Source: Streptomyces marianii | Lineage (GTDB): Bacteria > Actinomycetota > Actinomycetes > Streptomycetales > Streptomycetaceae | Length of the DNA: 64,000 nt | Assembly: GCF_005795905.1 (NCBI RefSeq) | Contig: NZ_VAWE01000001.1 | Span: 1,488,001 to 1,552,000 of the forward strand | Reading direction: 5' to 3' | In this document: in pieces, positions 1 to 64,000 of the stretch | Position numbering within the stretch: the first letter of the stretch is position 1 | How the letters are laid out: every line of letters starts with the position of its first letter | The notes under the pieces: generated by a model | Database searches by the model: none | What the model was told of the DNA's origin: nothing | Seen by the model: only the letters and a program-made list of their open reading frames with translations | Made by a program: the position numbers and the translations under genes

Positions 1-1
1 G

Positions 2-1216
2 CTCGGCCAGTCCCGCTACTCGGGCCGCTGGCGGGAGGCGGTCGAGCGGTCGGCGATCACGCTGAAACTGATGACGTACGCCCCGACCGGGGCGATCGTG
101 GCGGCGCCGACGGCCGGGCTCCCCGAACAACTCGGCGGCGAGCGGAACTGGGACTACCGGTTCACCTGGATCCGCGACGCGTCGTTCTCCGTGTACGCCC
201 TGCTGGGCCTCGGTTTCACCGACGAGGCCCAGGCCTTCATCGGCTGGCTGCGCGACCGCGTCCACGAGAAGGCGGGCTCCGACGGCGACTCGGGACCGCT
301 GAACATCATGTACCGGGTCGACGGCTCCTCCGACCTGGAGGAGGAGGTCCTCGACGGCTGGGAGGGCTACGAGGGCTCCAGACCCGTCCGGATCGGGAAC
401 GGCGCCGCGTCCCAGCTCCAGCTCGACATCTACGGCGAGGCGCTGGACAGCATCTTCTTCGCGCACGAGCGGGGCATCCAGCTCGACCACCGCGGCTGGA
501 CCTCGCTGCGCACGCTCCTCGACTGGCTCACCGACCACTGGGACCAGCCCGACGAGGGACTCTGGGAGACCAGGGGCGGGCGCAAGGACTTCACGTACGG
601 ACGGGTGATGTCGTGGGTCGCCTTCGACCGGGCGCTGCGGCTCGCGGCCGCGAGCGGCCGGCCGGCCTCGCTCGAACGCTGGTCCCATGCCCGGGACAGG
701 CTGTACCACCAGGTACTCTCCCGCGGCTGGAGCGAGCAGCGGCAGGCGTTCGTGCAGCACTACGACACGCACGTGCTCGACTCGTCGCTCGTACGGATGT
801 CCACGGTGGGGTTCATCACCCCCGACGACCCGATGTGGACCGCCACGCTTGACGCCATGGATCGCGAACTGGTGAACGACAGCCTCGTCTACCGGTACAA
901 CCCCGAGGCCTCCCCCGACGGTCTGGCCGGCTCCGAGGGCACCTTCTCGCTGTGTACGTTCATGTACGTCGACGCGCTGGCGCGGGCGGGCAGGCTGAAC
1001 CAGTCGAGGCTCGTGCTGGAGAAGATGCTCACGTACGCCAACCACCTCGGCCTCTACTCCGAGGAGATCGCCCTGACCGGACGACAACTGGGCAACTTCC
1101 CACAGGCGTTCACCCATCTGGCGTTCATCGACACGGCGATCACGCTGGACGGGGAGCTCAACCGTGTACAGGGGGAGGCCCGCAGGCGGACCGCCCCGGC
1201 GGAGTCCAATCTCTGA
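2..1216 (+). CDS. Glycoside hydrolase family 15 protein (trehalase/glucoamylase-like), 5' end missing
   Basis: This gene enters the window already open: the frame reads through from base 2, so the N-terminal part lies upstream and the ATG at 71 is internal. About 404 residues are visible. They show the GH15 (alpha/alpha)6-barrel signatures: an [14 protein letters not shown] block, a [10 protein letters not shown] block that holds a catalytic glutamate in this family, and a [17 protein letters not shown] block with the second glutamate. Family members hydrolyse alpha-glucosidic bonds; the actinobacterial branch with this WDYR signature includes trehalases, so trehalose is a likely but unproven substrate. 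No secretion signal can be judged. The stop lies 13 bp from the end of the convergent antiporter gene. Confidence 0.88.
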
Positions 1217-1229
1217 ACGGCCCCGCCGC

Positions 1230-3029
1230 TCACCGGCCCCCGGCGGGCGAACCCTCCGCGGGCCGCCCGTCCGGGCCGGGGCCCAGCAGCACGACCCTGT
1301 CCCCGGGGCCCGGCCGCGCGGGCCGTTCCTCGGTGACCGGGTCCAGACGGCCGTCGGCCCGCAGGACGAACAGCGCGTCGTGACCGGGCGGCGGGGGTTC
1401 GCCCGGCGCGCCCACCGTGAACGGGGCGCCCCGCGCGTGACGGGCCGCCAGCTCGTCCCGTCCCAGGCCCGGGCCGAAGAGCACGTCCGGGCCGGTGCGG
1501 GTCGCGACCGCGCCCGTGCCGTCCGGCGGCGGTCCGACGCGGTGGACCGGTCCGTCGACGCTGTCCCGTGCGACGACGGAGACGAGCGCGTTGAAGTCGT
1601 CGTCGTCGGTGAGCAGGAGCACGGCGGTGACGCCCTCGAGGCGCCCGGAGGGGTCGGTGGCCGTGGCCAGCAGATCGCCCGGGGCCTGCTCGATCCCGGC
1701 CCGCCGGACGCGCTGCCGCTGTTCCTCCGTCGCGGTCCACATCGCGACGTCCAGCCCGGCGGACTTCAGGCACCGGGCCAGTTCGACCGACCACGGCCGC
1801 CCGCCCACGATCAGCGGCCGGGCGCGGACCGACCGGTTGATGCCCAGCGCGGCGGCGACCGGTGCCGCGGTCAGCCCGTAGACCAGGACGGTCCCCACGA
1901 TCACCAGGAACGTGACCGGAAGGATCTTGTCCGCGCCGGACAGCCCCGCGCCGGACAGGGTGGCGGCGAAGGCGGACGCCGTGGACGCGGCGACGATGCC
2001 GCGCGGCGCCATCCAGGCGATGAACGCACGCTCTCCGTACGGCAGTCCGCGCCCATGGGTGGAGAGCCAGGCGACCAGCGGCCGGACCACCAGGACGAGC
2101 GCGCCGATCAGGACGAGCGTGGGCAGCAGGACGGGACGGACTGACGACGGGGTCACCCCGGCCGAGATGGACACGAACAGCAGCCCGATGATGAGCTGCA
2201 CCAGGGTCTCGAAGAAGGGGCGCCGGGCCGGCATGCCCAGCCCGGGGAGGTTGGCGACGGCGAGCCCTGCGACGACCGCGGCGATCAGCCCCGTGTCGTC
2301 GCGCACGACGTCGCAGCCCGCCGACACCGCGACCACCGTGGCGAGCTGGGCCAGCGTGCCCAGCGTCTCGCCGAGCCGGAGCCGGTGGAGGAGGAACCAC
2401 AGCGCCGCGGCACCCACCACACCGCCCGCCAGCCCGACCAGCCAGCTGAGCAGGAACTCGCCCGGGTGGAAGCCCCGGCCGAACCGGAAGTCGCCCGCGA
2501 GCAGCGAGTGCAGCACGAGCGCGCCGAGGATGGCCCCGACGGGGTCGACGAGCGTCCCCTCCCAGACCAGGATGCGCCGCACCCCGTCCGGAGGCCGCAC
2601 GTGGTCGAGCAGCGGCCCCACCACCGTCGGTCCGGAGACGACGAGGATGGCGCCCAGCAGCACGGCCACGGGGAAGGGGACGCCGAACAGCACGGGGGCG
2701 AGCGCCATGACGGACGCCCAGGTGGCCAGGACGCCGAGCGCCAGGAGCCGGCGCACCACCGAGCGGGTGGCGCCTCCCAGCTGGCGCAGCCGCAGGCCCA
2801 GCCCGGCGTCGTAGAGGATCACCGCGACGGAGAGCGAGACGATGGACGAGAAGTTGCCCGGCGCCAGCTTCTCCGGATGGACGACGTCGGTGAGGGCGCC
2901 GGCCGTGAAGCCGGCGGGCAGCAGCAGGATCAGCGCCGGGATGCGCATCCTGCTCGCGACGATCTGGGAGCCGACCGCGAGCAGCACGGTCAGGGCGATA
3001 CCCAGGAGGAACTGGTCGGGGGGAAGCAC
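1230..3029 (-). CDS. CPA-family cation:proton antiporter with C-terminal TrkA-N-like domain
   Basis: A 599-residue membrane protein. Residues about 5-395 form ten or more hydrophobic segments of the Na+/H+ exchanger fold, including an LLLPAGFTAGAL stretch and a GAILVVSGPTVVGPLL stretch typical of CPA1 antiporters. From about residue 405 a cytosolic part begins with an RPLIVGGRPWS Rossmann-type loop, resembling the TrkA-N regulatory domain that binds nucleotides in K+ transport systems, followed by a Pro/Gly-rich tail. It probably exchanges K+ or Na+ for protons. The gene starts 9 bp after cydB on the same strand, so co-transcription with cydAB is likely and fits a role in proton or ion balance tied to respiration. 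Ion specificity is not readable. Confidence 0.87.
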   Translation of the reverse strand: MLPPDQFLLGIALTVLLAVGSQIVASRMRIPALILLLPAGFTAGALTDVVHPEKLAPGNFSSIVSLSVAVILYDAGLGLRLRQLGGATRSVVRRLLALGVLATWASVMALAPVLFGVPFPVAVLLGAILVVSGPTVVGPLLDHVRPPDGVRRILVWEGTLVDPVGAILGALVLHSLLAGDFRFGRGFHPGEFLLSWLVGLAGGVVGAAALWFLLHRLRLGETLGTLAQLATVVAVSAGCDVVRDDTGLIAAVVAGLAVANLPGLGMPARRPFFETLVQLIIGLLFVSISAGVTPSSVRPVLLPTLVLIGALVLVVRPLVAWLSTHGRGLPYGERAFIAWMAPRGIVAASTASAFAATLSGAGLSGADKILPVTFLVIVGTVLVYGLTAAPVAAALGINRSVRARPLIVGGRPWSVELARCLKSAGLDVAMWTATEEQRQRVRRAGIEQAPGDLLATATDPSGRLEGVTAVLLLTDDDDFNALVSVVARDSVDGPVHRVGPPPDGTGAVATRTGPDVLFGPGLGRDELAARHARGAPFTVGAPGEPPPPGHDALFVLRADGRLDPVTEERPARPGPGDRVVLLGPGPDGRPAEGSPAGGR

Positions 3030-3038
3030 GAGCGGCCG

Positions 3039-4091
3039 TCACTCGCTCCCGGCGGGGCTGCCGCCCCCGACCTGCCGGAGGTCGGACTCGGAGAGGGACT
3101 CCAGCTCCGCGTGCGTGTCGAGCCAGTAGAGCAGGACGAGCGCCGGCCCGACGAGGAGCACCGCGACGAGAGTGACGACCAGCAGCCACACCAGCGTCGA
3201 GGGGGCGCCCGCCGCTTCCTCGACGGTCAGGGAGGTCGGGATGAGGTAGGGGCGCTGGGCGACGCCCCAGGCGATGACGGAGGCGGCGACCACGCCCACG
3301 GCGGTGAACCGGGACCAGCGGACGTGTCCCCGCAGGAGCATCAGCGCCGTCGCCACCGTGCAGACCACGGCCACGAGGGCGAGCACCAGCCCGCCTCCCC
3401 GGGTGAGCCCGCTCCACAGGTGGGGGGCGTCGCTCGGGACGACGAAGAGCGCGGCCACGCCGAGCACTGCGGCGACGGCCAGGGACGCCAGCGCCCGGCG
3501 CCGGAAGTAGCCGACGAGGTCGGGGGCGTCCCAGCGTTCGGCGTCGCAGGAGAGGAACACCGCGCCGAGGAAGGCGGTGGCCGTCACCGTGAGCAGCCCG
3601 AAGAAGAAGGACGTGGGATTGGCCCAGGCCTGCGCGGAGGCGACGGTGCCGGGGGCGACCCGGCCGGAGGCGATGCCGCCGACGGCGGCGCCGAGGAAGT
3701 AAGGGGTGAGCAGCGAGGAGACGGCGAACATCGCGCCGTACAGCCGCCGCCCGGCCACCCGCTTGATCGGCTTGCGCAGCGCGAAGCCGGCGCCCCGCAG
3801 GACCAGGCCGACCGCGGCGAGGGCCAGCGGCAGCCACATCGACGAGAACACCGTCTGGAACAGCACCGGGAATCCGGTCCACATGATGACGAGGACGAAG
3901 ATCAGCCAGACGTTGTTGACCTCCCACACGGGTGCCATGGCGTGGTCGATCAGCCACCGCGGCCGCTTGCCCCGCTCGGCGCCGCCCGCCGTGAGGTCCC
4001 AGAATCCGGCGCCGTAGTCGGTGCCGCCGGCGCAGGCGTAGGCGGCGACGGCGAGCAGCAGCACCAGGGCGACGATGCTTGCTGTCGTCAT
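3039..4091 (-). CDS. cydB: Cytochrome bd ubiquinol oxidase subunit II
   Basis: CydB, 350 residues, the second membrane subunit of the bd-type quinol oxidase that reduces O2 to water without pumping protons. The N-terminus reads ACAGGTDYGAGFWDL, the conserved start of CydB, and eight or nine hydrophobic helices follow, with a VWEVNNVWLIFV segment typical of the family. The start ATG at 4091 overlaps the cydA stop in an ATGA arrangement, so translation is probably coupled. The longer frame continuing upstream is only the shadow of cydA. No cydDC transporter genes are nearby. Confidence 0.93.
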   Translation of the reverse strand: MTTASIVALVLLLAVAAYACAGGTDYGAGFWDLTAGGAERGKRPRWLIDHAMAPVWEVNNVWLIFVLVIMWTGFPVLFQTVFSSMWLPLALAAVGLVLRGAGFALRKPIKRVAGRRLYGAMFAVSSLLTPYFLGAAVGGIASGRVAPGTVASAQAWANPTSFFFGLLTVTATAFLGAVFLSCDAERWDAPDLVGYFRRRALASLAVAAVLGVAALFVVPSDAPHLWSGLTRGGGLVLALVAVVCTVATALMLLRGHVRWSRFTAVGVVAASVIAWGVAQRPYLIPTSLTVEEAAGAPSTLVWLLVVTLVAVLLVGPALVLLYWLDTHAELESLSESDLRQVGGGSPAGSE

Positions 4092-5593
4092 GGCGTACCG
4101 TCCTCCCCCGCCCGGGTCCCGGCGCCGACGGCCGCGCCCGGCACGTCGTCGCGCGGGCCGTAGGGCGTCCCGGTCTCCGGGCCCTCGACCGGGGGCCCCG
4201 CCGCCGCGTCCGCGAGCCGCCAGCGGGTGCGCATCTTGAGCAGTACCGCGAGGAAGGAGCCGAAGATGAAGAGGTACACGACGATCACGACGCCGAACAT
4301 GACCCAGAGGGTGGAGGACCGGGTCGCCGTGACCGCCTCGGCGACCCGCATGTTCTGGTACACGATCCAGGGCTGCCGCCCCACCTCGGTGGTGATCCAG
4401 CCGCACTCGACGGCGATGACGGAGGCGACCCCGGCACAGGCGGCGCTGCGGTAGAACCACCGGGACTCCGGGAGCCGTTGGGCCGCGGGCCGCTTCCGTC
4501 TGCGCCACACCACCCACGCGTACCAGAGCACGAGGAGCATCATCAGCGAGCCGATGACGACCATGATGTCGAAGGCCCAGTGGGCGATCGTGGCCTGCGT
4601 GGGGTTGGGCCGGTCGGAGGCGGGCACGGAGGTGAGGCCGGTGACCTCGGTGTCGGGCCGGAACCCGGCCAGGATGGAGTCGAGTTGGGGGATCTTGATG
4701 CCGCCGGTGACGGTGCCGTCCGGGTGGAGGCGGCCGAAGATGTACTCGGGCACATGGGTGTCGGTCTCCCACACCAGTTCCATCGCCGCGAACTTCACCG
4801 GCTGCTTGTGGAACACGGAGCGGGCGATGGAGTCGCCGAGCACGAACTGGATCGGCGTGAAGACCGCCGCGACGGTGAACGGGACCGCGAACCCGAGCCG
4901 GTGGTAGCGGTCCCTGCGGCCCTTCAGGATCCCCACGGCGTAGACGCCGGCGACGACGTACCCGGCCGTCAGGAACATCGCCACGACGAAGTGCCAGTAC
5001 TGTGGCCCGAACATCGGCGTGAAGATCGCCTTCCAGACGTCGACGTCCACGGGGTTGCCCGTGGAGTCGAGCCGGAAGCCCCGGGGCGTGTTCATCCAGG
5101 AGTTGGCCGCCAGGATGCCGAAGGCCCCCAGGAGGGCGGCGGCCGGCAGCGGCACCCCGAGGAGGAAGTGCGTCCGCGCCGGCAGCCGCCGCCAGCCGTA
5201 GAGGTAGATGGCGATGAGGACGGCCTCCAGGAAGAACGCCCATGCCTCGACGCCGAACCCGATGCCGAAGACGTCCCCCCAGCGGCCCATGAGCCCCGGC
5301 CAGAGCAGCCCGAACTCGAAGGAGAGCACGGTGCCGGTGACGACGCCGACGGCGAACTGGACGGCCATGACGGCCGACCACCGCCGGGCGAGCAGCAGCG
5401 CGGTGGGGTCGTTCCGGCGCAGCCCGCGGTAGTGCATGACCAGTGTGATCAGCGGCAGCGCCACTCCCATGGGCACCAGGATGATGTGGGAGGCGAGCGT
5501 GAACGCCATCAGCTCCCGGGCCGGGAGCAGTTGGGCGGGTGCGTCCGCGAGCAGCAGGTGCGCCCCGGCCGGCAGGGGTACCGGATTGTGCAT
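4088..5593 (-). CDS. cydA: Cytochrome bd ubiquinol oxidase subunit I
   Basis: CydA, 501 residues, the haem-bearing subunit of cytochrome bd oxidase. Expected ligands are visible: His36 in LASHII (haem b595 position), Glu116 in GVEAWAFF, His201 in QYWHFVVAM and Met415 in QNMRVAEA (haem b558 pair), plus the quinol-oxidase signature GWITTEVGRQPW at 399-410. The periplasmic Q-loop is short, as in the CIO-like or short-loop branch rather than E. coli CydA. The ATG at 5593 has GAAGG 5 bp upstream; Met29 could also start the protein. cydB follows with a 4-base overlap. The C-terminal 40 residues are a Pro/Gly/Ala-rich, low-complexity cytosolic tail. Confidence 0.94.
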   Translation of the reverse strand: MHNPVPLPAGAHLLLADAPAQLLPARELMAFTLASHIILVPMGVALPLITLVMHYRGLRRNDPTALLLARRWSAVMAVQFAVGVVTGTVLSFEFGLLWPGLMGRWGDVFGIGFGVEAWAFFLEAVLIAIYLYGWRRLPARTHFLLGVPLPAAALLGAFGILAANSWMNTPRGFRLDSTGNPVDVDVWKAIFTPMFGPQYWHFVVAMFLTAGYVVAGVYAVGILKGRRDRYHRLGFAVPFTVAAVFTPIQFVLGDSIARSVFHKQPVKFAAMELVWETDTHVPEYIFGRLHPDGTVTGGIKIPQLDSILAGFRPDTEVTGLTSVPASDRPNPTQATIAHWAFDIMVVIGSLMMLLVLWYAWVVWRRRKRPAAQRLPESRWFYRSAACAGVASVIAVECGWITTEVGRQPWIVYQNMRVAEAVTATRSSTLWVMFGVVIVVYLFIFGSFLAVLLKMRTRWRLADAAAGPPVEGPETGTPYGPRDDVPGAAVGAGTRAGEDGTP

Positions 5594-5635
5594 GTGTGCC
5601 TTCGGTCGTCGGAGCCCTTCGGGTCGGTCGCGGCG

Positions 5636-6472
<837 letters not shown>

Positions 6473-6620
6473 GATGCCTCCTGGGAACGTGCCTGCCTGC
6501 GGCCCGGGGCCGAGGCGGCGCCGGACGGAACCCGCGCGCAACGCAACCACCGGCGCGGGCCGTCCGGCGGACAGCGCACGGCCGTGTGGGCCGTTGGTGG
6601 CCGATGTTCGCCCGGTCGGC

Positions 6621-8204
6621 TCAGCCGCGGAGCCGCTCGGCCAGGTGGTCCCCGACGCGCAGGGCGTTGGCGATGGCGGTGAGCGAAGGGTTCACCGCGC
6701 CGATGCTCGGGAAGAAGCTCGTGTCGACGACGTAGAGGTTGTCGAGGTCGTGGGCCTTGCAGTTGACGTCCAGGGCGGAGCTCGTCGGGTCGTTGCCGAA
6801 GCGGACGGTGCCGGCCTGGTGGGCGGTCGCCCCGATGGGCATTCCCTTGTGCAGGTAGATGCTGTGCGGCAGCAGATGGTGCTCGTGCATCCCGAGCCGG
6901 CCGAGCATCCCCTGCAGTTTGTGGCGGAGCCGGTTGAGCGCGGTGATGTTGTTCTTCTCGTCGAGCGCGAGGTGGATGCCGCCGTCCCGGTCCAGGGTGA
7001 CGCGGTTGCCGGGGTCGGGCAGGTCCTCGCCGCACAGCCAGAAGTCGACGGCGTGGTGGGCCAGCACCTCGAAGGGCATCCCGGGCGTCACGGCGCCGGC
7101 CCAGCGCGGTGCCTCGCCGTGGATCTGCTCGGCGTCGGACTTGCCGAGCATCTGGATGCCGCCGAGGGGGTACTCCCAGTCGTCCGCGCCCAGGTACCAG
7201 TCGTGCAGGGCGAGGGTCTTCTGGAAGCGGGTGTCGTTGGGTTCCTTCGACACCGCCATCAGCGCCATGTTGTTGTGCCGCATGTAGTGACGGCCCACCA
7301 CGCCCGAGCTGTTGGCGAGCCCGTCCGGGTGCCGGTCGCCGGCCGAGGCCAGCAGCAGAGCCGCGGTGTTGACGGCTCCGCAGGCGACGGCGACGAGGTG
7401 GGAGGAGAACCGGGCCTCGGTTCCGTCGGCGAGCTCCGCGACGACCGTGGTGACGCTGCGGCCCGTGGCGTCGGTCTCCAGCCTGGTCACGCGGGCGTCG
7501 GTGATCAGGTCCACGTTGGGGTGCTCCAGGGCGGGCTCCACACAGATGACCTGGGCGTCGGACTTGCCACGCACCAGGCAGGGGAAGCCGTCGACCCGGT
7601 CGCAGCGGATGCAGACGCTGGAGTGGACGGCCCGGCCGTCGCGGTCCTGGACGAGGTTGACCCCGATGGGCAGGTGGAAGGGGTGCAGTCCCAGCTTCTC
7701 CAGGTCGTCGCTCAACCGCTGGATGCGCGGCTCGTGCGCGACGGGCGGGTGGAGGTACTGGCCGCTCACCACACCCTCGGTGGGATCCTCGCCGTGGTTG
7801 CCGTGCACGAGGTAGAGATGCTCGGCCTGGGTGTAGTAGGGCTCCAGGTCGTCGTAGTCCAGCGGCCACGCCGGGGACACGCCGCCGTGGTGGCGCAGTA
7901 CGCCGAAGTCCTCCGGGCGCAGCCGGAAGAGGGCCGCCCCGTAGAACTTGGTGTTGCCGCCGACGTAGTAGTTGACCTCCGGCGGGAAGGTGTTGCCGTA
8001 CTTGTCGTACCAGAACTCGGGCGCGCGGTACTTGCCCTTGACGAAGACGGCCGTGGAGTCCCAGTTGTCGCGTTCCCGGGGGAGGTAGCCGCCGCGTTCC
8101 AGCAGGAGGACGCGGTGCCCGGTGGGGGCGAGGCGATGGGCGAGCGTGCCGCCGCCGGCTCCGGTGCCGATGACGATGACGTCGTAGTGCGGGGATTCGG
8201 TCAT
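6621..8204 (-). CDS. GMC family FAD-dependent oxidoreductase
   Basis: Flavoprotein of about 527 residues in the glucose-methanol-choline oxidoreductase family. The N-terminal dinucleotide-binding loop is VIGTGAGGG, followed by the LLERGG acidic end of the ADP-binding fold. A glycine-rich GGNTKFYGAAL block follows near residue 85. The C-terminal NPSLTAIANALR block carries the conserved active-site Asn, after a HQAGTVRFGNDP block with a conserved His. Members oxidise sugars, alcohols or polyols and pass electrons to O2 or a carrier. The start may be ATG 8204 or GTG 8213; the ATG has GGTGG at a better distance. With the SDR next door it may form a small sugar-oxidation module; this is inference. 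Confidence 0.88.
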   Translation of the reverse strand: MTESPHYDVIVIGTGAGGGTLAHRLAPTGHRVLLLERGGYLPRERDNWDSTAVFVKGKYRAPEFWYDKYGNTFPPEVNYYVGGNTKFYGAALFRLRPEDFGVLRHHGGVSPAWPLDYDDLEPYYTQAEHLYLVHGNHGEDPTEGVVSGQYLHPPVAHEPRIQRLSDDLEKLGLHPFHLPIGVNLVQDRDGRAVHSSVCIRCDRVDGFPCLVRGKSDAQVICVEPALEHPNVDLITDARVTRLETDATGRSVTTVVAELADGTEARFSSHLVAVACGAVNTAALLLASAGDRHPDGLANSSGVVGRHYMRHNNMALMAVSKEPNDTRFQKTLALHDWYLGADDWEYPLGGIQMLGKSDAEQIHGEAPRWAGAVTPGMPFEVLAHHAVDFWLCGEDLPDPGNRVTLDRDGGIHLALDEKNNITALNRLRHKLQGMLGRLGMHEHHLLPHSIYLHKGMPIGATAHQAGTVRFGNDPTSSALDVNCKAHDLDNLYVVDTSFFPSIGAVNPSLTAIANALRVGDHLAERLRG

Positions 8205-8373
8205 GGCAGCCACCGTTCTCGCGGTTCCGGGCCTGGGACCGGGAGTCCGGCCCGGGTGCTGGGGTTTCGGGATCGGCGTCGGGGGTCGGGGCCGGGCGAC
8301 GGCGCCGGGGGTCGGCTGTACGGGCTCCGGGCCGGGGACCGGGTTCGGTGCCGCAGCGGCACGGGACGGGGAC

Positions 8374-9300
8374 TCACAGTACGGCGACCGGGTTGACGGG
8401 CGAGCCGGTGGCCCCCGGCAGCCGCAACGGCGCGACGGCGCAGAGGAAGCTCCAGCGGCCCTCCTGTTCGCAGACCGGAGCCAGCTCCTCGAACCGCAGA
8501 TAGTCCATGAGGTGCATTCCCATGGCGTGGACGGTCAGGACGTGGACGGGGAAACCGACTCCCTCCACGGCGCTCGGTGCGGCGTCGTTGTTCCCGTCGC
8601 CGCCGAGCATCGCGACGCGCCGGTCGACGAGGAACTCGACGGCGTCCGGGTGGAGTCCGGCACGTGCCTCCGCGGCTTTCCAGGGACCGAGTTCCCGGCG
8701 TCTGAGCCGGTGGCCCACGCGGACGAGCAGCACGTCCCCGGGTCCGGTGCGCACCCCCTGGGCGGCCTCGGCGGCTGCCAGATCGGCGGCGGTGACCTGG
8801 TCCCCCGGCTCCAGCCAGGGCACTCCCCGAAGCCGGGGGATGTCCAGGAGCACTCCTCGGCCGACGACGCCGTCGCGCACGACGTCGACGGTGAGCTCGG
8901 TGGCGCCTTCCGGGGTCACGCTGTCAGCCGGCACGCCGTTGTACAGGGTCCCGTCGAACAGCACGTGGCACAGCGCGTCGAGATGGCTGTCGGCGTCGCC
9001 GTGCACGTTCATCGCAAAGCGGTCGCGGGCGAAGTCCAGTCCGGTGGACGGCCGTCGGCCGGGTTCGGGTGCCGTCATCACGTGGCGGGCGGGCTCCGGG
9101 TTGTCGGGGCCGGGCCGGGTGTCCACGGGCGCGCCGAGCGAGACCGTCCGCCCGGTCATGACCTCGCGGGTCGCCGCCACCACCCGGGCCGGGGTGAGGT
9201 GGCCCAGCGTGCCGCGCCGGTCCTCCGGTCCGCGCCGCGTCCGCTCGCGGACCCGCTCGCAGAGGGCCCGGAACGCCTCGGCGCCCATGCTCCCGCTCAC
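8374..9300 (-). CDS. Cyclase family protein (kynurenine-formamidase-like metal hydrolase)
   Basis: About 308 residues matching the bacterial cyclase family, metal-dependent hydrolases related to kynurenine formamidase. The metal-site region reads HGDADSHLDALCHV, corresponding to the HxGTHxDxPxH motif in the variant form common in actinobacteria, and GGDGNNDAAPS lies in the C-terminal half. GTG 9300 was chosen because a G-run precedes it and it overlaps the ClC stop as GTGA, suggesting coupled translation; ATG 9288 is an alternative but has GGGAG too close. Substrate unknown. About 170 bp of very G-rich sequence separates this gene's end from the GMC gene. Confidence 0.85.
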   Translation of the reverse strand: MSGSMGAEAFRALCERVRERTRRGPEDRRGTLGHLTPARVVAATREVMTGRTVSLGAPVDTRPGPDNPEPARHVMTAPEPGRRPSTGLDFARDRFAMNVHGDADSHLDALCHVLFDGTLYNGVPADSVTPEGATELTVDVVRDGVVGRGVLLDIPRLRGVPWLEPGDQVTAADLAAAEAAQGVRTGPGDVLLVRVGHRLRRRELGPWKAAEARAGLHPDAVEFLVDRRVAMLGGDGNNDAAPSAVEGVGFPVHVLTVHAMGMHLMDYLRFEELAPVCEQEGRWSFLCAVAPLRLPGATGSPVNPVAVL

Positions 9301-10688
9301 GGTGCCCCCCGGGCCGCGCCGGCCGTGGCCGCCGGAGCCGACTCCGGGGGCGGCGCACGGTGGGCCCCCGGCAGCAGTTCGGTGGTGACGATCGCGACCA
9401 CGGCCGCCAGGATCACCACGGGCGTCATGGAGATGCTGCCGAGCAGCAGGGCCACGAGCACCACGCTGCTGACGGGCAGCCGCAGGGCGGCACCGGCCGA
9501 GGCGGCCATGCCGGCCGCCATGCCCGGGATCAGGCCGAGACCGGGCAGCGGCGCCAGCAGGACGCCCGTCGCGGCCCCCAGGAACAGCGCCGGGAAGATG
9601 GGGCCACCGCGGAGGCTGCCCAGGCACAGCGCGTACGCGAGGCCCTTGAAGGCGAGGACGGCGACGAGCGCCCCGATCCCCCAGGAGGCGGGGTCGGACG
9701 CCAGTTGCACCATCGTGCTCTGGCCGGACGAGGCGACGTCGGCCGGCGTCCGGCCGGTGATCCCGGTGTAGAGGGCCGCGCAGGCGCCCGCGCCCAGGGC
9801 GAACAGGACGGTGAACGGGACGGGCCGGGTCCGGACGAGACCGGCCGCGAACCGGCCGCCGACCTGGATCATGTGGACCAGCGCTCCGACGACCACGCCG
9901 ATGAGCAGGGTCCAGCCCACGTCCCCGGCGTCGAGATGCGGGAAGCGCCCGGGCAGCGGCAGCCGGAGGCTGCCCGTCTGCAGCCCGGTCCAGCGGCCGA
10001 AGCCGGTGAACACCAGTGAGCCGACGCCGCTCGACAGCAGCGCCGGGAGCATGACCGCGACCAGCCGGGGGCCGCCCACGCCGATGATCTCCATCAGCAG
10101 TACGGCGGCGATCACCGGGTTGCCGAGCACCACGGCGATGGCCGCCCCGGCACCGGCGGCGCCCAGCAGTGCGGTGTTCTGGGACGTCGCATCGCCGCGG
10201 GCGAGGTTGCGGAACAGCAGCGCGAGACCGCCGCCGAGGGCGATGAGCGGTGCCTCGGGGCCGAGGGTGGCGCCGAGCGGCAGACTCGCGGCGGCGGCGA
10301 TGACCACGCCGGGCAGGGTCTTGGCCGAGGCACCGCCGGGCTGGAGCCCGTAGGCGGGGACGTGGCCGCCCGCGCCGGGCAGCCGGGTCACGACCAGGCC
10401 GACGATCAGACCCGCGACCGGCAGCAGCACCAGCGGCCACCACCACGGCGGGACCGGGCTGCCGAGGAGTGTCTTCGGCACGTGGTCCCACATCAGGCGC
10501 TCGAGCTGGTGCAGCGCGACGAGGAACCAGAACGCGATCAGCGAGATCGGGATCCCGATCAGCGCGGAGAACAGCAGAACCCGGCGGTAGGAGGCGCTGA
10601 GCAGAAGACCGCGCAGCACGTCGGGCTCCGGCCGGGGGCTCTCGGGCGCGGCGTTCTCCCGCTCCGGCCCGGCCTGCGGCTGCGTCAT
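9297..10688 (-). CDS. ClC family chloride channel or Cl-/H+ antiporter
   Basis: Membrane protein of 463 residues with the ClC selectivity-filter signatures in order: a GAGGHVPAYG loop in place of GSGIPE, a GPEAPLIALGGG loop in place of GREGP, and a GGPIFPALFLG loop equivalent to GGxFxP. Roughly a dozen hydrophobic segments are visible, with no cytosolic CBS domains. The protein probably moves chloride or a similar anion, with or without protons. The first filter motif departs from GSGIP, as in several actinobacterial ClC paralogues, so the substrate anion may differ. The SHOCT gene lies 12 bp upstream and the cyclase gene overlaps its stop. Confidence 0.88.
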   Translation of the reverse strand: MTQPQAGPERENAAPESPRPEPDVLRGLLLSASYRRVLLFSALIGIPISLIAFWFLVALHQLERLMWDHVPKTLLGSPVPPWWWPLVLLPVAGLIVGLVVTRLPGAGGHVPAYGLQPGGASAKTLPGVVIAAAASLPLGATLGPEAPLIALGGGLALLFRNLARGDATSQNTALLGAAGAGAAIAVVLGNPVIAAVLLMEIIGVGGPRLVAVMLPALLSSGVGSLVFTGFGRWTGLQTGSLRLPLPGRFPHLDAGDVGWTLLIGVVVGALVHMIQVGGRFAAGLVRTRPVPFTVLFALGAGACAALYTGITGRTPADVASSGQSTMVQLASDPASWGIGALVAVLAFKGLAYALCLGSLRGGPIFPALFLGAATGVLLAPLPGLGLIPGMAAGMAASAGAALRLPVSSVVLVALLLGSISMTPVVILAAVVAIVTTELLPGAHRAPPPESAPAATAGAARGAP

Positions 10689-10700
10689 CGGCGGCGGCCC

Positions 10701-11027
10701 TCAGCCGAGGACCTTCTGCTTCTCGGCCGCGAACTCCTGCTCGGTGAGCAGGCCCTGGGCCTTGAGTTCGCCGAGTTCCTTGAGCCTGTCGATCTTTCGG
10801 CCCATGTCGTCGTCGGGCGGCATCGGCGGGGGCACGGCCGCCTGGGGCGTGCCCGGGGCCGCCTCGGCCGGGGCCGGGGCCTGGGCCTGCTGCTGTTGTT
10901 GCTCCTGCTGTTGCTGGTCCTGCTGTGCCCAGCGGCCCGACTGCCGGCGCGACACGCGGTTGGACACCGCCGTGGCGGTGCCGGCGATGGCGGCGGTGCG
11001 GACCACGCTGCGGATGAGGCGGGGCAT
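10701..11027 (-). CDS. SHOCT domain protein with Gln-rich linker
   Basis: Small protein of 108 residues. A basic, weakly hydrophobic N-terminus (residues 1-30) is followed by a run rich in glutamine (WAQQDQQQQEQQQQQAQ), a Pro/Ala linker, and a C-terminal SHOCT domain: RLKELGELKAQGLLTEQEFAAEKQKVL, matching the family pattern L..L..L...G.IT..EF...K..L. SHOCT domains are short helical modules, often in oligomerising membrane-associated proteins. The gene is just upstream of the ClC gene on the same strand. The Gln run comes from CAG/CAA repeats and may vary in length between strains. Confidence 0.85.
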   Translation of the reverse strand: MPRLIRSVVRTAAIAGTATAVSNRVSRRQSGRWAQQDQQQQEQQQQQAQAPAPAEAAPGTPQAAVPPPMPPDDDMGRKIDRLKELGELKAQGLLTEQEFAAEKQKVLG

Positions 11028-11137
11028 GTCGTCCTCCCGTTCGGGTGAGGCGAAGTCTCCGGTGTGTGACGACCGCGGACGCTGCGGCGGACTGCCCGGG
11101 GCCGGACGCGTCCGGCGGCGGCCGTCCGGTGCGCTGC

Positions 11138-11602
11138 TCAGGCCGCCGTCGTCCCCCGGCCCGACGCGCCCTCGACCTCGTCCAGCGCCGAGAGCAGGGC
11201 CTGGACGGGAATCCGCCCTCCCGCCACCAGCTGCGCCCCGCCGCGCCGCATGGCGCGGGCGAGCGGCGCGGCCCAGGTGTTCTCGTACACGAGGACGGCG
11301 GCGGAGTTGCCCGGCTCGACGGCCGCGGCGGCCTCTTCGACGTCGTCCCGGCCCAGCAGGCCGGAGGACGCTCCTTCGAAGACGGTCAGGTCGAGTGTCC
11401 CGTCGCCGTCCAGGTCGGCGAGTTCCAGGGCCGTGACGGTGCCGTCGGCGTCCTTGCGGACGAACAGCAGGTCGAGAATGCGGATGATCTTCCGGTCGAC
11501 GAGGTCGACGAGCAGTGGAAGGCCCTCGCCCGTCATGCGGTTGCCGGGGAACTCCACCACCAGGTAGTCGACGGGTCCCATTTCTTCGACGTCATCGCTC
11601 AT
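11138..11602 (-). CDS. DUF6325 family protein
   Basis: Protein of 154 residues starting at ATG 11602, with AAGGAG 5 bp upstream. The opening MGPVDYLVVEFPGNRMTGEG and the LVDRKIIRILDLLFV segment match small actinobacterial proteins annotated DUF6325 (formerly near DUF1269); biochemical function is unknown. It is soluble, acidic, and ends with an alanine-rich helix. An alpha/beta ferredoxin-like fold is expected. It sits in a group of small stress-associated genes (SHOCT, GAP, YihY). Confidence 0.8.
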   Translation of the reverse strand: MSDDVEEMGPVDYLVVEFPGNRMTGEGLPLLVDLVDRKIIRILDLLFVRKDADGTVTALELADLDGDGTLDLTVFEGASSGLLGRDDVEEAAAAVEPGNSAAVLVYENTWAAPLARAMRRGGAQLVAGGRIPVQALLSALDEVEGASGRGTTAA

Positions 11603-11858
11603 GACCACTCCTTGCGAGCGCATCAGCGGTCCGGGGCGGCTCGCCTGCCGAACGCTCGGCGCGCCCTCGGGGCGCGTCCCGTAAGCCATTGGAGCACTGG
11701 CCCGAATGCTTCGCACCTCCGGCCGGGCGGCCGTCGCGGTCGGAGGTGCGGCCGGTACGAGGGGCGTTCGGCCGGCTCCCGCCACCGGGTCCGGCCGGAA
11801 GTGCCCGCCTCTCCGTCCGGCGACCGCGGCACCGGGTCTCCACGGCCGACGACTCCCC

Positions 11859-12533
11859 TCAGGCGGTGAGCTGGTAGATGCTGTTCCCCGTCAGCCACAG
11901 GCCCATCACCAGGCAGCCGACGATGATGGCGGGCTCCTGGTGCTCCTGCAGCCAGGTCCGCAGCCGCTTCAGCCGCACCCCCGCCGCCTCGGGCGCGAAC
12001 ACCGTGTACAGCTCGGCCGTGAGCAGACTGGCGGTGGCGAGGATGCAGAACCCGAACAGGGCCGCGTACGACGCGAAGTGGGAGAGGTCCGCGCGCACCA
12101 CCACGGTCGCGGCGGCCGCGACCAGGCCCCAGGGCTGGAGGAAGACGGCGAGAGCGGCGGCCGACCAGGGGGACATCCGGCCCGAACCGCCGTGCGGGTC
12201 GGCCGCGTGTTTGGCCCGGCCCTGCGGCTCGGCGGCCGCCTGGGGCTCCCGCCGCCTGCGCCGGCGGTACTCGCCGTACAGGACCAGCCCGACGCCGATC
12301 GCGAGCTTGGCCGCGAGGGCGACGGTGGAGGGCGGCGACCTGGGCGGGGGCGGCTGACCGCCGGTGAACAGCAGCACCACGGCGATCACGGCGACGAGAC
12401 AGGCCAGCCAGGCCAGGACGAAGACCAGCCCCCGCCAGACGCCCCGGTACGAGGAGAGCACCAGCACGAAGGCCATGATGGGCAGCGGGTCGAGGGTGAT
12501 GGCGACGGCGATGAGCAGCAAGTCGAGGACCAT
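11859..12533 (-). CDS. GAP family (Sap-like) membrane protein
   Basis: Membrane protein of 224 residues, six hydrophobic segments, starting at ATG 12533 after GGAGGGAG. The N-terminus (LLLIAVAITLDPLPIMAFVL) matches the GAP family, named after the mycobacterial Sap protein involved in sulfolipid-1 or glycopeptidolipid export. A hydrophilic loop rich in Arg and Ala lies at residues about 95-125. Its role here is unknown; small-molecule or lipid export is an extrapolation from the mycobacterial members. It is divergent from the YihY gene, with about 236 bp between starts. Confidence 0.82.
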   Translation of the reverse strand: MVLDLLLIAVAITLDPLPIMAFVLVLSSYRGVWRGLVFVLAWLACLVAVIAVVLLFTGGQPPPPRSPPSTVALAAKLAIGVGLVLYGEYRRRRRREPQAAAEPQGRAKHAADPHGGSGRMSPWSAAALAVFLQPWGLVAAAATVVVRADLSHFASYAALFGFCILATASLLTAELYTVFAPEAAGVRLKRLRTWLQEHQEPAIIVGCLVMGLWLTGNSIYQLTA

Positions 12534-12769
12534 GACGCTCCCTCCGGCGGGTTCCCGCGCCGTGCGGTTCGCTCGCGTGCCGGGCCCGTACCGCCGGCCG
12601 CCCCGCTCGAACGCGGGCCGTGCCCGGCCCGCTCCGTCCATGGTCACCTCCGGTGACGGCCGCCCGCAAACAGAGCGCCGAGGTCCCCCGGGGTTCGGGC
12701 GGACACTCCGTCCCGGGATGCCGGTGCGGTCCGGCTCCCGCACTCTTGGTCACAGGGAAGGAGCACGCC

Positions 12770-13714
12770 ATGACCACGCGGCGCCGGGCTCCGGCCTTCC
12801 TCCGCCCGTCGTGGTGGTCGGGACACTTCTCGTCGTGGGGAGCCTCCGCGCGGTCGGCGGCCGAACGCACCGAGACCCGCTTCCCCGTCGTCACCCATCT
12901 GACGGCTCGTATGATCTCGGTCAACATCCTGGACTCCGCCACCCGGCTGGCCGCGCAGTGCTTCCTCACCGCCGTGCCACTGCTGTTCGTGGTCGGGTCC
13001 TTCGCCCCCGAGGCGGTGCGCGATCAGCTGGTCAGCTCGGTGTCGGCGATCTTCGGACTCACCGGGGCCTCGAAGGACCTGCTCGAGCAGGTGTACCGGG
13101 CCACGGACGACAACCTCCGCGAGGCCACCGGCGTGATCGGCGCGCTGATGGTGCTGCTGTCCGCGACGGCCTGCAGCCGGGCGATGCAGCGGCTGTGCAA
13201 GCGGGCCTGGCTCGTCCCGAGGTCCGGGGTGCGGATCGCTCCCTGGCGCTGGCTGGCGTGGATCGGGGTGTGGCTGTCCGTGCTGCTGATCCAGGGGCCG
13301 GTGCGTGAGGGCTTCGGCGTCGGGCTGTGGCTGGCCGTCCCGGTCACCATGCTGTCGCAGATCCTGCTGTGGTGGTGGTCCCAGCACCTGCTGCTGGGCG
13401 GGCTCGTCGGGTGGCGGCCGCTGCTGCCCGGCGCGGTGCTGACGGGCTTCGCCGTGACGGCGCTGTTCATCGGCAGCAAGTACTACATGCCCCGCGCCAT
13501 CGACAAGAGCCTGAGCGAGTACGGGTCGGTCGGCACCGTCTTCACCCTGCTGTCGTGGCTGATCGTGCTGTGTGTCGCGATCGCGCTCGGTGTCACGGCC
13601 GGGGCCGTCCTGGCGAGGGAGCCGTGGCTCGCTCGAAGACTCGGCGACGCCGGCCCGAGCTGGACCACGGCCGACGCCGGGTGGCGGCGCGGAAGGGCGG
13701 GCGGGGACGACTGA
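12770..13714 (+). CDS. YihY/BrkB family membrane protein
   Basis: Protein of 314 residues with about six membrane helices and the YihY/virulence factor BrkB layout, once thought to be RNase BN. Visible features are SAAERTETRFP before the first helix, then CFLTAVPLLFVVGSF, a GVIGALMVLLSATA helix, and a final SWLIVLCVAIALGVTAGA helix. The ATG at 12770 has AAGGAG 6 bp upstream. The last ten or so codons lie inside the first unit of a 39-bp tandem repeat. Function unknown; envelope or osmotic roles are proposed for the family. Confidence 0.85.
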   Translation: MTTRRRAPAFLRPSWWSGHFSSWGASARSAAERTETRFPVVTHLTARMISVNILDSATRLAAQCFLTAVPLLFVVGSFAPEAVRDQLVSSVSAIFGLTGASKDLLEQVYRATDDNLREATGVIGALMVLLSATACSRAMQRLCKRAWLVPRSGVRIAPWRWLAWIGVWLSVLLIQGPVREGFGVGLWLAVPVTMLSQILLWWWSQHLLLGGLVGWRPLLPGAVLTGFAVTALFIGSKYYMPRAIDKSLSEYGSVGTVFTLLSWLIVLCVAIALGVTAGAVLAREPWLARRLGDAGPSWTTADAGWRRGRAGGDD

Positions 13715-13820
13715 CCCGCGGGGCGGCGGGGAGGGGCGGGCGAGGACGACCGACCCGCGGGGCGGCGCGGAAGGGCGGGCGAGGACGACCGACCCGCGGG
13801 GAGGCGGGGAGGGGCGGGCC
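13684..13820. repeat. 39-bp tandem repeat, 3.5 copies, overlapping the 3' end of the YihY gene
   Basis: Units begin at 13684, 13723 and 13762, with a 20-base partial unit from 13801. They differ at only a few positions. Each unit contains GGGCGGGCG and GACCCGCGGG. The first unit holds the stop codon (13712-13714) and the last codons of the upstream membrane protein gene, so the array looks like duplication of that gene's end. The unit is a multiple of 3. Confidence 0.85.
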
Positions 13821-13908
13821 GCGCGGAAGGGCGGTCGGCGCCCGCACCCCGGCGCGCGGGAGCGGGCCGGGCGGGCGGGTGCGGGCCGGGCCGGTGCCCC
13901 ACGCCCCG

Positions 13909-14721
13909 TCAGTGCCCCAGGTCGTGCCCTCCGACATGCCGTGGAGCGGGGGCGCGCTCCAGTTCGTGGCGCAGGTCCTCCAGTTCGCTGCCTCCCGCCA
14001 TCTGCCGGGTCAGCTCGTCCAGGGTGATCTCCGACTTCCTGTGGCTCCCGGCCATCACTCCACGCTTGAGCAGGACGAACCGGTCGCCGACGAGGTAGGC
14101 GTGGTGCGGGTTGTGGGTGATCAGGACCACTCCGAGCCCGGCGTCGCGCGCCGCAGCCACGTACTTCAGCACGACCCCGGACTGCTTGACGCCGAGCGCG
14201 GCCGTCGGCTCGTCGAGGACGAGGACCTTGGCGCCGAAGTAGACGGCACGGGCGATCGCCACGCACTGCCGCTCGCCGCCGGACAGGGTGCCGATGGGCT
14301 GGTCGACGTCGCGCAGGTCGATGCCCATGCGCAGCAGCTCGGCGCGGGTGGTCTCGCGCATGGTGCGGACGTCGAGCCGCCGGAAGGGCCCCTTGCCCCT
14401 GGTCGGCTCCGAGCCGAGGAAGAAGTTCCGCCAGACCGGCATCAGCGGGACCACCGCGAGGTCCTGGTAGACCGTGGCGATCCCGCGGTCGAGGGCCTCC
14501 CGCGGGGAGCCCAGCGAGGTCTCCTCGCCGTCGATGGCGAAGGTGCCGGAGTCGTGCCGGTGCAGCCCCGCGATGATCTTGATGAGAGTGGACTTGCCGG
14601 CGCCGTTGTCGCCGAGGACACAGGTGATCCCGCCCGCGTGGACCTCCAGCGACACGCCTTCCAGCGCACGGATGTTGCCGTAGTACTTGCTGACGTCGTC
14701 GAGTTCCACGAGGGCCGTCAT
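13909..14721 (-). CDS. Sugar ABC transporter ATP-binding protein (single NBD)
   Basis: ATPase of 270 residues with one nucleotide-binding domain: Walker [10 protein letters not shown] near residue 40, Q-loop in VYQDL, signature LSGGERQ, Walker [11 protein letters not shown] and the H-loop ITHNPH. A single NBD of this length resembles FrcA-type importers of the carbohydrate CUT2 class, not the 500-residue RbsA type; the protein presumably works as a homodimer. The start ATG at 14721 overlaps the permease stop (ATGA). It is the last gene of the operon binding protein A, binding protein B, permease, ATPase. Confidence 0.92.
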
Positions 14722-15773
14722 GTCGTCGCCTCCGCGCGCTTGCGGACCCATGCGTTCAGCAGGGTCGCCAGGAGCAGCATCGCTCCGAGGAAGAACTTGA
14801 ACCAGTCCGGGTTCCACTCCGCGTACACGATGCCCTTGCTGGTCATGCCGAAGATGAAGGCTCCGACCGCGGAACCGATCGCCGAACCGTAGCCTCCGGT
14901 GATCAGACAGCCGCCGATGACGGCCGCGATGATGTAGATCAGCTCGTTGCCGACGCCCTCGCCGGACTGGACGACGTCGAACGAGAACAGCAGGTGCTGG
15001 CCGGAGATCCAGGCGCAGAACGCCACGCCCGTGTACAGCAGGATCTTGGTCCTGGCCACCGGGACGCCGACGGCCCTCGCCGCGCCCGCGCCGCCGCCGA
15101 CGGCGAAGATCCAGTTGCCGAAGCGGGTGCGCAGCAGGATCCAGGTGGCGAGGGCGACGAGGGCGATCCACCACAGGATGGTCGTCTTGACGTCGACGCC
15201 GCCGACGGTGAACGAGGCGAAGACCTTCTTGGCCGCGGGGAAGCCCGCCATGTCGGCGATGGTCTTCGTCGACACGGTGCCGCTGATCAGCTTGGTGAAG
15301 CCGAGGTTCATGCCGGTGAGCATCAGGAACGTGCCGAGCGTGATGATGAAGCTCGGCAGTCTCGTGCGCACCAGCATGACGCCGTTGAAGGCGCCGATCG
15401 CGAGGGTGACCAGGAGCGACACCAGGGCGCCGACCCACACGTTCGCCGTCATCTGGTAGCTGAACATCGAGGAGACCAGGGCGGAACTGGTCACCAGCAC
15501 ACCGGCGGAGAGGTCGAACTCGCCGCCGATCATCAGCAGGGCGATCGGCACGGCCATGATGCCGATGGTGGATGCCGCGTACAGCACGGTGCTCAGGCTG
15601 GAGGCGCGCAGGAAGGTGTCGGCCACGATCGAGAAGAAGAGGAACACGGCTGCCGCGCCGACGACCGAGCCCAGCTCGGGGCGGCCGAGCAGCTTCTTCC
15701 ACGGCGAGGTGCGCAGCAGCCGCTCGTCCGACGGGCCGGTCCGGTCGTGGGCCGGTGGTGCGGTCGCGGTCAT
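14718..15773 (-). CDS. Sugar ABC transporter permease (CUT2/BPD_transp_2 type)
   Basis: Integral membrane protein of 351 residues, about ten helices, in the RbsC/FrcC permease family. Typical blocks are [26 protein letters not shown] and [19 protein letters not shown]. It forms the channel of the importer served by the two binding proteins. The ATG at 15773 overlaps the stop of binding protein B, and its own stop overlaps the ATPase start, so three genes are translationally chained. Substrate is not readable from the permease; the nearby inositol-dehydrogenase-like gene suggests a cyclitol or pentose/hexose. Confidence 0.92.
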
Positions 15774-16783
15774 CGGGTCCCCCGCTCCGTGTAGTCCTGC
15801 AGTTCGGCGGCGTCCTTCTCGGTGATGATCTGCGGGCCGGTGAGGACGGGCCGTCCGCCGCCGAGCACATCGGCGTTGTAGCGGTAGAGCCACAGCAGAT
15901 CCACTGCCTCGTAGCCCTGGAGGTACGGCTGCTGGTCGACGGCGAAGCCGAGGTCGCCGGACTTGAGCCCCGCGACGACCTTGGCGTTCAGGTCGAAGGT
16001 GTCGATCTCGGCCTCGCTGCCCGCGGTCCGCTTCGCCTGGACGGCGGCGTCGGCGAACGGCGCGCCGAGGGTGACGACCGCGTCGATGGACGGGTCGGTC
16101 TGGAGCTTGGCCTCGATGGCCGCCTGGACGTCGGGCATGTTGGTGCCGTCGACGTACAGGTTCTGCAGAGCGCCGCCGAAGGTCTTCCCCGCCCCGGAGC
16201 AGCGCTGCTCGTGGCCGACGTTGCCCTGCTCGTGCAGGACGCAGAGCGCCTTCTTCCGCCCGCGCCGGTCGAGTTCCTCGCCGACGGCCTCGCCGGCGAC
16301 GGTCTCGTCCTGGCCGATGTGGGTGAGGGCCCCGTACGCCTTGGACTCGGCCGAGCCGGAGTTCACGGTGATCACCGGGATCCCGGCCCTGGTGGCCTTG
16401 GCGACGACGTCCTTCATGGCGCCGGGCTTGGCGAGCGTGACGATCAGCCCGTCGACCTTCTGGTCGATGTACGTCTGGACCAGCTGTGCCTGCTGCTGCG
16501 CCTCGTCGCTGTGGGCGTACAGGAACTTGACGTTGTCCTTCACCGCGGCCTGCTTGGCGCCCCTCTGGACGATGTCCCAGAAGGTGTCGCCGTCTCCCGA
16601 GTGGGTGACCATCGCGAACGTCCAGCGCGGTGTGTCGACCGCCGCCCGTCCCTGCGCCTCCGCCGCCCTGCGGGCGTCCTCGGCGCGTTTGCCGCCGGTG
16701 GCGCTGCACCCCGCGAGGGAGGCCCCGAGCACCGCCGCCAGCACCGCGCCGATCGCACGTACCCCTGTCCGAACCCTTGCCAC
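15770..16783 (-). CDS. Sugar ABC transporter substrate-binding lipoprotein B
   Basis: Periplasmic-binding-protein-like lipoprotein, 337 residues if started at GTG 16783 (GAGGGG 9 bp upstream). A signal peptide ends in the lipobox LAGC (Cys26). The mature protein is a peripla_BP_4 type sugar binder with [31 protein letters not shown] and [12 protein letters not shown]. It is a clear paralogue of the upstream gene, sharing long stretches such as [11 protein letters not shown]. An ATG at 16882 overlaps the upstream stop as ATGA and would add 33 residues before the signal peptide; translational coupling favours it, signal-peptide length argues against it. Confidence 0.9.
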
Positions 16784-16878
16784 GACGCCGTGCCCCTCTT
16801 GCTCCGCCTGCTGTACTCCGGCGCAAGTATCCCTGAGCACGATCGACGGCGCGGCCTGCGGGTGGGTGGTGGGGCGGG

Positions 16879-17871
16879 TCATCGGGTGCCGTCGGCCGTG
16901 AGCTTCTCCAGTGCGGGGACGTCCTTCTCCGTCACCAGAGCGGGTCCCGTGAGCACCGGCTTGCCGCCGCCGATGACGTTGCCGTTGGTCTTGTTGAGCC
17001 ACAGTTCGTCGACGGCGAGGTAACCCTGGAGGTAGGGCTGCTGGTCGACGGCGAAGCCGATCTCCTTGGCCTTGAGTCGCTTGACGACCTCGGCGTTCAG
17101 GTCGAAGGTGTCGATCTCGGCCTCGCTGCCGGCGGTCCGTTTCGCCTGCACCGAGGCGGCCGCGAAGGGGGCACCCAGGGTGACGACCGCGTCGATGTCC
17201 TGCCCGCTCTGCAGCTTCGCCTCGATGGAGGAGGTGGAGGCGGGCATGTTGGTGCCGTCCACGTTGAGGTTCTCGACGGTGCCCCCGAAGGTCTTCCGCA
17301 CGCCCGCGCAGCGCTCCTCCAGCGAGACGTTGCCCTGCTCGTGGATGACGCAGACGGCCTTCTTCCTGCCGCGCTTGTTCAGCTCCTCGCCGACGGCCTC
17401 GCCGGCGACCGACTCGTCCTGGCCGATGTGGCTGAGCGCGCCGACCTCCTGGGAGAACCGGCCGCCGGAGTTGATCGTGACGACGGGTATCCCGGCGGCG
17501 ACCGCCTTCCTGACGACGTCCTTGACCGCCTCCGGCTTGGCGAGGGTGACGACGATGCCGTCGACCTTCTGGTCGATGTACGTCTGGACCAGCTGGGCCT
17601 GCTCCTTGCCCTCCTTGTTCGCGGCGTACAGGAACTCGACGTTGTCCTTGGCGGCCGCGTCCTTCGCTCCGCGTTGGACGATGTCCCAGAAGGTGTCGCC
17701 CTCGCCGGAGTGGGTCACCATGGCGATCTTCAGCCGCTCGGTGGTCGCGGGCTTGCCGCCGGTGCCGCCTTCGGCCTTCTCCTCGGAGCCCTTGCCGCCG
17801 GAGCTGCTGCATCCGGCCACGGCGAGTGCGAGTGCGGCGAGCAGGACTGCTGCCGTGCGGGGTGTGCGCAT
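16879..17871 (-). CDS. Sugar ABC transporter substrate-binding lipoprotein A
   Basis: Lipoprotein of 330 residues, first gene of the transporter operon. The signal peptide ends in the lipobox VAGC (Cys21), followed by a Ser/Gly/Lys-rich linker to about residue 45, then a two-lobed sugar-binding fold: [19 protein letters not shown] at the start, NSGGRFSQEVGALSHIGQDE at the ligand-facing hinge, and [14 protein letters not shown] near the end. It delivers a sugar to the permease encoded downstream. A clear promoter (TTGACG-17-TAGAAA) lies about 50-75 bp upstream, with a GntR-type box above it. Confidence 0.92.
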   Translation of the reverse strand: MRTPRTAAVLLAALALAVAGCSSSGGKGSEEKAEGGTGGKPATTERLKIAMVTHSGEGDTFWDIVQRGAKDAAAKDNVEFLYAANKEGKEQAQLVQTYIDQKVDGIVVTLAKPEAVKDVVRKAVAAGIPVVTINSGGRFSQEVGALSHIGQDESVAGEAVGEELNKRGRKKAVCVIHEQGNVSLEERCAGVRKTFGGTVENLNVDGTNMPASTSSIEAKLQSGQDIDAVVTLGAPFAAASVQAKRTAGSEAEIDTFDLNAEVVKRLKAKEIGFAVDQQPYLQGYLAVDELWLNKTNGNVIGGGKPVLTGPALVTEKDVPALEKLTADGTR

Positions 17872-17918
17872 GGTGGGGTCCGCCTTCTCTCCCGGCCGCC
17901 CGGTTGCGGCTGGATGAG

Positions 17919-17947
17919 TTTCTACGGGGGCGGCGCCACCCCGTCAA
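17919..17947 (-). promoter_or_regulatory. Promoter of the sugar transporter operon
   Basis: On the minus strand TTGACG (17947-17942) and TAGAAA (17924-17919) are separated by exactly 17 bp, a good match to the vegetative sigma-factor pattern of Streptomyces. The predicted RNA start near 17912 leaves a leader of about 40 bases before the ATG at 17871. Confidence 0.72.
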
Positions 17948-17951
17948 TACT

Positions 17952-17963
17952 TTGTCCGAACAT
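17952..17963. promoter_or_regulatory. Putative GntR operator B
   Basis: TTGTCCGAACAT on the plus strand (ATGTTCGGACAA on the operon strand) is an imperfect palindrome ending 4 bp upstream of the -35 hexamer of the transporter promoter. The same box at the same distance occurs before the dehydrogenase promoter at 18985-18996. Shared core on the sense strand: TGT, two variable bases, GGACAAA, three variable bases, TTGAC. Confidence 0.62.
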
Positions 17964-18040
17964 TCTTACGCGGACCCGCGGCGGCGGAACAGGCCCGGCC
18001 GCGCGCCGTCCGGGTACGTCCGGCTGCGTCCGCCACGCCC

Positions 18041-18077
18041 GTCCGGCTGTCTCCGGCTGTCTCCGGCTGTCTCCGGC
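18041..18077. repeat. Short 10-bp direct repeat
   Basis: The unit GTCTCCGGCT is repeated about three and a half times between the transporter operon promoter and the 3' end of the GntR gene. No function is evident. Confidence 0.7.
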
Positions 18078-18161
18078 GAGCGTCCGCCCGCACGGCACGG
18101 AACGCGCGACGACGCGCCGGTACCGGACGTCGAGACGGGGCGAACGCCGCCCGCTGCGGAA

Positions 18162-18935
18162 CTACGGCCGGACGAGGAGCTGGAACTCGAAGGCGTACCG
18201 GGAGGCCCGGTAGACGTGCGAGCCGAACTCGACGGCCCGCCCGGTGTCGTCGAACGTCGTCCGCTGCATCGTCAGCAGCGGGGCGCCGACCTCCTCGCCG
18301 AGCAGCCGGGCCTCGTCACCGGAGGCGGCGCACGCCCCGACCGACTGCCGGGCGCTGTGCAGGGAGATGCCCGCGTTGCGCATCATCCGGTAGAGCCCCG
18401 TGGACTCCAGCTGCTCGGTGTCCAGCGGCAGCAGCCCCGCAGGCAGATGGTTGCTCAGATGGGCCATCGGCTCGCCGTGGGCCGAGCGCAGCCGCTCCAC
18501 GAGGTGGACGTCGCTGCCCTCCGGCACCCCGAGGGCCGCCGCGACCTGCGCGGTCGCCGGCTCGACGGTGTTGCGCAGGACCCGGGTGGCGGGCCGCTGC
18601 CCCGCCGCCTCCAGGTCGTCGTAGAGACTGCTCAGCTCCAGCGGGCGCTTGACCTGGCTGTGCACGACCTGGGTGCCCACGCCCCGGCGGCGCACCAGCA
18701 GCCCCTTGTCGACGAGCGACTGGATGGCCTGGCGGACGGTGGGCCGGGACAGCCCGAGCCTGCCCGCCAGCTCGATCTCGTTGCCGAGGAGGCTGCCGGG
18801 CGTGAGCGCGCCGTGCTCGATGGCCGCCTCCAGCTGCTGGGACAGCTGGAAGTACAGCGGAACCGGGCTGGCACGGTCCACGCTGAGCTGGAGCCGCGCG
18901 GTGGCGTCCGTCGTGTCTCTCGGCTGCTTGGGCAC
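18162..18935 (-). CDS. GntR family transcriptional regulator with UTRA domain
   Basis: Regulator of 257 residues. An N-terminal winged helix-turn-helix (residues about 20-85) includes PLYFQLSQQLEAAI, NEIELAGRLGLSRPTVRQAI and VRRRGVGTQV; the C-terminal UTRA ligand-binding domain follows (residues about 100-245, HutC subfamily). It likely senses a sugar or its phosphate and controls the adjacent transporter operon and the divergent dehydrogenase; two shared palindromes support this. The start is GTG 18935, with no good ribosome-binding site. The UTRA domain retains the ERLRSAHGEPMAH strand. Confidence 0.9.
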   Translation of the reverse strand: MPKQPRDTTDATARLQLSVDRASPVPLYFQLSQQLEAAIEHGALTPGSLLGNEIELAGRLGLSRPTVRQAIQSLVDKGLLVRRRGVGTQVVHSQVKRPLELSSLYDDLEAAGQRPATRVLRNTVEPATAQVAAALGVPEGSDVHLVERLRSAHGEPMAHLSNHLPAGLLPLDTEQLESTGLYRMMRNAGISLHSARQSVGACAASGDEARLLGEEVGAPLLTMQRTTFDDTGRAVEFGSHVYRASRYAFEFQLLVRP

Positions 18936-18984
18936 GCTGCGAGGGTAGTCGCAGGGCCTGATGACGGGAAGTTGTGTCGTTCGG

Positions 18985-18996
18985 TTGTCAGGACAA
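18985..18996. promoter_or_regulatory. Putative GntR operator A
   Basis: TTGTCAGGACAA, with 5-bp arms TTGTC/GACAA, lies between the divergent gntR and dehydrogenase genes and ends 4 bp before a TTGACA hexamer. It matches operator B (17952-17963) in sequence, orientation and spacing to the -35 box. Confidence 0.65.
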
Positions 18997-19000
18997 ATGC

Positions 19001-19030
19001 TTGACAGGGCCCTTGGGCGGCCTCCACCTT
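19001..19030 (+). promoter_or_regulatory. Promoter of the Gfo/Idh/MocA gene, probably leaderless
   Basis: A perfect TTGACA (19001-19006) is followed after 18 bp by CACCTT, a weak -10. RNA would start at or within a base or two of the ATG at 19037. No ribosome-binding site precedes that ATG, which fits a leaderless message. Confidence 0.55.
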
Positions 19031-19036
19031 TGGGCC

Positions 19037-20041
19037 ATGCGCATCGGACTCATCGGAACCGGACGTATCGGCGCCTTCCATGCGGGCGTCCTCAGCCGTC
19101 ATCGCGACGTCGGCGCCCTGGTGGTCGCGGACACCGACGCCCAGCGGGCCCGCGAGGTCGCGGCCCGGATCGACGCCACCGCCGCCCCTTCCGTCGACGA
19201 GGTCTTCAAGTGGGGCGTGGACGCCGTCGTCATCGCCTCGGCCACCGCCGCCCACGCCGATCTGATCGGCCGGGCCGCACGTGCCGGGCTCCCCGCCTTC
19301 TGCGAGAAGCCGATAGCGCTGGACCTGCCGGGGACCCTGGAGGCGCTGCGCGAGGTCGACGGTGCCGGGACCGAACTCCAGCTCGGCTTCATGCGGCGCT
19401 TCGACGCCGGGTACGCCAAGGCCCGCGAGCTGGTGCGCTCGGGCCGGCTCGGCCGGCTGCACACGGTACGGGCCGTCACCGCGGACCCGGCCCCGCCGCC
19501 CGCCGCGTACCTGCCGCTGTCCGGCGGGCTCTACCGGGACTGCCTGGTCCACGACTTCGACATCCTGCGCTGGATCACCGGACGGGAGGTCGTGGAGGTG
19601 TACGCCACCGGCTCCGACGCGGGGCACGCGATGTTCCGCGAGGCGGGCGACGTCGACACCGCGGCGGCCGTGCTGACGCTCGACGACGGAACGCTGGCGT
19701 CGGCCACCGCCACGCGCTGCAACGGCGCCGGCTATGACGTCCGTATGGAGCTGTGCGGCGAGGACGACACGGTCGCCGTCGGCCTGGACGACCGTACGCC
19801 GATCACCTCCACGGAGCCGCAGGGACCGCCGCCCGCCGACAAGCCGTGGCCGGGCTTCCTGGAGCGCTTCGCCCCCGCCTACGAGGCCGAACTGGACGCC
19901 TTCGTCCGTGTCGCCACCGGCGAGCTGGACAACCCGTGCGACGGCCGGGAGGCGCTGGAGGCACTGCGCGTCGCAGAGGCGTGCGAGCTGTCCCGGCGGG
20001 AGCGCCGTCCGGTGCGCCTGGAGGAGGTCCCGGGGCTGTGA
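19037..20041 (+). CDS. Gfo/Idh/MocA family oxidoreductase (inositol 2-dehydrogenase-like)
   Basis: NAD(P)-dependent dehydrogenase of 334 residues. The N-terminal Rossmann domain begins MRIGLIGTGRIGAFHA (GxGxxG), with the family EKP motif in FCEKPIALD holding the catalytic-domain lysine. The C-terminal domain contains GGLYRDCLVHDFDILRW with the conserved His-Asp pair and the ERF...Y region. Closest style is myo-inositol/scyllo-inositol 2-dehydrogenase (IolG-like), oxidising a ring hydroxyl to a keto-inose; other sugar dehydrogenases cannot be excluded. It is divergent from gntR and shares the operator type of the transporter operon, suggesting import then first oxidation of the same substrate. 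Confidence 0.87.
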   Translation: MRIGLIGTGRIGAFHAGVLSRHRDVGALVVADTDAQRAREVAARIDATAAPSVDEVFKWGVDAVVIASATAAHADLIGRAARAGLPAFCEKPIALDLPGTLEALREVDGAGTELQLGFMRRFDAGYAKARELVRSGRLGRLHTVRAVTADPAPPPAAYLPLSGGLYRDCLVHDFDILRWITGREVVEVYATGSDAGHAMFREAGDVDTAAAVLTLDDGTLASATATRCNGAGYDVRMELCGEDDTVAVGLDDRTPITSTEPQGPPPADKPWPGFLERFAPAYEAELDAFVRVATGELDNPCDGREALEALRVAEACELSRRERRPVRLEEVPGL

Positions 20042-20063
20042 GCGCGCCTGCGCCGGTCGCCCG

Positions 20064-20240
20064 TCACCAGACGACGGGCAGCCGGCGCACGCCGCGGATC
20101 AGCAGGCCGGGGAGCCGGTCGAGCGGGGCTCCGGCCGGGTCGGGGGCGAGGCCGGGGCAGCGTTCCAGCAGCGTACGGAGCGCGATCCCGGCATCCAGCC
20201 GAGCCGGGGGAGCGCCCAGGCAGTAGTGCGGGATCCTGCG
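20064..20240 (-). pseudogene. Cytochrome P450 C-terminal remnant
   Basis: The minus-strand frame ending at the TGA at 20066-20064 encodes HYCLGAPPARLDAGIAL, then LRTLLERCPGL and a PGLLIRGVRRLPVVW end. This is the haem-Cys helix and C-terminal strand of a bacterial P450, including the cysteine and the LGAxxAR helix. Nothing upstream is P450-like: the FGxGxHxC loop is cut (RRIPHYC), and the TetR gene occupies the DNA from 20273. About 55-60 codons of a normal 400-codon gene remain, so this is a decayed or truncated gene. Confidence 0.75.
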
Positions 20241-20272
20241 GGACGCACGGCGCCTCGCGCCCGCCGGCGCCT

Positions 20273-20968
20273 TCACCCGAGGCGCGACGCCGCGCTCGCG
20301 ATCAGCATGTCCAGAGCCGCCGGATACGCGCTGACGTTCATCTCGGCGACGAGGTACCGCGCCGCCTGGGCGATGTGCGGATGCGTCTCCGCGGGCAGCC
20401 GAGCGTACGTGGCCTGCCACACCTCCTCGTCCGCCCGGCGCGCCGCCTCCGGCAGGGCGAGCGCCGCCGCGTCCAGCGCGGCGAAGGCGAGCGTCTGGTC
20501 GATGAAGCAGTGGTAGATCCGGACGGCCTCGGGCACCGGGAAGCCCGCACGGTGCAGCACGCCGAGGACGGCCTCGTCCGCGGCGATCTCGTGCGCCCGC
20601 CCCGAGACGCGGCTGGCCGTGAGCACCGCCGCCTGCGGATGGGCCAGGTACGCGGCATGGATGCGCAACCCCAGCGCACGCAGGTCCGCGGCCCAGTCGC
20701 CGGTGGCGCTCCAGCCCCTGAGAGCCCGGCCGATCAGCTCGTCGCCGACGGCGAGGGTCAGCTCGTCCATGCCGCGGAAGTAGCGGTACAGGGTGCTCGG
20801 GTCGGCGCCGAGCGCCGCGCCGAGCCGGCGCGCGGTGAGCCCCTCGCCGCCGTGCTCGCGCAGCATCCGCAGTGCCGTCGTCACGATCAGCTGCTCCGAA
20901 AGGACCACACCGGACTTCGTCGGGCGGCGGCGTCTGCGCGCCCCCTCCGGAACCACCTTCTTCGGCAA
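20273..20968 (-). CDS. TetR family transcriptional regulator
   Basis: Regulator of 231 residues with the TetR helix-turn-helix at residues about 38-70 (GLTARRLGAALGADPSTLYRYF) and an all-helical C-terminal ligand domain. The start is TTG 20968, with AAGGGG 8 bp upstream, preceding a basic KK..RRRRRPT arm. It is divergent from the saccharopine-dehydrogenase-like gene (about 140 bp apart) and is followed by the P450 remnant; it may once have controlled that P450, which is inference only. Confidence 0.87.
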   Translation of the reverse strand: MPKKVVPEGARRRRRPTKSGVVLSEQLIVTTALRMLREHGGEGLTARRLGAALGADPSTLYRYFRGMDELTLAVGDELIGRALRGWSATGDWAADLRALGLRIHAAYLAHPQAAVLTASRVSGRAHEIAADEAVLGVLHRAGFPVPEAVRIYHCFIDQTLAFAALDAAALALPEAARRADEEVWQATYARLPAETHPHIAQAARYLVAEMNVSAYPAALDMLIASAASRLG

Positions 20969-21107
20969 CGCCCTTCCCCTTCACCGCGGTTGAAGCCCGC
21001 CCGGCCCGGGCCGGGCGTTCTTATGCCAACGCCATTGACGCTATCAGGGGGCGGTGAGTTTCATCAGGGCCCGGAAGATTCCAGCTGAAGAGGGAAGGGA
21101 AGAGGAC

Positions 21108-22373
21108 ATGCGCATCTTGCTGGTCGGCGCCGGCGGAGTGGGGACAGCAGTCACCCGGATCGCCGCTCGCCGCGATTTCTTCGAGCACATGGTCGTCGCG
21201 GACTACGACGAGGACCGGGCCCGGGCCGCCGTGGCCGGTGTCCCCAGAGCGGGCGGAGGGGCCTCGGCCGGGGCGGGCGACGGCACCGGATCCGCCGACG
21301 GCCGGTTCACGGCCGCCCGGATCGACGCCTCGGACGAGGCCGCCGTCCGGGAGCTCCTGGAGCGGGAGCGCTGCGACGTGCTGCTCAACGCGACGGACCC
21401 CCGGTTCGTCATGCCGCTCTTCCGGGCCTCACTCGCCGCGGGTGCGAACTACCTCGACATGGCGATGTCCCTGTCGCGGCCGCATCCGCAGCGGCCGTAC
21501 GAGGAGTGCGGCGTGAAGCTCGGCGACGAGCAGTTCTCGCTGGGCGAGGACTGGTCGGACTCCGGCCGGCTCGCCCTCGTCGGCATGGGGGTGGAGCCCG
21601 GTCTGTCGGACGTCTTCGCCCGCCACGCGGCGGACGAGCTCTTCGACTCGATCGAGGAGGTCGGCGTCCGGGACGGCGCGAACCTCACGGTGGACGGCTA
21701 CGACTTCGCGCCCTCGTTCAGCATCTGGACCACGATCGAGGAGTGCCTGAACCCCCCGGTGGTCTTCGAGACCGGTCGCGGATGGTTCACCACACCGCCG
21801 TTCAGCGAGCCGGAGGTGTTCGAGTTCCCCGAGGGGATCGGCCCGGTGGAGTGCGTGAACGTGGAGCACGAGGAGGTGCTGCTCATCCCGCGCTGGGTCG
21901 ACGCCGACCGCGTCACGTTCAAGTACGGCCTCGGCTCCGACTTCATCAACACCCTGCGGGTCCTGCACCAGATCGGCCTGGACCGTACGGAACCGGTCAC
22001 CGTGCGCGGCGCCGACGGCCCGGCGCGGGTGTCGCCCCGTGACGTCGTCGCGGCCTGCCTGCCGGACCCGGCCACGCTCGGCGACCGGATGCGGGGCAAG
22101 ACGTGCGCGGGTACGTGGGTGAAGGGCGTCAAGGACGGGCGGCCGCGCGAGGTGTACCTCTACCACGTCGTCGACAACGAGTGGTCGATGAAGGAGTACG
22201 GCAGCCAGGCCGTGGTGTGGCAGACGGCGGTCAACCCGGTCGTCGCCCTGGAACTGCTGGCGACGGGGGCGTGGTCCGGAACGGGCATCCTGGGCCCCGA
22301 GGCCTTCGAGGCGCGCCCCTTCCTGGATCTGCTGGAGGACTACGGCTCTCCCTGGGGCATGCGCGAGCAGTGA
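21108..22373 (+). CDS. Saccharopine dehydrogenase family protein
   Basis: Protein of 421 residues with an N-terminal Rossmann domain (ILLVGAGGVGTAVTRIAARRD) and the middle domain of the saccharopine dehydrogenase/carboxynorspermidine synthase family (NATDPRFVMPLFRASLAAGANYLDMA, GMGVEPGLSDVFARHAADEL). Homologues act in lysine or polyamine metabolism, but many actinobacterial members have no assigned reaction. A non-conserved Gly/Ala insert lies near residues 48-62. ATG 21108 has GAAGAGG just upstream; the open frame to 21054 adds 18 unconserved residues. It stands alone, between a divergent TetR gene and a strong hairpin. Confidence 0.86.
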   Translation: MRILLVGAGGVGTAVTRIAARRDFFEHMVVADYDEDRARAAVAGVPRAGGGASAGAGDGTGSADGRFTAARIDASDEAAVRELLERERCDVLLNATDPRFVMPLFRASLAAGANYLDMAMSLSRPHPQRPYEECGVKLGDEQFSLGEDWSDSGRLALVGMGVEPGLSDVFARHAADELFDSIEEVGVRDGANLTVDGYDFAPSFSIWTTIEECLNPPVVFETGRGWFTTPPFSEPEVFEFPEGIGPVECVNVEHEEVLLIPRWVDADRVTFKYGLGSDFINTLRVLHQIGLDRTEPVTVRGADGPARVSPRDVVAACLPDPATLGDRMRGKTCAGTWVKGVKDGRPREVYLYHVVDNEWSMKEYGSQAVVWQTAVNPVVALELLATGAWSGTGILGPEAFEARPFLDLLEDYGSPWGMREQ

Positions 22374-22396
22374 CCGGCGTCGCGAGGGGTGGGAGA

Positions 22397-22433
22397 GCGG
22401 CGCGGCCGGGCCACGGGGCACCGGCCGCGCCGC
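22397..22433. terminator. Bidirectional hairpin terminator
   Basis: A 13-bp perfect stem (22397-22409 with 22421-22433, GCGGCGCGGCCGG) with an 11-base loop sits between the convergent saccharopine-dehydrogenase-like gene and lipid kinase gene. Confidence 0.75.
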
Positions 22434-22439
22434 CTCCGC

Positions 22440-23321
22440 TCAGGCGAGCACGTTCAGCGCGCCCGGCTGCACCCGCACCGTCACCGGCAGCGTCGCGTCG
22501 ACCTCGCCGTCCGCGCCGTACGGGAGGCCGCGGTCGGCCTCGATGCGGATCTCCCTGCCGCGCAGCACCTCCACCTCGGGGCGATCCAGGTGCGCTCCCG
22601 TCTTGAGCTCGTTCATCATCGCGAAGAACAGCCGCTTGGGTGCGTGCCGGATGACGACGACGTCGAGCACGCCGTCGTCGAGGCTGGCCCCGGGGGCGAT
22701 GTTGCGGCCGAAGCCGTAGTAGCCGGAGTTGGCCGCGACGACGGTGTAGCCGCGCAGCTCGTGGAGCGCCCCGTCCACGGTGATGCGGTACTCGGCGGGC
22801 CGCCACGCGGCAACGGCCCGCAGCCCGCCCGCGTAGTAGGAGGCCGCTCCGCGCAGCAGCTTCGAGGTGTTGGCGTGCCGGTTGGCTACGGCGTCGACGC
22901 CCGCGTAGACGCTGCCGAGGACGGACACCCCGGCGTGGACCGACGACTCGACCCGGATGGTGTCGACCGCCCGGGGTGATCCGTCGAGCAGTACGGCGGC
23001 GAGGGCGGCGGAGTCGGTGGGCAGGCCCAGCGCCCGGGCGAAGTCGTTGCCGCGCCCGGCGGGTACGAGGCCGAGGACCGTGTCGGTGCCGCTGAGGGCG
23101 CCCCCGACGCCGCCCGCCATGCCGTCGCCGCCGACGGCGAGCACGACATGCCCCTTGCGTCCGGCTTCCCGCGCCAGCTCCCGGGCGTGTTCCAGGTTGC
23201 GGCTGTACTGGGTGTCGAGCCCGGCTCCGGCCTCCCTCAGGAGGCGGGCCAGCGGAAGCAGGGCCGCCGTGCCGCTGGAGCCGCCCGCGGTGGGGTTGAC
23301 GACGGCGGTGAACTGTCGCAT
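22440..23321 (-). CDS. Diacylglycerol kinase family lipid kinase
   Basis: Lipid kinase of 293 residues in the DagK/YegS family. It opens MRQFTAVVNPTAGG, has the ATP-binding GGDGMAGGVGGAL loop (GGDGT region) and the PAGRGNDFARALG motif, and a C-terminal beta-sandwich with YYGFGRNIAPGASLDDGVLDVVV. It would phosphorylate a diacylglycerol-like lipid at the membrane. ATG 23321 is preceded by AAAGG. It lies 30 bp downstream of the alkyl-DHAP-synthase-like gene in one operon, so its substrate may be connected to that enzyme's product. Confidence 0.9.
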   Translation of the reverse strand: MRQFTAVVNPTAGGSSGTAALLPLARLLREAGAGLDTQYSRNLEHARELAREAGRKGHVVLAVGGDGMAGGVGGALSGTDTVLGLVPAGRGNDFARALGLPTDSAALAAVLLDGSPRAVDTIRVESSVHAGVSVLGSVYAGVDAVANRHANTSKLLRGAASYYAGGLRAVAAWRPAEYRITVDGALHELRGYTVVAANSGYYGFGRNIAPGASLDDGVLDVVVIRHAPKRLFFAMMNELKTGAHLDRPEVEVLRGREIRIEADRGLPYGADGEVDATLPVTVRVQPGALNVLA

Positions 23322-23350
23322 GAATGCGCCTTTCGGAAGGCAGGGGCCGG

Positions 23351-24946
23351 TCAGCGGACAGGGATGAGCACACCGGGGTTGAGGATCCCGGAGGGGTCGA
23401 GCTCGGCCTTGACGGCCTGGAGAACGCGGACACCGACGGGGCCGATCTCCCGGGTGAACCAGTCGCGGTGGTCGGTGCCGACGCCGTGATGATGGCTGAT
23501 GGTGCCGCCGGCCGCCAGGATCGCGTCGTTGGCCGCCCGCTTCACCGGCGCCCAGTGGGCGACGGGGTCCTCGCCCTGGGCGGAGACGACGGTGAAGTAG
23601 AGCGAGGCCCCGTTCTCGTACACGTGCGAGATGTGGCACATGACCAGCGGCGGGGTGCCCGCCTCGGTGAGGGCGCCCGTGAGTGCCTGGCGCACCGCGT
23701 CGTAGAGGCCGGGCAGGGCAGACCAGAAGGCGGCGGTCTCCAGGGTCTCGGCGAAGGCGCCGGCGTCGAGGAGCGCGTCGCGCAGGTACGGCGCGTTGTA
23801 GCGGCCGTGGGCCCAGCGCTCGCCCGGCTCCTCGCCGACGAACTCGCCGCCGCAGGCGAGCAGGACCTCGCGGGCGCGGGCGCGCCGGTCGGCGGTGTCC
23901 TCGGCGGTGCCCTCGTACCCGGCGATCGCCATGCACCCGGCGGGCTGCGGGGCGCCCTCGCCGCCGATCCGGTCGGGCTGGGCGAGTCCGATGAAGGACT
24001 CCGTCTCGTCGGACAGCCGGAGCACGGTCGGGCGGGGGCCGTCCTGGGCGAGCCTGCGGAGCGCGGCGGCGCCCGCCTCGAAGGAGGTGAAGCGCCAGCC
24101 TTCGTAGACCCGGGTCTGCGGGAGGGGACGGATCCGGACGGTGACCGAGGTGATCACGCCGAGCGCGCCCTCGGAGCCGAGGACCAGTTGGCGCAGGTCC
24201 GGGCCGGCGGCCGAGCGGGGGGCGCGGCCGGCCTCCAGGGTGCCCTCGGGGGTGGCGACGGTGACACCGAGGACCATCTCGTCGAAGCGGCCGTAGCCGG
24301 CGGAGGCCTGGCCGCTGGAGCGGGCGGCGGCGAATCCCCCGATCGAGGCCCACTCGTAGGACTGGGGGAAGTGGCCCAGGGTGAAGCCCCGTTCGTTGAG
24401 CAGTGCCTCGGCGTGGGGCGCACGCAGTCCGGGCTGGAGCACGGCGGTGCGGGAGACCTCGTCGAGGGCGACGAGTCCGTCGAGCCGGCGCAGGTCCAGG
24501 GCGACGAATCCGTGCCCGGCCTCGGGGGCGAGACCGCCGACGACGGAGGTGCCGCCGCCGAACGGCACGACGGCCAGGCCGTGTCCGGCACAGGCCCGCA
24601 GCACGGCCAGCACCTCGTCGTGGCTCGCGGGCAGCACGACGGCCGCGGGGATGTCGTCCACCTCGCCGGCGCGGATCCGCAGGAGGTCCGGGGTGGACTT
24701 GCCGCGGGTGTGGCGGATCCGGGTCTCCGCGTCGGTGCGTACGTGCGCGGTGTCGCCGACGGCGGCGGTGAGCGCCTCGCGGGCGGCTCCGGTCAGCGCG
24801 GAGTCCGGGACGGGGATGTCGCCGAGGCCCGCGGGGCCGCTCTCGCGGGGGATGACGCCGAGCAGATCGCGCAGCAGGCCGATCACCGAGTCGGGCAGCG
24901 GCGCCGCCTTGGCCGGGTCGCCCCAGCCGCTCCACAACATGTCCAC
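23351..24946 (-). CDS. FAD-binding oxidase, alkyl-dihydroxyacetonephosphate synthase-like
   Basis: Flavoprotein of 531 residues of the PCMH/vanillyl-alcohol-oxidase superfamily. The FAD site shows PFGGGTSVVGGL and WASIGGFAAARSSGQ; the C-terminal part carries HISHVYENGASLYFT, a triple histidine in GGTISHHHGVGTDHRDW and LDPSGILNPGVL. The HHHGVG motif and the GHFPQSYEW block are hallmarks of alkyl-DHAP synthase, which exchanges an acyl for an alkyl chain in ether-lipid synthesis; glycolate/lactate-oxidase-like activity is the alternative. GTG 24946 has AAGGG 8 bp upstream. The gene is divergent from a TetR-glpD operon. Confidence 0.85.
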   Translation of the reverse strand: MDMLWSGWGDPAKAAPLPDSVIGLLRDLLGVIPRESGPAGLGDIPVPDSALTGAAREALTAAVGDTAHVRTDAETRIRHTRGKSTPDLLRIRAGEVDDIPAAVVLPASHDEVLAVLRACAGHGLAVVPFGGGTSVVGGLAPEAGHGFVALDLRRLDGLVALDEVSRTAVLQPGLRAPHAEALLNERGFTLGHFPQSYEWASIGGFAAARSSGQASAGYGRFDEMVLGVTVATPEGTLEAGRAPRSAAGPDLRQLVLGSEGALGVITSVTVRIRPLPQTRVYEGWRFTSFEAGAAALRRLAQDGPRPTVLRLSDETESFIGLAQPDRIGGEGAPQPAGCMAIAGYEGTAEDTADRRARAREVLLACGGEFVGEEPGERWAHGRYNAPYLRDALLDAGAFAETLETAAFWSALPGLYDAVRQALTGALTEAGTPPLVMCHISHVYENGASLYFTVVSAQGEDPVAHWAPVKRAANDAILAAGGTISHHHGVGTDHRDWFTREIGPVGVRVLQAVKAELDPSGILNPGVLIPVR

Positions 24947-25020
24947 TTCGTCTGCCCTTCACCGTTCGGTTTCGCGGGGCGCGGTGCCACGCGGCCTGCA
25001 CTGGCATTACACTGTGACAG

Positions 25021-25620
25021 ATGACGCCCATTCGTCACAACCATGCGGACGGAGATGCCGTGCTCGACGCGGCACGCGATTGCATCCTGGCCGTCGGCGT
25101 ACGCCGGACCACCCTGACCGACGTGGCCCGGCGCGCCGGTGTGTCACGTATGACCCTGTACCGCCGCTGGCCGGACGTGCGGACTCTCGTCGGCGATCTG
25201 ATGACCCGGGAGTGGATCGCGCTCGCCGTGGGCGCCATGCCCCCGGCCGATACGGGCGGCCCGACCCGGGGCCGGCTGGTCGACGGACTGGTCGACGGGG
25301 TCGCGGCCTTCCGCGCGCACCCGCTGTTCCACAAGATCGTCGACGTCGATCCGGAACTGCTGCTGCCGTACGTACTCGACCGCCGCGGTGCCAGCCAGGA
25401 CGCGCTCCTCGGACTGATCGCCGGCGCCCTCGCGGAGGGCCACGCCGACGGCTCCGTCCGGCGGCTGCACCCCGACCTGCAGGCCCGGTCGCTGCTGCTG
25501 GTCGTGCAGTCCTTCGCCATGTCGCTGCGCACGATGACCGAACCGGACGACCCCGAGCTCACCGACGCGGCCTTCCTCGAAGAGCTGCGGACCCTTCTGG
25601 AGAGGACCCTCACGCCATGA
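25021..25620 (+). CDS. TetR family transcriptional regulator
   Basis: Regulator of 199 residues; helix-turn-helix at about 33-60 (TLTDVARRAGVSRMTLYRRW). The ATG at 25021 directly follows a TACACT -10-like hexamer (25008-25013) with 7 bp between and no ribosome-binding site, suggesting a leaderless mRNA. The gap to the divergent flavoenzyme start is 74 bp, so a single operator there could control both directions; the CACTGTG sequence at 25010-25016 is a partial palindrome. Its stop overlaps the glpD start (ATGA), so regulator and glpD are co-translated. Confidence 0.9.
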   Translation: MTPIRHNHADGDAVLDAARDCILAVGVRRTTLTDVARRAGVSRMTLYRRWPDVRTLVGDLMTREWIALAVGAMPPADTGGPTRGRLVDGLVDGVAAFRAHPLFHKIVDVDPELLLPYVLDRRGASQDALLGLIAGALAEGHADGSVRRLHPDLQARSLLLVVQSFAMSLRTMTEPDDPELTDAAFLEELRTLLERTLTP

Positions 25621-27173
25621 GCACTCCGAGTCCCGCCTCCTCCCTGAACGCGGCGCGCCGCGCGCGGGAGCTCGCCGCACTCGCCGACGGCGCCGAGGTC
25701 GACGTGCTCGTCGTCGGCCTCGGCGCGACGGGCGCCGGGGCGGCCCTCGACGCCGCCGCGCGGGGACTGTCGGTCGCCGCGATCGACGCCCACGACCTCG
25801 CCTTCGGCACCTCCCGGTGGAGCTCCAAGCTCATCCACGGCGGACTGCGCTACCTGGCGAGCGCACAGCTGGACGTCGCCCACGAGAGCGCCGTCGAACG
25901 CGGCATCCTCATGGAGCGCACCGCGCCGCATCTGGTGCACGCCCAGCCGTTCGTCCTCCCGCTGACGCCGCTGGTCCCTCGCGCCCAGGCCACGCTGGCC
26001 CGGGCCGGCTTCCTGGCCGGCGACCTGCTGCGGGTCTCCGCCCGCACCTCGCGGGCGACCCTGCCCGCGCCGCGCACCCTGTCCGCGGTGGAGACCCGCC
26101 ACATGGCGCCCGCGCTGCGCCCGACCGGGCTGCGCGGCGGGCTGCTGTCCTGGGACGGCCGGCTCACCGACGACGCCCGGCTCGTGACCGCCGTCGCCAG
26201 GACCGCGGCCGCGCACGGCGCCCGGATCCTCACCCGGGTACGCGCGCTCTCCCTCGGCGGCTGGGGCGCGGCCGTGCGCGACGAACTGGCCGGCGAGGAA
26301 CTGCAGATCCGGGCCCGCACGGTGATCAACGCCACCGGGGTCTGGGCGGGCGGACTCGTCGACGACGTACGGCTGCGGCCCTCCCGGGGCACCCATCTGG
26401 TGCTCCGCTCCGAGGTCCTCGGCGGCCTGTCGGCCGGTCTGCACATCCCGGTCCCCGGCGAGACCAACCGCTTCGTCCTCGTCCTGCCCCAGGGCGACGG
26501 CCGGGTCTACGTGGGACTGACCGACGAGCCGGTCGACGGCGACGTACCCGACGTGCCGGAGGTGCCCGAGACCGACGTCGGCTTCCTCCTCGACGTCCTC
26601 GGCTCCGCGCTCGACGTGTCCGTGGACCGTGCGGACGTGGTCGGGGCCTTCGCCGGGCTGCGCCCGCTGCTGGACACCTCCGGCGCCGGAGGTCCTGGAC
26701 GTACCGCGGACATCTCGCGCAGGCACGCCGTCCTCACCTCGGGGGACGGTGTGATCACCGTCGTCGGCGGCAAGCTCACCACCTACCGGCGGATGGCCCA
26801 GGACGCGGTGGACGCCGCGGTCACGGCACGCGGGCTGCCCGCCGGCGGGTGCCGCACGGCCTCGCTGCCGCTGGTCGGCGCCGCCCGTCCGGACGCGCTC
26901 GCCGCACTGGAGGCGCCCCGCCGGCTGGTCCGCCGCTACGGGACCGAGGCCCCGGCCGTCCACGCCCTCGGCCTCGCCGACCCCGAGCTGGCCCGGCCCG
27001 TCGTCCCCGGCCATCCCGTCACCGGTGCCGAACTCCTGTGGGCCGTACGGCACGAGGGTGCCCTGGACGAGTCCGACCTCCTCGACCGCCGCACCCGGAT
27101 CGGCCTGGTGCCGCACGACCGGGAGACCGCGCTGGAGGCCGCGCGAGTGGCACTGGCGCCCCGGGTCTGCTGA
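25617..27173 (+). CDS. glpD: Glycerol-3-phosphate dehydrogenase (FAD-dependent)
   Basis: GlpD/GlpA-type flavoprotein of 518 residues oxidising sn-glycerol 3-phosphate to dihydroxyacetone phosphate and feeding electrons to quinone. FAD loop GLGATGAGAALDAAARGL, then FGTSRWSSKLIHGGLRYL (the conserved substrate-site block), NATGVWAGGL and VVGGKLTTYRRMA. A C-terminal helical DAO_C domain follows. It overlaps the upstream TetR gene by 4 bases and is divergent from the alkyl-DHAP-synthase-like gene. DHAP made here could be the precursor for the reaction suggested for that enzyme. Confidence 0.9.
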   Translation: MSTPSPASSLNAARRARELAALADGAEVDVLVVGLGATGAGAALDAAARGLSVAAIDAHDLAFGTSRWSSKLIHGGLRYLASAQLDVAHESAVERGILMERTAPHLVHAQPFVLPLTPLVPRAQATLARAGFLAGDLLRVSARTSRATLPAPRTLSAVETRHMAPALRPTGLRGGLLSWDGRLTDDARLVTAVARTAAAHGARILTRVRALSLGGWGAAVRDELAGEELQIRARTVINATGVWAGGLVDDVRLRPSRGTHLVLRSEVLGGLSAGLHIPVPGETNRFVLVLPQGDGRVYVGLTDEPVDGDVPDVPEVPETDVGFLLDVLGSALDVSVDRADVVGAFAGLRPLLDTSGAGGPGRTADISRRHAVLTSGDGVITVVGGKLTTYRRMAQDAVDAAVTARGLPAGGCRTASLPLVGAARPDALAALEAPRRLVRRYGTEAPAVHALGLADPELARPVVPGHPVTGAELLWAVRHEGALDESDLLDRRTRIGLVPHDRETALEAARVALAPRVC

Positions 27174-27175
27174 AA

Positions 27176-27211
27176 CGGCCGCCCCGCCCGCCGGAGCGGT
27201 CGGGGCGGCCG
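27176..27211 (+). terminator. Hairpin terminator after glpD
   Basis: An 11-bp perfect stem (CGGCCGCCCCG at 27176-27186 with 27201-27211) begins 2 bases after the glpD stop. No U-tract, as is usual in high-GC actinobacteria. Confidence 0.72.
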
Positions 27212-27380
27212 GACCACCGGAGGGGTCTCATCTCGCGGTGGCGTCGGGGCTCACCCCGGCCGGACCCCCAAAGACACCGCACGGCGGTCCGGCCGGATCC
27301 GCGTACCTCGCCGGGGGCGGCGAGCCCGGACGCGCCGCACCCCGGTCGCGGGCGCCGGGGCGTAGCCGGCACCGCCGCCT

Positions 27381-27398
27381 CTACATCCTTCGGTGTAG
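27381..27398. promoter_or_regulatory. Inverted repeat upstream of the DUF418 gene
   Basis: CTACATCCTTCGGTGTAG forms an interrupted palindrome (5 perfect pairs plus one wobble and one further pair) about 58 bp before the ATG at 27456. It resembles a response-regulator operator. No regulator gene is adjacent, so its partner is unknown. Confidence 0.45.
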
Positions 27399-27455
27399 GG
27401 GGGATTCGTCATCCGCCACGACGAACCGCCGCGTGACGGCGCGGACGATGAGGAC

Positions 27456-28646
27456 ATGACCAAGACTCTGTCCACCCCGGTCGGCGCGCCGGGCTCCTCG
27501 GGCGGCCGGCTGGCCCTGCTCGACGTACTGCGCGGAACGGCGATCCTGGGCACGCTGATGACGAACGTGTGGGTCTTCACGGCGCCCGGCGCGGAATGGG
27601 CGAGCCTCACGGGCGCCGGTGGCATGCCGGGGTTCACGTCCCTGCCCGACGGCGCCGAGACCCTCTTCCGGCTCGTGGCGGACGGCAAGTTCCTGGCCAT
27701 GCTGACGATCATCTTCGGTGTCGGGCTCGCCATCCAGTTCGACTCCGCCGCACGGCGCGGGCTGCCCTGGCCGGGCACGTACCGGGGACGGGCGCTGTTC
27801 CTCCTCGCCGAGGGCACCGTCCACTTCGTCCTGGTCTTCGCGTGGGACGTCCTCATGGGATACGCGCTCACGGCGCTGCTCGTCGCCCGGCTGCTGACCC
27901 GCTCCGACCGGGCCCGCCGCCGGGTGATGTGGTGGGCGGGCGGTCTGCACCTGCTGCTGATGGGCGGGCTGACGGCGGCCCTGGCCGCAGTCGGGGACGA
28001 CGGCGGCGCAGGGTCCGGCGGGGACGTCCCGCGCGAGGTCGTCGACCTGTACGCGCACGGCGGATACGCGGACCAGATCGCGTTCCGCCTGGAGAACACG
28101 GTCGCCCTGCGTCTGGAGCCGATGCTGACGTTCGGTCTCCTGGTCTTCCTGTTCCTGCTGGGCGTACGGCTGTACCGGGCGGGGGCGTTCGGCGCCGACG
28201 CGGCCGGACGGCGCATACGTACCCGGATGCTCTGCTGGGGACTGGGACTCGGCGTACCGCTGACCGGCCTGTCCGTACTCGCCGGACCCGACGGCTTCCT
28301 GCTCGAGCGCTGCTGCGCCGCCCCCCTGGTGGCGGTCGGCTACATCGGCCTGATCGGCACCGTCGTGGACCGGGTCCGCCGCGAGGGCCTGCTCACGAAG
28401 GGGCTCGCCTCGGTCGGGCGGACGGCCCTGTCGGCCTACGTGCTGCAGAACGTCCTGTGCGTGCTCGTCTCGTACGGCATCGGACTCGGCCTCGCGGAAC
28501 GGCTCGGCGAGTCGGGCCGGCCCTGGTGGGTGATGGGACTGTGGGCGGCGGTGTGCGCGGTGCTGATGGCGGGCTCCGCGGTGTGGCTGCGGCGGTTCCC
28601 CAAGGGGCCGCTGGAGTCCCTGCAGAGCCGGATCCTGCGGCGCTGA
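27456..28646 (+). CDS. DUF418 domain-containing membrane protein
   Basis: Integral membrane protein of 396 residues with about ten helices. The N-terminus RLALLDVLRGTAILGTLMTN matches DUF418/acyltransferase_3-like membrane proteins (YeiB type), and the C-terminal DUF418 domain (LASVGRTALSAYVLQNVL...) is typical. The biochemical role of the family is unknown; relatives sit near transport or membrane-stress genes. An inverted repeat lies just upstream and a shared hairpin separates it from the allantoicase gene. Confidence 0.86.
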   Translation: MTKTLSTPVGAPGSSGGRLALLDVLRGTAILGTLMTNVWVFTAPGAEWASLTGAGGMPGFTSLPDGAETLFRLVADGKFLAMLTIIFGVGLAIQFDSAARRGLPWPGTYRGRALFLLAEGTVHFVLVFAWDVLMGYALTALLVARLLTRSDRARRRVMWWAGGLHLLLMGGLTAALAAVGDDGGAGSGGDVPREVVDLYAHGGYADQIAFRLENTVALRLEPMLTFGLLVFLFLLGVRLYRAGAFGADAAGRRIRTRMLCWGLGLGVPLTGLSVLAGPDGFLLERCCAAPLVAVGYIGLIGTVVDRVRREGLLTKGLASVGRTALSAYVLQNVLCVLVSYGIGLGLAERLGESGRPWWVMGLWAAVCAVLMAGSAVWLRRFPKGPLESLQSRILRR

Positions 28647-28714
28647 GAACCGCGCACCACGGGCATCGGCACCGGACGGCACGGGGGCCGCCCGTCACCG
28701 CGGACCGCGGGCCA

Positions 28715-28750
28715 GGCACCGGTGCGGCGGGGGCGGGACGCACCGGTGCC
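28715..28750. terminator. Bidirectional hairpin between DUF418 and allantoicase genes
   Basis: A 12-bp perfect stem (GGCACCGGTGCG at 28715-28726 with its complement at 28739-28750). Each arm is itself a palindrome, and a third partial copy of the arm follows at about 28757-28764. Confidence 0.7.
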
Positions 28751-28810
28751 GTCGGAACCGGTGCGTCCCGGGCGGGCCGACGCCGCGGCCGCCCGTCGGG
28801 AAGGGCTCCG

Positions 28811-29932
28811 TCAGCCGCCGAGCTCCCGGTGCCGGGCCGCCAGCGCCGCCGAGCCCTGCTCGGTGAGCGAGCCGAGGAGCCGCAGCCGGGAGAAGCCCCC
28901 GTCCGGGAAGATGTCGATGCGGACGTGCGTGCCGACCGCCGGAGTGTCGAGCACGAAGCGGTGGTTGGTGTCGGGCTGGAGACGGGTGCGCGGCAGGAAC
29001 TCGTTCCACTCGCCGTCCTCGCCCGTCCTGACGGACAGGGCGGCCCAGCCGGCGGAGTTGCCCTTGAGGTACGCGGTGTCGATCTCGACGGCGCGGATCT
29101 CGGACTCGGCCACCAGCCGGTACCGGATCCAGTCGTTGCCCCGGTCGCGGCGGCGCGCGGTCTCCCAGCCGTCGTCCATCTTGCGGGAGCGGCCCGGGGT
29201 GATGGTGTTGGCGGGCGGCGAGTAGAAGCGGTTCGAGGCGTCCTGCACGGCACCGCCGTTCTCCAGCGCCACGACGTCGAACGTGCCGAGCGTGGTGAGC
29301 CACTTCGGGTCCGGGACGACCTCCCCGTACACGCGCAGCCGTGCGATACCGCCGTCGGGGTGCTGGTTGACGCGCAGATGTGTGAAGCGCTGCTCGGCGG
29401 TGACCTCGAAGCCGTTGGCGGCGTGACCGCCCACGGGGGTGCGGGGCACCAGGGTCGTCCACTTCACGCCCTCGGAGAGCAGTTCCTCCGGGGTGGGCGC
29501 TCCCTCGGCCCCTTCCCAGGTGGTGCCCTCGACGGACACGGCCTGCGGCATGTTGCCGCGGAAGTGCGCGGTGTCGACGACGATGCCGCGGATCACGCCG
29601 GGCGCGCCGAGGCGGATCAGCGCCCAGTCGTGGGCGTCGGCCGTCGGCCAGGGCTGCTCGGCCGAGACACCGCGGCGGCGCCGTGTCTCCCAGCCGTCCA
29701 TGATCTTGCCCTTGTGGCCGAAGTGCTCGGGGTCGAACTCGGCGGGCTCGGGCACCAGCAGGTTCTCCCGCTGGGCGAAGAACTCGTCGTTCGCGGCGAT
29801 CACTCCCGCGCCGAGCCGGCGGTCGGCCAGGTTCGCGAGACCGGTGAACGGGAAGTCCGCGGTGCGGTAGTCGGCGTACGGGTCGCCGCCCCCGTACGGG
29901 TGCGCGTTGCCGGTGAAGGACGGTATCGCCAC
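28811..29932 (-). CDS. alc: Allantoicase
   Basis: Allantoicase of 373 residues, which hydrolyses allantoate to ureidoglycolate and urea. Two tandem allantoicase jelly-roll domains are visible: the first with FGHKGKIMDGWETRRRR and IRGIVVDTAHFRGNMPQ, the second with RKMDDGWETARRRD and IRAVEIDTAYLKGNSAG; the paired DGWET motifs are diagnostic. GTG 29932 (MAIPSFTGNAH) was chosen; it lies 4 bp after the allantoinase stop, so the two genes form an operon. No ureidoglycolate lyase gene is nearby. Confidence 0.95.
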   Translation of the reverse strand: MAIPSFTGNAHPYGGGDPYADYRTADFPFTGLANLADRRLGAGVIAANDEFFAQRENLLVPEPAEFDPEHFGHKGKIMDGWETRRRRGVSAEQPWPTADAHDWALIRLGAPGVIRGIVVDTAHFRGNMPQAVSVEGTTWEGAEGAPTPEELLSEGVKWTTLVPRTPVGGHAANGFEVTAEQRFTHLRVNQHPDGGIARLRVYGEVVPDPKWLTTLGTFDVVALENGGAVQDASNRFYSPPANTITPGRSRKMDDGWETARRRDRGNDWIRYRLVAESEIRAVEIDTAYLKGNSAGWAALSVRTGEDGEWNEFLPRTRLQPDTNHRFVLDTPAVGTHVRIDIFPDGGFSRLRLLGSLTEQGSAALAARHRELGG

Positions 29933-29936
29933 GGTG

Positions 29937-31289
29937 TCAGTCGTTCCTTTCGAGCAGCCGGCCGGTGGGCTCGGCGACGGTGCCGTTCTCCACGATCCGC
30001 GTGCCGCGCAGCCATGTCGACTTGACGACACCGTGCAGGGTCCTGCCCGCGTAGGCGGTGACCCGGTTGCGGTGGTGGAGTTCGGCGGGGTCGACGGTGA
30101 AGGTCTCGTCGGGGGCGAGTACGGCGAAGTCGGCGTCGCGTCCGGCCTCGACGGCCCCCTTCCGCGTGAGGCCGGCGAGCTCCGCCGGGGCGGCGGACAT
30201 CCAGCGGGCGACGTCCTCCAGGGTGTGGCCGCGCCTGCGGGCCTCGGTCCAGATCGCGGGCAGTCCCAGCTGGAGCGAGGAGATCCCGCCCCAGGCGGAG
30301 GCGAAGTCCGGGGTCTTCAGGTCGCCGGTGCACGGCGAGTGGTCGGAGACGACGCAGTCGATCGTGCCGTCGGCGAGCCCCTGCCAGAGCACGTCCTGGT
30401 TCCGCGCCTCGCGGATCGGCGGGCAGCACTTGAACTCGGTGGCGCCGTCGGGGACTTCCTCTGCGGTGAGGGTGAGGAAGTGCGGACAGGACTCGACGGT
30501 GATCCGTACGCCCTCGGCCTTGGCGGCCGCGATCAGCGGCAGCGCATCGCCGGAGGACAGGTGCAGCACGTGCACCCGGGCGTCCAGGCGCCGGGCCTGG
30601 GCGACGAGGTTCGCGATCGCCGTGTTCTCCGCGTCGCGGGGGCGGGAGGCGAGGAAGTCGGCGTACCGGGGGCCCGGCCGCTGGGGCGCGGCCGCCAGGT
30701 GGTGCGGGTCCTCGGCGTGGACGATCAGCAGCCCGCCGAAGCCGGCGATCTCGGCCAGGGAGCGGGCGAGCTGCTCCTGGTCGAGCTCGGGGAACTCCTC
30801 GACGCCGGACGGGGACAGGAAGCACTTGAAGCCGAAGACGCCGGCGTCGTACAGCGGCCGGAGATCCGCGACGTTGCCGGGGAGCGCCCCGCCCCAGAAC
30901 CCGGTGTCCACATGCGCCTTGGGCCGCGCCACGTCCTGCTTGACGCGCAGGTTGCCGACCGTGGTCGTGGGTGGGAGGGAGTTCAGCGGCATGTCCAGCA
31001 GCGTGGTGATGCCGCCCGCGGCGGCCGCGCGGGTGGCGGTCCAGAAGCCCTCCCACTCGGTGCGGCCGGGATCGTTGACGTGGACGTGGGTGTCGACGAG
31101 GCCGGGCAGGACGACGTGGTCGCCGACGTCCTCGAGCCGGGCGCCGGGCGGCACCTCGGCGTCGTGCGGAAGCACCGCCGCGATCCTTCCGGCGGCGACG
31201 GCGATCGACGCGGGGCGCGTGCCGCCGGGGGTGACGACCCGTGTCGAGCGCAGCACCAGATCCACGTCCGTGACGTGCGTGTCGGACAC
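29937..31289 (-). CDS. allB: Allantoinase
   Basis: Allantoinase of 450 residues, an amidohydrolase opening the allantoin ring to allantoate. Metal ligands are visible in [17 protein letters not shown], the carboxylated lysine in [10 protein letters not shown], histidines in VHAEDPHH and [11 protein letters not shown], and the aspartate in [12 protein letters not shown] 31289 was chosen because GAGGGG lies just upstream; the frame open to 31337 adds 16 residues and overlaps the operator. It is divergent from the IclR regulator, with a palindrome at its probable RNA start. Confidence 0.95.
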
Positions 31290-31332
31290 CCTGCCCCTCA
31301 CTTCCGTACCGCGGTGCTTCCGCACAGCGAAA

Positions 31333-31349
31333 TTCAACGAACTGTTGAA
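31333..31349. promoter_or_regulatory. Putative AllR operator at the allantoinase promoter
   Basis: TTCAACGAACTGTTGAA: perfect 6-bp arms TTCAAC/GTTGAA with a 5-bp centre. It lies directly downstream of the -10 of the allB promoter, over the expected RNA start, a position suited to repression. It resembles the palindrome at 31425-31439. Confidence 0.62.
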
Positions 31350-31351
31350 GA

Positions 31352-31380
31352 AGTCTTCCCCTCCGCCCCCGGACAGTCAA
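31352..31380 (-). promoter_or_regulatory. Promoter of allB-alc
   Basis: On the minus strand TTGACT (31380-31375) and AAGACT (31357-31352) are 17 bp apart. The -10 is weak but placed so that transcription begins within the palindrome at 31333-31349. Confidence 0.5.
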
Positions 31381-31424
31381 GACCTCCCGAGGTCCTCCCG
31401 AGTGCGTTCGCAACGATCAGAGGT

Positions 31425-31446
31425 TTCCACAAAGTGGAACTATAAT
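31425..31446 (+). promoter_or_regulatory. Putative AllR operator abutting a TATAAT -10 box upstream of allR
   Basis: TTCCACAAAGTGGAA (31425-31439) is a perfect palindrome with 6-bp arms, followed one base later by a consensus TATAAT (31441-31446), rare in such GC-rich DNA. No clear -35 is seen. The layout suggests autoregulation of allR. Confidence 0.6.
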
Positions 31447-31623
31447 TTCGACAAGCAGAACGTAGTTATGCACACAGGCAGCACCGCGGGACCATCGGGG
31501 ATGACCGGCCACACACGGACAAACGCGCCCTGACCCGCATCGACGCCCCCGCGCGGGCGGTGTGCGCCACAGCACCGCCCGGTAGGCTGCTGCCTTGCCC
31601 GCCCGCCTGAAAGGACCGTTGAC

Positions 31624-32430
31624 GTGCCGACGTCCAGCGCCAGCACCACCGACGCCGCAAAGCCCGCCGCGAACAGCGGCGGTGTGCAGTCCCTCGAGCG
31701 CGCCTTCGACCTGCTCGAGCGGATGGCCGATGCCGGGGGCGAGGTCGGGCTGAGCGAACTCTCCGCGAGCAGCGGGCTCCCGCTGCCCACGATCCACCGG
31801 CTCATGCGCACCCTGGTCGCCTGCGGCTACGTCCGCCAGCAGCCGAACCGCCGCTACGCCCTCGGCCCCCGCCTGATCCGCCTCGGCGAGAGCGCGTCCC
31901 GGCTGCTCGGCACCTGGGCCCGCCCGTACCTCGCCCGCCTCGTCGAGGAGACCGGCGAGACCGCGAACATGGCACTGCTCGACGGTGACGAGATCGTCTA
32001 CGTGGCGCAGGTGCCGTCCAAGCACTCGATGCGGATGTTCACCGAGGTCGGGCGCCGGGTGCTGCCGCACTCGACCGGCGTGGGCAAGGCGCTTCTCGCC
32101 CACTTCCCGGCGGACGAGGTACGGGCGCTGCTCACCCGCACCGGCATGCCGGCCGCGACGGAGAAGACCATCACCACGCCCGACGGCTTCCTGGAGGCGC
32201 TGCAGCAGGTCCGCCGCGCGGGCTACGCCGTCGACGACAACGAGCAGGAGATCGGGGTGCGCTGCCTCGCCGTCCCGGTACCCGACTCCCCCACGGCCGC
32301 GGCGATCTCCATCTCCGGCCCGGCGGGCCGGGTGACGGAGGCCGCGACGGAGAAGATCGTCCCGGTCCTCCAGACGGTGGCGAAGGAACTCGCGGAGGCC
32401 CTGGCGAACACGTCGGCACCGCGGGAGTAG
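31624..32430 (+). CDS. allR: IclR family regulator of allantoin catabolism (AllR-like)
   Basis: IclR regulator of 268 residues. The helix-turn-helix lies at about 40-75 (VGLSELSASSGLPLPTIHRLMRTL); the C-terminal effector domain has HSTGVGKALLAHFP and DNEQEIGVRCLAVPV, the small-molecule pocket of the family. Position next to divergent allB-alc, with malate synthase nearby, matches the Streptomyces coelicolor AllR locus, so it probably represses allantoin genes until a pathway metabolite such as allantoate or glyoxylate appears. GTG 31624 has AAAGGA about 8 bp upstream. Its 3' end, including the stop, is part of a tandem repeat. Confidence 0.88.
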   Translation: MPTSSASTTDAAKPAANSGGVQSLERAFDLLERMADAGGEVGLSELSASSGLPLPTIHRLMRTLVACGYVRQQPNRRYALGPRLIRLGESASRLLGTWARPYLARLVEETGETANMALLDGDEIVYVAQVPSKHSMRMFTEVGRRVLPHSTGVGKALLAHFPADEVRALLTRTGMPAATEKTITTPDGFLEALQQVRRAGYAVDDNEQEIGVRCLAVPVPDSPTAAAISISGPAGRVTEAATEKIVPVLQTVAKELAEALANTSAPRE

Positions 32431-32432
32431 CG

Positions 32433-32513
32433 ACCGCACGCGACCACGGCGGCACGGGAGCAGGCACCGCACACGACCACGGCGGCACGGGAGCAGGCAC
32501 CGCACACGACCAC
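32433..32513. repeat. 33-bp tandem repeat beginning at the allR stop codon
   Basis: Copies of CGACCACGGCGGCACGGGAG-type units begin at 32441 and 32474, with a partial copy from 32507. The sequence around the allR stop (CGGCACCGCGGGAGTAG) is a diverged copy of the same unit, so the array seems to have grown from the end of the gene. Confidence 0.75.
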
Positions 32514-32581
32514 CGGCCCGCACCGGCAGAGGCCGCGGAAGCGAGTACCGGCCCGCACCGGCAGAGGCCGCGGAAGCGAGC
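32512..32581. repeat. 35-bp direct repeat, two copies
   Basis: Units starting ACCGGCCCGCACCGGC at 32512 and 32547 are almost identical over 35 bp. They follow directly on the 33-bp array, in the gap between allR and the convergent TetR gene. Confidence 0.8.
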
Positions 32582-32630
32582 ACCGCAGACGAACAGCCGC
32601 CGCACGCGCCCCCGCCGGGCCTGCCGCCTG

Positions 32631-33206
32631 CTACTCCGCCACGATGCGCTCGACCGCGGCCGTCACCAGTCGCTCCCGCTCCGCCTCCGTGAAGACGTCC
32701 GGCAGGGTGAGCTGCTCGACGATCAGCCAGTTCAGAGCGAGGATCAGCAGCTTCACCGCCATCGCGTCGCCGGGAAGGCCCGAGGCCTCGTGGTAGGCGA
32801 TGTTGGCGTCGACATCGGCCCGGACCCGCTCGGTGAGGACCTCGCGCAGCGCGGGCCGGCGGGTGGCCTCCAGGCGGAGCTCGAGCAGTGCCAGGTAGCC
32901 GGTACGGAAGGCGGCGACGCGGCCGACGAGTTCGCGCATCAGCTCCGCGTAGGTCCCCCGGTCGCGCCCGGCCGTCCGCTGGCGGGCGATCGTGGCCTCG
33001 TCCGGCTGGAGCCGCTCGTAGACCCGGGCTCCGGCCTGCGTGAGCAGCTCGTCGCGGCTGGCGAAGTAGTTGGACGCGGTGCCCGCGGGGACGGCGGCCT
33101 CGCCGTCCACCGCACGGAACGTCAGACCTCGAGCGCCTTCCCTGGCCAGCACCTCGATCGCGGCGTCGACGAGGGCCGCACGCCGCTGGTCGTTACGCCT
33201 CACCAT
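32631..33206 (-). CDS. TetR family transcriptional regulator
   Basis: Regulator of 191 residues with the TetR helix-turn-helix near residues 28-50 (GLTFRAVDGEAAVPAGTASNYF) and a helical C-terminal domain of the TetR_C_33/TipR-like type (REVLTERVRADVDANI). No neighbour is obviously its target: allR is convergent and a methyltransferase gene lies upstream on the same strand, 150 bp away. Confidence 0.87.
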   Translation of the reverse strand: MVRRNDQRRAALVDAAIEVLAREGARGLTFRAVDGEAAVPAGTASNYFASRDELLTQAGARVYERLQPDEATIARQRTAGRDRGTYAELMRELVGRVAAFRTGYLALLELRLEATRRPALREVLTERVRADVDANIAYHEASGLPGDAMAVKLLILALNWLIVEQLTLPDVFTEAERERLVTAAVERIVAE

Positions 33207-33358
33207 CGGCCCACCGCTCCGTCCACAGCACCGCCTTCAGACCACTTCAGTCAGAGTACTACGCGCTGTGGCGAGCGCTGCCCGATGCGGCACCGGGCCA
33301 CCCCGTCCAGGGCGCCGTCCGCGCGCAGGCCGAGGGCGCGGAACGCGCGCCGGGCCGC

Positions 33359-34072
33359 TCAGCATCGGCGCCGGGCCACCACCATCGCGCAGCGCGGAGT
33401 GCCGTCGGAGCGTCGTCCGAGTCCTTCGAGAGGGGACAACTCCACGTCGAAGCCGACCTGCCGGAGCTCCGCGAGCACCTCACCGATCGGGAACGTGCGG
33501 TAGTACATGACGAAGGCGGGCCGCCACACCCGGTTGCGTACGCGCATCACGGCGTCGAAGCCGAGCATCGCCCAGTACGGCAAGGTCCCGAGGTGCGGCG
33601 GCGCTCCGACGGGGAACGCGAACACGCCGCCGGGGCGCAGCGCGGAGTGCACCTGGGCGAAGAGTCCGGAACGTTCGCGCGGCAGGAAGTGCCCGAAGGC
33701 GCCGAAGCTCACGGCGAGGTCGAAGACCGGGCGGAACGGCAGGGCGCGGGCGTCGGCGCGGACCCAGTCCGCCGCGGGATGGGCCCGGCGGGCCTCACGC
33801 AGCATCCCGGCACTGAAGTCGACGCCGACGACCCGCTCCTCGCAGAGTCCGCGCAGCACTCGCGCGCCCGCCCCCGTGCCGCAACAGACGTCCAGCCCGA
33901 AGCGGAACGGACCGAACGCCCGCAGCGCGTCGGCGGTCTCGTCGAGAACGCGGTCCGGGGTACGGAACGGGGTCAGGTCGAACTTGGGCGCGAGCAGGTC
34001 GTATCCGCGCTCGACCGATGACAGTGCCTGCACGGCGAGTTCGCGGAGGGTGGGGCCCTGGGAGGTGAACAT
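33359..34072 (-). CDS. Class I SAM-dependent methyltransferase
   Basis: Protein of 237 residues with a methyltransferase_11/25-type fold. Motif I is FGLDVCCGTGAGARVL, motif II GVDFSAGML, and the post-motif ADARALPFRPVFDLAVSFGAFGH; a conserved LRPGGVFAFPVG strand follows. Substrate unknown; small-molecule or lipid methylation is typical for this group. No obvious pathway partner nearby. The shared SAM-binding site is complete. Confidence 0.85.
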   Translation of the reverse strand: MFTSQGPTLRELAVQALSSVERGYDLLAPKFDLTPFRTPDRVLDETADALRAFGPFRFGLDVCCGTGAGARVLRGLCEERVVGVDFSAGMLREARRAHPAADWVRADARALPFRPVFDLAVSFGAFGHFLPRERSGLFAQVHSALRPGGVFAFPVGAPPHLGTLPYWAMLGFDAVMRVRNRVWRPAFVMYYRTFPIGEVLAELRQVGFDVELSPLEGLGRRSDGTPRCAMVVARRRC

Positions 34073-34211
34073 CGACTCCCAGCGTAGTCAGCGCGGGCGC
34101 GGGAGAGTCACGGATGCGAGAAAGTCACGGGCGTGGGAAGCCGCGGGCGCGCGACGTCACGCGAGGGACGGTGCCGTCCGCGTGGATACGGAGCCGGCCG
34201 TCCGCGCGCAC

Positions 34212-34520
34212 TCAGCCCTTCGGCTCGCCGAACAGTTCCACGGCGTTCCGTACGTTCGTCAGTCCGGCCGCCAGTGCGCTGACCGAGCCGACCGCTCCGG
34301 CGACCAGCAGCAGGGACCGGCGGAGCCGCCGGATCTCCGGCACGCCGCTCAGCGCCATCGCGTCCATGGCCGCCAGTTCGTCCTCCGCGATGCCGCGGTC
34401 TGCGAACTCGGCCGGATGGCCGGCGAGTTCGCGTCGGAGCCGGGAGACGGCGGCACGCAGCTCCGTCACCCTCGGATCCTCGCCACTCCGTGTCTCCCGC
34501 GTCTGCCCCACACTCCGCAA
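34212..34520 (-). CDS. Small DUF5955-like membrane-associated protein
   Basis: About 102 residues if the TTG at 34520 is used (GAGGGG 7 bp upstream); an ATG at 34610 would add 30 unconserved residues. A charged N-terminal half (DPRVTELRAAVSRLRRELAG, EDELAAMDAMA) is followed by one hydrophobic helix (RRSLLLVAGAVGSVSALAAGL). It resembles short actinobacterial proteins annotated DUF5955, function unknown. Coiled-coil plus helix suggests a peripheral or single-pass membrane protein. Confidence 0.65.
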   Translation of the reverse strand: MRSVGQTRETRSGEDPRVTELRAAVSRLRRELAGHPAEFADRGIAEDELAAMDAMALSGVPEIRRLRRSLLLVAGAVGSVSALAAGLTNVRNAVELFGEPKG

Positions 34521-34793
34521 CAAAGCCCCCCTCGCACGTCGCTGTGCTGCCCGGTGAACGCCCGCCGGAGGGTGGTCGAACACCTGGGGTCGCGGGCCAG
34601 TTAACGCCATTCCGTAAGCGCTCCGCCACTCCGTGGTACGAAATTCAGCTCGACGGGTCCGCTTCCGGCGACCGCGACCCGCACGGCGCCGCACCGGCTG
34701 CCGCGCGGTCCGCCCCCCGGTGTCGCGGGGCGGGTCCGTCCGCCGGGCCGGGTCGACACACCACAGCGCCGCCCGATGGGGTAAGCAGGAAGC

Positions 34794-35405
34794 ATGGCTC
34801 ACACTTCAGACAAGCCGCAGGTCGCGGGGTTGGTGCTGGCAGCGGGCGGAGGACGCCGGCTGGGCGGCCGCCCGAAGGCACTGCTGGAGCACCGAGGACG
34901 CCCCCTGGTGGAGAACGCGGTGCGGGTCCTGCGAGCGGGCGGCTGCCGGTCCGTGCACGTGGTGCTGGGCGCGGCGGCGGAGGAGGTGACGAGGCGGGCC
35001 GATCTGGCCGGCTGCGTCGTGGCCGTGAACCCGGACTGGGAGGAGGGGATGGGCTCCTCGTTGCGCGTGGGCCTGGCGTCGCTCGCCACGGGGGGCGCGG
35101 GACACGACGCGGCCCTGGTGTCGCTGGTGGACCAGCCCGGCATCGGGGCGGCGGCCGTGGCCCGGATCGTGGCGGCGTGCGACTCGCCCTCCGCGCTGGT
35201 GTCGGCGGCGTACGACGGACGCCGGGGCCATCCGGTGCTGTTCGGCGCCCGGCACTGGGAGGCCGCGGCGGCGCGCGCCTCGGGCGACCGCGGCGCCAGG
35301 GACTACCTGGCGGAGCACGAGACGGAGATCGCGCTCGTCGAATGCGGGGACGTGGCGGAGGCGTACGACATCGACACACCGGAGGATCTGGCGCGCCTCG
35401 AGTGA
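34794..35405 (+). CDS. MobA/MocA-like nucleotidyltransferase
   Basis: Protein of 203 residues of the NTP_transf_3 (MobA-like) family. The nucleotide loop LVLAAGGGRRLGGRPKALLEHRG, the metal site in LVSLVDQPGI and the DIDTPEDLARL end are typical. Relatives transfer CMP or GMP to molybdopterin; MocA-type enzymes serve xanthine dehydrogenase. Its place between allantoin genes and malate synthase fits a role in molybdenum-cofactor maturation for purine oxidation upstream of allantoin, though no xanthine dehydrogenase gene is in the window. Confidence 0.85.
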   Translation: MAHTSDKPQVAGLVLAAGGGRRLGGRPKALLEHRGRPLVENAVRVLRAGGCRSVHVVLGAAAEEVTRRADLAGCVVAVNPDWEEGMGSSLRVGLASLATGGAGHDAALVSLVDQPGIGAAAVARIVAACDSPSALVSAAYDGRRGHPVLFGARHWEAAAARASGDRGARDYLAEHETEIALVECGDVAEAYDIDTPEDLARLE

Positions 35406-35411
35406 GCCGGA

Positions 35412-35434
35412 CGGGGCCGGGCATCCGGGCCCCG
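35412..35434 (+). terminator. Hairpin terminator after the MobA-like gene
   Basis: Stem CGGGGCC (35412-35418) with GGCCCCG (35428-35434), extended inward by two pairs, starting 7 bases after the stop codon. Confidence 0.6.
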
Positions 35435-35576
35435 GGACGCCGCGCACCGTCCCGCCGCCCCGGAGGTGCGGAGGCCCGGCGCACGCGCCCCGGCGCGGCG
35501 GCGTCGCGTCACGTGAGGAACCTGGCACCGAGCGCCACGATATGTCGACCAGAAGAATCTCGACATCAACAAAACA

Positions 35577-35605
35577 TTGAACTTCCACCATGCGGTAACT
35601 ACTAT
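35577..35605 (+). promoter_or_regulatory. Promoter of malate synthase with an AllR-like box in the spacer
   Basis: TTGAAC (35577-35582) and TACTAT (35600-35605) are exactly 17 bp apart. The spacer, TTCCACCATGCGGTAAC, matches the palindrome upstream of allR (TTCCACAAAGTGGAA) in its left arm fully and its right arm in part. A leader of about 130 bases precedes the ATG at 35741. The rest of the 335-bp gap holds only the preceding terminator. Confidence 0.65.
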
Positions 35606-35740
35606 CCACTGATCAGAAGCGCCTGACCCGTGAACGGCGCCCTCGGCCGCATCGCAGCAGCCCTGGCACCGAGTGCCACCCCACTGTGCTCCGCAGCCAC
35701 CCGTACCGCCCGTGAAGCTCGCTGAAGGAAGTGACAGCTC

Positions 35741-37363
<1,623 letters not shown>

Positions 37364-37382
37364 CCGCACGTCGGTCTCGGCC

Positions 37383-37418
37383 GGCCGCCCCCGGCACCGC
37401 ACAGCGCCGGGGGCGGCC
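37383..37418 (+). terminator. Strong hairpin terminator after aceB
   Basis: A 13-bp perfect stem, GGCCGCCCCCGGC at 37383-37395 with its complement at 37406-37418, loop of 10 bases, 20 bp past the stop. Confidence 0.8.
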
Positions 37419-37508
37419 TGCCCCCACACCTCCGCCACGCACGGCCGCACAGCGCCACGCCCGGCGAGGCACACGCCGGACGGCCGCGACCGGCACGATA
37501 ATTCCGCT

Positions 37509-38114
37509 GTGCTCCCTTCCCCTTCCGCGCCGGCCCCGGAACGGGTGGTCCGGCCCTTTCGCGTTCTCGTCGTCTGCACGGGCAATCTGCACCGCTCGCC
37601 GCTGGCGGAACGCCTGCTGAGAGCCAGACTCGCCGCCTCGCCCGGAATGTTCGAGGTGAGCAGTGCCGGAACCGCCGGCACCACCGGCACCCCCATGGAC
37701 CCTTTCGCCGCGTCCCTCCTGGCCGAGCTCGGAGGCGATCCGCGCGGCGCCTTCGCCCGCCGGCTGACCACGGCCCACGTGGAGGACTCCGACCTCGTCC
37801 TGGGCGCCGCTGCGGAACATCGCGAGGCGGTCGTGCGGCTCTCCCCGCTGTGGGCACTACAGCGTGCGTTCACCTTGCGCGAGTTCGCCCGGTTGCTGAG
37901 GCCGGAGGACGCCGCGGGCGTCGCGGATCCCGCCGGACGGGCCGCCACGCTGGTCGGCGGAGCCGCGGCACGACGGGGGAACTCGGGCCGGGCGGACGAC
38001 GACGACGTGGCCGATCCGCACGGGGCGCCCCCGGAGACGGCCCGTGAGGTGGCCCGGCGGATCGCCGAGCCCGTGGAACGCATCGCCGCGGCCGTGCTGG
38101 CCGCTCCGCACTGA
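37509..38114 (+). CDS. Low-molecular-weight protein-tyrosine phosphatase (Wzb-like)
   Basis: Protein of 201 residues. The phosphatase loop is VCTGNLHRSPLAE (C-x5-R-S) near residue 23, and the general-acid DP loop is ADPHGAP near 170. Such enzymes dephosphorylate bacterial tyrosine kinases that control polysaccharide chain length; the Wzz/BY-kinase at 55919 is the natural partner. The insert between the two motifs is longer than in E. coli Wzb and contains an acidic DDDD run. The GTG at 37509 follows a GATAAT box by 6 bp without a ribosome-binding site, so it may be leaderless. It marks the left edge of the polysaccharide locus. Confidence 0.85.
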   Translation: MLPSPSAPAPERVVRPFRVLVVCTGNLHRSPLAERLLRARLAASPGMFEVSSAGTAGTTGTPMDPFAASLLAELGGDPRGAFARRLTTAHVEDSDLVLGAAAEHREAVVRLSPLWALQRAFTLREFARLLRPEDAAGVADPAGRAATLVGGAAARRGNSGRADDDDVADPHGAPPETAREVARRIAEPVERIAAAVLAAPH

Positions 38115-38253
38115 GCGGGCCCACCCGTGCCGGCCGCCCGCCGCGGGTGGGCCCTCTCGCACGCCGGAGTCCGTACCCGCCGGGCCGCGGACTGCATCAG
38201 CCCGACCACCCGCGAGCGCGGCCGACTGCCCGCGCCCCGGGAGGACCGGCGGC

Positions 38254-40071
38254 TCAGCCGCCGCAGGGGCGGGGCGGCCGCGCCGTGGCCCGCAGGGGCC
38301 GGACGAGCTGCTGGTGCAGCAGCGTCGGGGGACGGTCCGAAGGACGTTCCACGAGTTCCAGGACGAGGGTGCGCGTGACGCCGCGGGGCAGCTCCATGTC
38401 GACCGTGTAGACCGGGTGGCCGCGCTCGGTCAGCTGGTTCAGCATGGCCGGCCGGCCGTCCACGGTCGCCCTCGCCAGCCGTGCTCCCAAGGTCGCGTAG
38501 TACGAGACCAGCAACCGGTTGTCGCCGGGCCGGGTCCCGTAGGGCGGGCGGTCCACCCGCTGGGTGACGTAGGCGGGCAGGCCCGAGCCCGGTGCCCCAT
38601 TCGTCAGCGACGCGGTCACGGTCACCTCGCGTCCGGCCTCCGTGCAGCGCCCGGCGGTCCAGTCCATGTGCCGGTCCAGGTAGTAGTCGAGTTTGGTGCC
38701 GGCCGCGTTGTTGACGACCAGTCCGGCGAACGGGGCGGGGCCGTCGGGCAGGACGCCCCCGAAGGGGTGCGCCGCGAGCTCGCGCTGCTCGGCCGGATGG
38801 GCACTCCACACCTTGACCCGCCCTTCCCGCAGCTGGCCCCGCAGCGCCGCGAAGAGCGCGGAGCGTCGCGCCGGGTCGCCGGCACTGCCCAGGAGCACCT
38901 CGGATGTGGCGCGGGCGACGTCGAGGAAGTACGCCTTCCGTTCCGCGGTGTCGGGGAAGGCCGCGTAGCTGGTGCGCTCGGTCAGGTCCACCACGTTGGC
39001 GGCGGTGACGGCGGTCCCGTCGGGGAGTCTGGCGGGACCGGCGGCGGCGAGCAGCCCCGCCAGGGCGCCGGGATCGAGCGCGAAGGCGCCGTCCAGCCGC
39101 TGGCCGCTGTGCTCCCGCCACATGGCGGTCCAGATCCGCGCCGCGTGCGGGAAGTGCGGACTGACGTTGGAGTTGGCCCAGACACCGGTGGGCGCGTGGC
39201 GGCCGTACATCGCGGTGTACTCGGCTCCCAGGTCGACGGACGCGCGGACCTTCCCCAGTTCGCTGTCGTTGCCGAAGCGTTCGAATCCCAGGCGGCCGCG
39301 GTCCGCGGTGAGGATTGCGAACGCCCCGGGCAGCCCGCCGGTGCCGCGCGCCTCCGCCGTGTTCTCGAAGACCACCAGATACCGTCGCGGGCTCTTCTCT
39401 CCGAGCATGGACGGCATCACCCGTGCCGCGGCCGCGGCCTCGACCGTGGCGGGGACGAGGCGGTCGAGCTGGTCGGCGAGCAGGGCCCGTGCCCGGTCCG
39501 CGGCCGGCAGCCAGGTGCTCCGGGGCAGGCCGGCCACGTCGGCGCGCACCTCGGAGGCGCTGCGCGATGCCTCGTGGAGGGCGGGGGCGGCACGGCGAAG
39601 TGCGGAGAGATCGAGATGACCGCCGTCCGCCCCGGCACCGGCGACGAGTTCGCCGGCGGTGTCCGCGAGGGGCGAGAGCACGTCGCGGGTCAGCCGGTCG
39701 GCCGCCTCCGCAGCACCGCGTACGGTGCGGACGGGACCGCCGAGGACGGGCAGGTGCGCCGCGGCGTACCAGGCCGGCCCGGTGGTGAGGCGGTGCGCCC
39801 CGGCCGCCCGGTCGGCGGCCTCGCGCACGGCGCCCTCCGGGGTGCTCGTCGCCGGCGCGCCCGCCGCGGCCGTGCCACGCAGCGATTCCAGGCTCCGCTG
39901 GGCGGCCAGCAGTTCGTGGCGGGCGAGCACTCCGGTGACGGCGATCCAGACGGCCCCGGCCAGGAGCAGCCCCGCGGCGGCGCACATCGAGGCCGCGGCG
40001 GGCCGGCGGCGGCACCAGCGCGCCGCCCTGTCCGCGATGCGGGGCGCGAAGCCGTGTTCCGGACGCGGCAT
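38254..40071 (-). CDS. DUF4012 domain-containing protein
   Basis: Protein of 605 residues, starting at ATG 40071 with GGGAG 6 bp upstream. One membrane helix (residues about 30-50, MCAAAGLLLAGAVWIAVTGV) anchors a large outer domain. The DUF4012 core includes RRYLVVFENTAEARGTGGLPGAF, ANSNVSPHFPHAARIW and FALDPGALAGLLAAAGP. The fold is related to LytR-CpsA-Psr (LCP) proteins, and such genes often sit beside polysaccharide initiating transferases; a role in attaching or releasing the polymer at the wall is inference. It lies 42 bp after the sugar transferase in one operon. Confidence 0.88.
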   Translation of the reverse strand: MPRPEHGFAPRIADRAARWCRRRPAAASMCAAAGLLLAGAVWIAVTGVLARHELLAAQRSLESLRGTAAAGAPATSTPEGAVREAADRAAGAHRLTTGPAWYAAAHLPVLGGPVRTVRGAAEAADRLTRDVLSPLADTAGELVAGAGADGGHLDLSALRRAAPALHEASRSASEVRADVAGLPRSTWLPAADRARALLADQLDRLVPATVEAAAAARVMPSMLGEKSPRRYLVVFENTAEARGTGGLPGAFAILTADRGRLGFERFGNDSELGKVRASVDLGAEYTAMYGRHAPTGVWANSNVSPHFPHAARIWTAMWREHSGQRLDGAFALDPGALAGLLAAAGPARLPDGTAVTAANVVDLTERTSYAAFPDTAERKAYFLDVARATSEVLLGSAGDPARRSALFAALRGQLREGRVKVWSAHPAEQRELAAHPFGGVLPDGPAPFAGLVVNNAAGTKLDYYLDRHMDWTAGRCTEAGREVTVTASLTNGAPGSGLPAYVTQRVDRPPYGTRPGDNRLLVSYYATLGARLARATVDGRPAMLNQLTERGHPVYTVDMELPRGVTRTLVLELVERPSDRPPTLLHQQLVRPLRATARPPRPCGG

Positions 40072-40113
40072 GCGCGTCTCCCTCCGTCGGGCAGCGGTGC
40101 GTCGCACGCCGCG

Positions 40114-40815
40114 TCAGTAGGCGCCGTCGCCGCGCGCGACGGCGGGCAGCGTGCGCACGAGGATCTTCAGGTCCATGCGGATCGACCAGGTGCGCACGTA
40201 CTCCAGGTCGAGGCGGAGCGCCTCCTCCCAGCCGAGGTCGGACCGTCCGCCGATCTGCCACAGGCCGGTGAGGCCCGGCCGGACCAGCAGCCGGCGCCGG
40301 GCCTCCTCGGTGAACGCGGAGTCCCGGATCGGCAGCGGCCGTGGACCGACCAGCGACATCTGCCCCGTCAGCACGTTGACCAGCTGCGGCAGTTCGTCCA
40401 GGGACCAGCGGCGCAACCAGCGGCCGGTCGTGGTGACCCGGGGGTCCTCGCGGATCTTGAACAGATGTCCGTCGGACTCGTTCCGGGCGTCGAGCCCGGC
40501 CCTCATCCGTTCCGCCCCGACGTGCATGGTGCGGAACTTCAGCACCTCGAACTCCCTGCCGTGGCGGCCCGTGCGCTTCTGCCGGAACAGGACCGGACCC
40601 GGGGAGTCCGCCTTCACCGCGACGGCCACCGCGAGGAGCAGCGGCGCGAGCAGGAGGAGCAGGGCGGCGGCCCCGACGACGTCGATGGCCCGTTTGACGG
40701 CCGGACGTCCGAGCCCCGGCCGAGCGGGACCGTGACCGGCCGTCACTGCGACGGGTGAGGCCACCCCTCCGTCCTCTTCAACTGAACGAGGGAAAGTTGC
40801 CCATCGCGGAGGCAT
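40114..40815 (-). CDS. Initiating sugar-phosphate transferase (WcaJ/WbaP catalytic domain)
   Basis: Protein of 233 residues, the short form of the bacterial polyprenyl-phosphate hexose-1-phosphate transferase family: one membrane helix (AAALLLLLAPLLLAVAVAV) and the catalytic domain with SPGPVLFRQKRTGRHGREFEVLKFRTM, DELPQLVNVL, GQMSLVGPRPLP and RPGLTGLWQIGGRSD. It loads the first sugar onto undecaprenyl phosphate. The large N-terminal five-helix part of WcaJ is absent. The start could be ATG 40815 or GTG 40764. Divergent from the epimerase gene; DUF4012 follows. Confidence 0.92.
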   Translation of the reverse strand: MPPRWATFPRSVEEDGGVASPVAVTAGHGPARPGLGRPAVKRAIDVVGAAALLLLLAPLLLAVAVAVKADSPGPVLFRQKRTGRHGREFEVLKFRTMHVGAERMRAGLDARNESDGHLFKIREDPRVTTTGRWLRRWSLDELPQLVNVLTGQMSLVGPRPLPIRDSAFTEEARRRLLVRPGLTGLWQIGGRSDLGWEEALRLDLEYVRTWSIRMDLKILVRTLPAVARGDGAY

Positions 40816-40946
40816 ATTCAGTCACCTAACGTCTCGAATGGTCGATAACCGACAAATAGATGCAAACACGATGTCGGGGCAGGCCTCGGCAATGACACAT
40901 CACCTTGCCGCCGTCGACCCGCGACGTGGCCGTCGAGAGGACCTTC

Positions 40947-41945
40947 ATGCGTGCTGTAGTGACGGGTGGGGCCGGGTTCATCGGCTCCCATCTGTGCGAG
41001 CGCCTGCTCGCCGCAGACCACTCCGTGCTGTGCGTGGACAATCTCGTGACGTCCAGCGAGGACACCGTCGCCCATCTGATGGGAGACCCGCGCTTCCGGT
41101 TCGACTGCCGGGACGTCACCGCGGGGCTGAGCGTGAGCGGACCGGTGGACGCCGTGTTCCACCTGGCGTCGCCCGCCTCCCCCGCCGACTACCTGAGGCT
41201 GCCGCTGGAGACGCTGCGCGTGGGGTCGGCCGGCACCTGGCACGCACTGGACCTGGCCGCCGACAAGGGCGCCCGTTTCCTGCTGACCTCCACCTCCGAG
41301 TCGTACGGAGACCCGCAGGTGCACCCGCAGCCGGAGAGCTACTGGGGCCACGTCAACCCGGTGGGCCCGCGCGCGGTGTACGACGAGGCGAAACGCTTCG
41401 GCGAGGCCCTGACGATGGCGTACCGCAGGGACCGCGGCGTCGACGCCAAGATCGTGCGCATCTTCAACACCTTCGGGCCCGGGATGCGCCCCGACGACGG
41501 CCGGGCGATCCCCACCTTCATCCGCCAGGCCCTGCGGGGGGAGCCGATCACGGTCACCGGGGACGGCAGCCAGACCCGGTCGCTGTGCTACGTGGACGAC
41601 ATCGTCGACGGGCTGATGCGGATGATCGGGAGCAGCCACGGCGGCCCGGTCAACCTCGGCAACCCCCACGAGATCACGATGCTCGAACTGGCCCAGTGGA
41701 TCAGCAAGCTCACCGAGTCCCCCTCCGAGATCGTGCTGGTGCCCCGGCCGCAGGACGATCCAGAGAAGCGCCGTCCGAGCATCACGCTGGCCCGCGAACT
41801 GCTGGACTGGAATCCGACGACACCGGTGGAGCACGGGCTCCGGGAGACCGTCAAGGACTTCCGCCGCCGGATCGACCTCGACGACTTCGGCGCCACGCCC
41901 CGCCGGCATCCCGTCACCGTGCTGAACGGCACGGACCGCCGATGA
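40947..41945 (+). CDS. NAD-dependent sugar-nucleotide epimerase/decarboxylase (UDP-xylose synthase-like)
   Basis: Protein of 332 residues of the extended SDR family. NAD loop GGAGFIGSHL; the catalytic segment STSESYGDPQVHPQ, then the Tyr-x3-Lys pair YDEAKR. The SESYGDPxxHPQ and YWGHVNPVGPR blocks are signatures of UDP-glucuronate decarboxylase (UDP-xylose synthase). It would supply UDP-xylose, or a related pentose, to the glycosyltransferases downstream. ATG 40947 has GAGAGG 6 bp upstream. It opens a run of overlapping genes; its stop overlaps the next start (ATGA). Confidence 0.88.
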   Translation: MRAVVTGGAGFIGSHLCERLLAADHSVLCVDNLVTSSEDTVAHLMGDPRFRFDCRDVTAGLSVSGPVDAVFHLASPASPADYLRLPLETLRVGSAGTWHALDLAADKGARFLLTSTSESYGDPQVHPQPESYWGHVNPVGPRAVYDEAKRFGEALTMAYRRDRGVDAKIVRIFNTFGPGMRPDDGRAIPTFIRQALRGEPITVTGDGSQTRSLCYVDDIVDGLMRMIGSSHGGPVNLGNPHEITMLELAQWISKLTESPSEIVLVPRPQDDPEKRRPSITLARELLDWNPTTPVEHGLRETVKDFRRRIDLDDFGATPRRHPVTVLNGTDRR

Positions 41946-42868
41946 CGCCGGTCGGCGACCGGACGGCGACCGGCACAGCGGCCGTTCCCGTGGTCTCGTG
42001 CCTCGGCGTCCCCGTCACGGCGCACACCCGTGAGGGCGCGGCCCGCCGGGTGGTGCACCGCGCCCTGCACCTCCGGGACACCCGCGAGGCGCACCGGACG
42101 GGAGACGCCGAGGAAGCCGTCGCGCCCGAGGGGAGCGACGTGCACCTGTGCAACGCCTACACCCTCGCCCTCGGCGACAGGGACCCTGACCTGCTCAGGA
42201 CCCTCCGTCAGGCGTTCCTGAACCTCGCCGACGGACAGCCGGTGGTCTGGGCGAACCAGCTGCTCCACCGGGGCACGGCGCTGCCGCGCAGACGCGTGTA
42301 CGGACCGGACCTCATGCTGGACGTCCTATCCATGAGCCAGGGCACCGGGCTGCGGCACTATCTGCTGGGTTCCACACCGGAGGTGCTGTCCGCGTTGCAG
42401 CGCGAGGTGCGGCGGCGCTTCCCCCGTGCCCTGATCGCCGGCGCCTGTTCCCCGCCGTTCCGGTCGCTGACCGCCCAGGAGCTGCGAGAGCAGGAGGAGG
42501 ACATCCGCGCCCGTGGGGCCGACATCGTCTGGGTGGGTCTCGGCACTCCCCTGCAGGACCACCGGGCGGCCGAACTCAGTGCCGCGCTGCCCGTGGTGAC
42601 GGTGGCGGTCGGCGCCGCGTTCGACTTCATCGCGGGCAACAAGCGGCAGGCACCGGCCTGGATGCAGAACGGAGGGCTGGAGTGGATGTTCCGGCTGGCC
42701 TGCGAGCCGCGCCGGATGTGGCGGCGCTATCTGTTCGGCAACGCCCGCTTCGTCGGGGGCGTCGTCCGGCAGGCAGCCCTCCGGACGTCTCCGGGGGCAT
42801 CCGCCCCGACCGGGCGGCCGTCGGACGCCGGGGCGGCGCTCGTCGGCAGGCGGGAGAGGACGCGTTGA
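41942..42868 (+). CDS. WecG/TagA/CpsF family glycosyltransferase (GT26)
   Basis: Protein of 308 residues of the WecG/TagA family, which adds ManNAc-type or glucuronic-type sugars to a polyprenyl-linked intermediate. Blocks seen: LNLADGQPVVWANQLL, YGPDLMLDVL, HYLLGSTPEVL, ADIVWVGLGTPLQD and VGAAFDFIAGNKRQAPAWMQNGGLEW. Start ATG overlaps the upstream stop, and its stop overlaps the next start. It is probably the second transferase of the repeat unit. Confidence 0.9.
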   Translation: MTPVGDRTATGTAAVPVVSCLGVPVTAHTREGAARRVVHRALHLRDTREAHRTGDAEEAVAPEGSDVHLCNAYTLALGDRDPDLLRTLRQAFLNLADGQPVVWANQLLHRGTALPRRRVYGPDLMLDVLSMSQGTGLRHYLLGSTPEVLSALQREVRRRFPRALIAGACSPPFRSLTAQELREQEEDIRARGADIVWVGLGTPLQDHRAAELSAALPVVTVAVGAAFDFIAGNKRQAPAWMQNGGLEWMFRLACEPRRMWRRYLFGNARFVGGVVRQAALRTSPGASAPTGRPSDAGAALVGRRERTR

Positions 42869-44193
42869 CGGCTCCGACCGGTGAGGTCCCGGACGTGGAC
42901 CGCGGGCAGGGCGTCCGCCCGCCCGCCCACGCGCTGCGCATCGTCCTGGTCTCGTACGCGTGCGACCCGAGCCGCGGCACCGAGCCGGGCATGGGCTGGG
43001 CGTGGGCCGAGGCACTGGCACGCCGCGGGCACACGGTCGAGCTGCTGACCCGCCCCCACGGCGGCAACACGGAGCACATCGCCCGGCGCATCAGAGCCCT
43101 CGGCACGGTGGGGCGGCGGATCCGGACCCATGTCGTGCCCGCCCCGCCACGCCCCTGGTGGGTCCGTCTGCTGCCGGGCTTCCTGCGCGGCCAGGCGCTG
43201 GAGTTCGTCCACTACGACGGATGGCAGCGGCACGCCCTCGAACACGCGCGCGCTCATGGGCTCGACGGGGCCGATCTGGTGCACCACGTCTCGTACGGCT
43301 CGCTGGTGGGCGGCAGCGCGCTGCGCCGGCTCGGACCGCCGCTGGTGTTCGGCCCCGTGGGCGGTGGGCAGACCGCTCCGCGCAGTCACCGCCGCTGGCT
43401 GGGACCGGCGTACTTCCAGGAGGCGGTGAGGGAGTTGCTGTGGGTGCGGGGCATGAGCCTGCGCCAGGCGTGCCGTGCGACGCTCCGCGAGGCCGCTCTG
43501 GTCCTGACCACCAATCGCGACACCGCGCTGCGGGCCCGCCGCCTGGGCCGCGCCGACCCGCGTCTGGTCCTGAGCGACGGGGTGCCGGACGAGTTGCTGC
43601 GCGAGCCTCCGAAGGAGGGGGCGCTGCGCCCGGAACGCCCGCCGACCGTGCTCTGGGTCGGACGGCTCACCGCCATCAAGGCCCCGGAACTGGCCCTGAG
43701 GGCGTTCGCGCTCCTCCTCGCCCGCGTGCCCGGCGCCCGTCTCGCGGTGCTCGGGGACGGTCCGCTCCGTGCGGATCTGGAACGGCTCGCGGCACGGCTC
43801 GGTGTCGCCGGCTCCGTGTGCTTCCGGGGACGGCTGACCTGGCAGGAGACCCTCGGCGCGTACGACGACGCTGACGTGCTGCTCTTCACCAGCCTCCGCG
43901 ACTCCTTCGGGGTGCAGAACCTCGAGGCATGGGCCCGGGGACTGCCGGTGGTGCATCTCGACCACCAGGGGGTCGGGGACTTCTCCGCGCCGGGCTGCGC
44001 GGCTCCCGTGCCGCTGGGCGATCCCGTGGACCTGCCGCGCCGCCTCGCCCACGCGCTCGCCGGAGTGCTCGCCGACGAGGAGGCGCTCCACCGCACCGCG
44101 GAGGCCGGACCGCGGTGGGCGCGGCAGCACACCTGGTCCTCGAAGGCCGAACTCGCCGAGCGGCTGTACGAATCCGTCCTGAACCGTCGCTGA
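42865..44193 (+). CDS. Glycosyltransferase family 4 protein
   Basis: GT-B glycosyltransferase of 442 residues. The N-terminal domain starts RIVLVSYACDPSRGTEPGMGW, and the sugar-nucleotide domain carries VLWVGRLTAIKAPELAL, LGDGPLRADLE and DSFGVQNLEAWARGLPVV (an EX7E-like site). The TTG at 42865 overlaps the upstream stop (TTGA), with GGAGAGG 5 bp before it; no better start exists in frame within the spacer. Donor sugar unknown. Confidence 0.88.
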   Translation: MTAPTGEVPDVDRGQGVRPPAHALRIVLVSYACDPSRGTEPGMGWAWAEALARRGHTVELLTRPHGGNTEHIARRIRALGTVGRRIRTHVVPAPPRPWWVRLLPGFLRGQALEFVHYDGWQRHALEHARAHGLDGADLVHHVSYGSLVGGSALRRLGPPLVFGPVGGGQTAPRSHRRWLGPAYFQEAVRELLWVRGMSLRQACRATLREAALVLTTNRDTALRARRLGRADPRLVLSDGVPDELLREPPKEGALRPERPPTVLWVGRLTAIKAPELALRAFALLLARVPGARLAVLGDGPLRADLERLAARLGVAGSVCFRGRLTWQETLGAYDDADVLLFTSLRDSFGVQNLEAWARGLPVVHLDHQGVGDFSAPGCAAPVPLGDPVDLPRRLAHALAGVLADEEALHRTAEAGPRWARQHTWSSKAELAERLYESVLNRR

Positions 44194-44272
44194 AGCACCG
44201 GCGGCCGTGCCCGCCGACCGGCGAACCGCCCCGCCCACCGCCCGCCCCAACGGAAAGAGAGCAGCAGAGCGC

Positions 44273-45553
44273 ATGCCGGCACAACAGGCACCCCGTCTCC
44301 GGACGGGCAGTCCCCCGAGGAACCCGGCGGCCTACCGCGTGGCGCTGGTGCACAGCTTCTACTCCTCCCGCCGGCCGAGCGGCGAGAACGCCGCCGTGCT
44401 CGACCAGGCGGAGGCGCTGCGAGCCGCCGGGCACGACGTCACGCTGGTCGCCGCCCACACCGACGCGCTGGAGAGCGAGCGCGGCTACACCCTGCGTGCG
44501 GCGGTCAGGGTCGCCACGGGCCGCGGCCGTTCGCCGCTGACGGAACTGCGCCGGCTCGGTCCCGATGTGGTGCACGTGCACAACCTCTTCCCCAACTTCG
44601 CCACCGACTGGCTGGACCGCTGGCCCGGCGCCGTGGTCGCCACGCTGCACAACTACCGTCCCGTGTGCGCCGCCGCCACGCTCTTCCGCGACGGGAAGAC
44701 GTGCACGGCCTGCCCCGACGGCGACCGTTGGACCGGACTGCGGCACGGGTGCTACCGGGGGCGCCGCGGCGCGACGCTCCCCCTCGCCTGGGCCGGCCGG
44801 CGCGGCGCGGCGGCCCATCCCCTGCTGCGGCGCGCCCAGCGGCTGGTGATGCTCTCCGAGCGCAGCCGGGACCTGTACCTCAGGTTCGGCGCACCGCCGG
44901 AGAAGCTCGCCCTGGTACCCAACTTCGTCGGCCTCGGCGGTCCGGCCGCTCCGGAGGACCGCACCACGTCGGCGTCGGGGACGGACCGGGCGGCGGCGTC
45001 GGGGGCGGCGGCGCGGTGGGTGTACGCGGGCCGGCTGAGCGAGGAGAAGGGCATCCTGCCGCTGCTCCGGAGCTGGCCGGAGAACGAACCCCTCGATGTG
45101 ATCGGCTCGGGCCCCCTGGAGTCCGCCTGCCGGGAGGCCGCGCCCGGCGGCGTCCGGCTGCTCGGCGCCCTGCCGCGCCGGGAGATCACCGCCCGGCTGC
45201 CGCGGTACACGGGTCTCGTCTTCCCCAGCGTCTGCCCCGAGTCCGCCACCGCCCTGGTCTGCCAGGAGGCGCTGGCGGCAGGAGTGCCCGTGCTCGCCCT
45301 CGCCGGATCGGCGGCGGCGGACAGTGTGCGCGGGGACGGTACGGGCGCGGTCTACGACGGCCCCGGCGAACTGCCGCACGCCCTCGCGACGGCACGCGAG
45401 CGTTTCCCCCGGCTGCGTGAGCACTGCCGCCGGGTGCACGCCGAGCGGTACAGCGCCCGGTCCTGGACGGCCGCCATGGAGGCCGTCTACGCACAGGCCC
45501 TCGCTCACCCGCCGGGCCCTCGCCCGGCGGGCGTCGCGGAGCGGGCGTGCTGA
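44273..45553 (+). CDS. Glycosyltransferase family 4 protein with Cys-rich insert
   Basis: GT-B glycosyltransferase of 426 residues. The acceptor domain has VHSFYSSRRPSGENAAVLDQ and DVVHVHNLFPN; a three-cysteine insert, GKTCTACPDG...HGCYRG, lies near residue 145, found in one GT4 branch and perhaps a metal site. The donor domain contains AGRLSEEKGILPLL and SATALVCQEALAAGVPVLAL. The stop overlaps the next gene by 7 bp. ATG 44273 is the likely start; the upstream part of the frame is unconserved. Confidence 0.87.
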   Translation: MPAQQAPRLRTGSPPRNPAAYRVALVHSFYSSRRPSGENAAVLDQAEALRAAGHDVTLVAAHTDALESERGYTLRAAVRVATGRGRSPLTELRRLGPDVVHVHNLFPNFATDWLDRWPGAVVATLHNYRPVCAAATLFRDGKTCTACPDGDRWTGLRHGCYRGRRGATLPLAWAGRRGAAAHPLLRRAQRLVMLSERSRDLYLRFGAPPEKLALVPNFVGLGGPAAPEDRTTSASGTDRAAASGAAARWVYAGRLSEEKGILPLLRSWPENEPLDVIGSGPLESACREAAPGGVRLLGALPRREITARLPRYTGLVFPSVCPESATALVCQEALAAGVPVLALAGSAAADSVRGDGTGAVYDGPGELPHALATARERFPRLREHCRRVHAERYSARSWTAAMEAVYAQALAHPPGPRPAGVAERAC

Positions 45554-46755
45554 CCGCCGGGGGCACCCGGCGCCGCGTGGCCGTGGTGCAGCCGTACGTC
45601 CCCGGCTACCGCACGTCCTTCTTCGACCGACTGCACGCCCGGCTGGCCTTCGAGGGCGTGGACCTGGAAGTACTCCACGGGCCGGCGCCCCCGCACCAGG
45701 CCGCACGAGGGGACGCCGCCTCCTGCTGCTGCGCGAGCGAGGTCCCCGTCCGGCGCCTGTCCCTGCCCGGCGGGCGGTCGCTGCACTGGCGCCGGGTGCG
45801 GCGCCGGGCGGCTTCCGCCGACCTCGTCGTACTGGAGCAGGCGCTGCACAACCTGGAGGCGTACCCCCTGCTGCTGCGGTCGGCGGGACGGCCGGCCGAC
45901 AGCGCCCCCGGAGTGGCCTTCTGGGGACACGGCCGGACCTACACCAAGCCGCCGAACCGCCTGGAGACCGCGGCGAAGAGCGCGCTGACCCGGCTGGGAT
46001 CCTGGTTCTTCGCCTACACCGAGGGCGGGGCGGCTCATGTCGCCTCGCGCGGCTTCCCCCGCGACCGGATCACCGTGGTACGCAACTCCGTCGACACCGG
46101 GGAACTCGCGGCCGCGCGCGCCCGGGCCGCGCTGCCGGGGACGGCGGAGTCGACCGAGGCCGCGCTGCTGCGGAGACGGTACGGCCTGACCGGGGGACGC
46201 ACCGCGCTGTACCTCGGCGGGCTGGACGCGCCCAAGCGGATCCCGTTCCTGCTGGACTGCGCCGACCGCATCGCCGCCGAACTCCCGGGCTTCAGGCTGC
46301 TGGTGGCGGGCGACGGCGCGGACCGGCACCTGGTCGACGCCGCCGCCTCCCGACCCGGCGGCCCGGTGATCGCGGTGGGTCACACCGGCGGGACGGGTAC
46401 CGCACCGCTCGGGGCGGTCAGCGACGTCATGCTGATGCCGGGGCGGGTCGGACTCTGCGCGGTGGACTCCTTCGCCCTGCGCACGCCCGTCGTCACGACG
46501 GACTGGCCCTGGCACGCTCCCGAGTTCGAGTACCTGGCCGACGGCCGCAACGCGCTGGTCACCCCCGACGACCCCGCGGCGTACGCCGGCGCCGTGACCG
46601 CGCTGCTGCGCGACCCCGCACGACTGGAGGCCCTCCGTACCGCGTGCGGGGACGACGTTCCCGCGTACACGACGGAGGGCATGGCGGCGCGCTTCTGCGA
46701 CGGGCTGCTGAAGGCGATGGAACGACACCAAAGGAATCCTCATGCAGGTACATGA
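45547..46755 (+). CDS. Glycosyltransferase (GT-B fold)
   Basis: Protein of 402 residues beginning at GTG 45547, overlapping the previous stop. The N-terminal domain begins VAVVQPYVPGYRTSFFDRLH, typical of GT4-like enzymes acting on lipid-linked oligosaccharides; then FWGHGRTYT, and TALYLGGLDAPKRIPFLLD in the donor domain. The donor site VGLCAVDSFALRTPVVTTD replaces the usual ESFG motif. A triple Cys (SCCCAS) near residue 60 is unusual. It overlaps the next gene by 14 bp. Confidence 0.82.
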   Translation: MLTAGGTRRRVAVVQPYVPGYRTSFFDRLHARLAFEGVDLEVLHGPAPPHQAARGDAASCCCASEVPVRRLSLPGGRSLHWRRVRRRAASADLVVLEQALHNLEAYPLLLRSAGRPADSAPGVAFWGHGRTYTKPPNRLETAAKSALTRLGSWFFAYTEGGAAHVASRGFPRDRITVVRNSVDTGELAAARARAALPGTAESTEAALLRRRYGLTGGRTALYLGGLDAPKRIPFLLDCADRIAAELPGFRLLVAGDGADRHLVDAAASRPGGPVIAVGHTGGTGTAPLGAVSDVMLMPGRVGLCAVDSFALRTPVVTTDWPWHAPEFEYLADGRNALVTPDDPAAYAGAVTALLRDPARLEALRTACGDDVPAYTTEGMAARFCDGLLKAMERHQRNPHAGT

Positions 46756-47626
46756 AGCCGGCCTCCTCGGCCGGACCGCCAAGGCCGCGGCACCCCGGCT
46801 GTGCCGGCTGGCGAGCAGCCGGCGGATCCGGCAGGGGACCCGTCTGCTGGAGATCTACCTGGAGATCCTCCAGGGACGGGGCGCCGGGACCGGCTGGGAC
46901 CTTCACGGCGAGATCGTCGCGGCGCGACGCTGCCTCCGGGGGGTCGAAGCCCCGGTGGTCTTCGACGTCGGGGCGAACCACGGTCAGTGGTCGACGGGGC
47001 TGCACTCGGCACTCGGCACACGGAACGCCCGCTACTTCCTCTTCGAACCACAGCCGGCGTGCCGGCCGGCGCTCGCCAGGGCCCGGGTGCCGAACCAGGT
47101 GGTCGTTCCCGCGGCCGTGAGCGACGAGGAGGGCTCTGCGACGATCTTCGCAGACGCCCCGGGCTCGGGCGTGGCATCCGTCCACCGGCGCCGCGACTCC
47201 TACTTCGGTGACATGACCGCCCATCAGGAGAAGGTGCCGGTCACCACCATCGACCGGGAGGTCGAGCGGTGGGGGGTCGAGCGGATCGACCTGCTGAAGC
47301 TCGACATCGAGGGGGCGGAGTTCCAGGCCCTGCGCGGAGCGGCCGGCAGCCTCCGGGACCACAGGGTGACGACCATCGCCTTCGAGTTCGGTTCGGCGAA
47401 CGTCTACTCCCGCACCTTCTTCCGCGACTTCTGGGACCTCCTCACCCCGCTCGGCTACCGTCTGTGGAGGATCTGCCCCGGAGGCGTCCTGTTGCCCGTG
47501 CCGGCGTACACCGAGGAACTCGAGCACTTCCGCGGGGTGAGCAACTACCTCGCGTCCCTGGGAACGCCGGAGTCCCGCCCGCCGCGCATGCCCGCCGGCA
47601 GGAAACCGGCGTCCGTCGCCGGGTGA
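46742..47626 (+). CDS. FkbM family methyltransferase (1 of 3)
   Basis: Protein of 294 residues. The SAM motif is VFDVGANHGQWSTGLH near residue 75, with RYFLFEPQPACRPAL, then the metal/His region LLKLDIEGAEFQALRG, all FkbM marks. Members O-methylate sugars or macrolides; within a polysaccharide cluster it probably methylates a hydroxyl of the glycan. Translationally linked to the upstream glycosyltransferase by overlap. Confidence 0.88.
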   Translation: MQVHEAGLLGRTAKAAAPRLCRLASSRRIRQGTRLLEIYLEILQGRGAGTGWDLHGEIVAARRCLRGVEAPVVFDVGANHGQWSTGLHSALGTRNARYFLFEPQPACRPALARARVPNQVVVPAAVSDEEGSATIFADAPGSGVASVHRRRDSYFGDMTAHQEKVPVTTIDREVERWGVERIDLLKLDIEGAEFQALRGAAGSLRDHRVTTIAFEFGSANVYSRTFFRDFWDLLTPLGYRLWRICPGGVLLPVPAYTEELEHFRGVSNYLASLGTPESRPPRMPAGRKPASVAG

Positions 47627-47719
47627 GCTCCGGCCGGGTGCCGCGGGGAATCCGCCGCGCACCACGCCACTGGTGCCGAGGAGTGAAGCGGCGGGCAACA
47701 ACACCGACACTTCGGCGTT

Positions 47720-47739
47720 GGCCGCGGATCTCCGCGGCC
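47720..47739. repeat. Perfect 20-bp palindrome between two FkbM genes
   Basis: 9-bp arms (GGCCGCGGA/TCCGCGGCC) and a TC centre. It follows the first FkbM gene by about 94 bp and precedes the second start by 20 bp; it could be a terminator or an operator. Confidence 0.6.
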
Positions 47740-47759
47740 GCTGCCGTACGTTGAGCCGC

Positions 47760-48602
47760 GTGACAGTGCACGACACCTTGCGTAGTGCCCGCGATTCGCT
47801 GTTCCGGTTCCCCGGTGTGCAACGGGCCGTCCGACTCGCCACGATGCGCGGCTGCGTGCCGAACGCCGTCTGGAAGCGCCTGCACCCCACCGGCGTGTGG
47901 ACGCTGCGCGCTCCGGACGGCAGCGGGTTCCACTATGCCAGCGACGCCGACGACATCCTGGCCCGCAGCCTCGTCTGGACGAACATGCGCCACTGGGAGG
48001 AGACCACCCACCCGGTCTTCTTCGACCTCGCCCGCAGTGCCAGAGGGTTCGTGGACGTCGGCGCCTTCTCCGGCATCTACACCCTGCTGGCCTGCCGGGC
48101 CAACCCACGGCTCCGCGCGGTCGCCGTCGAACCCAACCCCGCCGCGATGCGCAAGCTGCGCCGCAACATCGAGGTCAACCGTCTCCAGGACCGGGTCGTC
48201 CTGGTCGAGAAGGCACTCTCCGGCGCACCCGGCCGGGCACTCCTCGGGATCCCGTCCGACACCACCGCCGCCTCCCTGCTCGCGGCAGAACCCGCGAACG
48301 ACACGGTGGAGGTCGAGGTCACCACCGGGGACGAAGCGATCGGGGACGTCCCGGTCGATCTGGTGAAGATCGACGTGGAGGGGCTGGAACCCGAGGTGCT
48401 GGGCGGCATGAGCCGCACGATCTCGGCCCACCGTCCGACCATCATCGCCGAGTGTCTCGACGGAGCCGCCCTGGAGAGGCTGCGCGGAACGGTCCTGGAA
48501 CTCGGCTACCGCCGGATCCGGCACCTCGGGAAGCGCGGGGTGGCGCCGGCCCCGCCCGGGTTCGTCCCACCGCCCCGCTACGCCAACTTCCTTGTCGACT
48601 GA
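47760..48602 (+). CDS. FkbM family methyltransferase (2 of 3)
   Basis: Protein of 280 residues from GTG 47760. SAM motif FVDVGAFSGIYTLLA, AVEPNPAAMRKLRRN, and LVKIDVEGLEPEVLGG with the family Asp-x-Glu. No ribosome-binding site precedes the GTG, while TACGTT (47747-47752) lies 7 bp before it, so the mRNA may be leaderless, giving an internal promoter in the cluster. Likely sugar O-methyltransferase. The N-terminal 60 residues (WTLRAPDGSGFHY) match typical FkbM proteins. Confidence 0.87.
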   Translation: MTVHDTLRSARDSLFRFPGVQRAVRLATMRGCVPNAVWKRLHPTGVWTLRAPDGSGFHYASDADDILARSLVWTNMRHWEETTHPVFFDLARSARGFVDVGAFSGIYTLLACRANPRLRAVAVEPNPAAMRKLRRNIEVNRLQDRVVLVEKALSGAPGRALLGIPSDTTAASLLAAEPANDTVEVEVTTGDEAIGDVPVDLVKIDVEGLEPEVLGGMSRTISAHRPTIIAECLDGAALERLRGTVLELGYRRIRHLGKRGVAPAPPGFVPPPRYANFLVD

Positions 48603-48672
48603 CGTTCCCGGGCCGGCCGAGGACGCCGTCGGAGGCCCGGGGCGACACTGAGCCGGGACGCGAGGAGCAGCA

Positions 48673-49752
48673 GTGAGTGCACCGGTGGTACTGCACCTCA
48701 ACAACGAGCCCGAGCTGACCCGGCGCAGCCGGTTCACCGGCGCCTTCCGGAGACTGCAGGCCGAAGGGCACCTCGGACACGTGCCCGCCGCGCCACGGGC
48801 CGCGCTGCTCCACGGCGGACGCCGGGCCGCACTCGACTCGCTGGAGAACGCGGTCCTCGGCTCCCGTCCCGACGTCGTCTTCGTCCAGTCCCCGCACGGA
48901 TTTCCCTTCTCCTACGAGGAGATCGCCCGGCTGCTGCGGCTGGCGGGCTCGCCACTGGTCGTCTACCAGGAGGGCGACGCGTGGGGCGGCAACAAGCGGC
49001 TGCCCGAGTCCAGCCGCTCGTGGCTCCGGGTGGCGGACACCGTGTTCAGTGTCGCCGGGGGCGCGCAGTTGGCCATGCTCCAGCGCATCGCGCGGAAGCC
49101 GGTGCGCTACGTGCCGCACACACTGCCGCTGGACTGCTTTCCCGAGCAGGACCGGCCGGCTCCTCCCGGCGACGCCGCCGTGTTCGACGTGGTGACCATC
49201 GGCAACAGCGTGGTGCGGGCCCGGGTGCTCCCGCGTCTGCCGGGCGCCGGCGAGCGGGTCCGGGTCGTCCGCGGGCTGGGTCGACTGGGCTGCCGGCTCG
49301 GTGTGTTCGGATCGGGGTGGCACGGTCCCCATGCCCGGGGTCCGCTGCCCTTCGAACGGCAGATCGCCGTCCTCCGCTCCGCGCGTATGAGCGTGGGATG
49401 GGACCACTACGGGCGCTACCCCGGGTACTTCTCCGACCGGCTGCCGATCTCCGGGGCCGCGGGACGCGTCCACGTCAGCCAGCGCAGACCGGGCATGGAA
49501 TGGCTGCCCGGCCCGCGGGACGGCCTCCATCTCATGCGCTCTCCCCGGGACGTCGTGGAGCGGGTGGCGGAGTTGCTGCACGAGGAACAGCACGAGCTGG
49601 ACTCCGCCGGGGAAAGGCTTCGCCGCTGGGTGAGCTCACGCCTGACCGACCTTCACTCCGTCCAGTTCATGCTGGGCGCGTTCCTGCCACTGCCGTCGCC
49701 CCCCGCCGACCCGTGGCAGCGGATCGCCGCCGGGGAGGGCGAGTGGGGGTGA
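48673..49752 (+). CDS. Glycosyltransferase (DUF3880/GT1-like)
   Basis: Protein of 359 residues starting at GTG 48673 (GAGGAG upstream). A Rossmann-like N-terminal half has PDVVFVQSPHGFPFSYEEIAR and a GT-B-like second half with FGSGWHG, FERQIAVLRSARMSVGWDHYGRYPGYFSDRLPISGAAG, which resembles the C-terminal glycosyltransferase domain of DUF3880/Glyco_trans_1_2 proteins (a start point of a coat or surface glycan chain). The family assignment is moderate. Its stop overlaps the flippase start. Confidence 0.72.
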   Translation: MSAPVVLHLNNEPELTRRSRFTGAFRRLQAEGHLGHVPAAPRAALLHGGRRAALDSLENAVLGSRPDVVFVQSPHGFPFSYEEIARLLRLAGSPLVVYQEGDAWGGNKRLPESSRSWLRVADTVFSVAGGAQLAMLQRIARKPVRYVPHTLPLDCFPEQDRPAPPGDAAVFDVVTIGNSVVRARVLPRLPGAGERVRVVRGLGRLGCRLGVFGSGWHGPHARGPLPFERQIAVLRSARMSVGWDHYGRYPGYFSDRLPISGAAGRVHVSQRRPGMEWLPGPRDGLHLMRSPRDVVERVAELLHEEQHELDSAGERLRRWVSSRLTDLHSVQFMLGAFLPLPSPPADPWQRIAAGEGEWG

Positions 49753-51374
49753 GCACCGGCGGCGATCCTGCGGGAGGGGCACGTTCCGGGAAGGAGACCG
49801 CCTCCCCCGGTGAGCACCCGCACTCCCACACGGTCGTCACCGGCACTCTCTGGAACTACGCGGCGGCCGTCGTGGCGGCCTTCCTCCAGCTCGGCTACAC
49901 GGCCTACACCGGACGGGCCGTCAGCGCCGCCGCCTTCGGGGCCTTCGCCTCCGCCCTGTCCATCACCCAGCTGCTGGGCTACTTCGCCAACGCCGGGCTC
50001 GCCACGACCGTGCTGCGTTCGCGCGAGCTGACGCGCGGCCTGCTCATGGCGACGGTCCGCCTGGGCCTGCTGAGCGGCCTCCTGTGCTTCGCCGTGGTGG
50101 AAGCGACGGCCCCGCTCTGGGCGGAGCTGTGGAACGCCCCCGAGACGACGGGGCTGTTGCGCGTGCTGGGCCTCCAGTTCCTGGTCCTCCCCGTGGGTGC
50201 GGTGAGCGCGGCCGGCCTGCGGAGGCTGCAGGCCCAACGGGCCGCGGTCCTGGTCGAGACCGGGGCGCTGGCGGCGGGGCTGCTCGCGGGAAGCCTGCTC
50301 CTGGCGGCCGGCTGGAACCCGCTGGGCCTCGCCGTCACCTCGGTGACCACCCAGCTGGGCATCGCGGTCCTCGCCGGCGCCATGGTCACCCGGCGGCTGC
50401 CGCCGGCGGGCGGCAGGTCCGCCGAACGGCCGGTCAGGTATCGCGAACTCGTCGGCTCATCGGGATTCCTCGCCGGACACCAGCTCGCCCAGTACACGAC
50501 GAACACCGTGCCCCTGTGGGCGGCCGGCACGATCCTCGGTCCGGTGGCGGCTGGCTACTACTCGCGGGCGACACTGTTCACCGGACTGCTCCTCACCACG
50601 CTCGCGGCCGGCCTGACCCGGGTCACGACCCCCGCCCTCACCAGAGTGCGTGCCGAGGTCGTGGGGCGGCCCCCGGGGGCGCGCGCCCCCCGGGGCGGGG
50701 AGGAGCCCGCCGTCCGCCGTGCGGCGACGGACGTCCTGCTCGCGGCCTCCGCCCTGTCGTTCCTCCCGTTCGCGTTCCTCGCCGGCACCGGGCCCGGCGC
50801 GCTGCAACTGCTCCTGGGACCGGGCTGGACCGAGGCGGCCCGGCTGGTGCCCCCGCTCTGCGCCTTCTCCGCCGTCGCCGTCGTGTACGCGGTCGGCCTC
50901 TCCGTGGACACGGTGTGCGGCTCTCTCCGCCGGATGGCGGCCGCCCAGACCGCGGCGGCCGCCACGACACTCGCCGGGGCGCTGGTGGCCGCCTCCCGAC
51001 ACAGCCTCACCACGCTGGCCCTGGCCGCCTTCGCGGGTCAGCTGAGCGGTCTCGCGGTGCAGATGTGGAAGTGGCGGGGCGGCCGTGTCGTCGAGGCACG
51101 GCGCCTGTGGGGCGGCCACGCAGTGCACGCGGCGCTGGGACTGGCGGCGTACGCGGCGGGAGTGGCCCTGTCCCGGACGGCCGCCGACCGCCCCTGCCCG
51201 GCCCTCCTGCTGGTACTGCCGGCCGGCGCGCTCTTCGTGGCGTTCTGCCGCCCCCTGCGCACCCGGCTGCCGCTCCACCGGGTGGCGGCCGGCCGTGGCC
51301 TGCTCCCCCTGCGGCTGCCCTTCCGGGTACGCGGCCCTCGACGCGAGGGGGTCACCCGGCCGCAGGCACAGTGA
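49749..51374 (+). CDS. Polysaccharide flippase (Wzx/MOP family)
   Basis: Membrane protein of 541 residues with about 12-14 helices, of the polysaccharide-transport (MOP/Wzx) superfamily. The first helix TLWNYAAAVVAAFLQLGYTAY and the downstream AAFGAFASALSITQLLGYF strand are typical. It would turn lipid-linked repeat units to the outer face for polymerisation. GTG 49749 overlaps the preceding stop (GTGA). It ends one base before the stop of the convergent FkbM gene. A charged loop of about 20 residues (near 310) separates helix groups. Confidence 0.9.
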   Translation: MSTGGDPAGGARSGKETASPGEHPHSHTVVTGTLWNYAAAVVAAFLQLGYTAYTGRAVSAAAFGAFASALSITQLLGYFANAGLATTVLRSRELTRGLLMATVRLGLLSGLLCFAVVEATAPLWAELWNAPETTGLLRVLGLQFLVLPVGAVSAAGLRRLQAQRAAVLVETGALAAGLLAGSLLLAAGWNPLGLAVTSVTTQLGIAVLAGAMVTRRLPPAGGRSAERPVRYRELVGSSGFLAGHQLAQYTTNTVPLWAAGTILGPVAAGYYSRATLFTGLLLTTLAAGLTRVTTPALTRVRAEVVGRPPGARAPRGGEEPAVRRAATDVLLAASALSFLPFAFLAGTGPGALQLLLGPGWTEAARLVPPLCAFSAVAVVYAVGLSVDTVCGSLRRMAAAQTAAAATTLAGALVAASRHSLTTLALAAFAGQLSGLAVQMWKWRGGRVVEARRLWGGHAVHAALGLAAYAAGVALSRTAADRPCPALLLVLPAGALFVAFCRPLRTRLPLHRVAAGRGLLPLRLPFRVRGPRREGVTRPQAQ

Positions 51375-52133
51375 TCAGTCCCGGGTGCCGGTCGGACCGG
51401 ATCGCGTCGCGGGTTCGCGGAGGAACACCGCGTCGCACTGGAGCATCTGGCCCGTCCGGCGATCGGTGAACCCCGGCACCACGGCCATGAGGGTCAGGCC
51501 GTAGCGCCGCTGCGCCGTGTCCATCACCTCGTGCAGCAGGGGGCCGCCCTCGTACAGGGGGACGCAGGACGCCTCCAGTTGCAGACCGCAGCAACGGCGC
51601 GCGAGGTCCTCGGCTCCTCGCAACACGGCTTCCTCGTACCCCTGGACGTCCAGCTTGACGAAGACGCGGTCGTCGGGACCCGCCAGTTGCGGCCACAGGT
51701 CGTCCAGGCGGTACTGCTCGGCCTCCTGGCGGCCCACGTAGCGGGAGTCCGGGCACGCTTCGGCATGTCGGGACAGCATCGGCAGTACGGAGCTGCTCAG
51801 TCCGTTGTTCCCGGCCACGTTCAGGGTGACGGTGGCCCGCCTGTCGCCGAGGGCGTGCGGGAGCGCGGTCCACAGGGGGTCCGCGTCCGCCCGGCTGCGA
51901 AGGGCCTCGAACGCCGCGCGCAGCGGCTCGAAGGACACGATGCGCCCCCGGTACCCGAACCGCCGCAGGCCGAGTCCGTACTGACCGCGGTTCGCTCCCA
52001 CGTCGAGCACCACGTCGGCGCCGGAATGACGGAGCAGTTGCACGGCGCGGTAGTCGTGGGAGCACTCCGGAAACCGGTTCACGTCGAGGCCGAGACGCTG
52101 GACGGCTTTCCGGGCCCGGTGGAGAAGAGTCAC
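51375..52133 (-). CDS. FkbM family methyltransferase (3 of 3)
   Basis: Protein of 252 residues; SAM motif DVVLDVGANRGQYGLGLRRF and IVSFEPLRAAFEAL, then FVKLDVQGYEEAVLRGAEDL. It belongs to the sugar-methylating FkbM type, distinct from the two upstream paralogues (its VGANRGQ motif is closer to the first). It is the last gene of the minus-strand operon gmd, GT2, polymerase, methyltransferase. Its stop abuts the flippase stop. Confidence 0.88.
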   Translation of the reverse strand: MTLLHRARKAVQRLGLDVNRFPECSHDYRAVQLLRHSGADVVLDVGANRGQYGLGLRRFGYRGRIVSFEPLRAAFEALRSRADADPLWTALPHALGDRRATVTLNVAGNNGLSSSVLPMLSRHAEACPDSRYVGRQEAEQYRLDDLWPQLAGPDDRVFVKLDVQGYEEAVLRGAEDLARRCCGLQLEASCVPLYEGGPLLHEVMDTAQRRYGLTLMAVVPGFTDRRTGQMLQCDAVFLREPATRSGPTGTRD

Positions 52134-52182
52134 TTGCCCATTGTGGTCGGATCATGTCGGATTTGTCACCGATGGCGGCGTT

Positions 52183-53646
52183 CTACACGCCGTGCCCTTT
52201 CGGATGCCCGCCGGTCTTCGACAGGATGCCGTCCTCCCGCTCCCTGACGACGGGTCGGGCCGGAGGCACCGGTCGAGGCACGGGTGCCGCGAGGTCGGGA
52301 ACGCCGGGCGACGGCGTCCGCGGGGGCCCGCCGGCCGTTCGGACCCGCGCCTGCCACAGGCAGAACCCGAGCAGCACCGCCTGCTCGGGAAAGGCCGAGT
52401 AGGACACGAACAGCACCAACTGGCCGACCATCACGACGCGGAGGGCCACGGTCGCGGCGCCGGCGCGCGCGAGCCGTCGCCAGGTCTGGAAGTAGACGAC
52501 GAGCAGCGCCAGCAGACCCACAAGTCCGAGGCGCAGCATGATGTGCAGGTAGTAGTCGTGCGGGGACACCGTGACGAGCCCGCCCCCGATGAACCGCTCG
52601 TAGCCGGACCCGAAGGGCGCTCCGACCAGCCACTGGACGAGGGTTCGCGGCGCGTCCAGCAGGTCCTGCCAGCCGAGCACCCGCCAGGCGAAGGTGCTTC
52701 GGGTGCCTTGTGTCTCCTCGAACGAGTCCGCGAGGGAGCCGCCGATCGCACCGAAGGCGCCGACGGCGTAGAGCAGGGCCGTGAGGGAGAGCACGAGCGC
52801 TCCCGCACCGGCCGACACGAAGCGCTGTCCGCCGCGCGCGGGCCGCAGCACCCACCAGGCCAGCCCCATCATCGCGGTGGCCGCCCAGACCGTCCGGTGC
52901 TGGAGCAGGACCACGACGAGGAGGAACAGGAAGGCGGTCAGATGTCTCCCGTTCACTCGCCGAGCACCCGCCGGACCGGTGTGGTGCGGGCCACCGGGGG
53001 CCGGCGTGTCTGCGGGTGCGCGGAAGAACAGCAGCATCGCGGCCTGGGCCAGGACCAGCGCCGCGGCGGCGGGCACCGGCCGGGAGTCCACCGTCACACC
53101 GTCGACGGCGAGATGCGCGTTCGCCGCGTGCAGTCCGCGGTCCGCCCAGCCCGCCGCACTGAGCAGCGCGTACGCAGCCGCGGTGGCCAGCCAGGCCCGG
53201 GGGACGACCCGGCTCAGCGAGGCGCTCAGCGGTGCGGTGGCCAGATACAGGGTGATGGCGAGGAAGTGCCAGAAATAGACCCGGGAGTCGTTGCCCGCGG
53301 CCTGCAGTCCGAAGGCGGCCGCCCCCCGGAGGGTGGACCAGGTGGTGAGGGCGAGCATGGCGAGCAGGGCCGCCGATCCGGCGTGGGAGGCCAGGTTGCG
53401 GCGGGGCACACGCGCCATGGCGACGGCGATCGCGCACACGTCCAGGACGTCGGTCGGGTAGACGCGTACGCCGATGTCGAGGGCTGCCGTCTGCCCACCG
53501 ACGACGACGATCCAGACCTGGGTGCCCAGCAGCAGCCCGATCGCGATCCCGCAGTGCCGGGCGAAGACCCACAGCAGCAGCCCCACGAGCGGAAGCGCCA
53601 TGAGCAGCACCAGCAGGGTCTGCGGGTCAACGGGAAGGAGTCGCAC
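52183..53646 (-). CDS. Polysaccharide polymerase (Wzy/O-antigen ligase-like)
   Basis: Protein of 487 residues with about eleven membrane helices and a long outer loop, typical of Wzy polymerases. The Wzy_C-like region shows RSTFAWRVLGWQDLLDAP, GAPFGSGYERF and SPHDYYLHIMLRLGLVG (an H-x-Y type motif). It would join lipid-linked repeat units. The last about 55 residues are a Pro/Arg tail. Start GTG 53646. Wzy sequences vary strongly, so this call rests on topology, the motifs and the cluster. Confidence 0.82.
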   Translation of the reverse strand: MRLLPVDPQTLLVLLMALPLVGLLLWVFARHCGIAIGLLLGTQVWIVVVGGQTAALDIGVRVYPTDVLDVCAIAVAMARVPRRNLASHAGSAALLAMLALTTWSTLRGAAAFGLQAAGNDSRVYFWHFLAITLYLATAPLSASLSRVVPRAWLATAAAYALLSAAGWADRGLHAANAHLAVDGVTVDSRPVPAAAALVLAQAAMLLFFRAPADTPAPGGPHHTGPAGARRVNGRHLTAFLFLLVVVLLQHRTVWAATAMMGLAWWVLRPARGGQRFVSAGAGALVLSLTALLYAVGAFGAIGGSLADSFEETQGTRSTFAWRVLGWQDLLDAPRTLVQWLVGAPFGSGYERFIGGGLVTVSPHDYYLHIMLRLGLVGLLALLVVYFQTWRRLARAGAATVALRVVMVGQLVLFVSYSAFPEQAVLLGFCLWQARVRTAGGPPRTPSPGVPDLAAPVPRPVPPARPVVREREDGILSKTGGHPKGHGV

Positions 53647-53745
53647 CGTGATCCGTTCTGGGACGTGGGAAACGCGCTGGGGGTGGACCGGGTCCCTGCG
53701 GCCGGCGGTACGGTCGGCCTTCCGCCGGGCCGCGTTGCCGGTCGT

Positions 53746-54675
53746 TCAGGAGTCCGCGCGGAGGGACGCGTGCCGGCGCCGCGGCAGGGCTCCCGGCCGG
53801 CGCACGGTGGACCGCAGGACGGTCTTCACGTACGGGGAGCAGAAGACCAGCGGGGCCCAGGGGCCGAGGTGCCGGCGGCAGTACCGCCACCAGGGCGCCG
53901 GCGGCTGCTCCCGTACGGAGGCGAGCCGCCGCAGCGCGGTGCGCGCGTCGAGGCCGGGTTCGGCCGAGGTTCCCCCGACGGCGCCGGAGTTGTCGTCGCA
54001 GGTGCCCACGTGACCCGGTGCCAGCAGCAGCGGGATGCCGGCCCGGCGGGCACGGAGCCCGTAGTCGTGGTCGCCCATGCGGTGTGGGAAGGCGGGGTCG
54101 AGGTCGCCCAGCACGCGCCGGGCCGGGGCCGTGACCAGCACCGCGTTGCCGTTGCAGGTGTCGCACGGCGTGGCCTGCCGGGCGTCCGGTTCGACGCGCT
54201 CCAGGGCCGGGGGGCGCAGGGGTGGCCGGACGAGGCGGTAGCCGCTGTAGGTGGTGCGGGTTCCGTCGCCGGAGCGCGTGGCGCCGACGGCCACGGCCGG
54301 GCGGTCGAGGGGTGCGGCGGTGCGCAGCAGTGCGGCGAGGGCTCCCCTGTCGAGGACCACGTCGTCGTTGAGCCAGAGCACATGGGCCGCGGGGTCGGCA
54401 CGGGTGGCGGCGATCCTGGTGCCGGTGCCCCAGAAGACGTCCGGGCCGACCGTCACCACATCGGTGCCGGGGAAGGCGGCCCGCACCTCGTCGGCGGTGC
54501 CGTCGGCGCTGCCGGCGTCGACGAGGTGGACGGTGCAGCGGGTGCCGGCCGGAAGGCCGGTCTGGGCGTGCACCGAGGAGATGGCCGCGAGCGTCCTGTC
54601 CCGGCGGTTGTGACAGGTCATCAGGACGGCGACGCCGCGCGGGGCGCCCCCGGGCGGAATGCGATCGGCGTGCAC
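53746..54675 (-). CDS. Glycosyltransferase family 2 protein
   Basis: GT-A glycosyltransferase of 309 residues. N-terminal VAVLMTCHNRRDRTLAAISSV, metal-binding VLWLNDDVVLDRG (DxD position), and the catalytic base region MGDHDYGLRARRAG. The style is that of rhamnosyl- or fucosyl-transferases acting on outer sugars. The start GTG is 4 bases after the gmd stop, so it forms a translational pair. A possible acceptor is the fucosylated unit made with GDP-fucose from gmd and fcl. Confidence 0.88.
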   Translation of the reverse strand: MHADRIPPGGAPRGVAVLMTCHNRRDRTLAAISSVHAQTGLPAGTRCTVHLVDAGSADGTADEVRAAFPGTDVVTVGPDVFWGTGTRIAATRADPAAHVLWLNDDVVLDRGALAALLRTAAPLDRPAVAVGATRSGDGTRTTYSGYRLVRPPLRPPALERVEPDARQATPCDTCNGNAVLVTAPARRVLGDLDPAFPHRMGDHDYGLRARRAGIPLLLAPGHVGTCDDNSGAVGGTSAEPGLDARTALRRLASVREQPPAPWWRYCRRHLGPWAPLVFCSPYVKTVLRSTVRRPGALPRRRHASLRADS

Positions 54676-54679
54676 CGGG

Positions 54680-55720
54680 TCACCGCGCGGCCGGGGCGGG
54701 GACGGCGGAGGGCACGGCCCGGTCTCCCGATGCGAGGCCGTTCCGGAGGAGATTGAGCTCCGCGTCGACCATCAAACGGGCCAGTTCGGGGGCGCGCACG
54801 GTGGCGCGCCATCCGAGCCGCGTCTCCGCCTTGGAGGCGTCGCCGATCAGGTGGTCGACCTCGGTCGGGCGCAGATAGCGCTCGTCGAAACGCACGTGGT
54901 CGCGCCAGTCGAGGCCGACGTGGGCGAAACACTGGTCGACGAACTCGCGCACGCTGTGGCTGGTGCCCGTGGCGATCACGTAGTCGTCCGGCTGGTCCTG
55001 CTGCAGCATCAGCCACATGGCCTCGACGTACTCGGCGGCGTAGCCCCAGTCGCGGCGGGCGTCGAGGTTGCCGAGGTGGACCACGTCCTGCAGGCCGGCC
55101 TTGATCCGGGCGGCGGCCACGGCCACCTTCCGGGTCACGAACGTGGGGCCGCGGCGCGGGGACTCGTGGTTGAAAAGGATGCCGTTGACGGCGTGGAGAC
55201 CGTACGCCTCGCGGTAGTTGCGGGTGACCCAGTACGCGTACACCTTCGCGGCCCCGTAGGGCGAGCGGGGATGGAAGGTCGTGCTCTCGTCCTGCGGCGG
55301 TGGGGCCGCGCCGAACATCTCCGAGCTGGACGCCTGGTAGAACCGGCAGGGCAGGCCGGTCCTCCTGATGGCCTCCAGCAGCCGGGTGGTGCCCAGCCCC
55401 GTGGTGTCACCGGTGAACTCGGGCTCGTCGAACGACACCCGCACATGCGACTGGGCGGCGAGGTGGTAGACCTCGTCCGGCTGCACCTGCTCCAGCAGGC
55501 CCGTCATCCGCGTTCCGTCGGTGAGGTCGCCGTAGTGCAGGAAGAGGCGCGCCTCCGGGTCGTGCGGGTCGCGGTAGAGGTGCTCGATGCGTTCGGTGTT
55601 GAAGGTGGAGGCGCGGCGGACGATTCCGTGCACCCGGTAGCCCTTCTCCAGCAGCAGTTCGGCGAGGTAGGAGCCGTCCTGGCCCGTGATGCCGGTGATG
55701 AGTGCCGTTCTGGCGGTCAC
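54680..55720 (-). CDS. gmd: GDP-mannose 4,6-dehydratase
   Basis: Enzyme of 346 residues, extended SDR. NAD(P) loop [20 protein letters not shown], the catalytic SSSEMFG and [10 protein letters not shown], and [20 protein letters not shown] are all diagnostic for GMD. It converts GDP-D-mannose to GDP-4-keto-6-deoxy-mannose, the substrate of the fucose synthase at 57526. GTG 55720 is preceded by AAGGAG at 5 bp. No manB/manC genes are in the window to supply GDP-mannose. Confidence 0.95.
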
Positions 55721-55813
55721 ACGCGCTCCTTGGCTGATGAGGTTTCACGAAGCGACGGAAGGCTCCCTTGCAGGTAGGCGCCCCGGCACCCCACCAGTGT
55801 AGGGAACAATTAC

Positions 55814-55828
55814 TGCATTTCTTATGCA
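55814..55828. promoter_or_regulatory. AT-rich inverted repeat in the gmd-wzz gap
   Basis: TGCATTTCTTATGCA, a palindrome with 5-bp arms (TGCAT/ATGCA), in a rare AT-rich patch (55800-55850) between divergent gmd and the chain-length gene. Likely an operator or promoter region for both directions; no exact promoter could be fixed. Confidence 0.45.
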
Positions 55829-55918
55829 ATGTGGCGTTATGTCGTATTTCGCCCCTTTCGCCGTAAGGTGGCACCACCCCACCCAGCCCTTCACCGGATC
55901 CGATCGGGGACGGACACC

Positions 55919-57529
55919 TTGGACCTTCGCGACTACCTACGAGTCCTCTCTCGCCGCTGGCGCGCCATCACCGCGCTGACCCTGCTCGGCACGGCGGCCG
56001 GCGTGCTCCTCACGTACACGGCCATCCCCGAATACCGGGCCACCTCCAAGCTCTTCGTCTCGCTGCATGGCGGCACCGACGCGGACACCGCGCAGCTCGC
56101 CCAGGGCAATCTCTTCACCCAGGCCCGTGTGCGTTCGTACGCCGAAGTGGCGACGAGCCCCCTGGTGACCCGGCACGTCGTGAAGCAGCTGAAGCTGAAG
56201 ATGTCACCGGCCGCGCTGAGCAGCAAGATCAGCGCGACCGCCCAGCCCGACACGGTGCTGCTCCAGCTCACCGTCACCGACACCGGTGCGGCACGGGCGG
56301 CGCGCATCAGCAACGCAGTCGCCGAACGGTTCACCGAGGTGATCCGCGGTCTCGAGCGCCCGATCGACGCCGATTCGTCGCCGGTGCGGCTGAGCATCAC
56401 CGAGCCGGCCTCCGTGCCCGGCACGCCCTTCTCGCCGCGGCCGGCCACGAACATCGCACTCGGGCTCCTGGCCGGGCTGATCCTCGGGGCCGGCTTCGCC
56501 CTGGCGAGGGAGACCCTGGACTCGTCGGTCCGCACGTCCAAGGCGCTGACCGACGCTCTGGCCGGCTTCGGCGGACCGCCCGTGCTCGGCAGCATCGTGC
56601 ACGACCCCCAGGCGACCAGCCGGCCGGTGGCGCTCCGCGACGACATGCACGGGCTGCGCGCCGAGGGCTTCCGGCGGCTGCGCACCTGTCTGCAGTTCGT
56701 GGACGTGGACCGGCCGCCGAAGGTGATCGCGGTGACCAGCCCGCTGTCCGGCGAGGGCAAGACCAGTGTCGCGGTGAACCTCGCCGCGACACTGGCCGAG
56801 ACCGGAGCCTCGGTGTGCCTGGTCGACACCGACCTGCGCCGTCCCTCCACCGCCCGGACCCTGGGCCTGATCAGGGACGCCGGGCTCACCACCGCGCTGA
56901 TCGGCCGGGCCGAGGTGCAGCAACTGCTGCAGTCCGCGGGATCCTTCTCCGTACTGACCAGCGGCGCGGTGCCGCCGAACCCCACCGAGCTGCTCGGCAG
57001 CGCGCAGCTGAAGTCCGTACTCCGCAGTCTCGCCGAGAAGTTCGACCACGTCGTGGTGGACACCGCTCCGGTGCTCCCCGTCGCGGACGCCTCCGTGATC
57101 GCCTCCGAGGTGGACGGCTACCTCCTGGTCGTCCGGGCCTCCCGAACCAGCCGCGACCAGGTCGCGGAGGCTCTGCGCGCCCTGCGGCACGTGGGTGCCT
57201 CCGTGGTCGGCACGGTCCTCAACATGGCCTCGCCGAAGGAGGACCGCGGTGCCCACGGGTACGCCTACGAATACCGGCCGCAGTGCCACACGACCGGCCG
57301 GTTCGCCCGCCTGGCCCGGCTCGCCCGCATCTCCCGTCCGGGCCGGACCGGGCGCCCGTCCCGCCTGGCCAGGATCGCGCGGGCCGTCAGGCGCAGGCGG
57401 TCCCCCGGCACCGCCCCGGCCCTGCCGACTCCCGGCGGGGGGCCCGACGCCCGGCTCGCCGCCCCGGTGAGGGCGCTCGCCGAAGAGGCGCCGCGCCCGG
57501 TGGCAGTCGAACGGAGCGTGCAGTCATGA
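55919..57529 (+). CDS. Polysaccharide co-polymerase/tyrosine kinase fusion (Wzz + BY-kinase)
   Basis: Protein of 536 residues. A Wzz domain with two membrane helices (RRWRAITALTLLGTAAGVLLTY near residue 15; NIALGLLAGLILGAGFAL near 180) is fused to a cytosolic BY-kinase: Walker A SPLSGEGKTSVAVNLA, A' CLVDTDLRRPS and Walker B HVVVDTAP. After the kinase comes a tyrosine cluster, GYAYEYRPQ, the expected autophosphorylation site, then an Arg-rich tail with repeated RLAR units. It sets chain length and couples to the phosphatase at 37509. TTG 55919 is the start; it overlaps fcl by 4 bases. Confidence 0.9.
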   Translation: MDLRDYLRVLSRRWRAITALTLLGTAAGVLLTYTAIPEYRATSKLFVSLHGGTDADTAQLAQGNLFTQARVRSYAEVATSPLVTRHVVKQLKLKMSPAALSSKISATAQPDTVLLQLTVTDTGAARAARISNAVAERFTEVIRGLERPIDADSSPVRLSITEPASVPGTPFSPRPATNIALGLLAGLILGAGFALARETLDSSVRTSKALTDALAGFGGPPVLGSIVHDPQATSRPVALRDDMHGLRAEGFRRLRTCLQFVDVDRPPKVIAVTSPLSGEGKTSVAVNLAATLAETGASVCLVDTDLRRPSTARTLGLIRDAGLTTALIGRAEVQQLLQSAGSFSVLTSGAVPPNPTELLGSAQLKSVLRSLAEKFDHVVVDTAPVLPVADASVIASEVDGYLLVVRASRTSRDQVAEALRALRHVGASVVGTVLNMASPKEDRGAHGYAYEYRPQCHTTGRFARLARLARISRPGRTGRPSRLARIARAVRRRRSPGTAPALPTPGGGPDARLAAPVRALAEEAPRPVAVERSVQS

Positions 57530-58518
57530 CCGCCGTGCTGTCGGAACCGTACGGGGCCGTCCGCCGTCCCCTGGACCGCTCGGCCCGGGTGCTCGTGGCC
57601 GGACGCCGTGGACTCGTCGGTTCGGCGATGTGGCGGCATCTGTCGCGGGAGGGCTTCACCGGCCTGATGGGGCCCGGTTCCGCGGAACTGGACCTGCGCG
57701 AGCGCCGTGAGGTCTTCGACTGGTTCGCCTCCGCCCGACCGGACGTGGTGGTACTCGCCGCCGCCCGCGTGGGCGGGATCAGGGCCAACTCCACCCGGCC
57801 CGCCGACTTCATCTCCGACAACCTCCGGATCCAGGTCAATGTGCTGGACGCCGCGCTGGAGCACGGGGTCGAGCGGCTGCTGTTCCTGGGGTCCAGCTGC
57901 ATCTACCCCAAGCTCGCCGAACAGCCCGTCCGGGAGGACGCGCTCCTCACGGGCCCGCTGGAACCGACCAACGACGCCTACGCCATCGCCAAGATCGCCG
58001 GGATCCAGCAGGTCCGGTCGGTACGGCGCCAGCACGGCCTGCCGTGGATCTGCGCCATGCCGACCAATCTGTACGGCCCCGGGGACAACTTCCATCCCGA
58101 GCACTCTCATGTGCTGCCGTCGCTGATCCGCCGCTTCGACGAGGCCCGCAGGGAGGGAGCACCACGGGTCGTGAACTGGGGCTCCGGAACGCCGCGCCGG
58201 GAATTCCTGCACGTGGACGATCTGGCCCGGGCCTGCCTCCACCTGCTCGAGCACTACGACGCGGACGGCCCCGTCAACATCGGCACCGGAACGGACCTGA
58301 CCATCCGGGAGGCGGCGGAGCAGGTGGCGGAGGTCGTCGGCTACCGCGGAACCCTCGAATGGGACCCGGGGCAGCCCGACGGGACCCCGCGCAAGCTGCT
58401 GGACATCTCCCGGATCACCGCGCTCGGCTGGGAACCGAGGATCGGCCTGCGTGACGGCCTCGCCGACACCTACGCCTGGTATGCGGACCACCTCGGCTCC
58501 GGCGTGCTGCGGCTCTGA
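57526..58518 (+). CDS. fcl: GDP-L-fucose synthase
   Basis: Enzyme of 330 residues (GFS/WcaG): the NADP loop VLVAGRRGLVGSAMWRHL (GxxGxxG), GSSCIYPK with the catalytic cysteine, the YAIAK pair and NLYGPGDNFHPEHSHVLPSLIRRF are diagnostic. It epimerises and reduces the product of gmd to GDP-L-fucose. ATG 57526 overlaps the stop of the Wzz/kinase gene. Its end is followed by a hairpin terminator that closes the polysaccharide locus. Confidence 0.93.
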   Translation: MTAVLSEPYGAVRRPLDRSARVLVAGRRGLVGSAMWRHLSREGFTGLMGPGSAELDLRERREVFDWFASARPDVVVLAAARVGGIRANSTRPADFISDNLRIQVNVLDAALEHGVERLLFLGSSCIYPKLAEQPVREDALLTGPLEPTNDAYAIAKIAGIQQVRSVRRQHGLPWICAMPTNLYGPGDNFHPEHSHVLPSLIRRFDEARREGAPRVVNWGSGTPRREFLHVDDLARACLHLLEHYDADGPVNIGTGTDLTIREAAEQVAEVVGYRGTLEWDPGQPDGTPRKLLDISRITALGWEPRIGLRDGLADTYAWYADHLGSGVLRL

Positions 58519-58528
58519 TCGACCACGG

Positions 58529-58562
58529 CGTCCGGTCCCGCCGGCCCCGGCCGGACCGGACG
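58529..58562 (+). terminator. Hairpin terminator after fcl
   Basis: A 10-bp perfect stem, CGTCCGGTCC at 58529-58538 with GGACCGGACG at 58553-58562, 10 bp past the stop, with a further pairing CCGGCC/GGCCGG inside. Confidence 0.75.
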
Positions 58563-59201
58563 CTCGTCCCCGGGCTCACGTCCCCGGGCCCGGATCTCCG
58601 AACCCGAGGCCATGGACGCGCGGCCCGGACGAACGCTCCCGAGGCCATGGACGCGCGGCCCGGACGAGCGCTCCCGAGGCTCGTTCCCGGTTCGGATCTT
58701 CTGACGCACGGCCGGGGCCCGCGTTCCCGAACGCACTCCTCCGCTCGTGACGGCGACCCTTCAGGTCCATCCGAGTGCCGCTCGTACACCGTCCTGCCGA
58801 ACACCGTGGTGCGCCTGTTTCGGATAGGCCGGTTCATGTCTACGGATCGAAGCGCTTGACCTTCTCGAACAGCCTGACGGAGTACGACCACAAGTGCCGG
58901 TGGAGGCGGTGCGGAGGGCACGCGAGTGTCTGCTTTGGACATACCCATGCGAACGAAGGACGGCGAGCAGTAGGCGCCGGAGCGCCGGCGCCACACAGGC
59001 CCGGTCCGGTGCCGCTGGGCGTCCGGTGGTCGGGCAAAGCTGTCGCCTGCCGCGTGGTCGTCCCCCGGTTGCCGCCGCGGTGGCCACGGCCCGCCGCGGG
59101 TGCGGCAAACAACCTGTCCTGCAACGCGGTTCGAACCTCTCTTTCGAAAAGCAATAACGATCACCACTCGTCAAGCGTCTTCCACTAAGGAGCCCGAAAC
59201 C
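58563..59201. other. Gene-poor stretch with a tandem repeat
   Basis: About 640 bp without a convincing gene. It contains the 35-bp repeat at 58603-58682, a TTGACC hexamer at about 58857, and near the end the palindromes GGTTCGAACC (59128-59137) and TTTCGAAA. Possible regulatory region of the sortase-substrate gene; no promoter could be placed with confidence. Confidence 0.6.
58603..58682. repeat. 35-bp tandem repeat, about 2.3 copies
   Basis: Units begin at 58603, 58638 and (partial) 58673, each starting CCCGAGGCCATGGACGCGCG. The two full copies differ at one base. Located in the gap after fcl, outside any gene. Confidence 0.8.
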
Positions 59202-60068
<867 letters not shown>

Positions 60069-60103
60069 CGGACAGCCACCGGCACAACGGCACCACCGCG
60101 GTA

Positions 60104-60147
60104 CGGGAGAGCTCCCGGCAGCGCCTCGCTGTCCGGGGGCTCTCCCG
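60104..60147 (+). terminator. Hairpin terminator after the sortase-substrate gene
   Basis: CGGGAGAGCTCCCGG (60104-60118) pairs with 60133-60147 over 15 bp with one G-U wobble; the 5' arm also contains a smaller palindrome. Confidence 0.65.
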
Positions 60148-60276
60148 TGTCCGGAGACCGCGGCCCGGGACCGCCGCACAGGATCGCGGCGGGGAGTGCG
60201 GCATGGGGGCGAATCCCCCGGTGAGCCGGTGGAGGGACAGCGGCGACGGCTGCGGCGTCGTGCGAGGGTGCGGGGC

Positions 60277-61131
60277 ATGCGCGTCGCTTTCGTGACCCCC
60301 GTGGTCATCCTGGCCCTCGCCGCCGGGGCCCTCGCACCCTCCTGTACGGCGGGCGGCGGTGCCGGCGGGCGGGATCCGGCGCAGGTCCGGGCGGCGACAC
60401 CGGTCGAGCGTCTGCGAGTCGAGGTCGTCGGGACCCTGCCGCACGACCCGGGGGCATTCACCCAGGGCCTGGAGATGGCCCGCGGCGCACTCTACGAGAG
60501 CACGGGTGTCTCCGGCCGTTCGACGATCGGATGGGGCCCGCCGGGTGCCGCGCCCACCCGGCGTGCGCGACTGCCGGCGCCGCTGTTCGGTGAGGGGATC
60601 ACCGTCGTGGGGCGGACCCTGTGGCAGCTCACCTGGCGCGACGGTGTCGCGATCGAGCGCGACGCAAGGACTCTCGCCGAGCTCCGCCGGGTTCCGTACG
60701 ACGGCGAGGGCTGGGGAGTGTGCCACCAGCCGCGCCGCGGCCGCCTGGTGACGAGCGACGGCTCCGCCCGCCTCGTCTTCCGGGACCCCGGGACCCTCGG
60801 GAGGAAGGGCTCGGTCGTCGTCACCCTCGGCGGGCGGCGGGTGGACCGGCTCAACGAACTGGAGTGCGTCGGCGACCTCGTGTACGCCAACGTCTGGCCC
60901 ACCGACCGGATCGTGCGGATCGACGCCCGCACCGGCCGTGTGACGGGGGAGATCTCCGCTAACGGCCTGATCGGCGCGGCCGAGCGGCGGCACGCGGACG
61001 CCCTCAACGGGATCGCGGCCGTCCCGGGAACCGATCAGTTCCTGCTGACCGGCAAGTGGTGGCCGACGACGTTCCGGGTGCGGTTCGTGCCCGCCCCGCA
61101 CACTTCCGGCGCCGCACGGCGGAGTCCCTGA
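60277..61131 (+). CDS. Glutaminyl-peptide cyclotransferase (plant/bacterial QC type)
   Basis: Protein of 284 residues of the Glu_cyclase_2 family, a five-blade propeller that converts N-terminal glutamine to pyroglutamate. Hallmarks: LPHDPGAFTQGLEM, TLWQLTWRDG, RLNELECVGDLVYANVW, TDRIVRIDARTG and NGIAAVPGTDQFLLTGKWW. The signal region (FVTPVVILALAAGAL) ends at a Cys (SC) resembling a lipobox, so the enzyme is secreted and perhaps lipid-anchored. ATG 60277 with GGGTGCGGGG upstream. Its last 97 bp overlap an antisense gene. Confidence 0.9.
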   Translation: MRVAFVTPVVILALAAGALAPSCTAGGGAGGRDPAQVRAATPVERLRVEVVGTLPHDPGAFTQGLEMARGALYESTGVSGRSTIGWGPPGAAPTRRARLPAPLFGEGITVVGRTLWQLTWRDGVAIERDARTLAELRRVPYDGEGWGVCHQPRRGRLVTSDGSARLVFRDPGTLGRKGSVVVTLGGRRVDRLNELECVGDLVYANVWPTDRIVRIDARTGRVTGEISANGLIGAAERRHADALNGIAAVPGTDQFLLTGKWWPTTFRVRFVPAPHTSGAARRSP

Positions 61132-61445
61132 GCCGGATTCCGGCAGATGTCGTTCCACGTGTTCCGGCGGCCGTCGGCGGGTGTGTCGATGTCGGTCATG
61201 CGCGTGGCCGCCGGGAAGGACGTGACCTTCGTGCCGGCGCGGTGGACCTCGTAGCCGCCGACACCGGTGTCGTCCGTGGAGTGCTCCCACATGACGTGCA
61301 CGGAGGTCGCGCTGCTCGCCTGGACGGTGACGCCGCTCCGCACGGAGGGACTGCGGGTGTCCGCGGCCCCGGCGCCACCGCCGCATGCCGCGACGAGCAG
61401 CACACGCGCACACGTCAGCACGGGGAAGAACAGGGGGCGTCGCAC
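61035..61445 (-). CDS. Short fibronectin type III lipoprotein, probably truncated
   Basis: A frame of 136 residues from GTG 61445 (GGAGG 7 bp upstream). The signal peptide ends in the lipobox VAAC (Cys21). Residues about 40-90 form a fibronectin type III beginning: GVTVQASSATSVHVMWEHSTDDTGVGGYEVHRAG. Normal Fn3 domains would continue with a TYTVRAVD strand, but here the frame departs (NTWNDICRNP) and runs antisense into the cyclotransferase gene to a stop at 61035. This looks like a gene cut short by rearrangement, or a real small lipoprotein with an odd tail. Confidence 0.6.
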   Translation of the reverse strand: MRRPLFFPVLTCARVLLVAACGGGAGAADTRSPSVRSGVTVQASSATSVHVMWEHSTDDTGVGGYEVHRAGTKVTSFPAATRMTDIDTPADGRRNTWNDICRNPAQGLRRAAPEVCGAGTNRTRNVVGHHLPVSRN

Positions 61446-61486
61446 CGGGCTGCCTCCGTCCGCCGGGCATTGGTCCAGACCTGTAT

Positions 61487-62188
61487 CGCACAGTCCGGCC
61501 GCGCCCGGCAAGAAGGCGGAGGGCACGGACGGGGGCGGACGGAGATGCCCGGGAGTCAGAAGGGAGAGCCGCCCCAGGGGTCCTGGCGTTCGCCGTGTCC
61601 CAGCGCACAGTCCGGCCGCGCCCGGCAAGAGGGCGGAGGGCACGGACGGGGGCGGACGGAGATGCCCGGGAGTCAGAAGGGAGAGCCGCCCCAGGGGTCC
61701 TGGCGTTCGCCGTGTCCCAGCGCACAGTCCGGCCGCGCCCGGCAAGAGGGCGGAGGGCACGGACGGGGGCGGACGGAGATGCCCGGGAGTCAGAAGGGAG
61801 AGCCGCCCCAGGGGTCCTGGCGTTCGCCGTGTCCCAGCGCACAGTCCGGCCGCGCCCGGCAAGAGGGCGGAGGGCACGGACGGGGGCGGACGGAGATGCC
61901 CGGGAGTCAGAAGGGAGAGCCGCCCCAGGGGTCCTGGCGTTCGCCGTGTCCCAGCGCACAGTCCGGCCGCGCCCGGCAAGAGGGCGGAGGGCACGGACGG
62001 GGGCGGACGGAGATGCCCGGGAGTCAGAAGGGAGAGCCGCCCCAGGGGTCCTGGCGTTCGCCGTGTCCCAGCGCACAGTCCGGCCGCGCCCGGCAAGAGG
62101 GCGGAGGGCACGGACGGGGGCGGACGGAGATGCCCGGGAGTCAGGAGGGAGAGCCGCCCCCGGGGTCCTGGCGTTCGCCGTGTCCCAG
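61487..62188. repeat. 117-bp tandem repeat, six copies
   Basis: Copies start at 61487, 61604, 61721, 61838, 61955 and 62072. The middle ones appear identical; the first and last carry a few changes. Each unit holds, on the minus strand, a copy of the last 15 codons and stop of the Rdx gene that lies at its right end, with the peptide ending DPWGGSPF, followed by about 70 bp of flanking sequence. Because 117 is a multiple of 3, long spurious open frames run through it on both strands. Confidence 0.93.
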
Positions 62189-62488
62189 CGTCCTGCCGGG
62201 CGCGACCAGGTCCCTGACGACCCGCTTCACGGCGGTCGGCTCGGGGAAGCCCTGCTCACGGCGGTCCCAGACGACCTCTCCGTCGACCCGCACGACGAAC
62301 ACGCCCCCGATGCCCGGCTTCAGCGCCACCTCGGTGAGCTCGGTGCGGTCGAAGGTGCCGAGGAGTTCCTGGGCCAGCCATGCCGCGCGGGGCAGCCAGC
62401 GGCACTGGGTGCAGTACTCGATCTGCAGCCGGTGGCCTGCCGTTTCCCGCTCCGGCCCGGGTTCCGGCACCTCGTCTGCCGCGGACAT
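62141..62488 (-). CDS. Rdx family protein (SelT/SelW/SelH-like)
   Basis: Thioredoxin-like protein of 115 residues. The redox site is YCTQCRWLPRAAWLAQELL, the C-x2-C form in place of C-x2-Sec of selenoprotein W, followed by GIGGVFVVRVDGEVVWDRRE, the conserved Rdx strand. Likely a small thiol redox protein. ATG 62488 with GAGGG 6 bp upstream, 9 bp after the preceding gene's stop: one operon. Its C-terminal 15 codons are the founder or right end of the 117-bp repeat, but with DPGGGSPS where the other copies read DPWGGSPF. Confidence 0.87.
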   Translation of the reverse strand: MSAADEVPEPGPERETAGHRLQIEYCTQCRWLPRAAWLAQELLGTFDRTELTEVALKPGIGGVFVVRVDGEVVWDRREQGFPEPTAVKRVVRDLVAPGRTLGHGERQDPGGGSPS

Positions 62489-62497
62489 CCGGCGCCC

Positions 62498-64000
62498 TCA
62501 CCTTCCCGTGCCGCGGCGGCGCGCCGCGGACCGCTTCACCGTCGCCCTCGCCGTCTTCGCGGCGTGCGCCGCCAAGTCTGCCACCCTGCCGTCCGGGTGG
62601 CGTCCCCGCAGGTCCTCCAGGACGCGGGCCGCGCCCGCCGGGTCGCTCTCCGCCAGTGCCGTCAGCAGGGACGGGGCGCCGCCCGGCCAGCCGGCGGCGG
62701 CCTCGTCGAAGGCGTCGACCAGTGCGGTGGGTGCGGGCTCGGGGGCGCGGTCCGCGTCGGCGGCGGCCACGAAGGTCCGCATGTCCGCCGCCCAGCAGGC
62801 GTCCAGTTCCTCCAGCAGGAACGTGGCCCGCGCGGTGAGGGGCACGAGGCCCTCGTCCGCCGGTTCGCCCCGGGAGTGGAGGAGTCGGTGGGCGTGGGCG
62901 CCGGTGACGGGGTCGGTGAGCGCGGCCCGCAGGGGTCCGTCGGGGATGTACGCCCGGTCCAGCCGCTCGAACAGAGCCGTCGTCAGTGTGCGGTGGAAGT
63001 CGGCGGACTTGGCCGCGGAGGCGGCGTCCAGCAGCTCGCTCCACGCCGCGTCGGTGGCGCCACGGGCCGTCGTCCACGCGGTGACCGCCGCGGCGGCGAC
63101 GGCCGGCGGCCAGTGCTGGACGGCGGCGATGGTGCGTGCCGCGTCCCAAGTGACGAGCTCGTGCTCGTCGGGGGCGGCGACGTGGCCCACGGCGAGGACG
63201 TGGCGGACGACGGCATTGCCGAGCGGGGTGAGACCGTAGGTGTCGCCGGTGCGGAAGACACAGCCGGTACGGGTCAGTGCGTCGACCACCGCGGCGAGCG
63301 CGCGGGCCGGGCCGTCGACCGCCGCGCGGTCGTCCTCGGTGAGACCGGGGATGCCGAGCAGTCCGGACAGTTCGGCGAGCGGCGGCGTCTCGTACCCGGT
63401 CGGGGCCGAGGCGGGGACGACGGCCGGGGCGTCCTCCAGGTCGGGCGGGACGGTCAGGTCGGTGTGGCCCGACGCCTTGCGGGCCACGGACTCGGGGGTG
63501 CCGCCCCGCGCGTACAGGCCGTAGAGGACGTGCGCGGCGTCGAGTGCGTACTCCTCGTCGGCGGCGCGGTCCGGGTCGGAGCCGGCGGCGATGCGCTCCA
63601 CGACGGCGGCGAGGACGTCGGCGCCGAGTTCGACGAGTTCCTGCGGCGTGCCGCCGGTCCAGACGGCCTCGGCCGGTCCGGGGAAGCCGCACTGCTCGGC
63701 CAGGTCGTGGACGTCGGCGCTCCCGGCCGCCAGCGCCGCGGGCAGCGGGGCCGCGTGCAGCAGCGTCCGGATCTCACCGGGGCCGGGCACGGCGGCGGGC
63801 GGGGGCAGCGGAGTGGCGGAGTCGCCGTGGTGGTCGAGGTGTTCGTCGAGGAAGCGGTCGGCGAGGACGGCGTGCGGCAGGGCCTCGGGCCCGGGGGCGA
63901 GGCCCTCGTACGGTCCCGAGAGCGCCTCGGCGAGGCCCGCCGCCGTCCAGCGGTCGGTCAGGGCCACCGCCAGCGCCTCCAGTTCGGACGTGAGCGCCTC
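62498..64000 (-). CDS. Unknown protein, 5' end beyond the window
   Basis: At least 501 codons read on the minus strand without stop to the window edge; the frame is open at 64000. It is rich in Ala, Leu, Asp and Arg, largely helical, with no membrane segment. A segment TGCVFRTGDTYGLTPLGNAVVRHVLA resembles a winged-helix wing and follow-on helix, hinting at a nucleic-acid or protein interaction, but no family could be named. The C-terminus is a basic tail (KTARATVKRSAARRR). It is co-transcribed with the Rdx gene. Confidence 0.8.
   Translation of the reverse strand, partial: EALTSELEALAVALTDRWTAAGLAEALSGPYEGLAPGPEALPHAVLADRFLDEHLDHHGDSATPLPPPAAVPGPGEIRTLLHAAPLPAALAAGSADVHDLAEQCGFPGPAEAVWTGGTPQELVELGADVLAAVVERIAAGSDPDRAADEEYALDAAHVLYGLYARGGTPESVARKASGHTDLTVPPDLEDAPAVVPASAPTGYETPPLAELSGLLGIPGLTEDDRAAVDGPARALAAVVDALTRTGCVFRTGDTYGLTPLGNAVVRHVLAVGHVAAPDEHELVTWDAARTIAAVQHWPPAVAAAAVTAWTTARGATDAAWSELLDAASAAKSADFHRTLTTALFERLDRAYIPDGPLRAALTDPVTGAHAHRLLHSRGEPADEGLVPLTARATFLLEELDACWAADMRTFVAAADADRAPEPAPTALVDAFDEAAAGWPGGAPSLLTALAESDPAGAARVLEDLRGRHPDGRVADLAAHAAKTARATVKRSAARRRGTGR

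What the first reader, a model, noticed from the sequence alone, without database searches (positions are those of the whole stretch)
37509..58518. A complete Wzx/Wzy-type exopolysaccharide locus predicted to make a fucose- and xylose-type, O-methylated polymer
Phosphatase, initiating transferase, six glycosyltransferases, flippase, polymerase, chain-length kinase, UDP-xylose-synthase-like, GDP-mannose dehydratase and GDP-fucose synthase genes sit together. Three FkbM methyltransferases in one cluster suggest multiple O-methyl sugars. Motifs are seen directly; the polymer structure is inferred.
Basis: partly seen in the sequence, partly recalled or inferred. Interest (0 to 1): 0.72.

Follow-up and report, generated by a model that had tools for sequence, protein, structure and literature searches.

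The report
Sugar-coat gene cluster with surface-protein partner
A soil bacterium carries a full set of genes for making and exporting a sugar coat, and in its relatives an uncharacterised enzyme of such sets nearly always comes with one kind of wall-anchored protein, which suggests a testable way in which the coat is held on the cell.

Summary
In detail: the 17 genes named lie at 37509-58518 and family scans bear out each call. Missed: one gene inside (DUF4012, 38254-40107) and two beyond the edge, a sortase-type surface protein (59202-60068) and a glutaminyl cyclase (60268-61131). As a Wzx/Wzy polysaccharide locus it is a new member of a known kind; fucose and xylose supply is well supported, O-methylation and polymer structure are inference. 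Less ordinary is the module around DUF4012. (1) The core (238-446) of its AlphaFold model has the fold of LytR-CpsA-Psr (LCP) glycopolymer transferases, without their Pfam signature or Arg-Asp motif. (2) In 295 Streptomyces genomes a surface-protein family with mature N-terminus (Q)(P)YPP gives strong hits in 32 of 34 with DUF4012 and 1 of 261 without. (3) The cyclase is in 26 of 34 versus 12 of 261. With it in the locus the predicted first residue of the surface protein is Gln in 24 of 25 loci, otherwise in 5 of 24 (5 of 10 within the genus; not significant after phylogenetic correction). Best reading: an LCP-like ligase hands the polymer to a pyroglutamate-capped, wall-anchored protein, as LcpA does to GspA in Actinomyces oris. 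Chemically unproven.

The parts
37509..38114 (+). low-molecular-weight protein tyrosine phosphatase (Wzb-like)
   Evidence: PF01451 6.7e-19, CTGNLHRS loop; near DUF4012 in 20 of 30 other Streptomyces stretches
38254..40107 (-). DUF4012 membrane protein with LCP-like core (238-446), helical N-terminal part and C-terminal beta-sandwich
40114..40815 (-). priming polyprenyl-phosphate sugar-1-phosphate transferase, 6 bp from the GTG start of DUF4012 on the same strand
   Evidence: PF02397 1.3e-66; TIGR03025 281 bits, under its cut-off 295.6
40947..41945 (+). UDP-glucuronate decarboxylase (UDP-xylose synthase)
   Evidence: UDP-glucuronic acid decarboxylase 1, 4gll, 3.4e-101
41942..42868 (+). WecG/TagA/CpsF glycosyltransferase
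   Evidence: PF03808 5.7e-50, TIGR00696 over cut-off
42865..44193 (+). GT4-type glycosyltransferase (start uncertain, 42682-42900)
   Evidence: PF00534, PF13692; start from codon bias
44273..45553 (+). GT4-type glycosyltransferase
   Evidence: PF13439, PF13692
45547..46755 (+). GT4-type glycosyltransferase
   Evidence: PF13692
46742..47626 (+). FkbM methyltransferase 1
   Evidence: PF05050, TIGR01444 over cut-off
47673..48602 (+). FkbM methyltransferase 2
   Evidence: PF05050, TIGR01444 over cut-off
48673..49752 (+). glycosyltransferase-like protein
   Evidence: PF13524 1.2e-8
49743..51374 (+). Wzx-type flippase (start uncertain)
   Evidence: PF13440, PF01943
51375..52133 (-). FkbM methyltransferase 3
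   Evidence: PF05050, TIGR01444 over cut-off
52183..53646 (-). Wzy-type polymerase
   Evidence: PF04932 34.6 bits, cut-off 31.7; relatives in 5 of 61 genomes, own included
53746..54675 (-). GT2 glycosyltransferase
   Evidence: PF00535, PF13641
54680..55720 (-). GDP-mannose 4,6-dehydratase
   Evidence: TIGR01472 510 bits over cut-off 415; PDB 1n7g 9e-133
55829..57529 (+). Wzz chain-length domain fused to bacterial tyrosine kinase
   Evidence: PF02706, TIGR01007 156 bits over cut-off 108
57526..58518 (+). GDP-L-fucose synthase
   Evidence: NF047922 448 bits, under its cut-off 500; PDB 7ll6 1.1e-111
59202..60068 (+). surface protein: signal peptide, predicted mature N-terminus QYPP, beta-sandwich domain, Asp/His-rich linker, LADTG sorting signal
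   Evidence: P29, A30, A32, Q33, Y34, P35, P36 invariant in 17 rows; family in 49 of 55 DUF4012 loci; 32 of 34 vs 1 of 261 genomes at E 1e-7
60268..61131 (+). probably secreted beta-propeller glutaminyl cyclase (QC)
   Evidence: PF05096 274 bits; glutamine cyclotransferase 3mbr 2e-46 with ESTG, NELE and TGK kept

Best explanation
The region is a strain-variable Wzx/Wzy polysaccharide locus built round a conserved actinobacterial attachment module. Shown: the gene set, the locus order, the recurrent neighbours, the LCP-like fold of the DUF4012 model, and the genome-wide pairing of DUF4012 with a YPP surface protein. Inferred: the priming transferase loads a sugar phosphate on undecaprenyl phosphate; six transferases build a repeat that can contain fucose and xylose and be methylated; Wzx flips it; Wzy polymerises it under control of the Wzz-kinase and phosphatase. 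DUF4012, a membrane protein whose outer core folds like LCP phosphotransferases, takes the finished lipid-linked polymer and joins it to an acceptor; the likeliest acceptor is the YPP surface protein, which signal peptidase cuts to expose an N-terminal glutamine, the cyclase caps as pyroglutamate, and a sortase anchors to the wall. This would hold the coat on the cell, in the manner of LcpA and GspA of Actinomyces oris.
Against: No PF03816 hit for DUF4012, no PDB sequence match. Foldseek's own E-values for LCP chains are only 1.4e-3 and worse, its single match under 1e-3 being an M1 peptidase to another part. A first profile comparison with shallow alignments found nothing (score 23, probability 0.6%) and the deeper one gives only 42%. 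The LCP Ser-x-Pro-Arg-Asp motif is not at the equivalent strand end (positions 277-281 variable). The genome has 10 LCP places that could do the attaching. In the window itself the surface gene is 18.9 kb from DUF4012. On the DUF4012 tree only 5 independent pairs exist; on average about 2 agree and none disagree, sign test not significant. Within the genus, where the cyclase was sought genome-wide for all but three rows, Q without it in the locus is 5 of 10 (Fisher 0.004, kinship ignored). Three loci have Q with no PF05096 match in the genome (G206, G268, G217) and G314 has QC but A-Q. Nothing shows the surface protein is glycosylated.
Confidence: 0.45

Rival explanations
1. DUF4012 is an LCP-like ligase that joins the polymer to peptidoglycan, as other LCP proteins do with their glycopolymers; the surface protein is a separate scaffold or adhesin that holds or shapes the polymer without covalent linkage.
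For: Apart from LcpA, the LCP proteins studied use peptidoglycan (PMC6381275 discussion). Same fold evidence. The beta-sandwich domain plus Asp/His-rich linker of the surface protein would suit a scaffold.
Against: Does not by itself explain the near one-to-one genome-wide pairing with the surface protein or their adjacency.
Confidence: 0.3
2. DUF4012 is not a transferase but a helper of the polymerase or flippase (a co-polymerase or envelope auxiliary), with the LCP fold kept for lipid binding only.
For: The Arg-Asp motif of LCP is absent; the invariant set is E252, G257, G258, G261, D345, Y381, K472. It sits beside the priming transferase and Wzz (B. longum, PMC5412050 passages, called there an auxiliary protein).
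Against: Charged residues E252 (79 of 79) and R254 (76 of 79) at the strand turn of the core suggest chemistry.
Confidence: 0.17
3. The locus is an ordinary secreted exopolysaccharide cluster; the surface protein and cyclase are neighbours without functional link to the polymer.
For: In the window they lie outside the sugar genes, next to a 117-bp repeat array; the sugar genes alone make a sensible pathway.
Against: Genome-wide pairing 32 of 34 vs 1 of 261 and adjacency in 31 loci; cyclase in the locus in 22 of 26, while 15 cyclase stretches away from DUF4012 (11 of the 12 genomes without DUF4012, and 4 with it) hold no such surface protein.
Confidence: 0.08

Closest known systems
Bifidobacterium longum 105-A CPS/EPS locus (PMC5412050, passages seen)
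   Same: priming transferase next to DUF4012, then wzz, transferases, flippase, polymerase
   Different: rhamnose supply, not fucose and xylose; no surface-protein or cyclase link in the passages seen; DUF4012 only called an auxiliary protein
Actinomyces oris LcpA-GspA (PMC6381275, abstract and discussion; PMC7831098, passages)
   Different: LcpA is a true LCP with catalytic Arg149 and Arg266; DUF4012 lacks the Pfam signature and the Arg-Asp motif; no cyclase in the text seen
Bacteroidetes Q-rule (PMC5837995, one passage; PMC10653852, abstract)
   Same: signal peptidase exposes Gln which a cyclase turns into pyroglutamate
   Different: there most exported proteins obey it; here Q at +1 is rare overall (3 of 210 crude predictions) and tied to one protein family in one kind of locus
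PEP-CTERM/EpsH exosortase system (PMC1569441, search listing only)
   Same: exopolysaccharide loci that co-occur with a class of sorted surface proteins, found by phylogenetic profiling
   Different: sorted by an exosortase (recalled); no exosortase family hit among the locus proteins scanned
Ebosin ste cluster of Streptomyces sp. 139 (PMC4347597, abstract start in listing)
   Same: Streptomyces exopolysaccharide cluster with a fucosyltransferase
   Different: not compared by sequence here

Membership tests
Wzx/Wzy-dependent polysaccharide pathway | priming polyprenyl-phosphate transferase | tested here: met
   PF02397 224 bits
Wzx/Wzy-dependent polysaccharide pathway | Wzx flippase and Wzy polymerase in the locus | tested here: met
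   PF13440 78 bits; PF04932 34.6 bits, cut-off 31.7
Wzx/Wzy-dependent polysaccharide pathway | chain-length protein with tyrosine kinase, and phosphatase | tested here: met
   PF02706 and TIGR01007; PF01451
Wzx/Wzy-dependent polysaccharide pathway | polymer made and lost on wzy deletion | not testable with these tools
   needs bench work
LCP (LytR-CpsA-Psr) family, for DUF4012 | PF03816 sequence signature | tested here: not met
   only PF13196 at E 0.001
LCP (LytR-CpsA-Psr) family, for DUF4012 | LCP core fold | tested here: met
LCP (LytR-CpsA-Psr) family, for DUF4012 | profile-level sequence kinship | tested here: inconclusive
   shallow: none; deep: score 43.2 vs controls up to 24.6, probability 42%
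LCP (LytR-CpsA-Psr) family, for DUF4012 | catalytic Arg-Asp at the end of the third core strand | tested here: not met
   positions 277-281 variable in 79 rows; placed from strand order, not from a residue-level superposition
Glutaminyl cyclase, beta-propeller type (PF05096) | family profile over cut-off and kept active-site motifs | tested here: met
   274 bits, cut-off 22.3; ESTG, NELE, TGK kept against 3mbr and 3nol; that these hold E69, N155 and K225 is recalled
Sortase (LAxTG) substrate | signal peptide, LAxTG, hydrophobic stretch, basic tail | tested here: met
   LADTG and KRRRNGSQRG tail, kept in A4; by motif, no signal-peptide program was available
Sortase (LAxTG) substrate | a sortase in the genome | tested here: met
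   13 PF04203 places; class E not assigned
Bacteroidetes-type Q-rule | most exported proteins start with Gln after cleavage | tested here: not met
   Q in 3 of 210 crude A-x-A predictions from the fetched stretches
PEP-CTERM/exosortase system | exosortase and PEP-CTERM protein in the locus | tested here: not met
   no such family among the 20 proteins scanned

The most novel reading that the evidence does not exclude
DUF4012, present in 102 of 197 genomes sampled from the class, is a second, divergent branch of LCP-fold glycopolymer ligases that attaches Wzy-made polysaccharide to a dedicated sortase-anchored protein rather than to peptidoglycan; the attachment site is the conserved Tyr of the YPP motif at the extreme N-terminus, next to a pyroglutamate cap made by the locus's own cyclase. 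Exopolysaccharides of many actinobacteria would then be protein-linked.
Probability: 0.18. Interest if true: 0.87.

Novelty: new variant of a known kind. Interest (0 to 1): 0.6.

Why it matters
How Wzx/Wzy polysaccharides stay on actinobacterial cells is largely open (recalled), and DUF4012 is widespread but little studied: 3 papers in the library mention it, and the passages seen of two of them give it no fold or activity (the third was seen in the listing only). The fold match plus the near exclusive pairing with one surface-protein family turns an unknown domain into a testable attachment enzyme with a named candidate acceptor, and offers a locus-specific pyroglutamate cap in a Gram-positive. 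Going by titles, abstract starts and the passages read, the searches showed no paper that gives DUF4012 an LCP-like fold or ties a glutaminyl cyclase or such a surface protein to an exopolysaccharide locus; DUF4012 itself is already placed in a polysaccharide locus in B. longum.

Tried and rejected
O-methyl assignment: the third FkbM against plasmids gave 10 records, annotated FkbM in 8, hypothetical in 1 and unannotated in 1, none with a known sugar; no target could be named. The idea that the cyclase serves exported proteins in general was rejected: Q at +1 is rare (crude rule, and one of the three is the G163 surface protein cut at the wrong place). The idea that cyclases always sit with such surface proteins was rejected: 15 stretches around cyclases away from DUF4012 had none. 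LCP membership by Pfam and by shallow profiles failed. For the surface protein no fold beyond a general Ig-like beta-sandwich was found: model pLDDT 58; best Foldseek rows are the Nir2 C-terminal domain, a fungal effector and many immunoglobulin chains. VIA-align can list only what Foldseek ranked, and DUF4012 before residue 237 was barely tested.

Counts to read with care. The cut-off E 1e-7 was chosen after seeing the table; at the tool's 0.001 it is 33 of 34 versus 25 of 261 (the extra one, G253, matches on another contig). Of the 25, 11 end by model position 40 (signal peptide and first residues); G293 matches most of the model at 5e-9; the other 13 reach positions 58-91 at E 8e-7 to 9e-4 and may be distant kin or chance. 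19 of the 34 genomes gave rows to the model; of the 15 that did not, 13 are hit at 1e-7. The 49-of-55 count comes from a profile iterated on its own hits; the starting profile already gave 47 segments. Distances to DUF4012 run from stop-to-stop frames to the edge of a tblastn match. The 49-row table leaves out 6 of 55 loci without a profile hit (G253, G134, G637, G056, G040, G054); G134 does have a hit 15 kb away, and G056 and G040 have sortase-like proteins with YPP beside DUF4012. In G181, G297 and G309 the cyclase was placed, outside the stretch I held; G553, G441 and G636 were not in the sample and their cyclase was seen in the stretch. For the 14 rows outside the genus the cyclase was judged absent only from the stretch held, 13-35 kb, and 60 kb for G405. 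The +1 residue was read by an A-x-A/S/G rule and by eye. An earlier 39-row table gave 17 of 18 versus 4 of 21. At the genome level instead of the locus, Q is in 26 of 28 genus rows with any cyclase and 3 of 7 without. In 18 of 30 class-level loci where my script found the DUF4012 frame, 5 showed a sortase-like tail beside it in the short flanks held.
Full report
What the window is. The window is part of a 9.0-Mb genome (G000:C1:1488001-1552000); the named relatives put it in Streptomyces. GC content is 68-77% in 2-kb steps and no tRNA is present.

The observation. Pfam and NCBIfam scans of 20 proteins from 37509 to 61131 give a phosphatase, a priming sugar-1-phosphate transferase, a UDP-xylose-synthase-like enzyme, a WecG/TagA transferase, three GT4-type, one PF13524 and one GT2 transferase, three FkbM methyltransferases, Wzx, Wzy, GDP-mannose dehydratase, a Wzz-tyrosine-kinase fusion and GDP-fucose synthase. 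Solved relatives confirm the nucleotide-sugar enzymes. A UDP-glucose dehydrogenase is not in the locus, but six PF03721 places pass the cut-off elsewhere in the genome.

How common the locus is. Relatives of the polymerase occur in 5 of 61 genomes, its own included, one of them at E 9e-4 only. All 18 genes from 37509 to 58518 are in the same order in G034 at 83-96% identity, the surface protein at 69% and the cyclase at 81%; G034's contig length equals that of S. wuyuanensis NZ_FNHI01000001. Nearly all of it is in G254. G009 keeps most genes at 40-88% (surface protein 29%) but shows no FkbM1, FkbM2, GTa or GTd. G405, of another genus, has Wzy, GT2, GMD, kinase and GDP-fucose synthase relatives at 55-84%. 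Other DUF4012 loci keep the kinase, phosphatase and priming transferase (20, 20 and 17 of 30 stretches) while the sugar genes change. So the sugar cassette varies and the rest is the chassis.

The surface protein. The protein at 59202-60068 has a signal peptide, a predicted mature start QYPP, a beta domain, an Asp/His-rich linker and LADTG with a hydrophobic stretch and basic tail. In 17 aligned sequences (the window and 16 database relatives) P29, A30, A32, Q33, Y34, P35 and P36 are invariant; the 17th relative, P0257, left out of that alignment, also reads AFAQYPP. A profile from the first 190 residues, iterated, finds this family in 49 of 55 DUF4012 loci, including that of an Arthrobacter (G053; same protein as P0121) at 6e-28. 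In 31 of them it lies within 245 bp of DUF4012 on the same strand. No hit appears in 279 kb around cyclases away from DUF4012 plus 148 kb around LCP and sortase genes. A search of 295 Streptomyces genomes gives strong hits (E 1e-7 or better) in 33: 32 of the 34 with DUF4012 and 1 of the 261 without. The cut-off was set after seeing the table; at 0.001 it is 33 of 34 and 25 of 261.

The cyclase. PF05096 occurs in 38 of 295 genomes: 26 of 34 with DUF4012 and 12 of 261 without (Fisher 3e-21, not corrected for kinship). In 22 of the 26 it lies within 36 kb of DUF4012. In 49 loci with a surface protein, the predicted first mature residue is Gln in 24 of 25 with the cyclase in the locus and in 5 of 24 without (Fisher 4e-8). 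Two cautions weigh on this. Fourteen of the 24 lie outside the genus, where I looked for the cyclase only in the stretch held; within the genus it is 24 of 25 against 5 of 10 (Fisher 0.004). And related loci are not independent: on the tree only 5 independent pairs remain on well supported branches, about 2 agree and none disagree on average, and the sign test cannot reach significance. Of the five with Q but no cyclase in the locus, G129 and G152 have one elsewhere in the genome; G206, G268 and G217 have none; G314 has a cyclase but A before Q. A crude control on other A-x-A signal peptides gives Q in 3 of 210.

Mechanism. The sugar part follows the textbook Wzx/Wzy scheme. For the end of the pathway the anatomy resembles A. 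oris, where LcpA, encoded next to gspA, transfers glycan to the sortase-anchored GspA (PMC6381275, abstract and discussion; PMC7831098, passages). I propose that DUF4012 moves the finished polymer from its lipid to the YPP protein and that the cyclase caps that protein's N-terminus. In Porphyromonas gingivalis such capping stabilises exported proteins (PMC10653852, abstract). Fold of the model, pairing and conservation are shown; transfer, acceptor and capping are inferred.

Literature. DUF4012 is named in 3 papers of the library: the B. longum capsule paper (passages), a survey that quotes it (passage) and a transcriptome paper (listing only). Two 2026 papers on Actinoplanes polysaccharide clusters and sortase E were searched by term only: the first names DUF4262 in its wps-1 cluster and no sortase, the second no polysaccharide.

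Verdict. The finding is real and, as stated, ordinary: a new member of a known kind. The part that deserves a second look is the DUF4012, surface-protein and cyclase module, a new variant of polysaccharide attachment that can be tested with a handful of deletions.

Noticed in passing
61487-62190: Tandem array of a 117-bp unit, 6 copies, 99% alike, just downstream of the cyclase. Not explained.
   Followed up: no
35741-37363: Malate synthase gene borders the locus on the left; it does so too in G034, G254 and G553, so this may be a fixed insertion site for that version of the locus.
   Followed up: partly
59718-59924: The Asp/His/Gly-rich linker of the surface protein is coded by 30-33 bp tandem repeats and varies in length among relatives, which suggests slippage-driven length variation.
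   Followed up: no
L065:4962-5602: The cyclase gene of G228 is matched in two pieces, as if broken, though the surface protein there still starts with Gln.
   Followed up: no
L070:5370-11225: G314 carries two DUF4012 genes around a kinase and a phosphatase gene.
   Followed up: no
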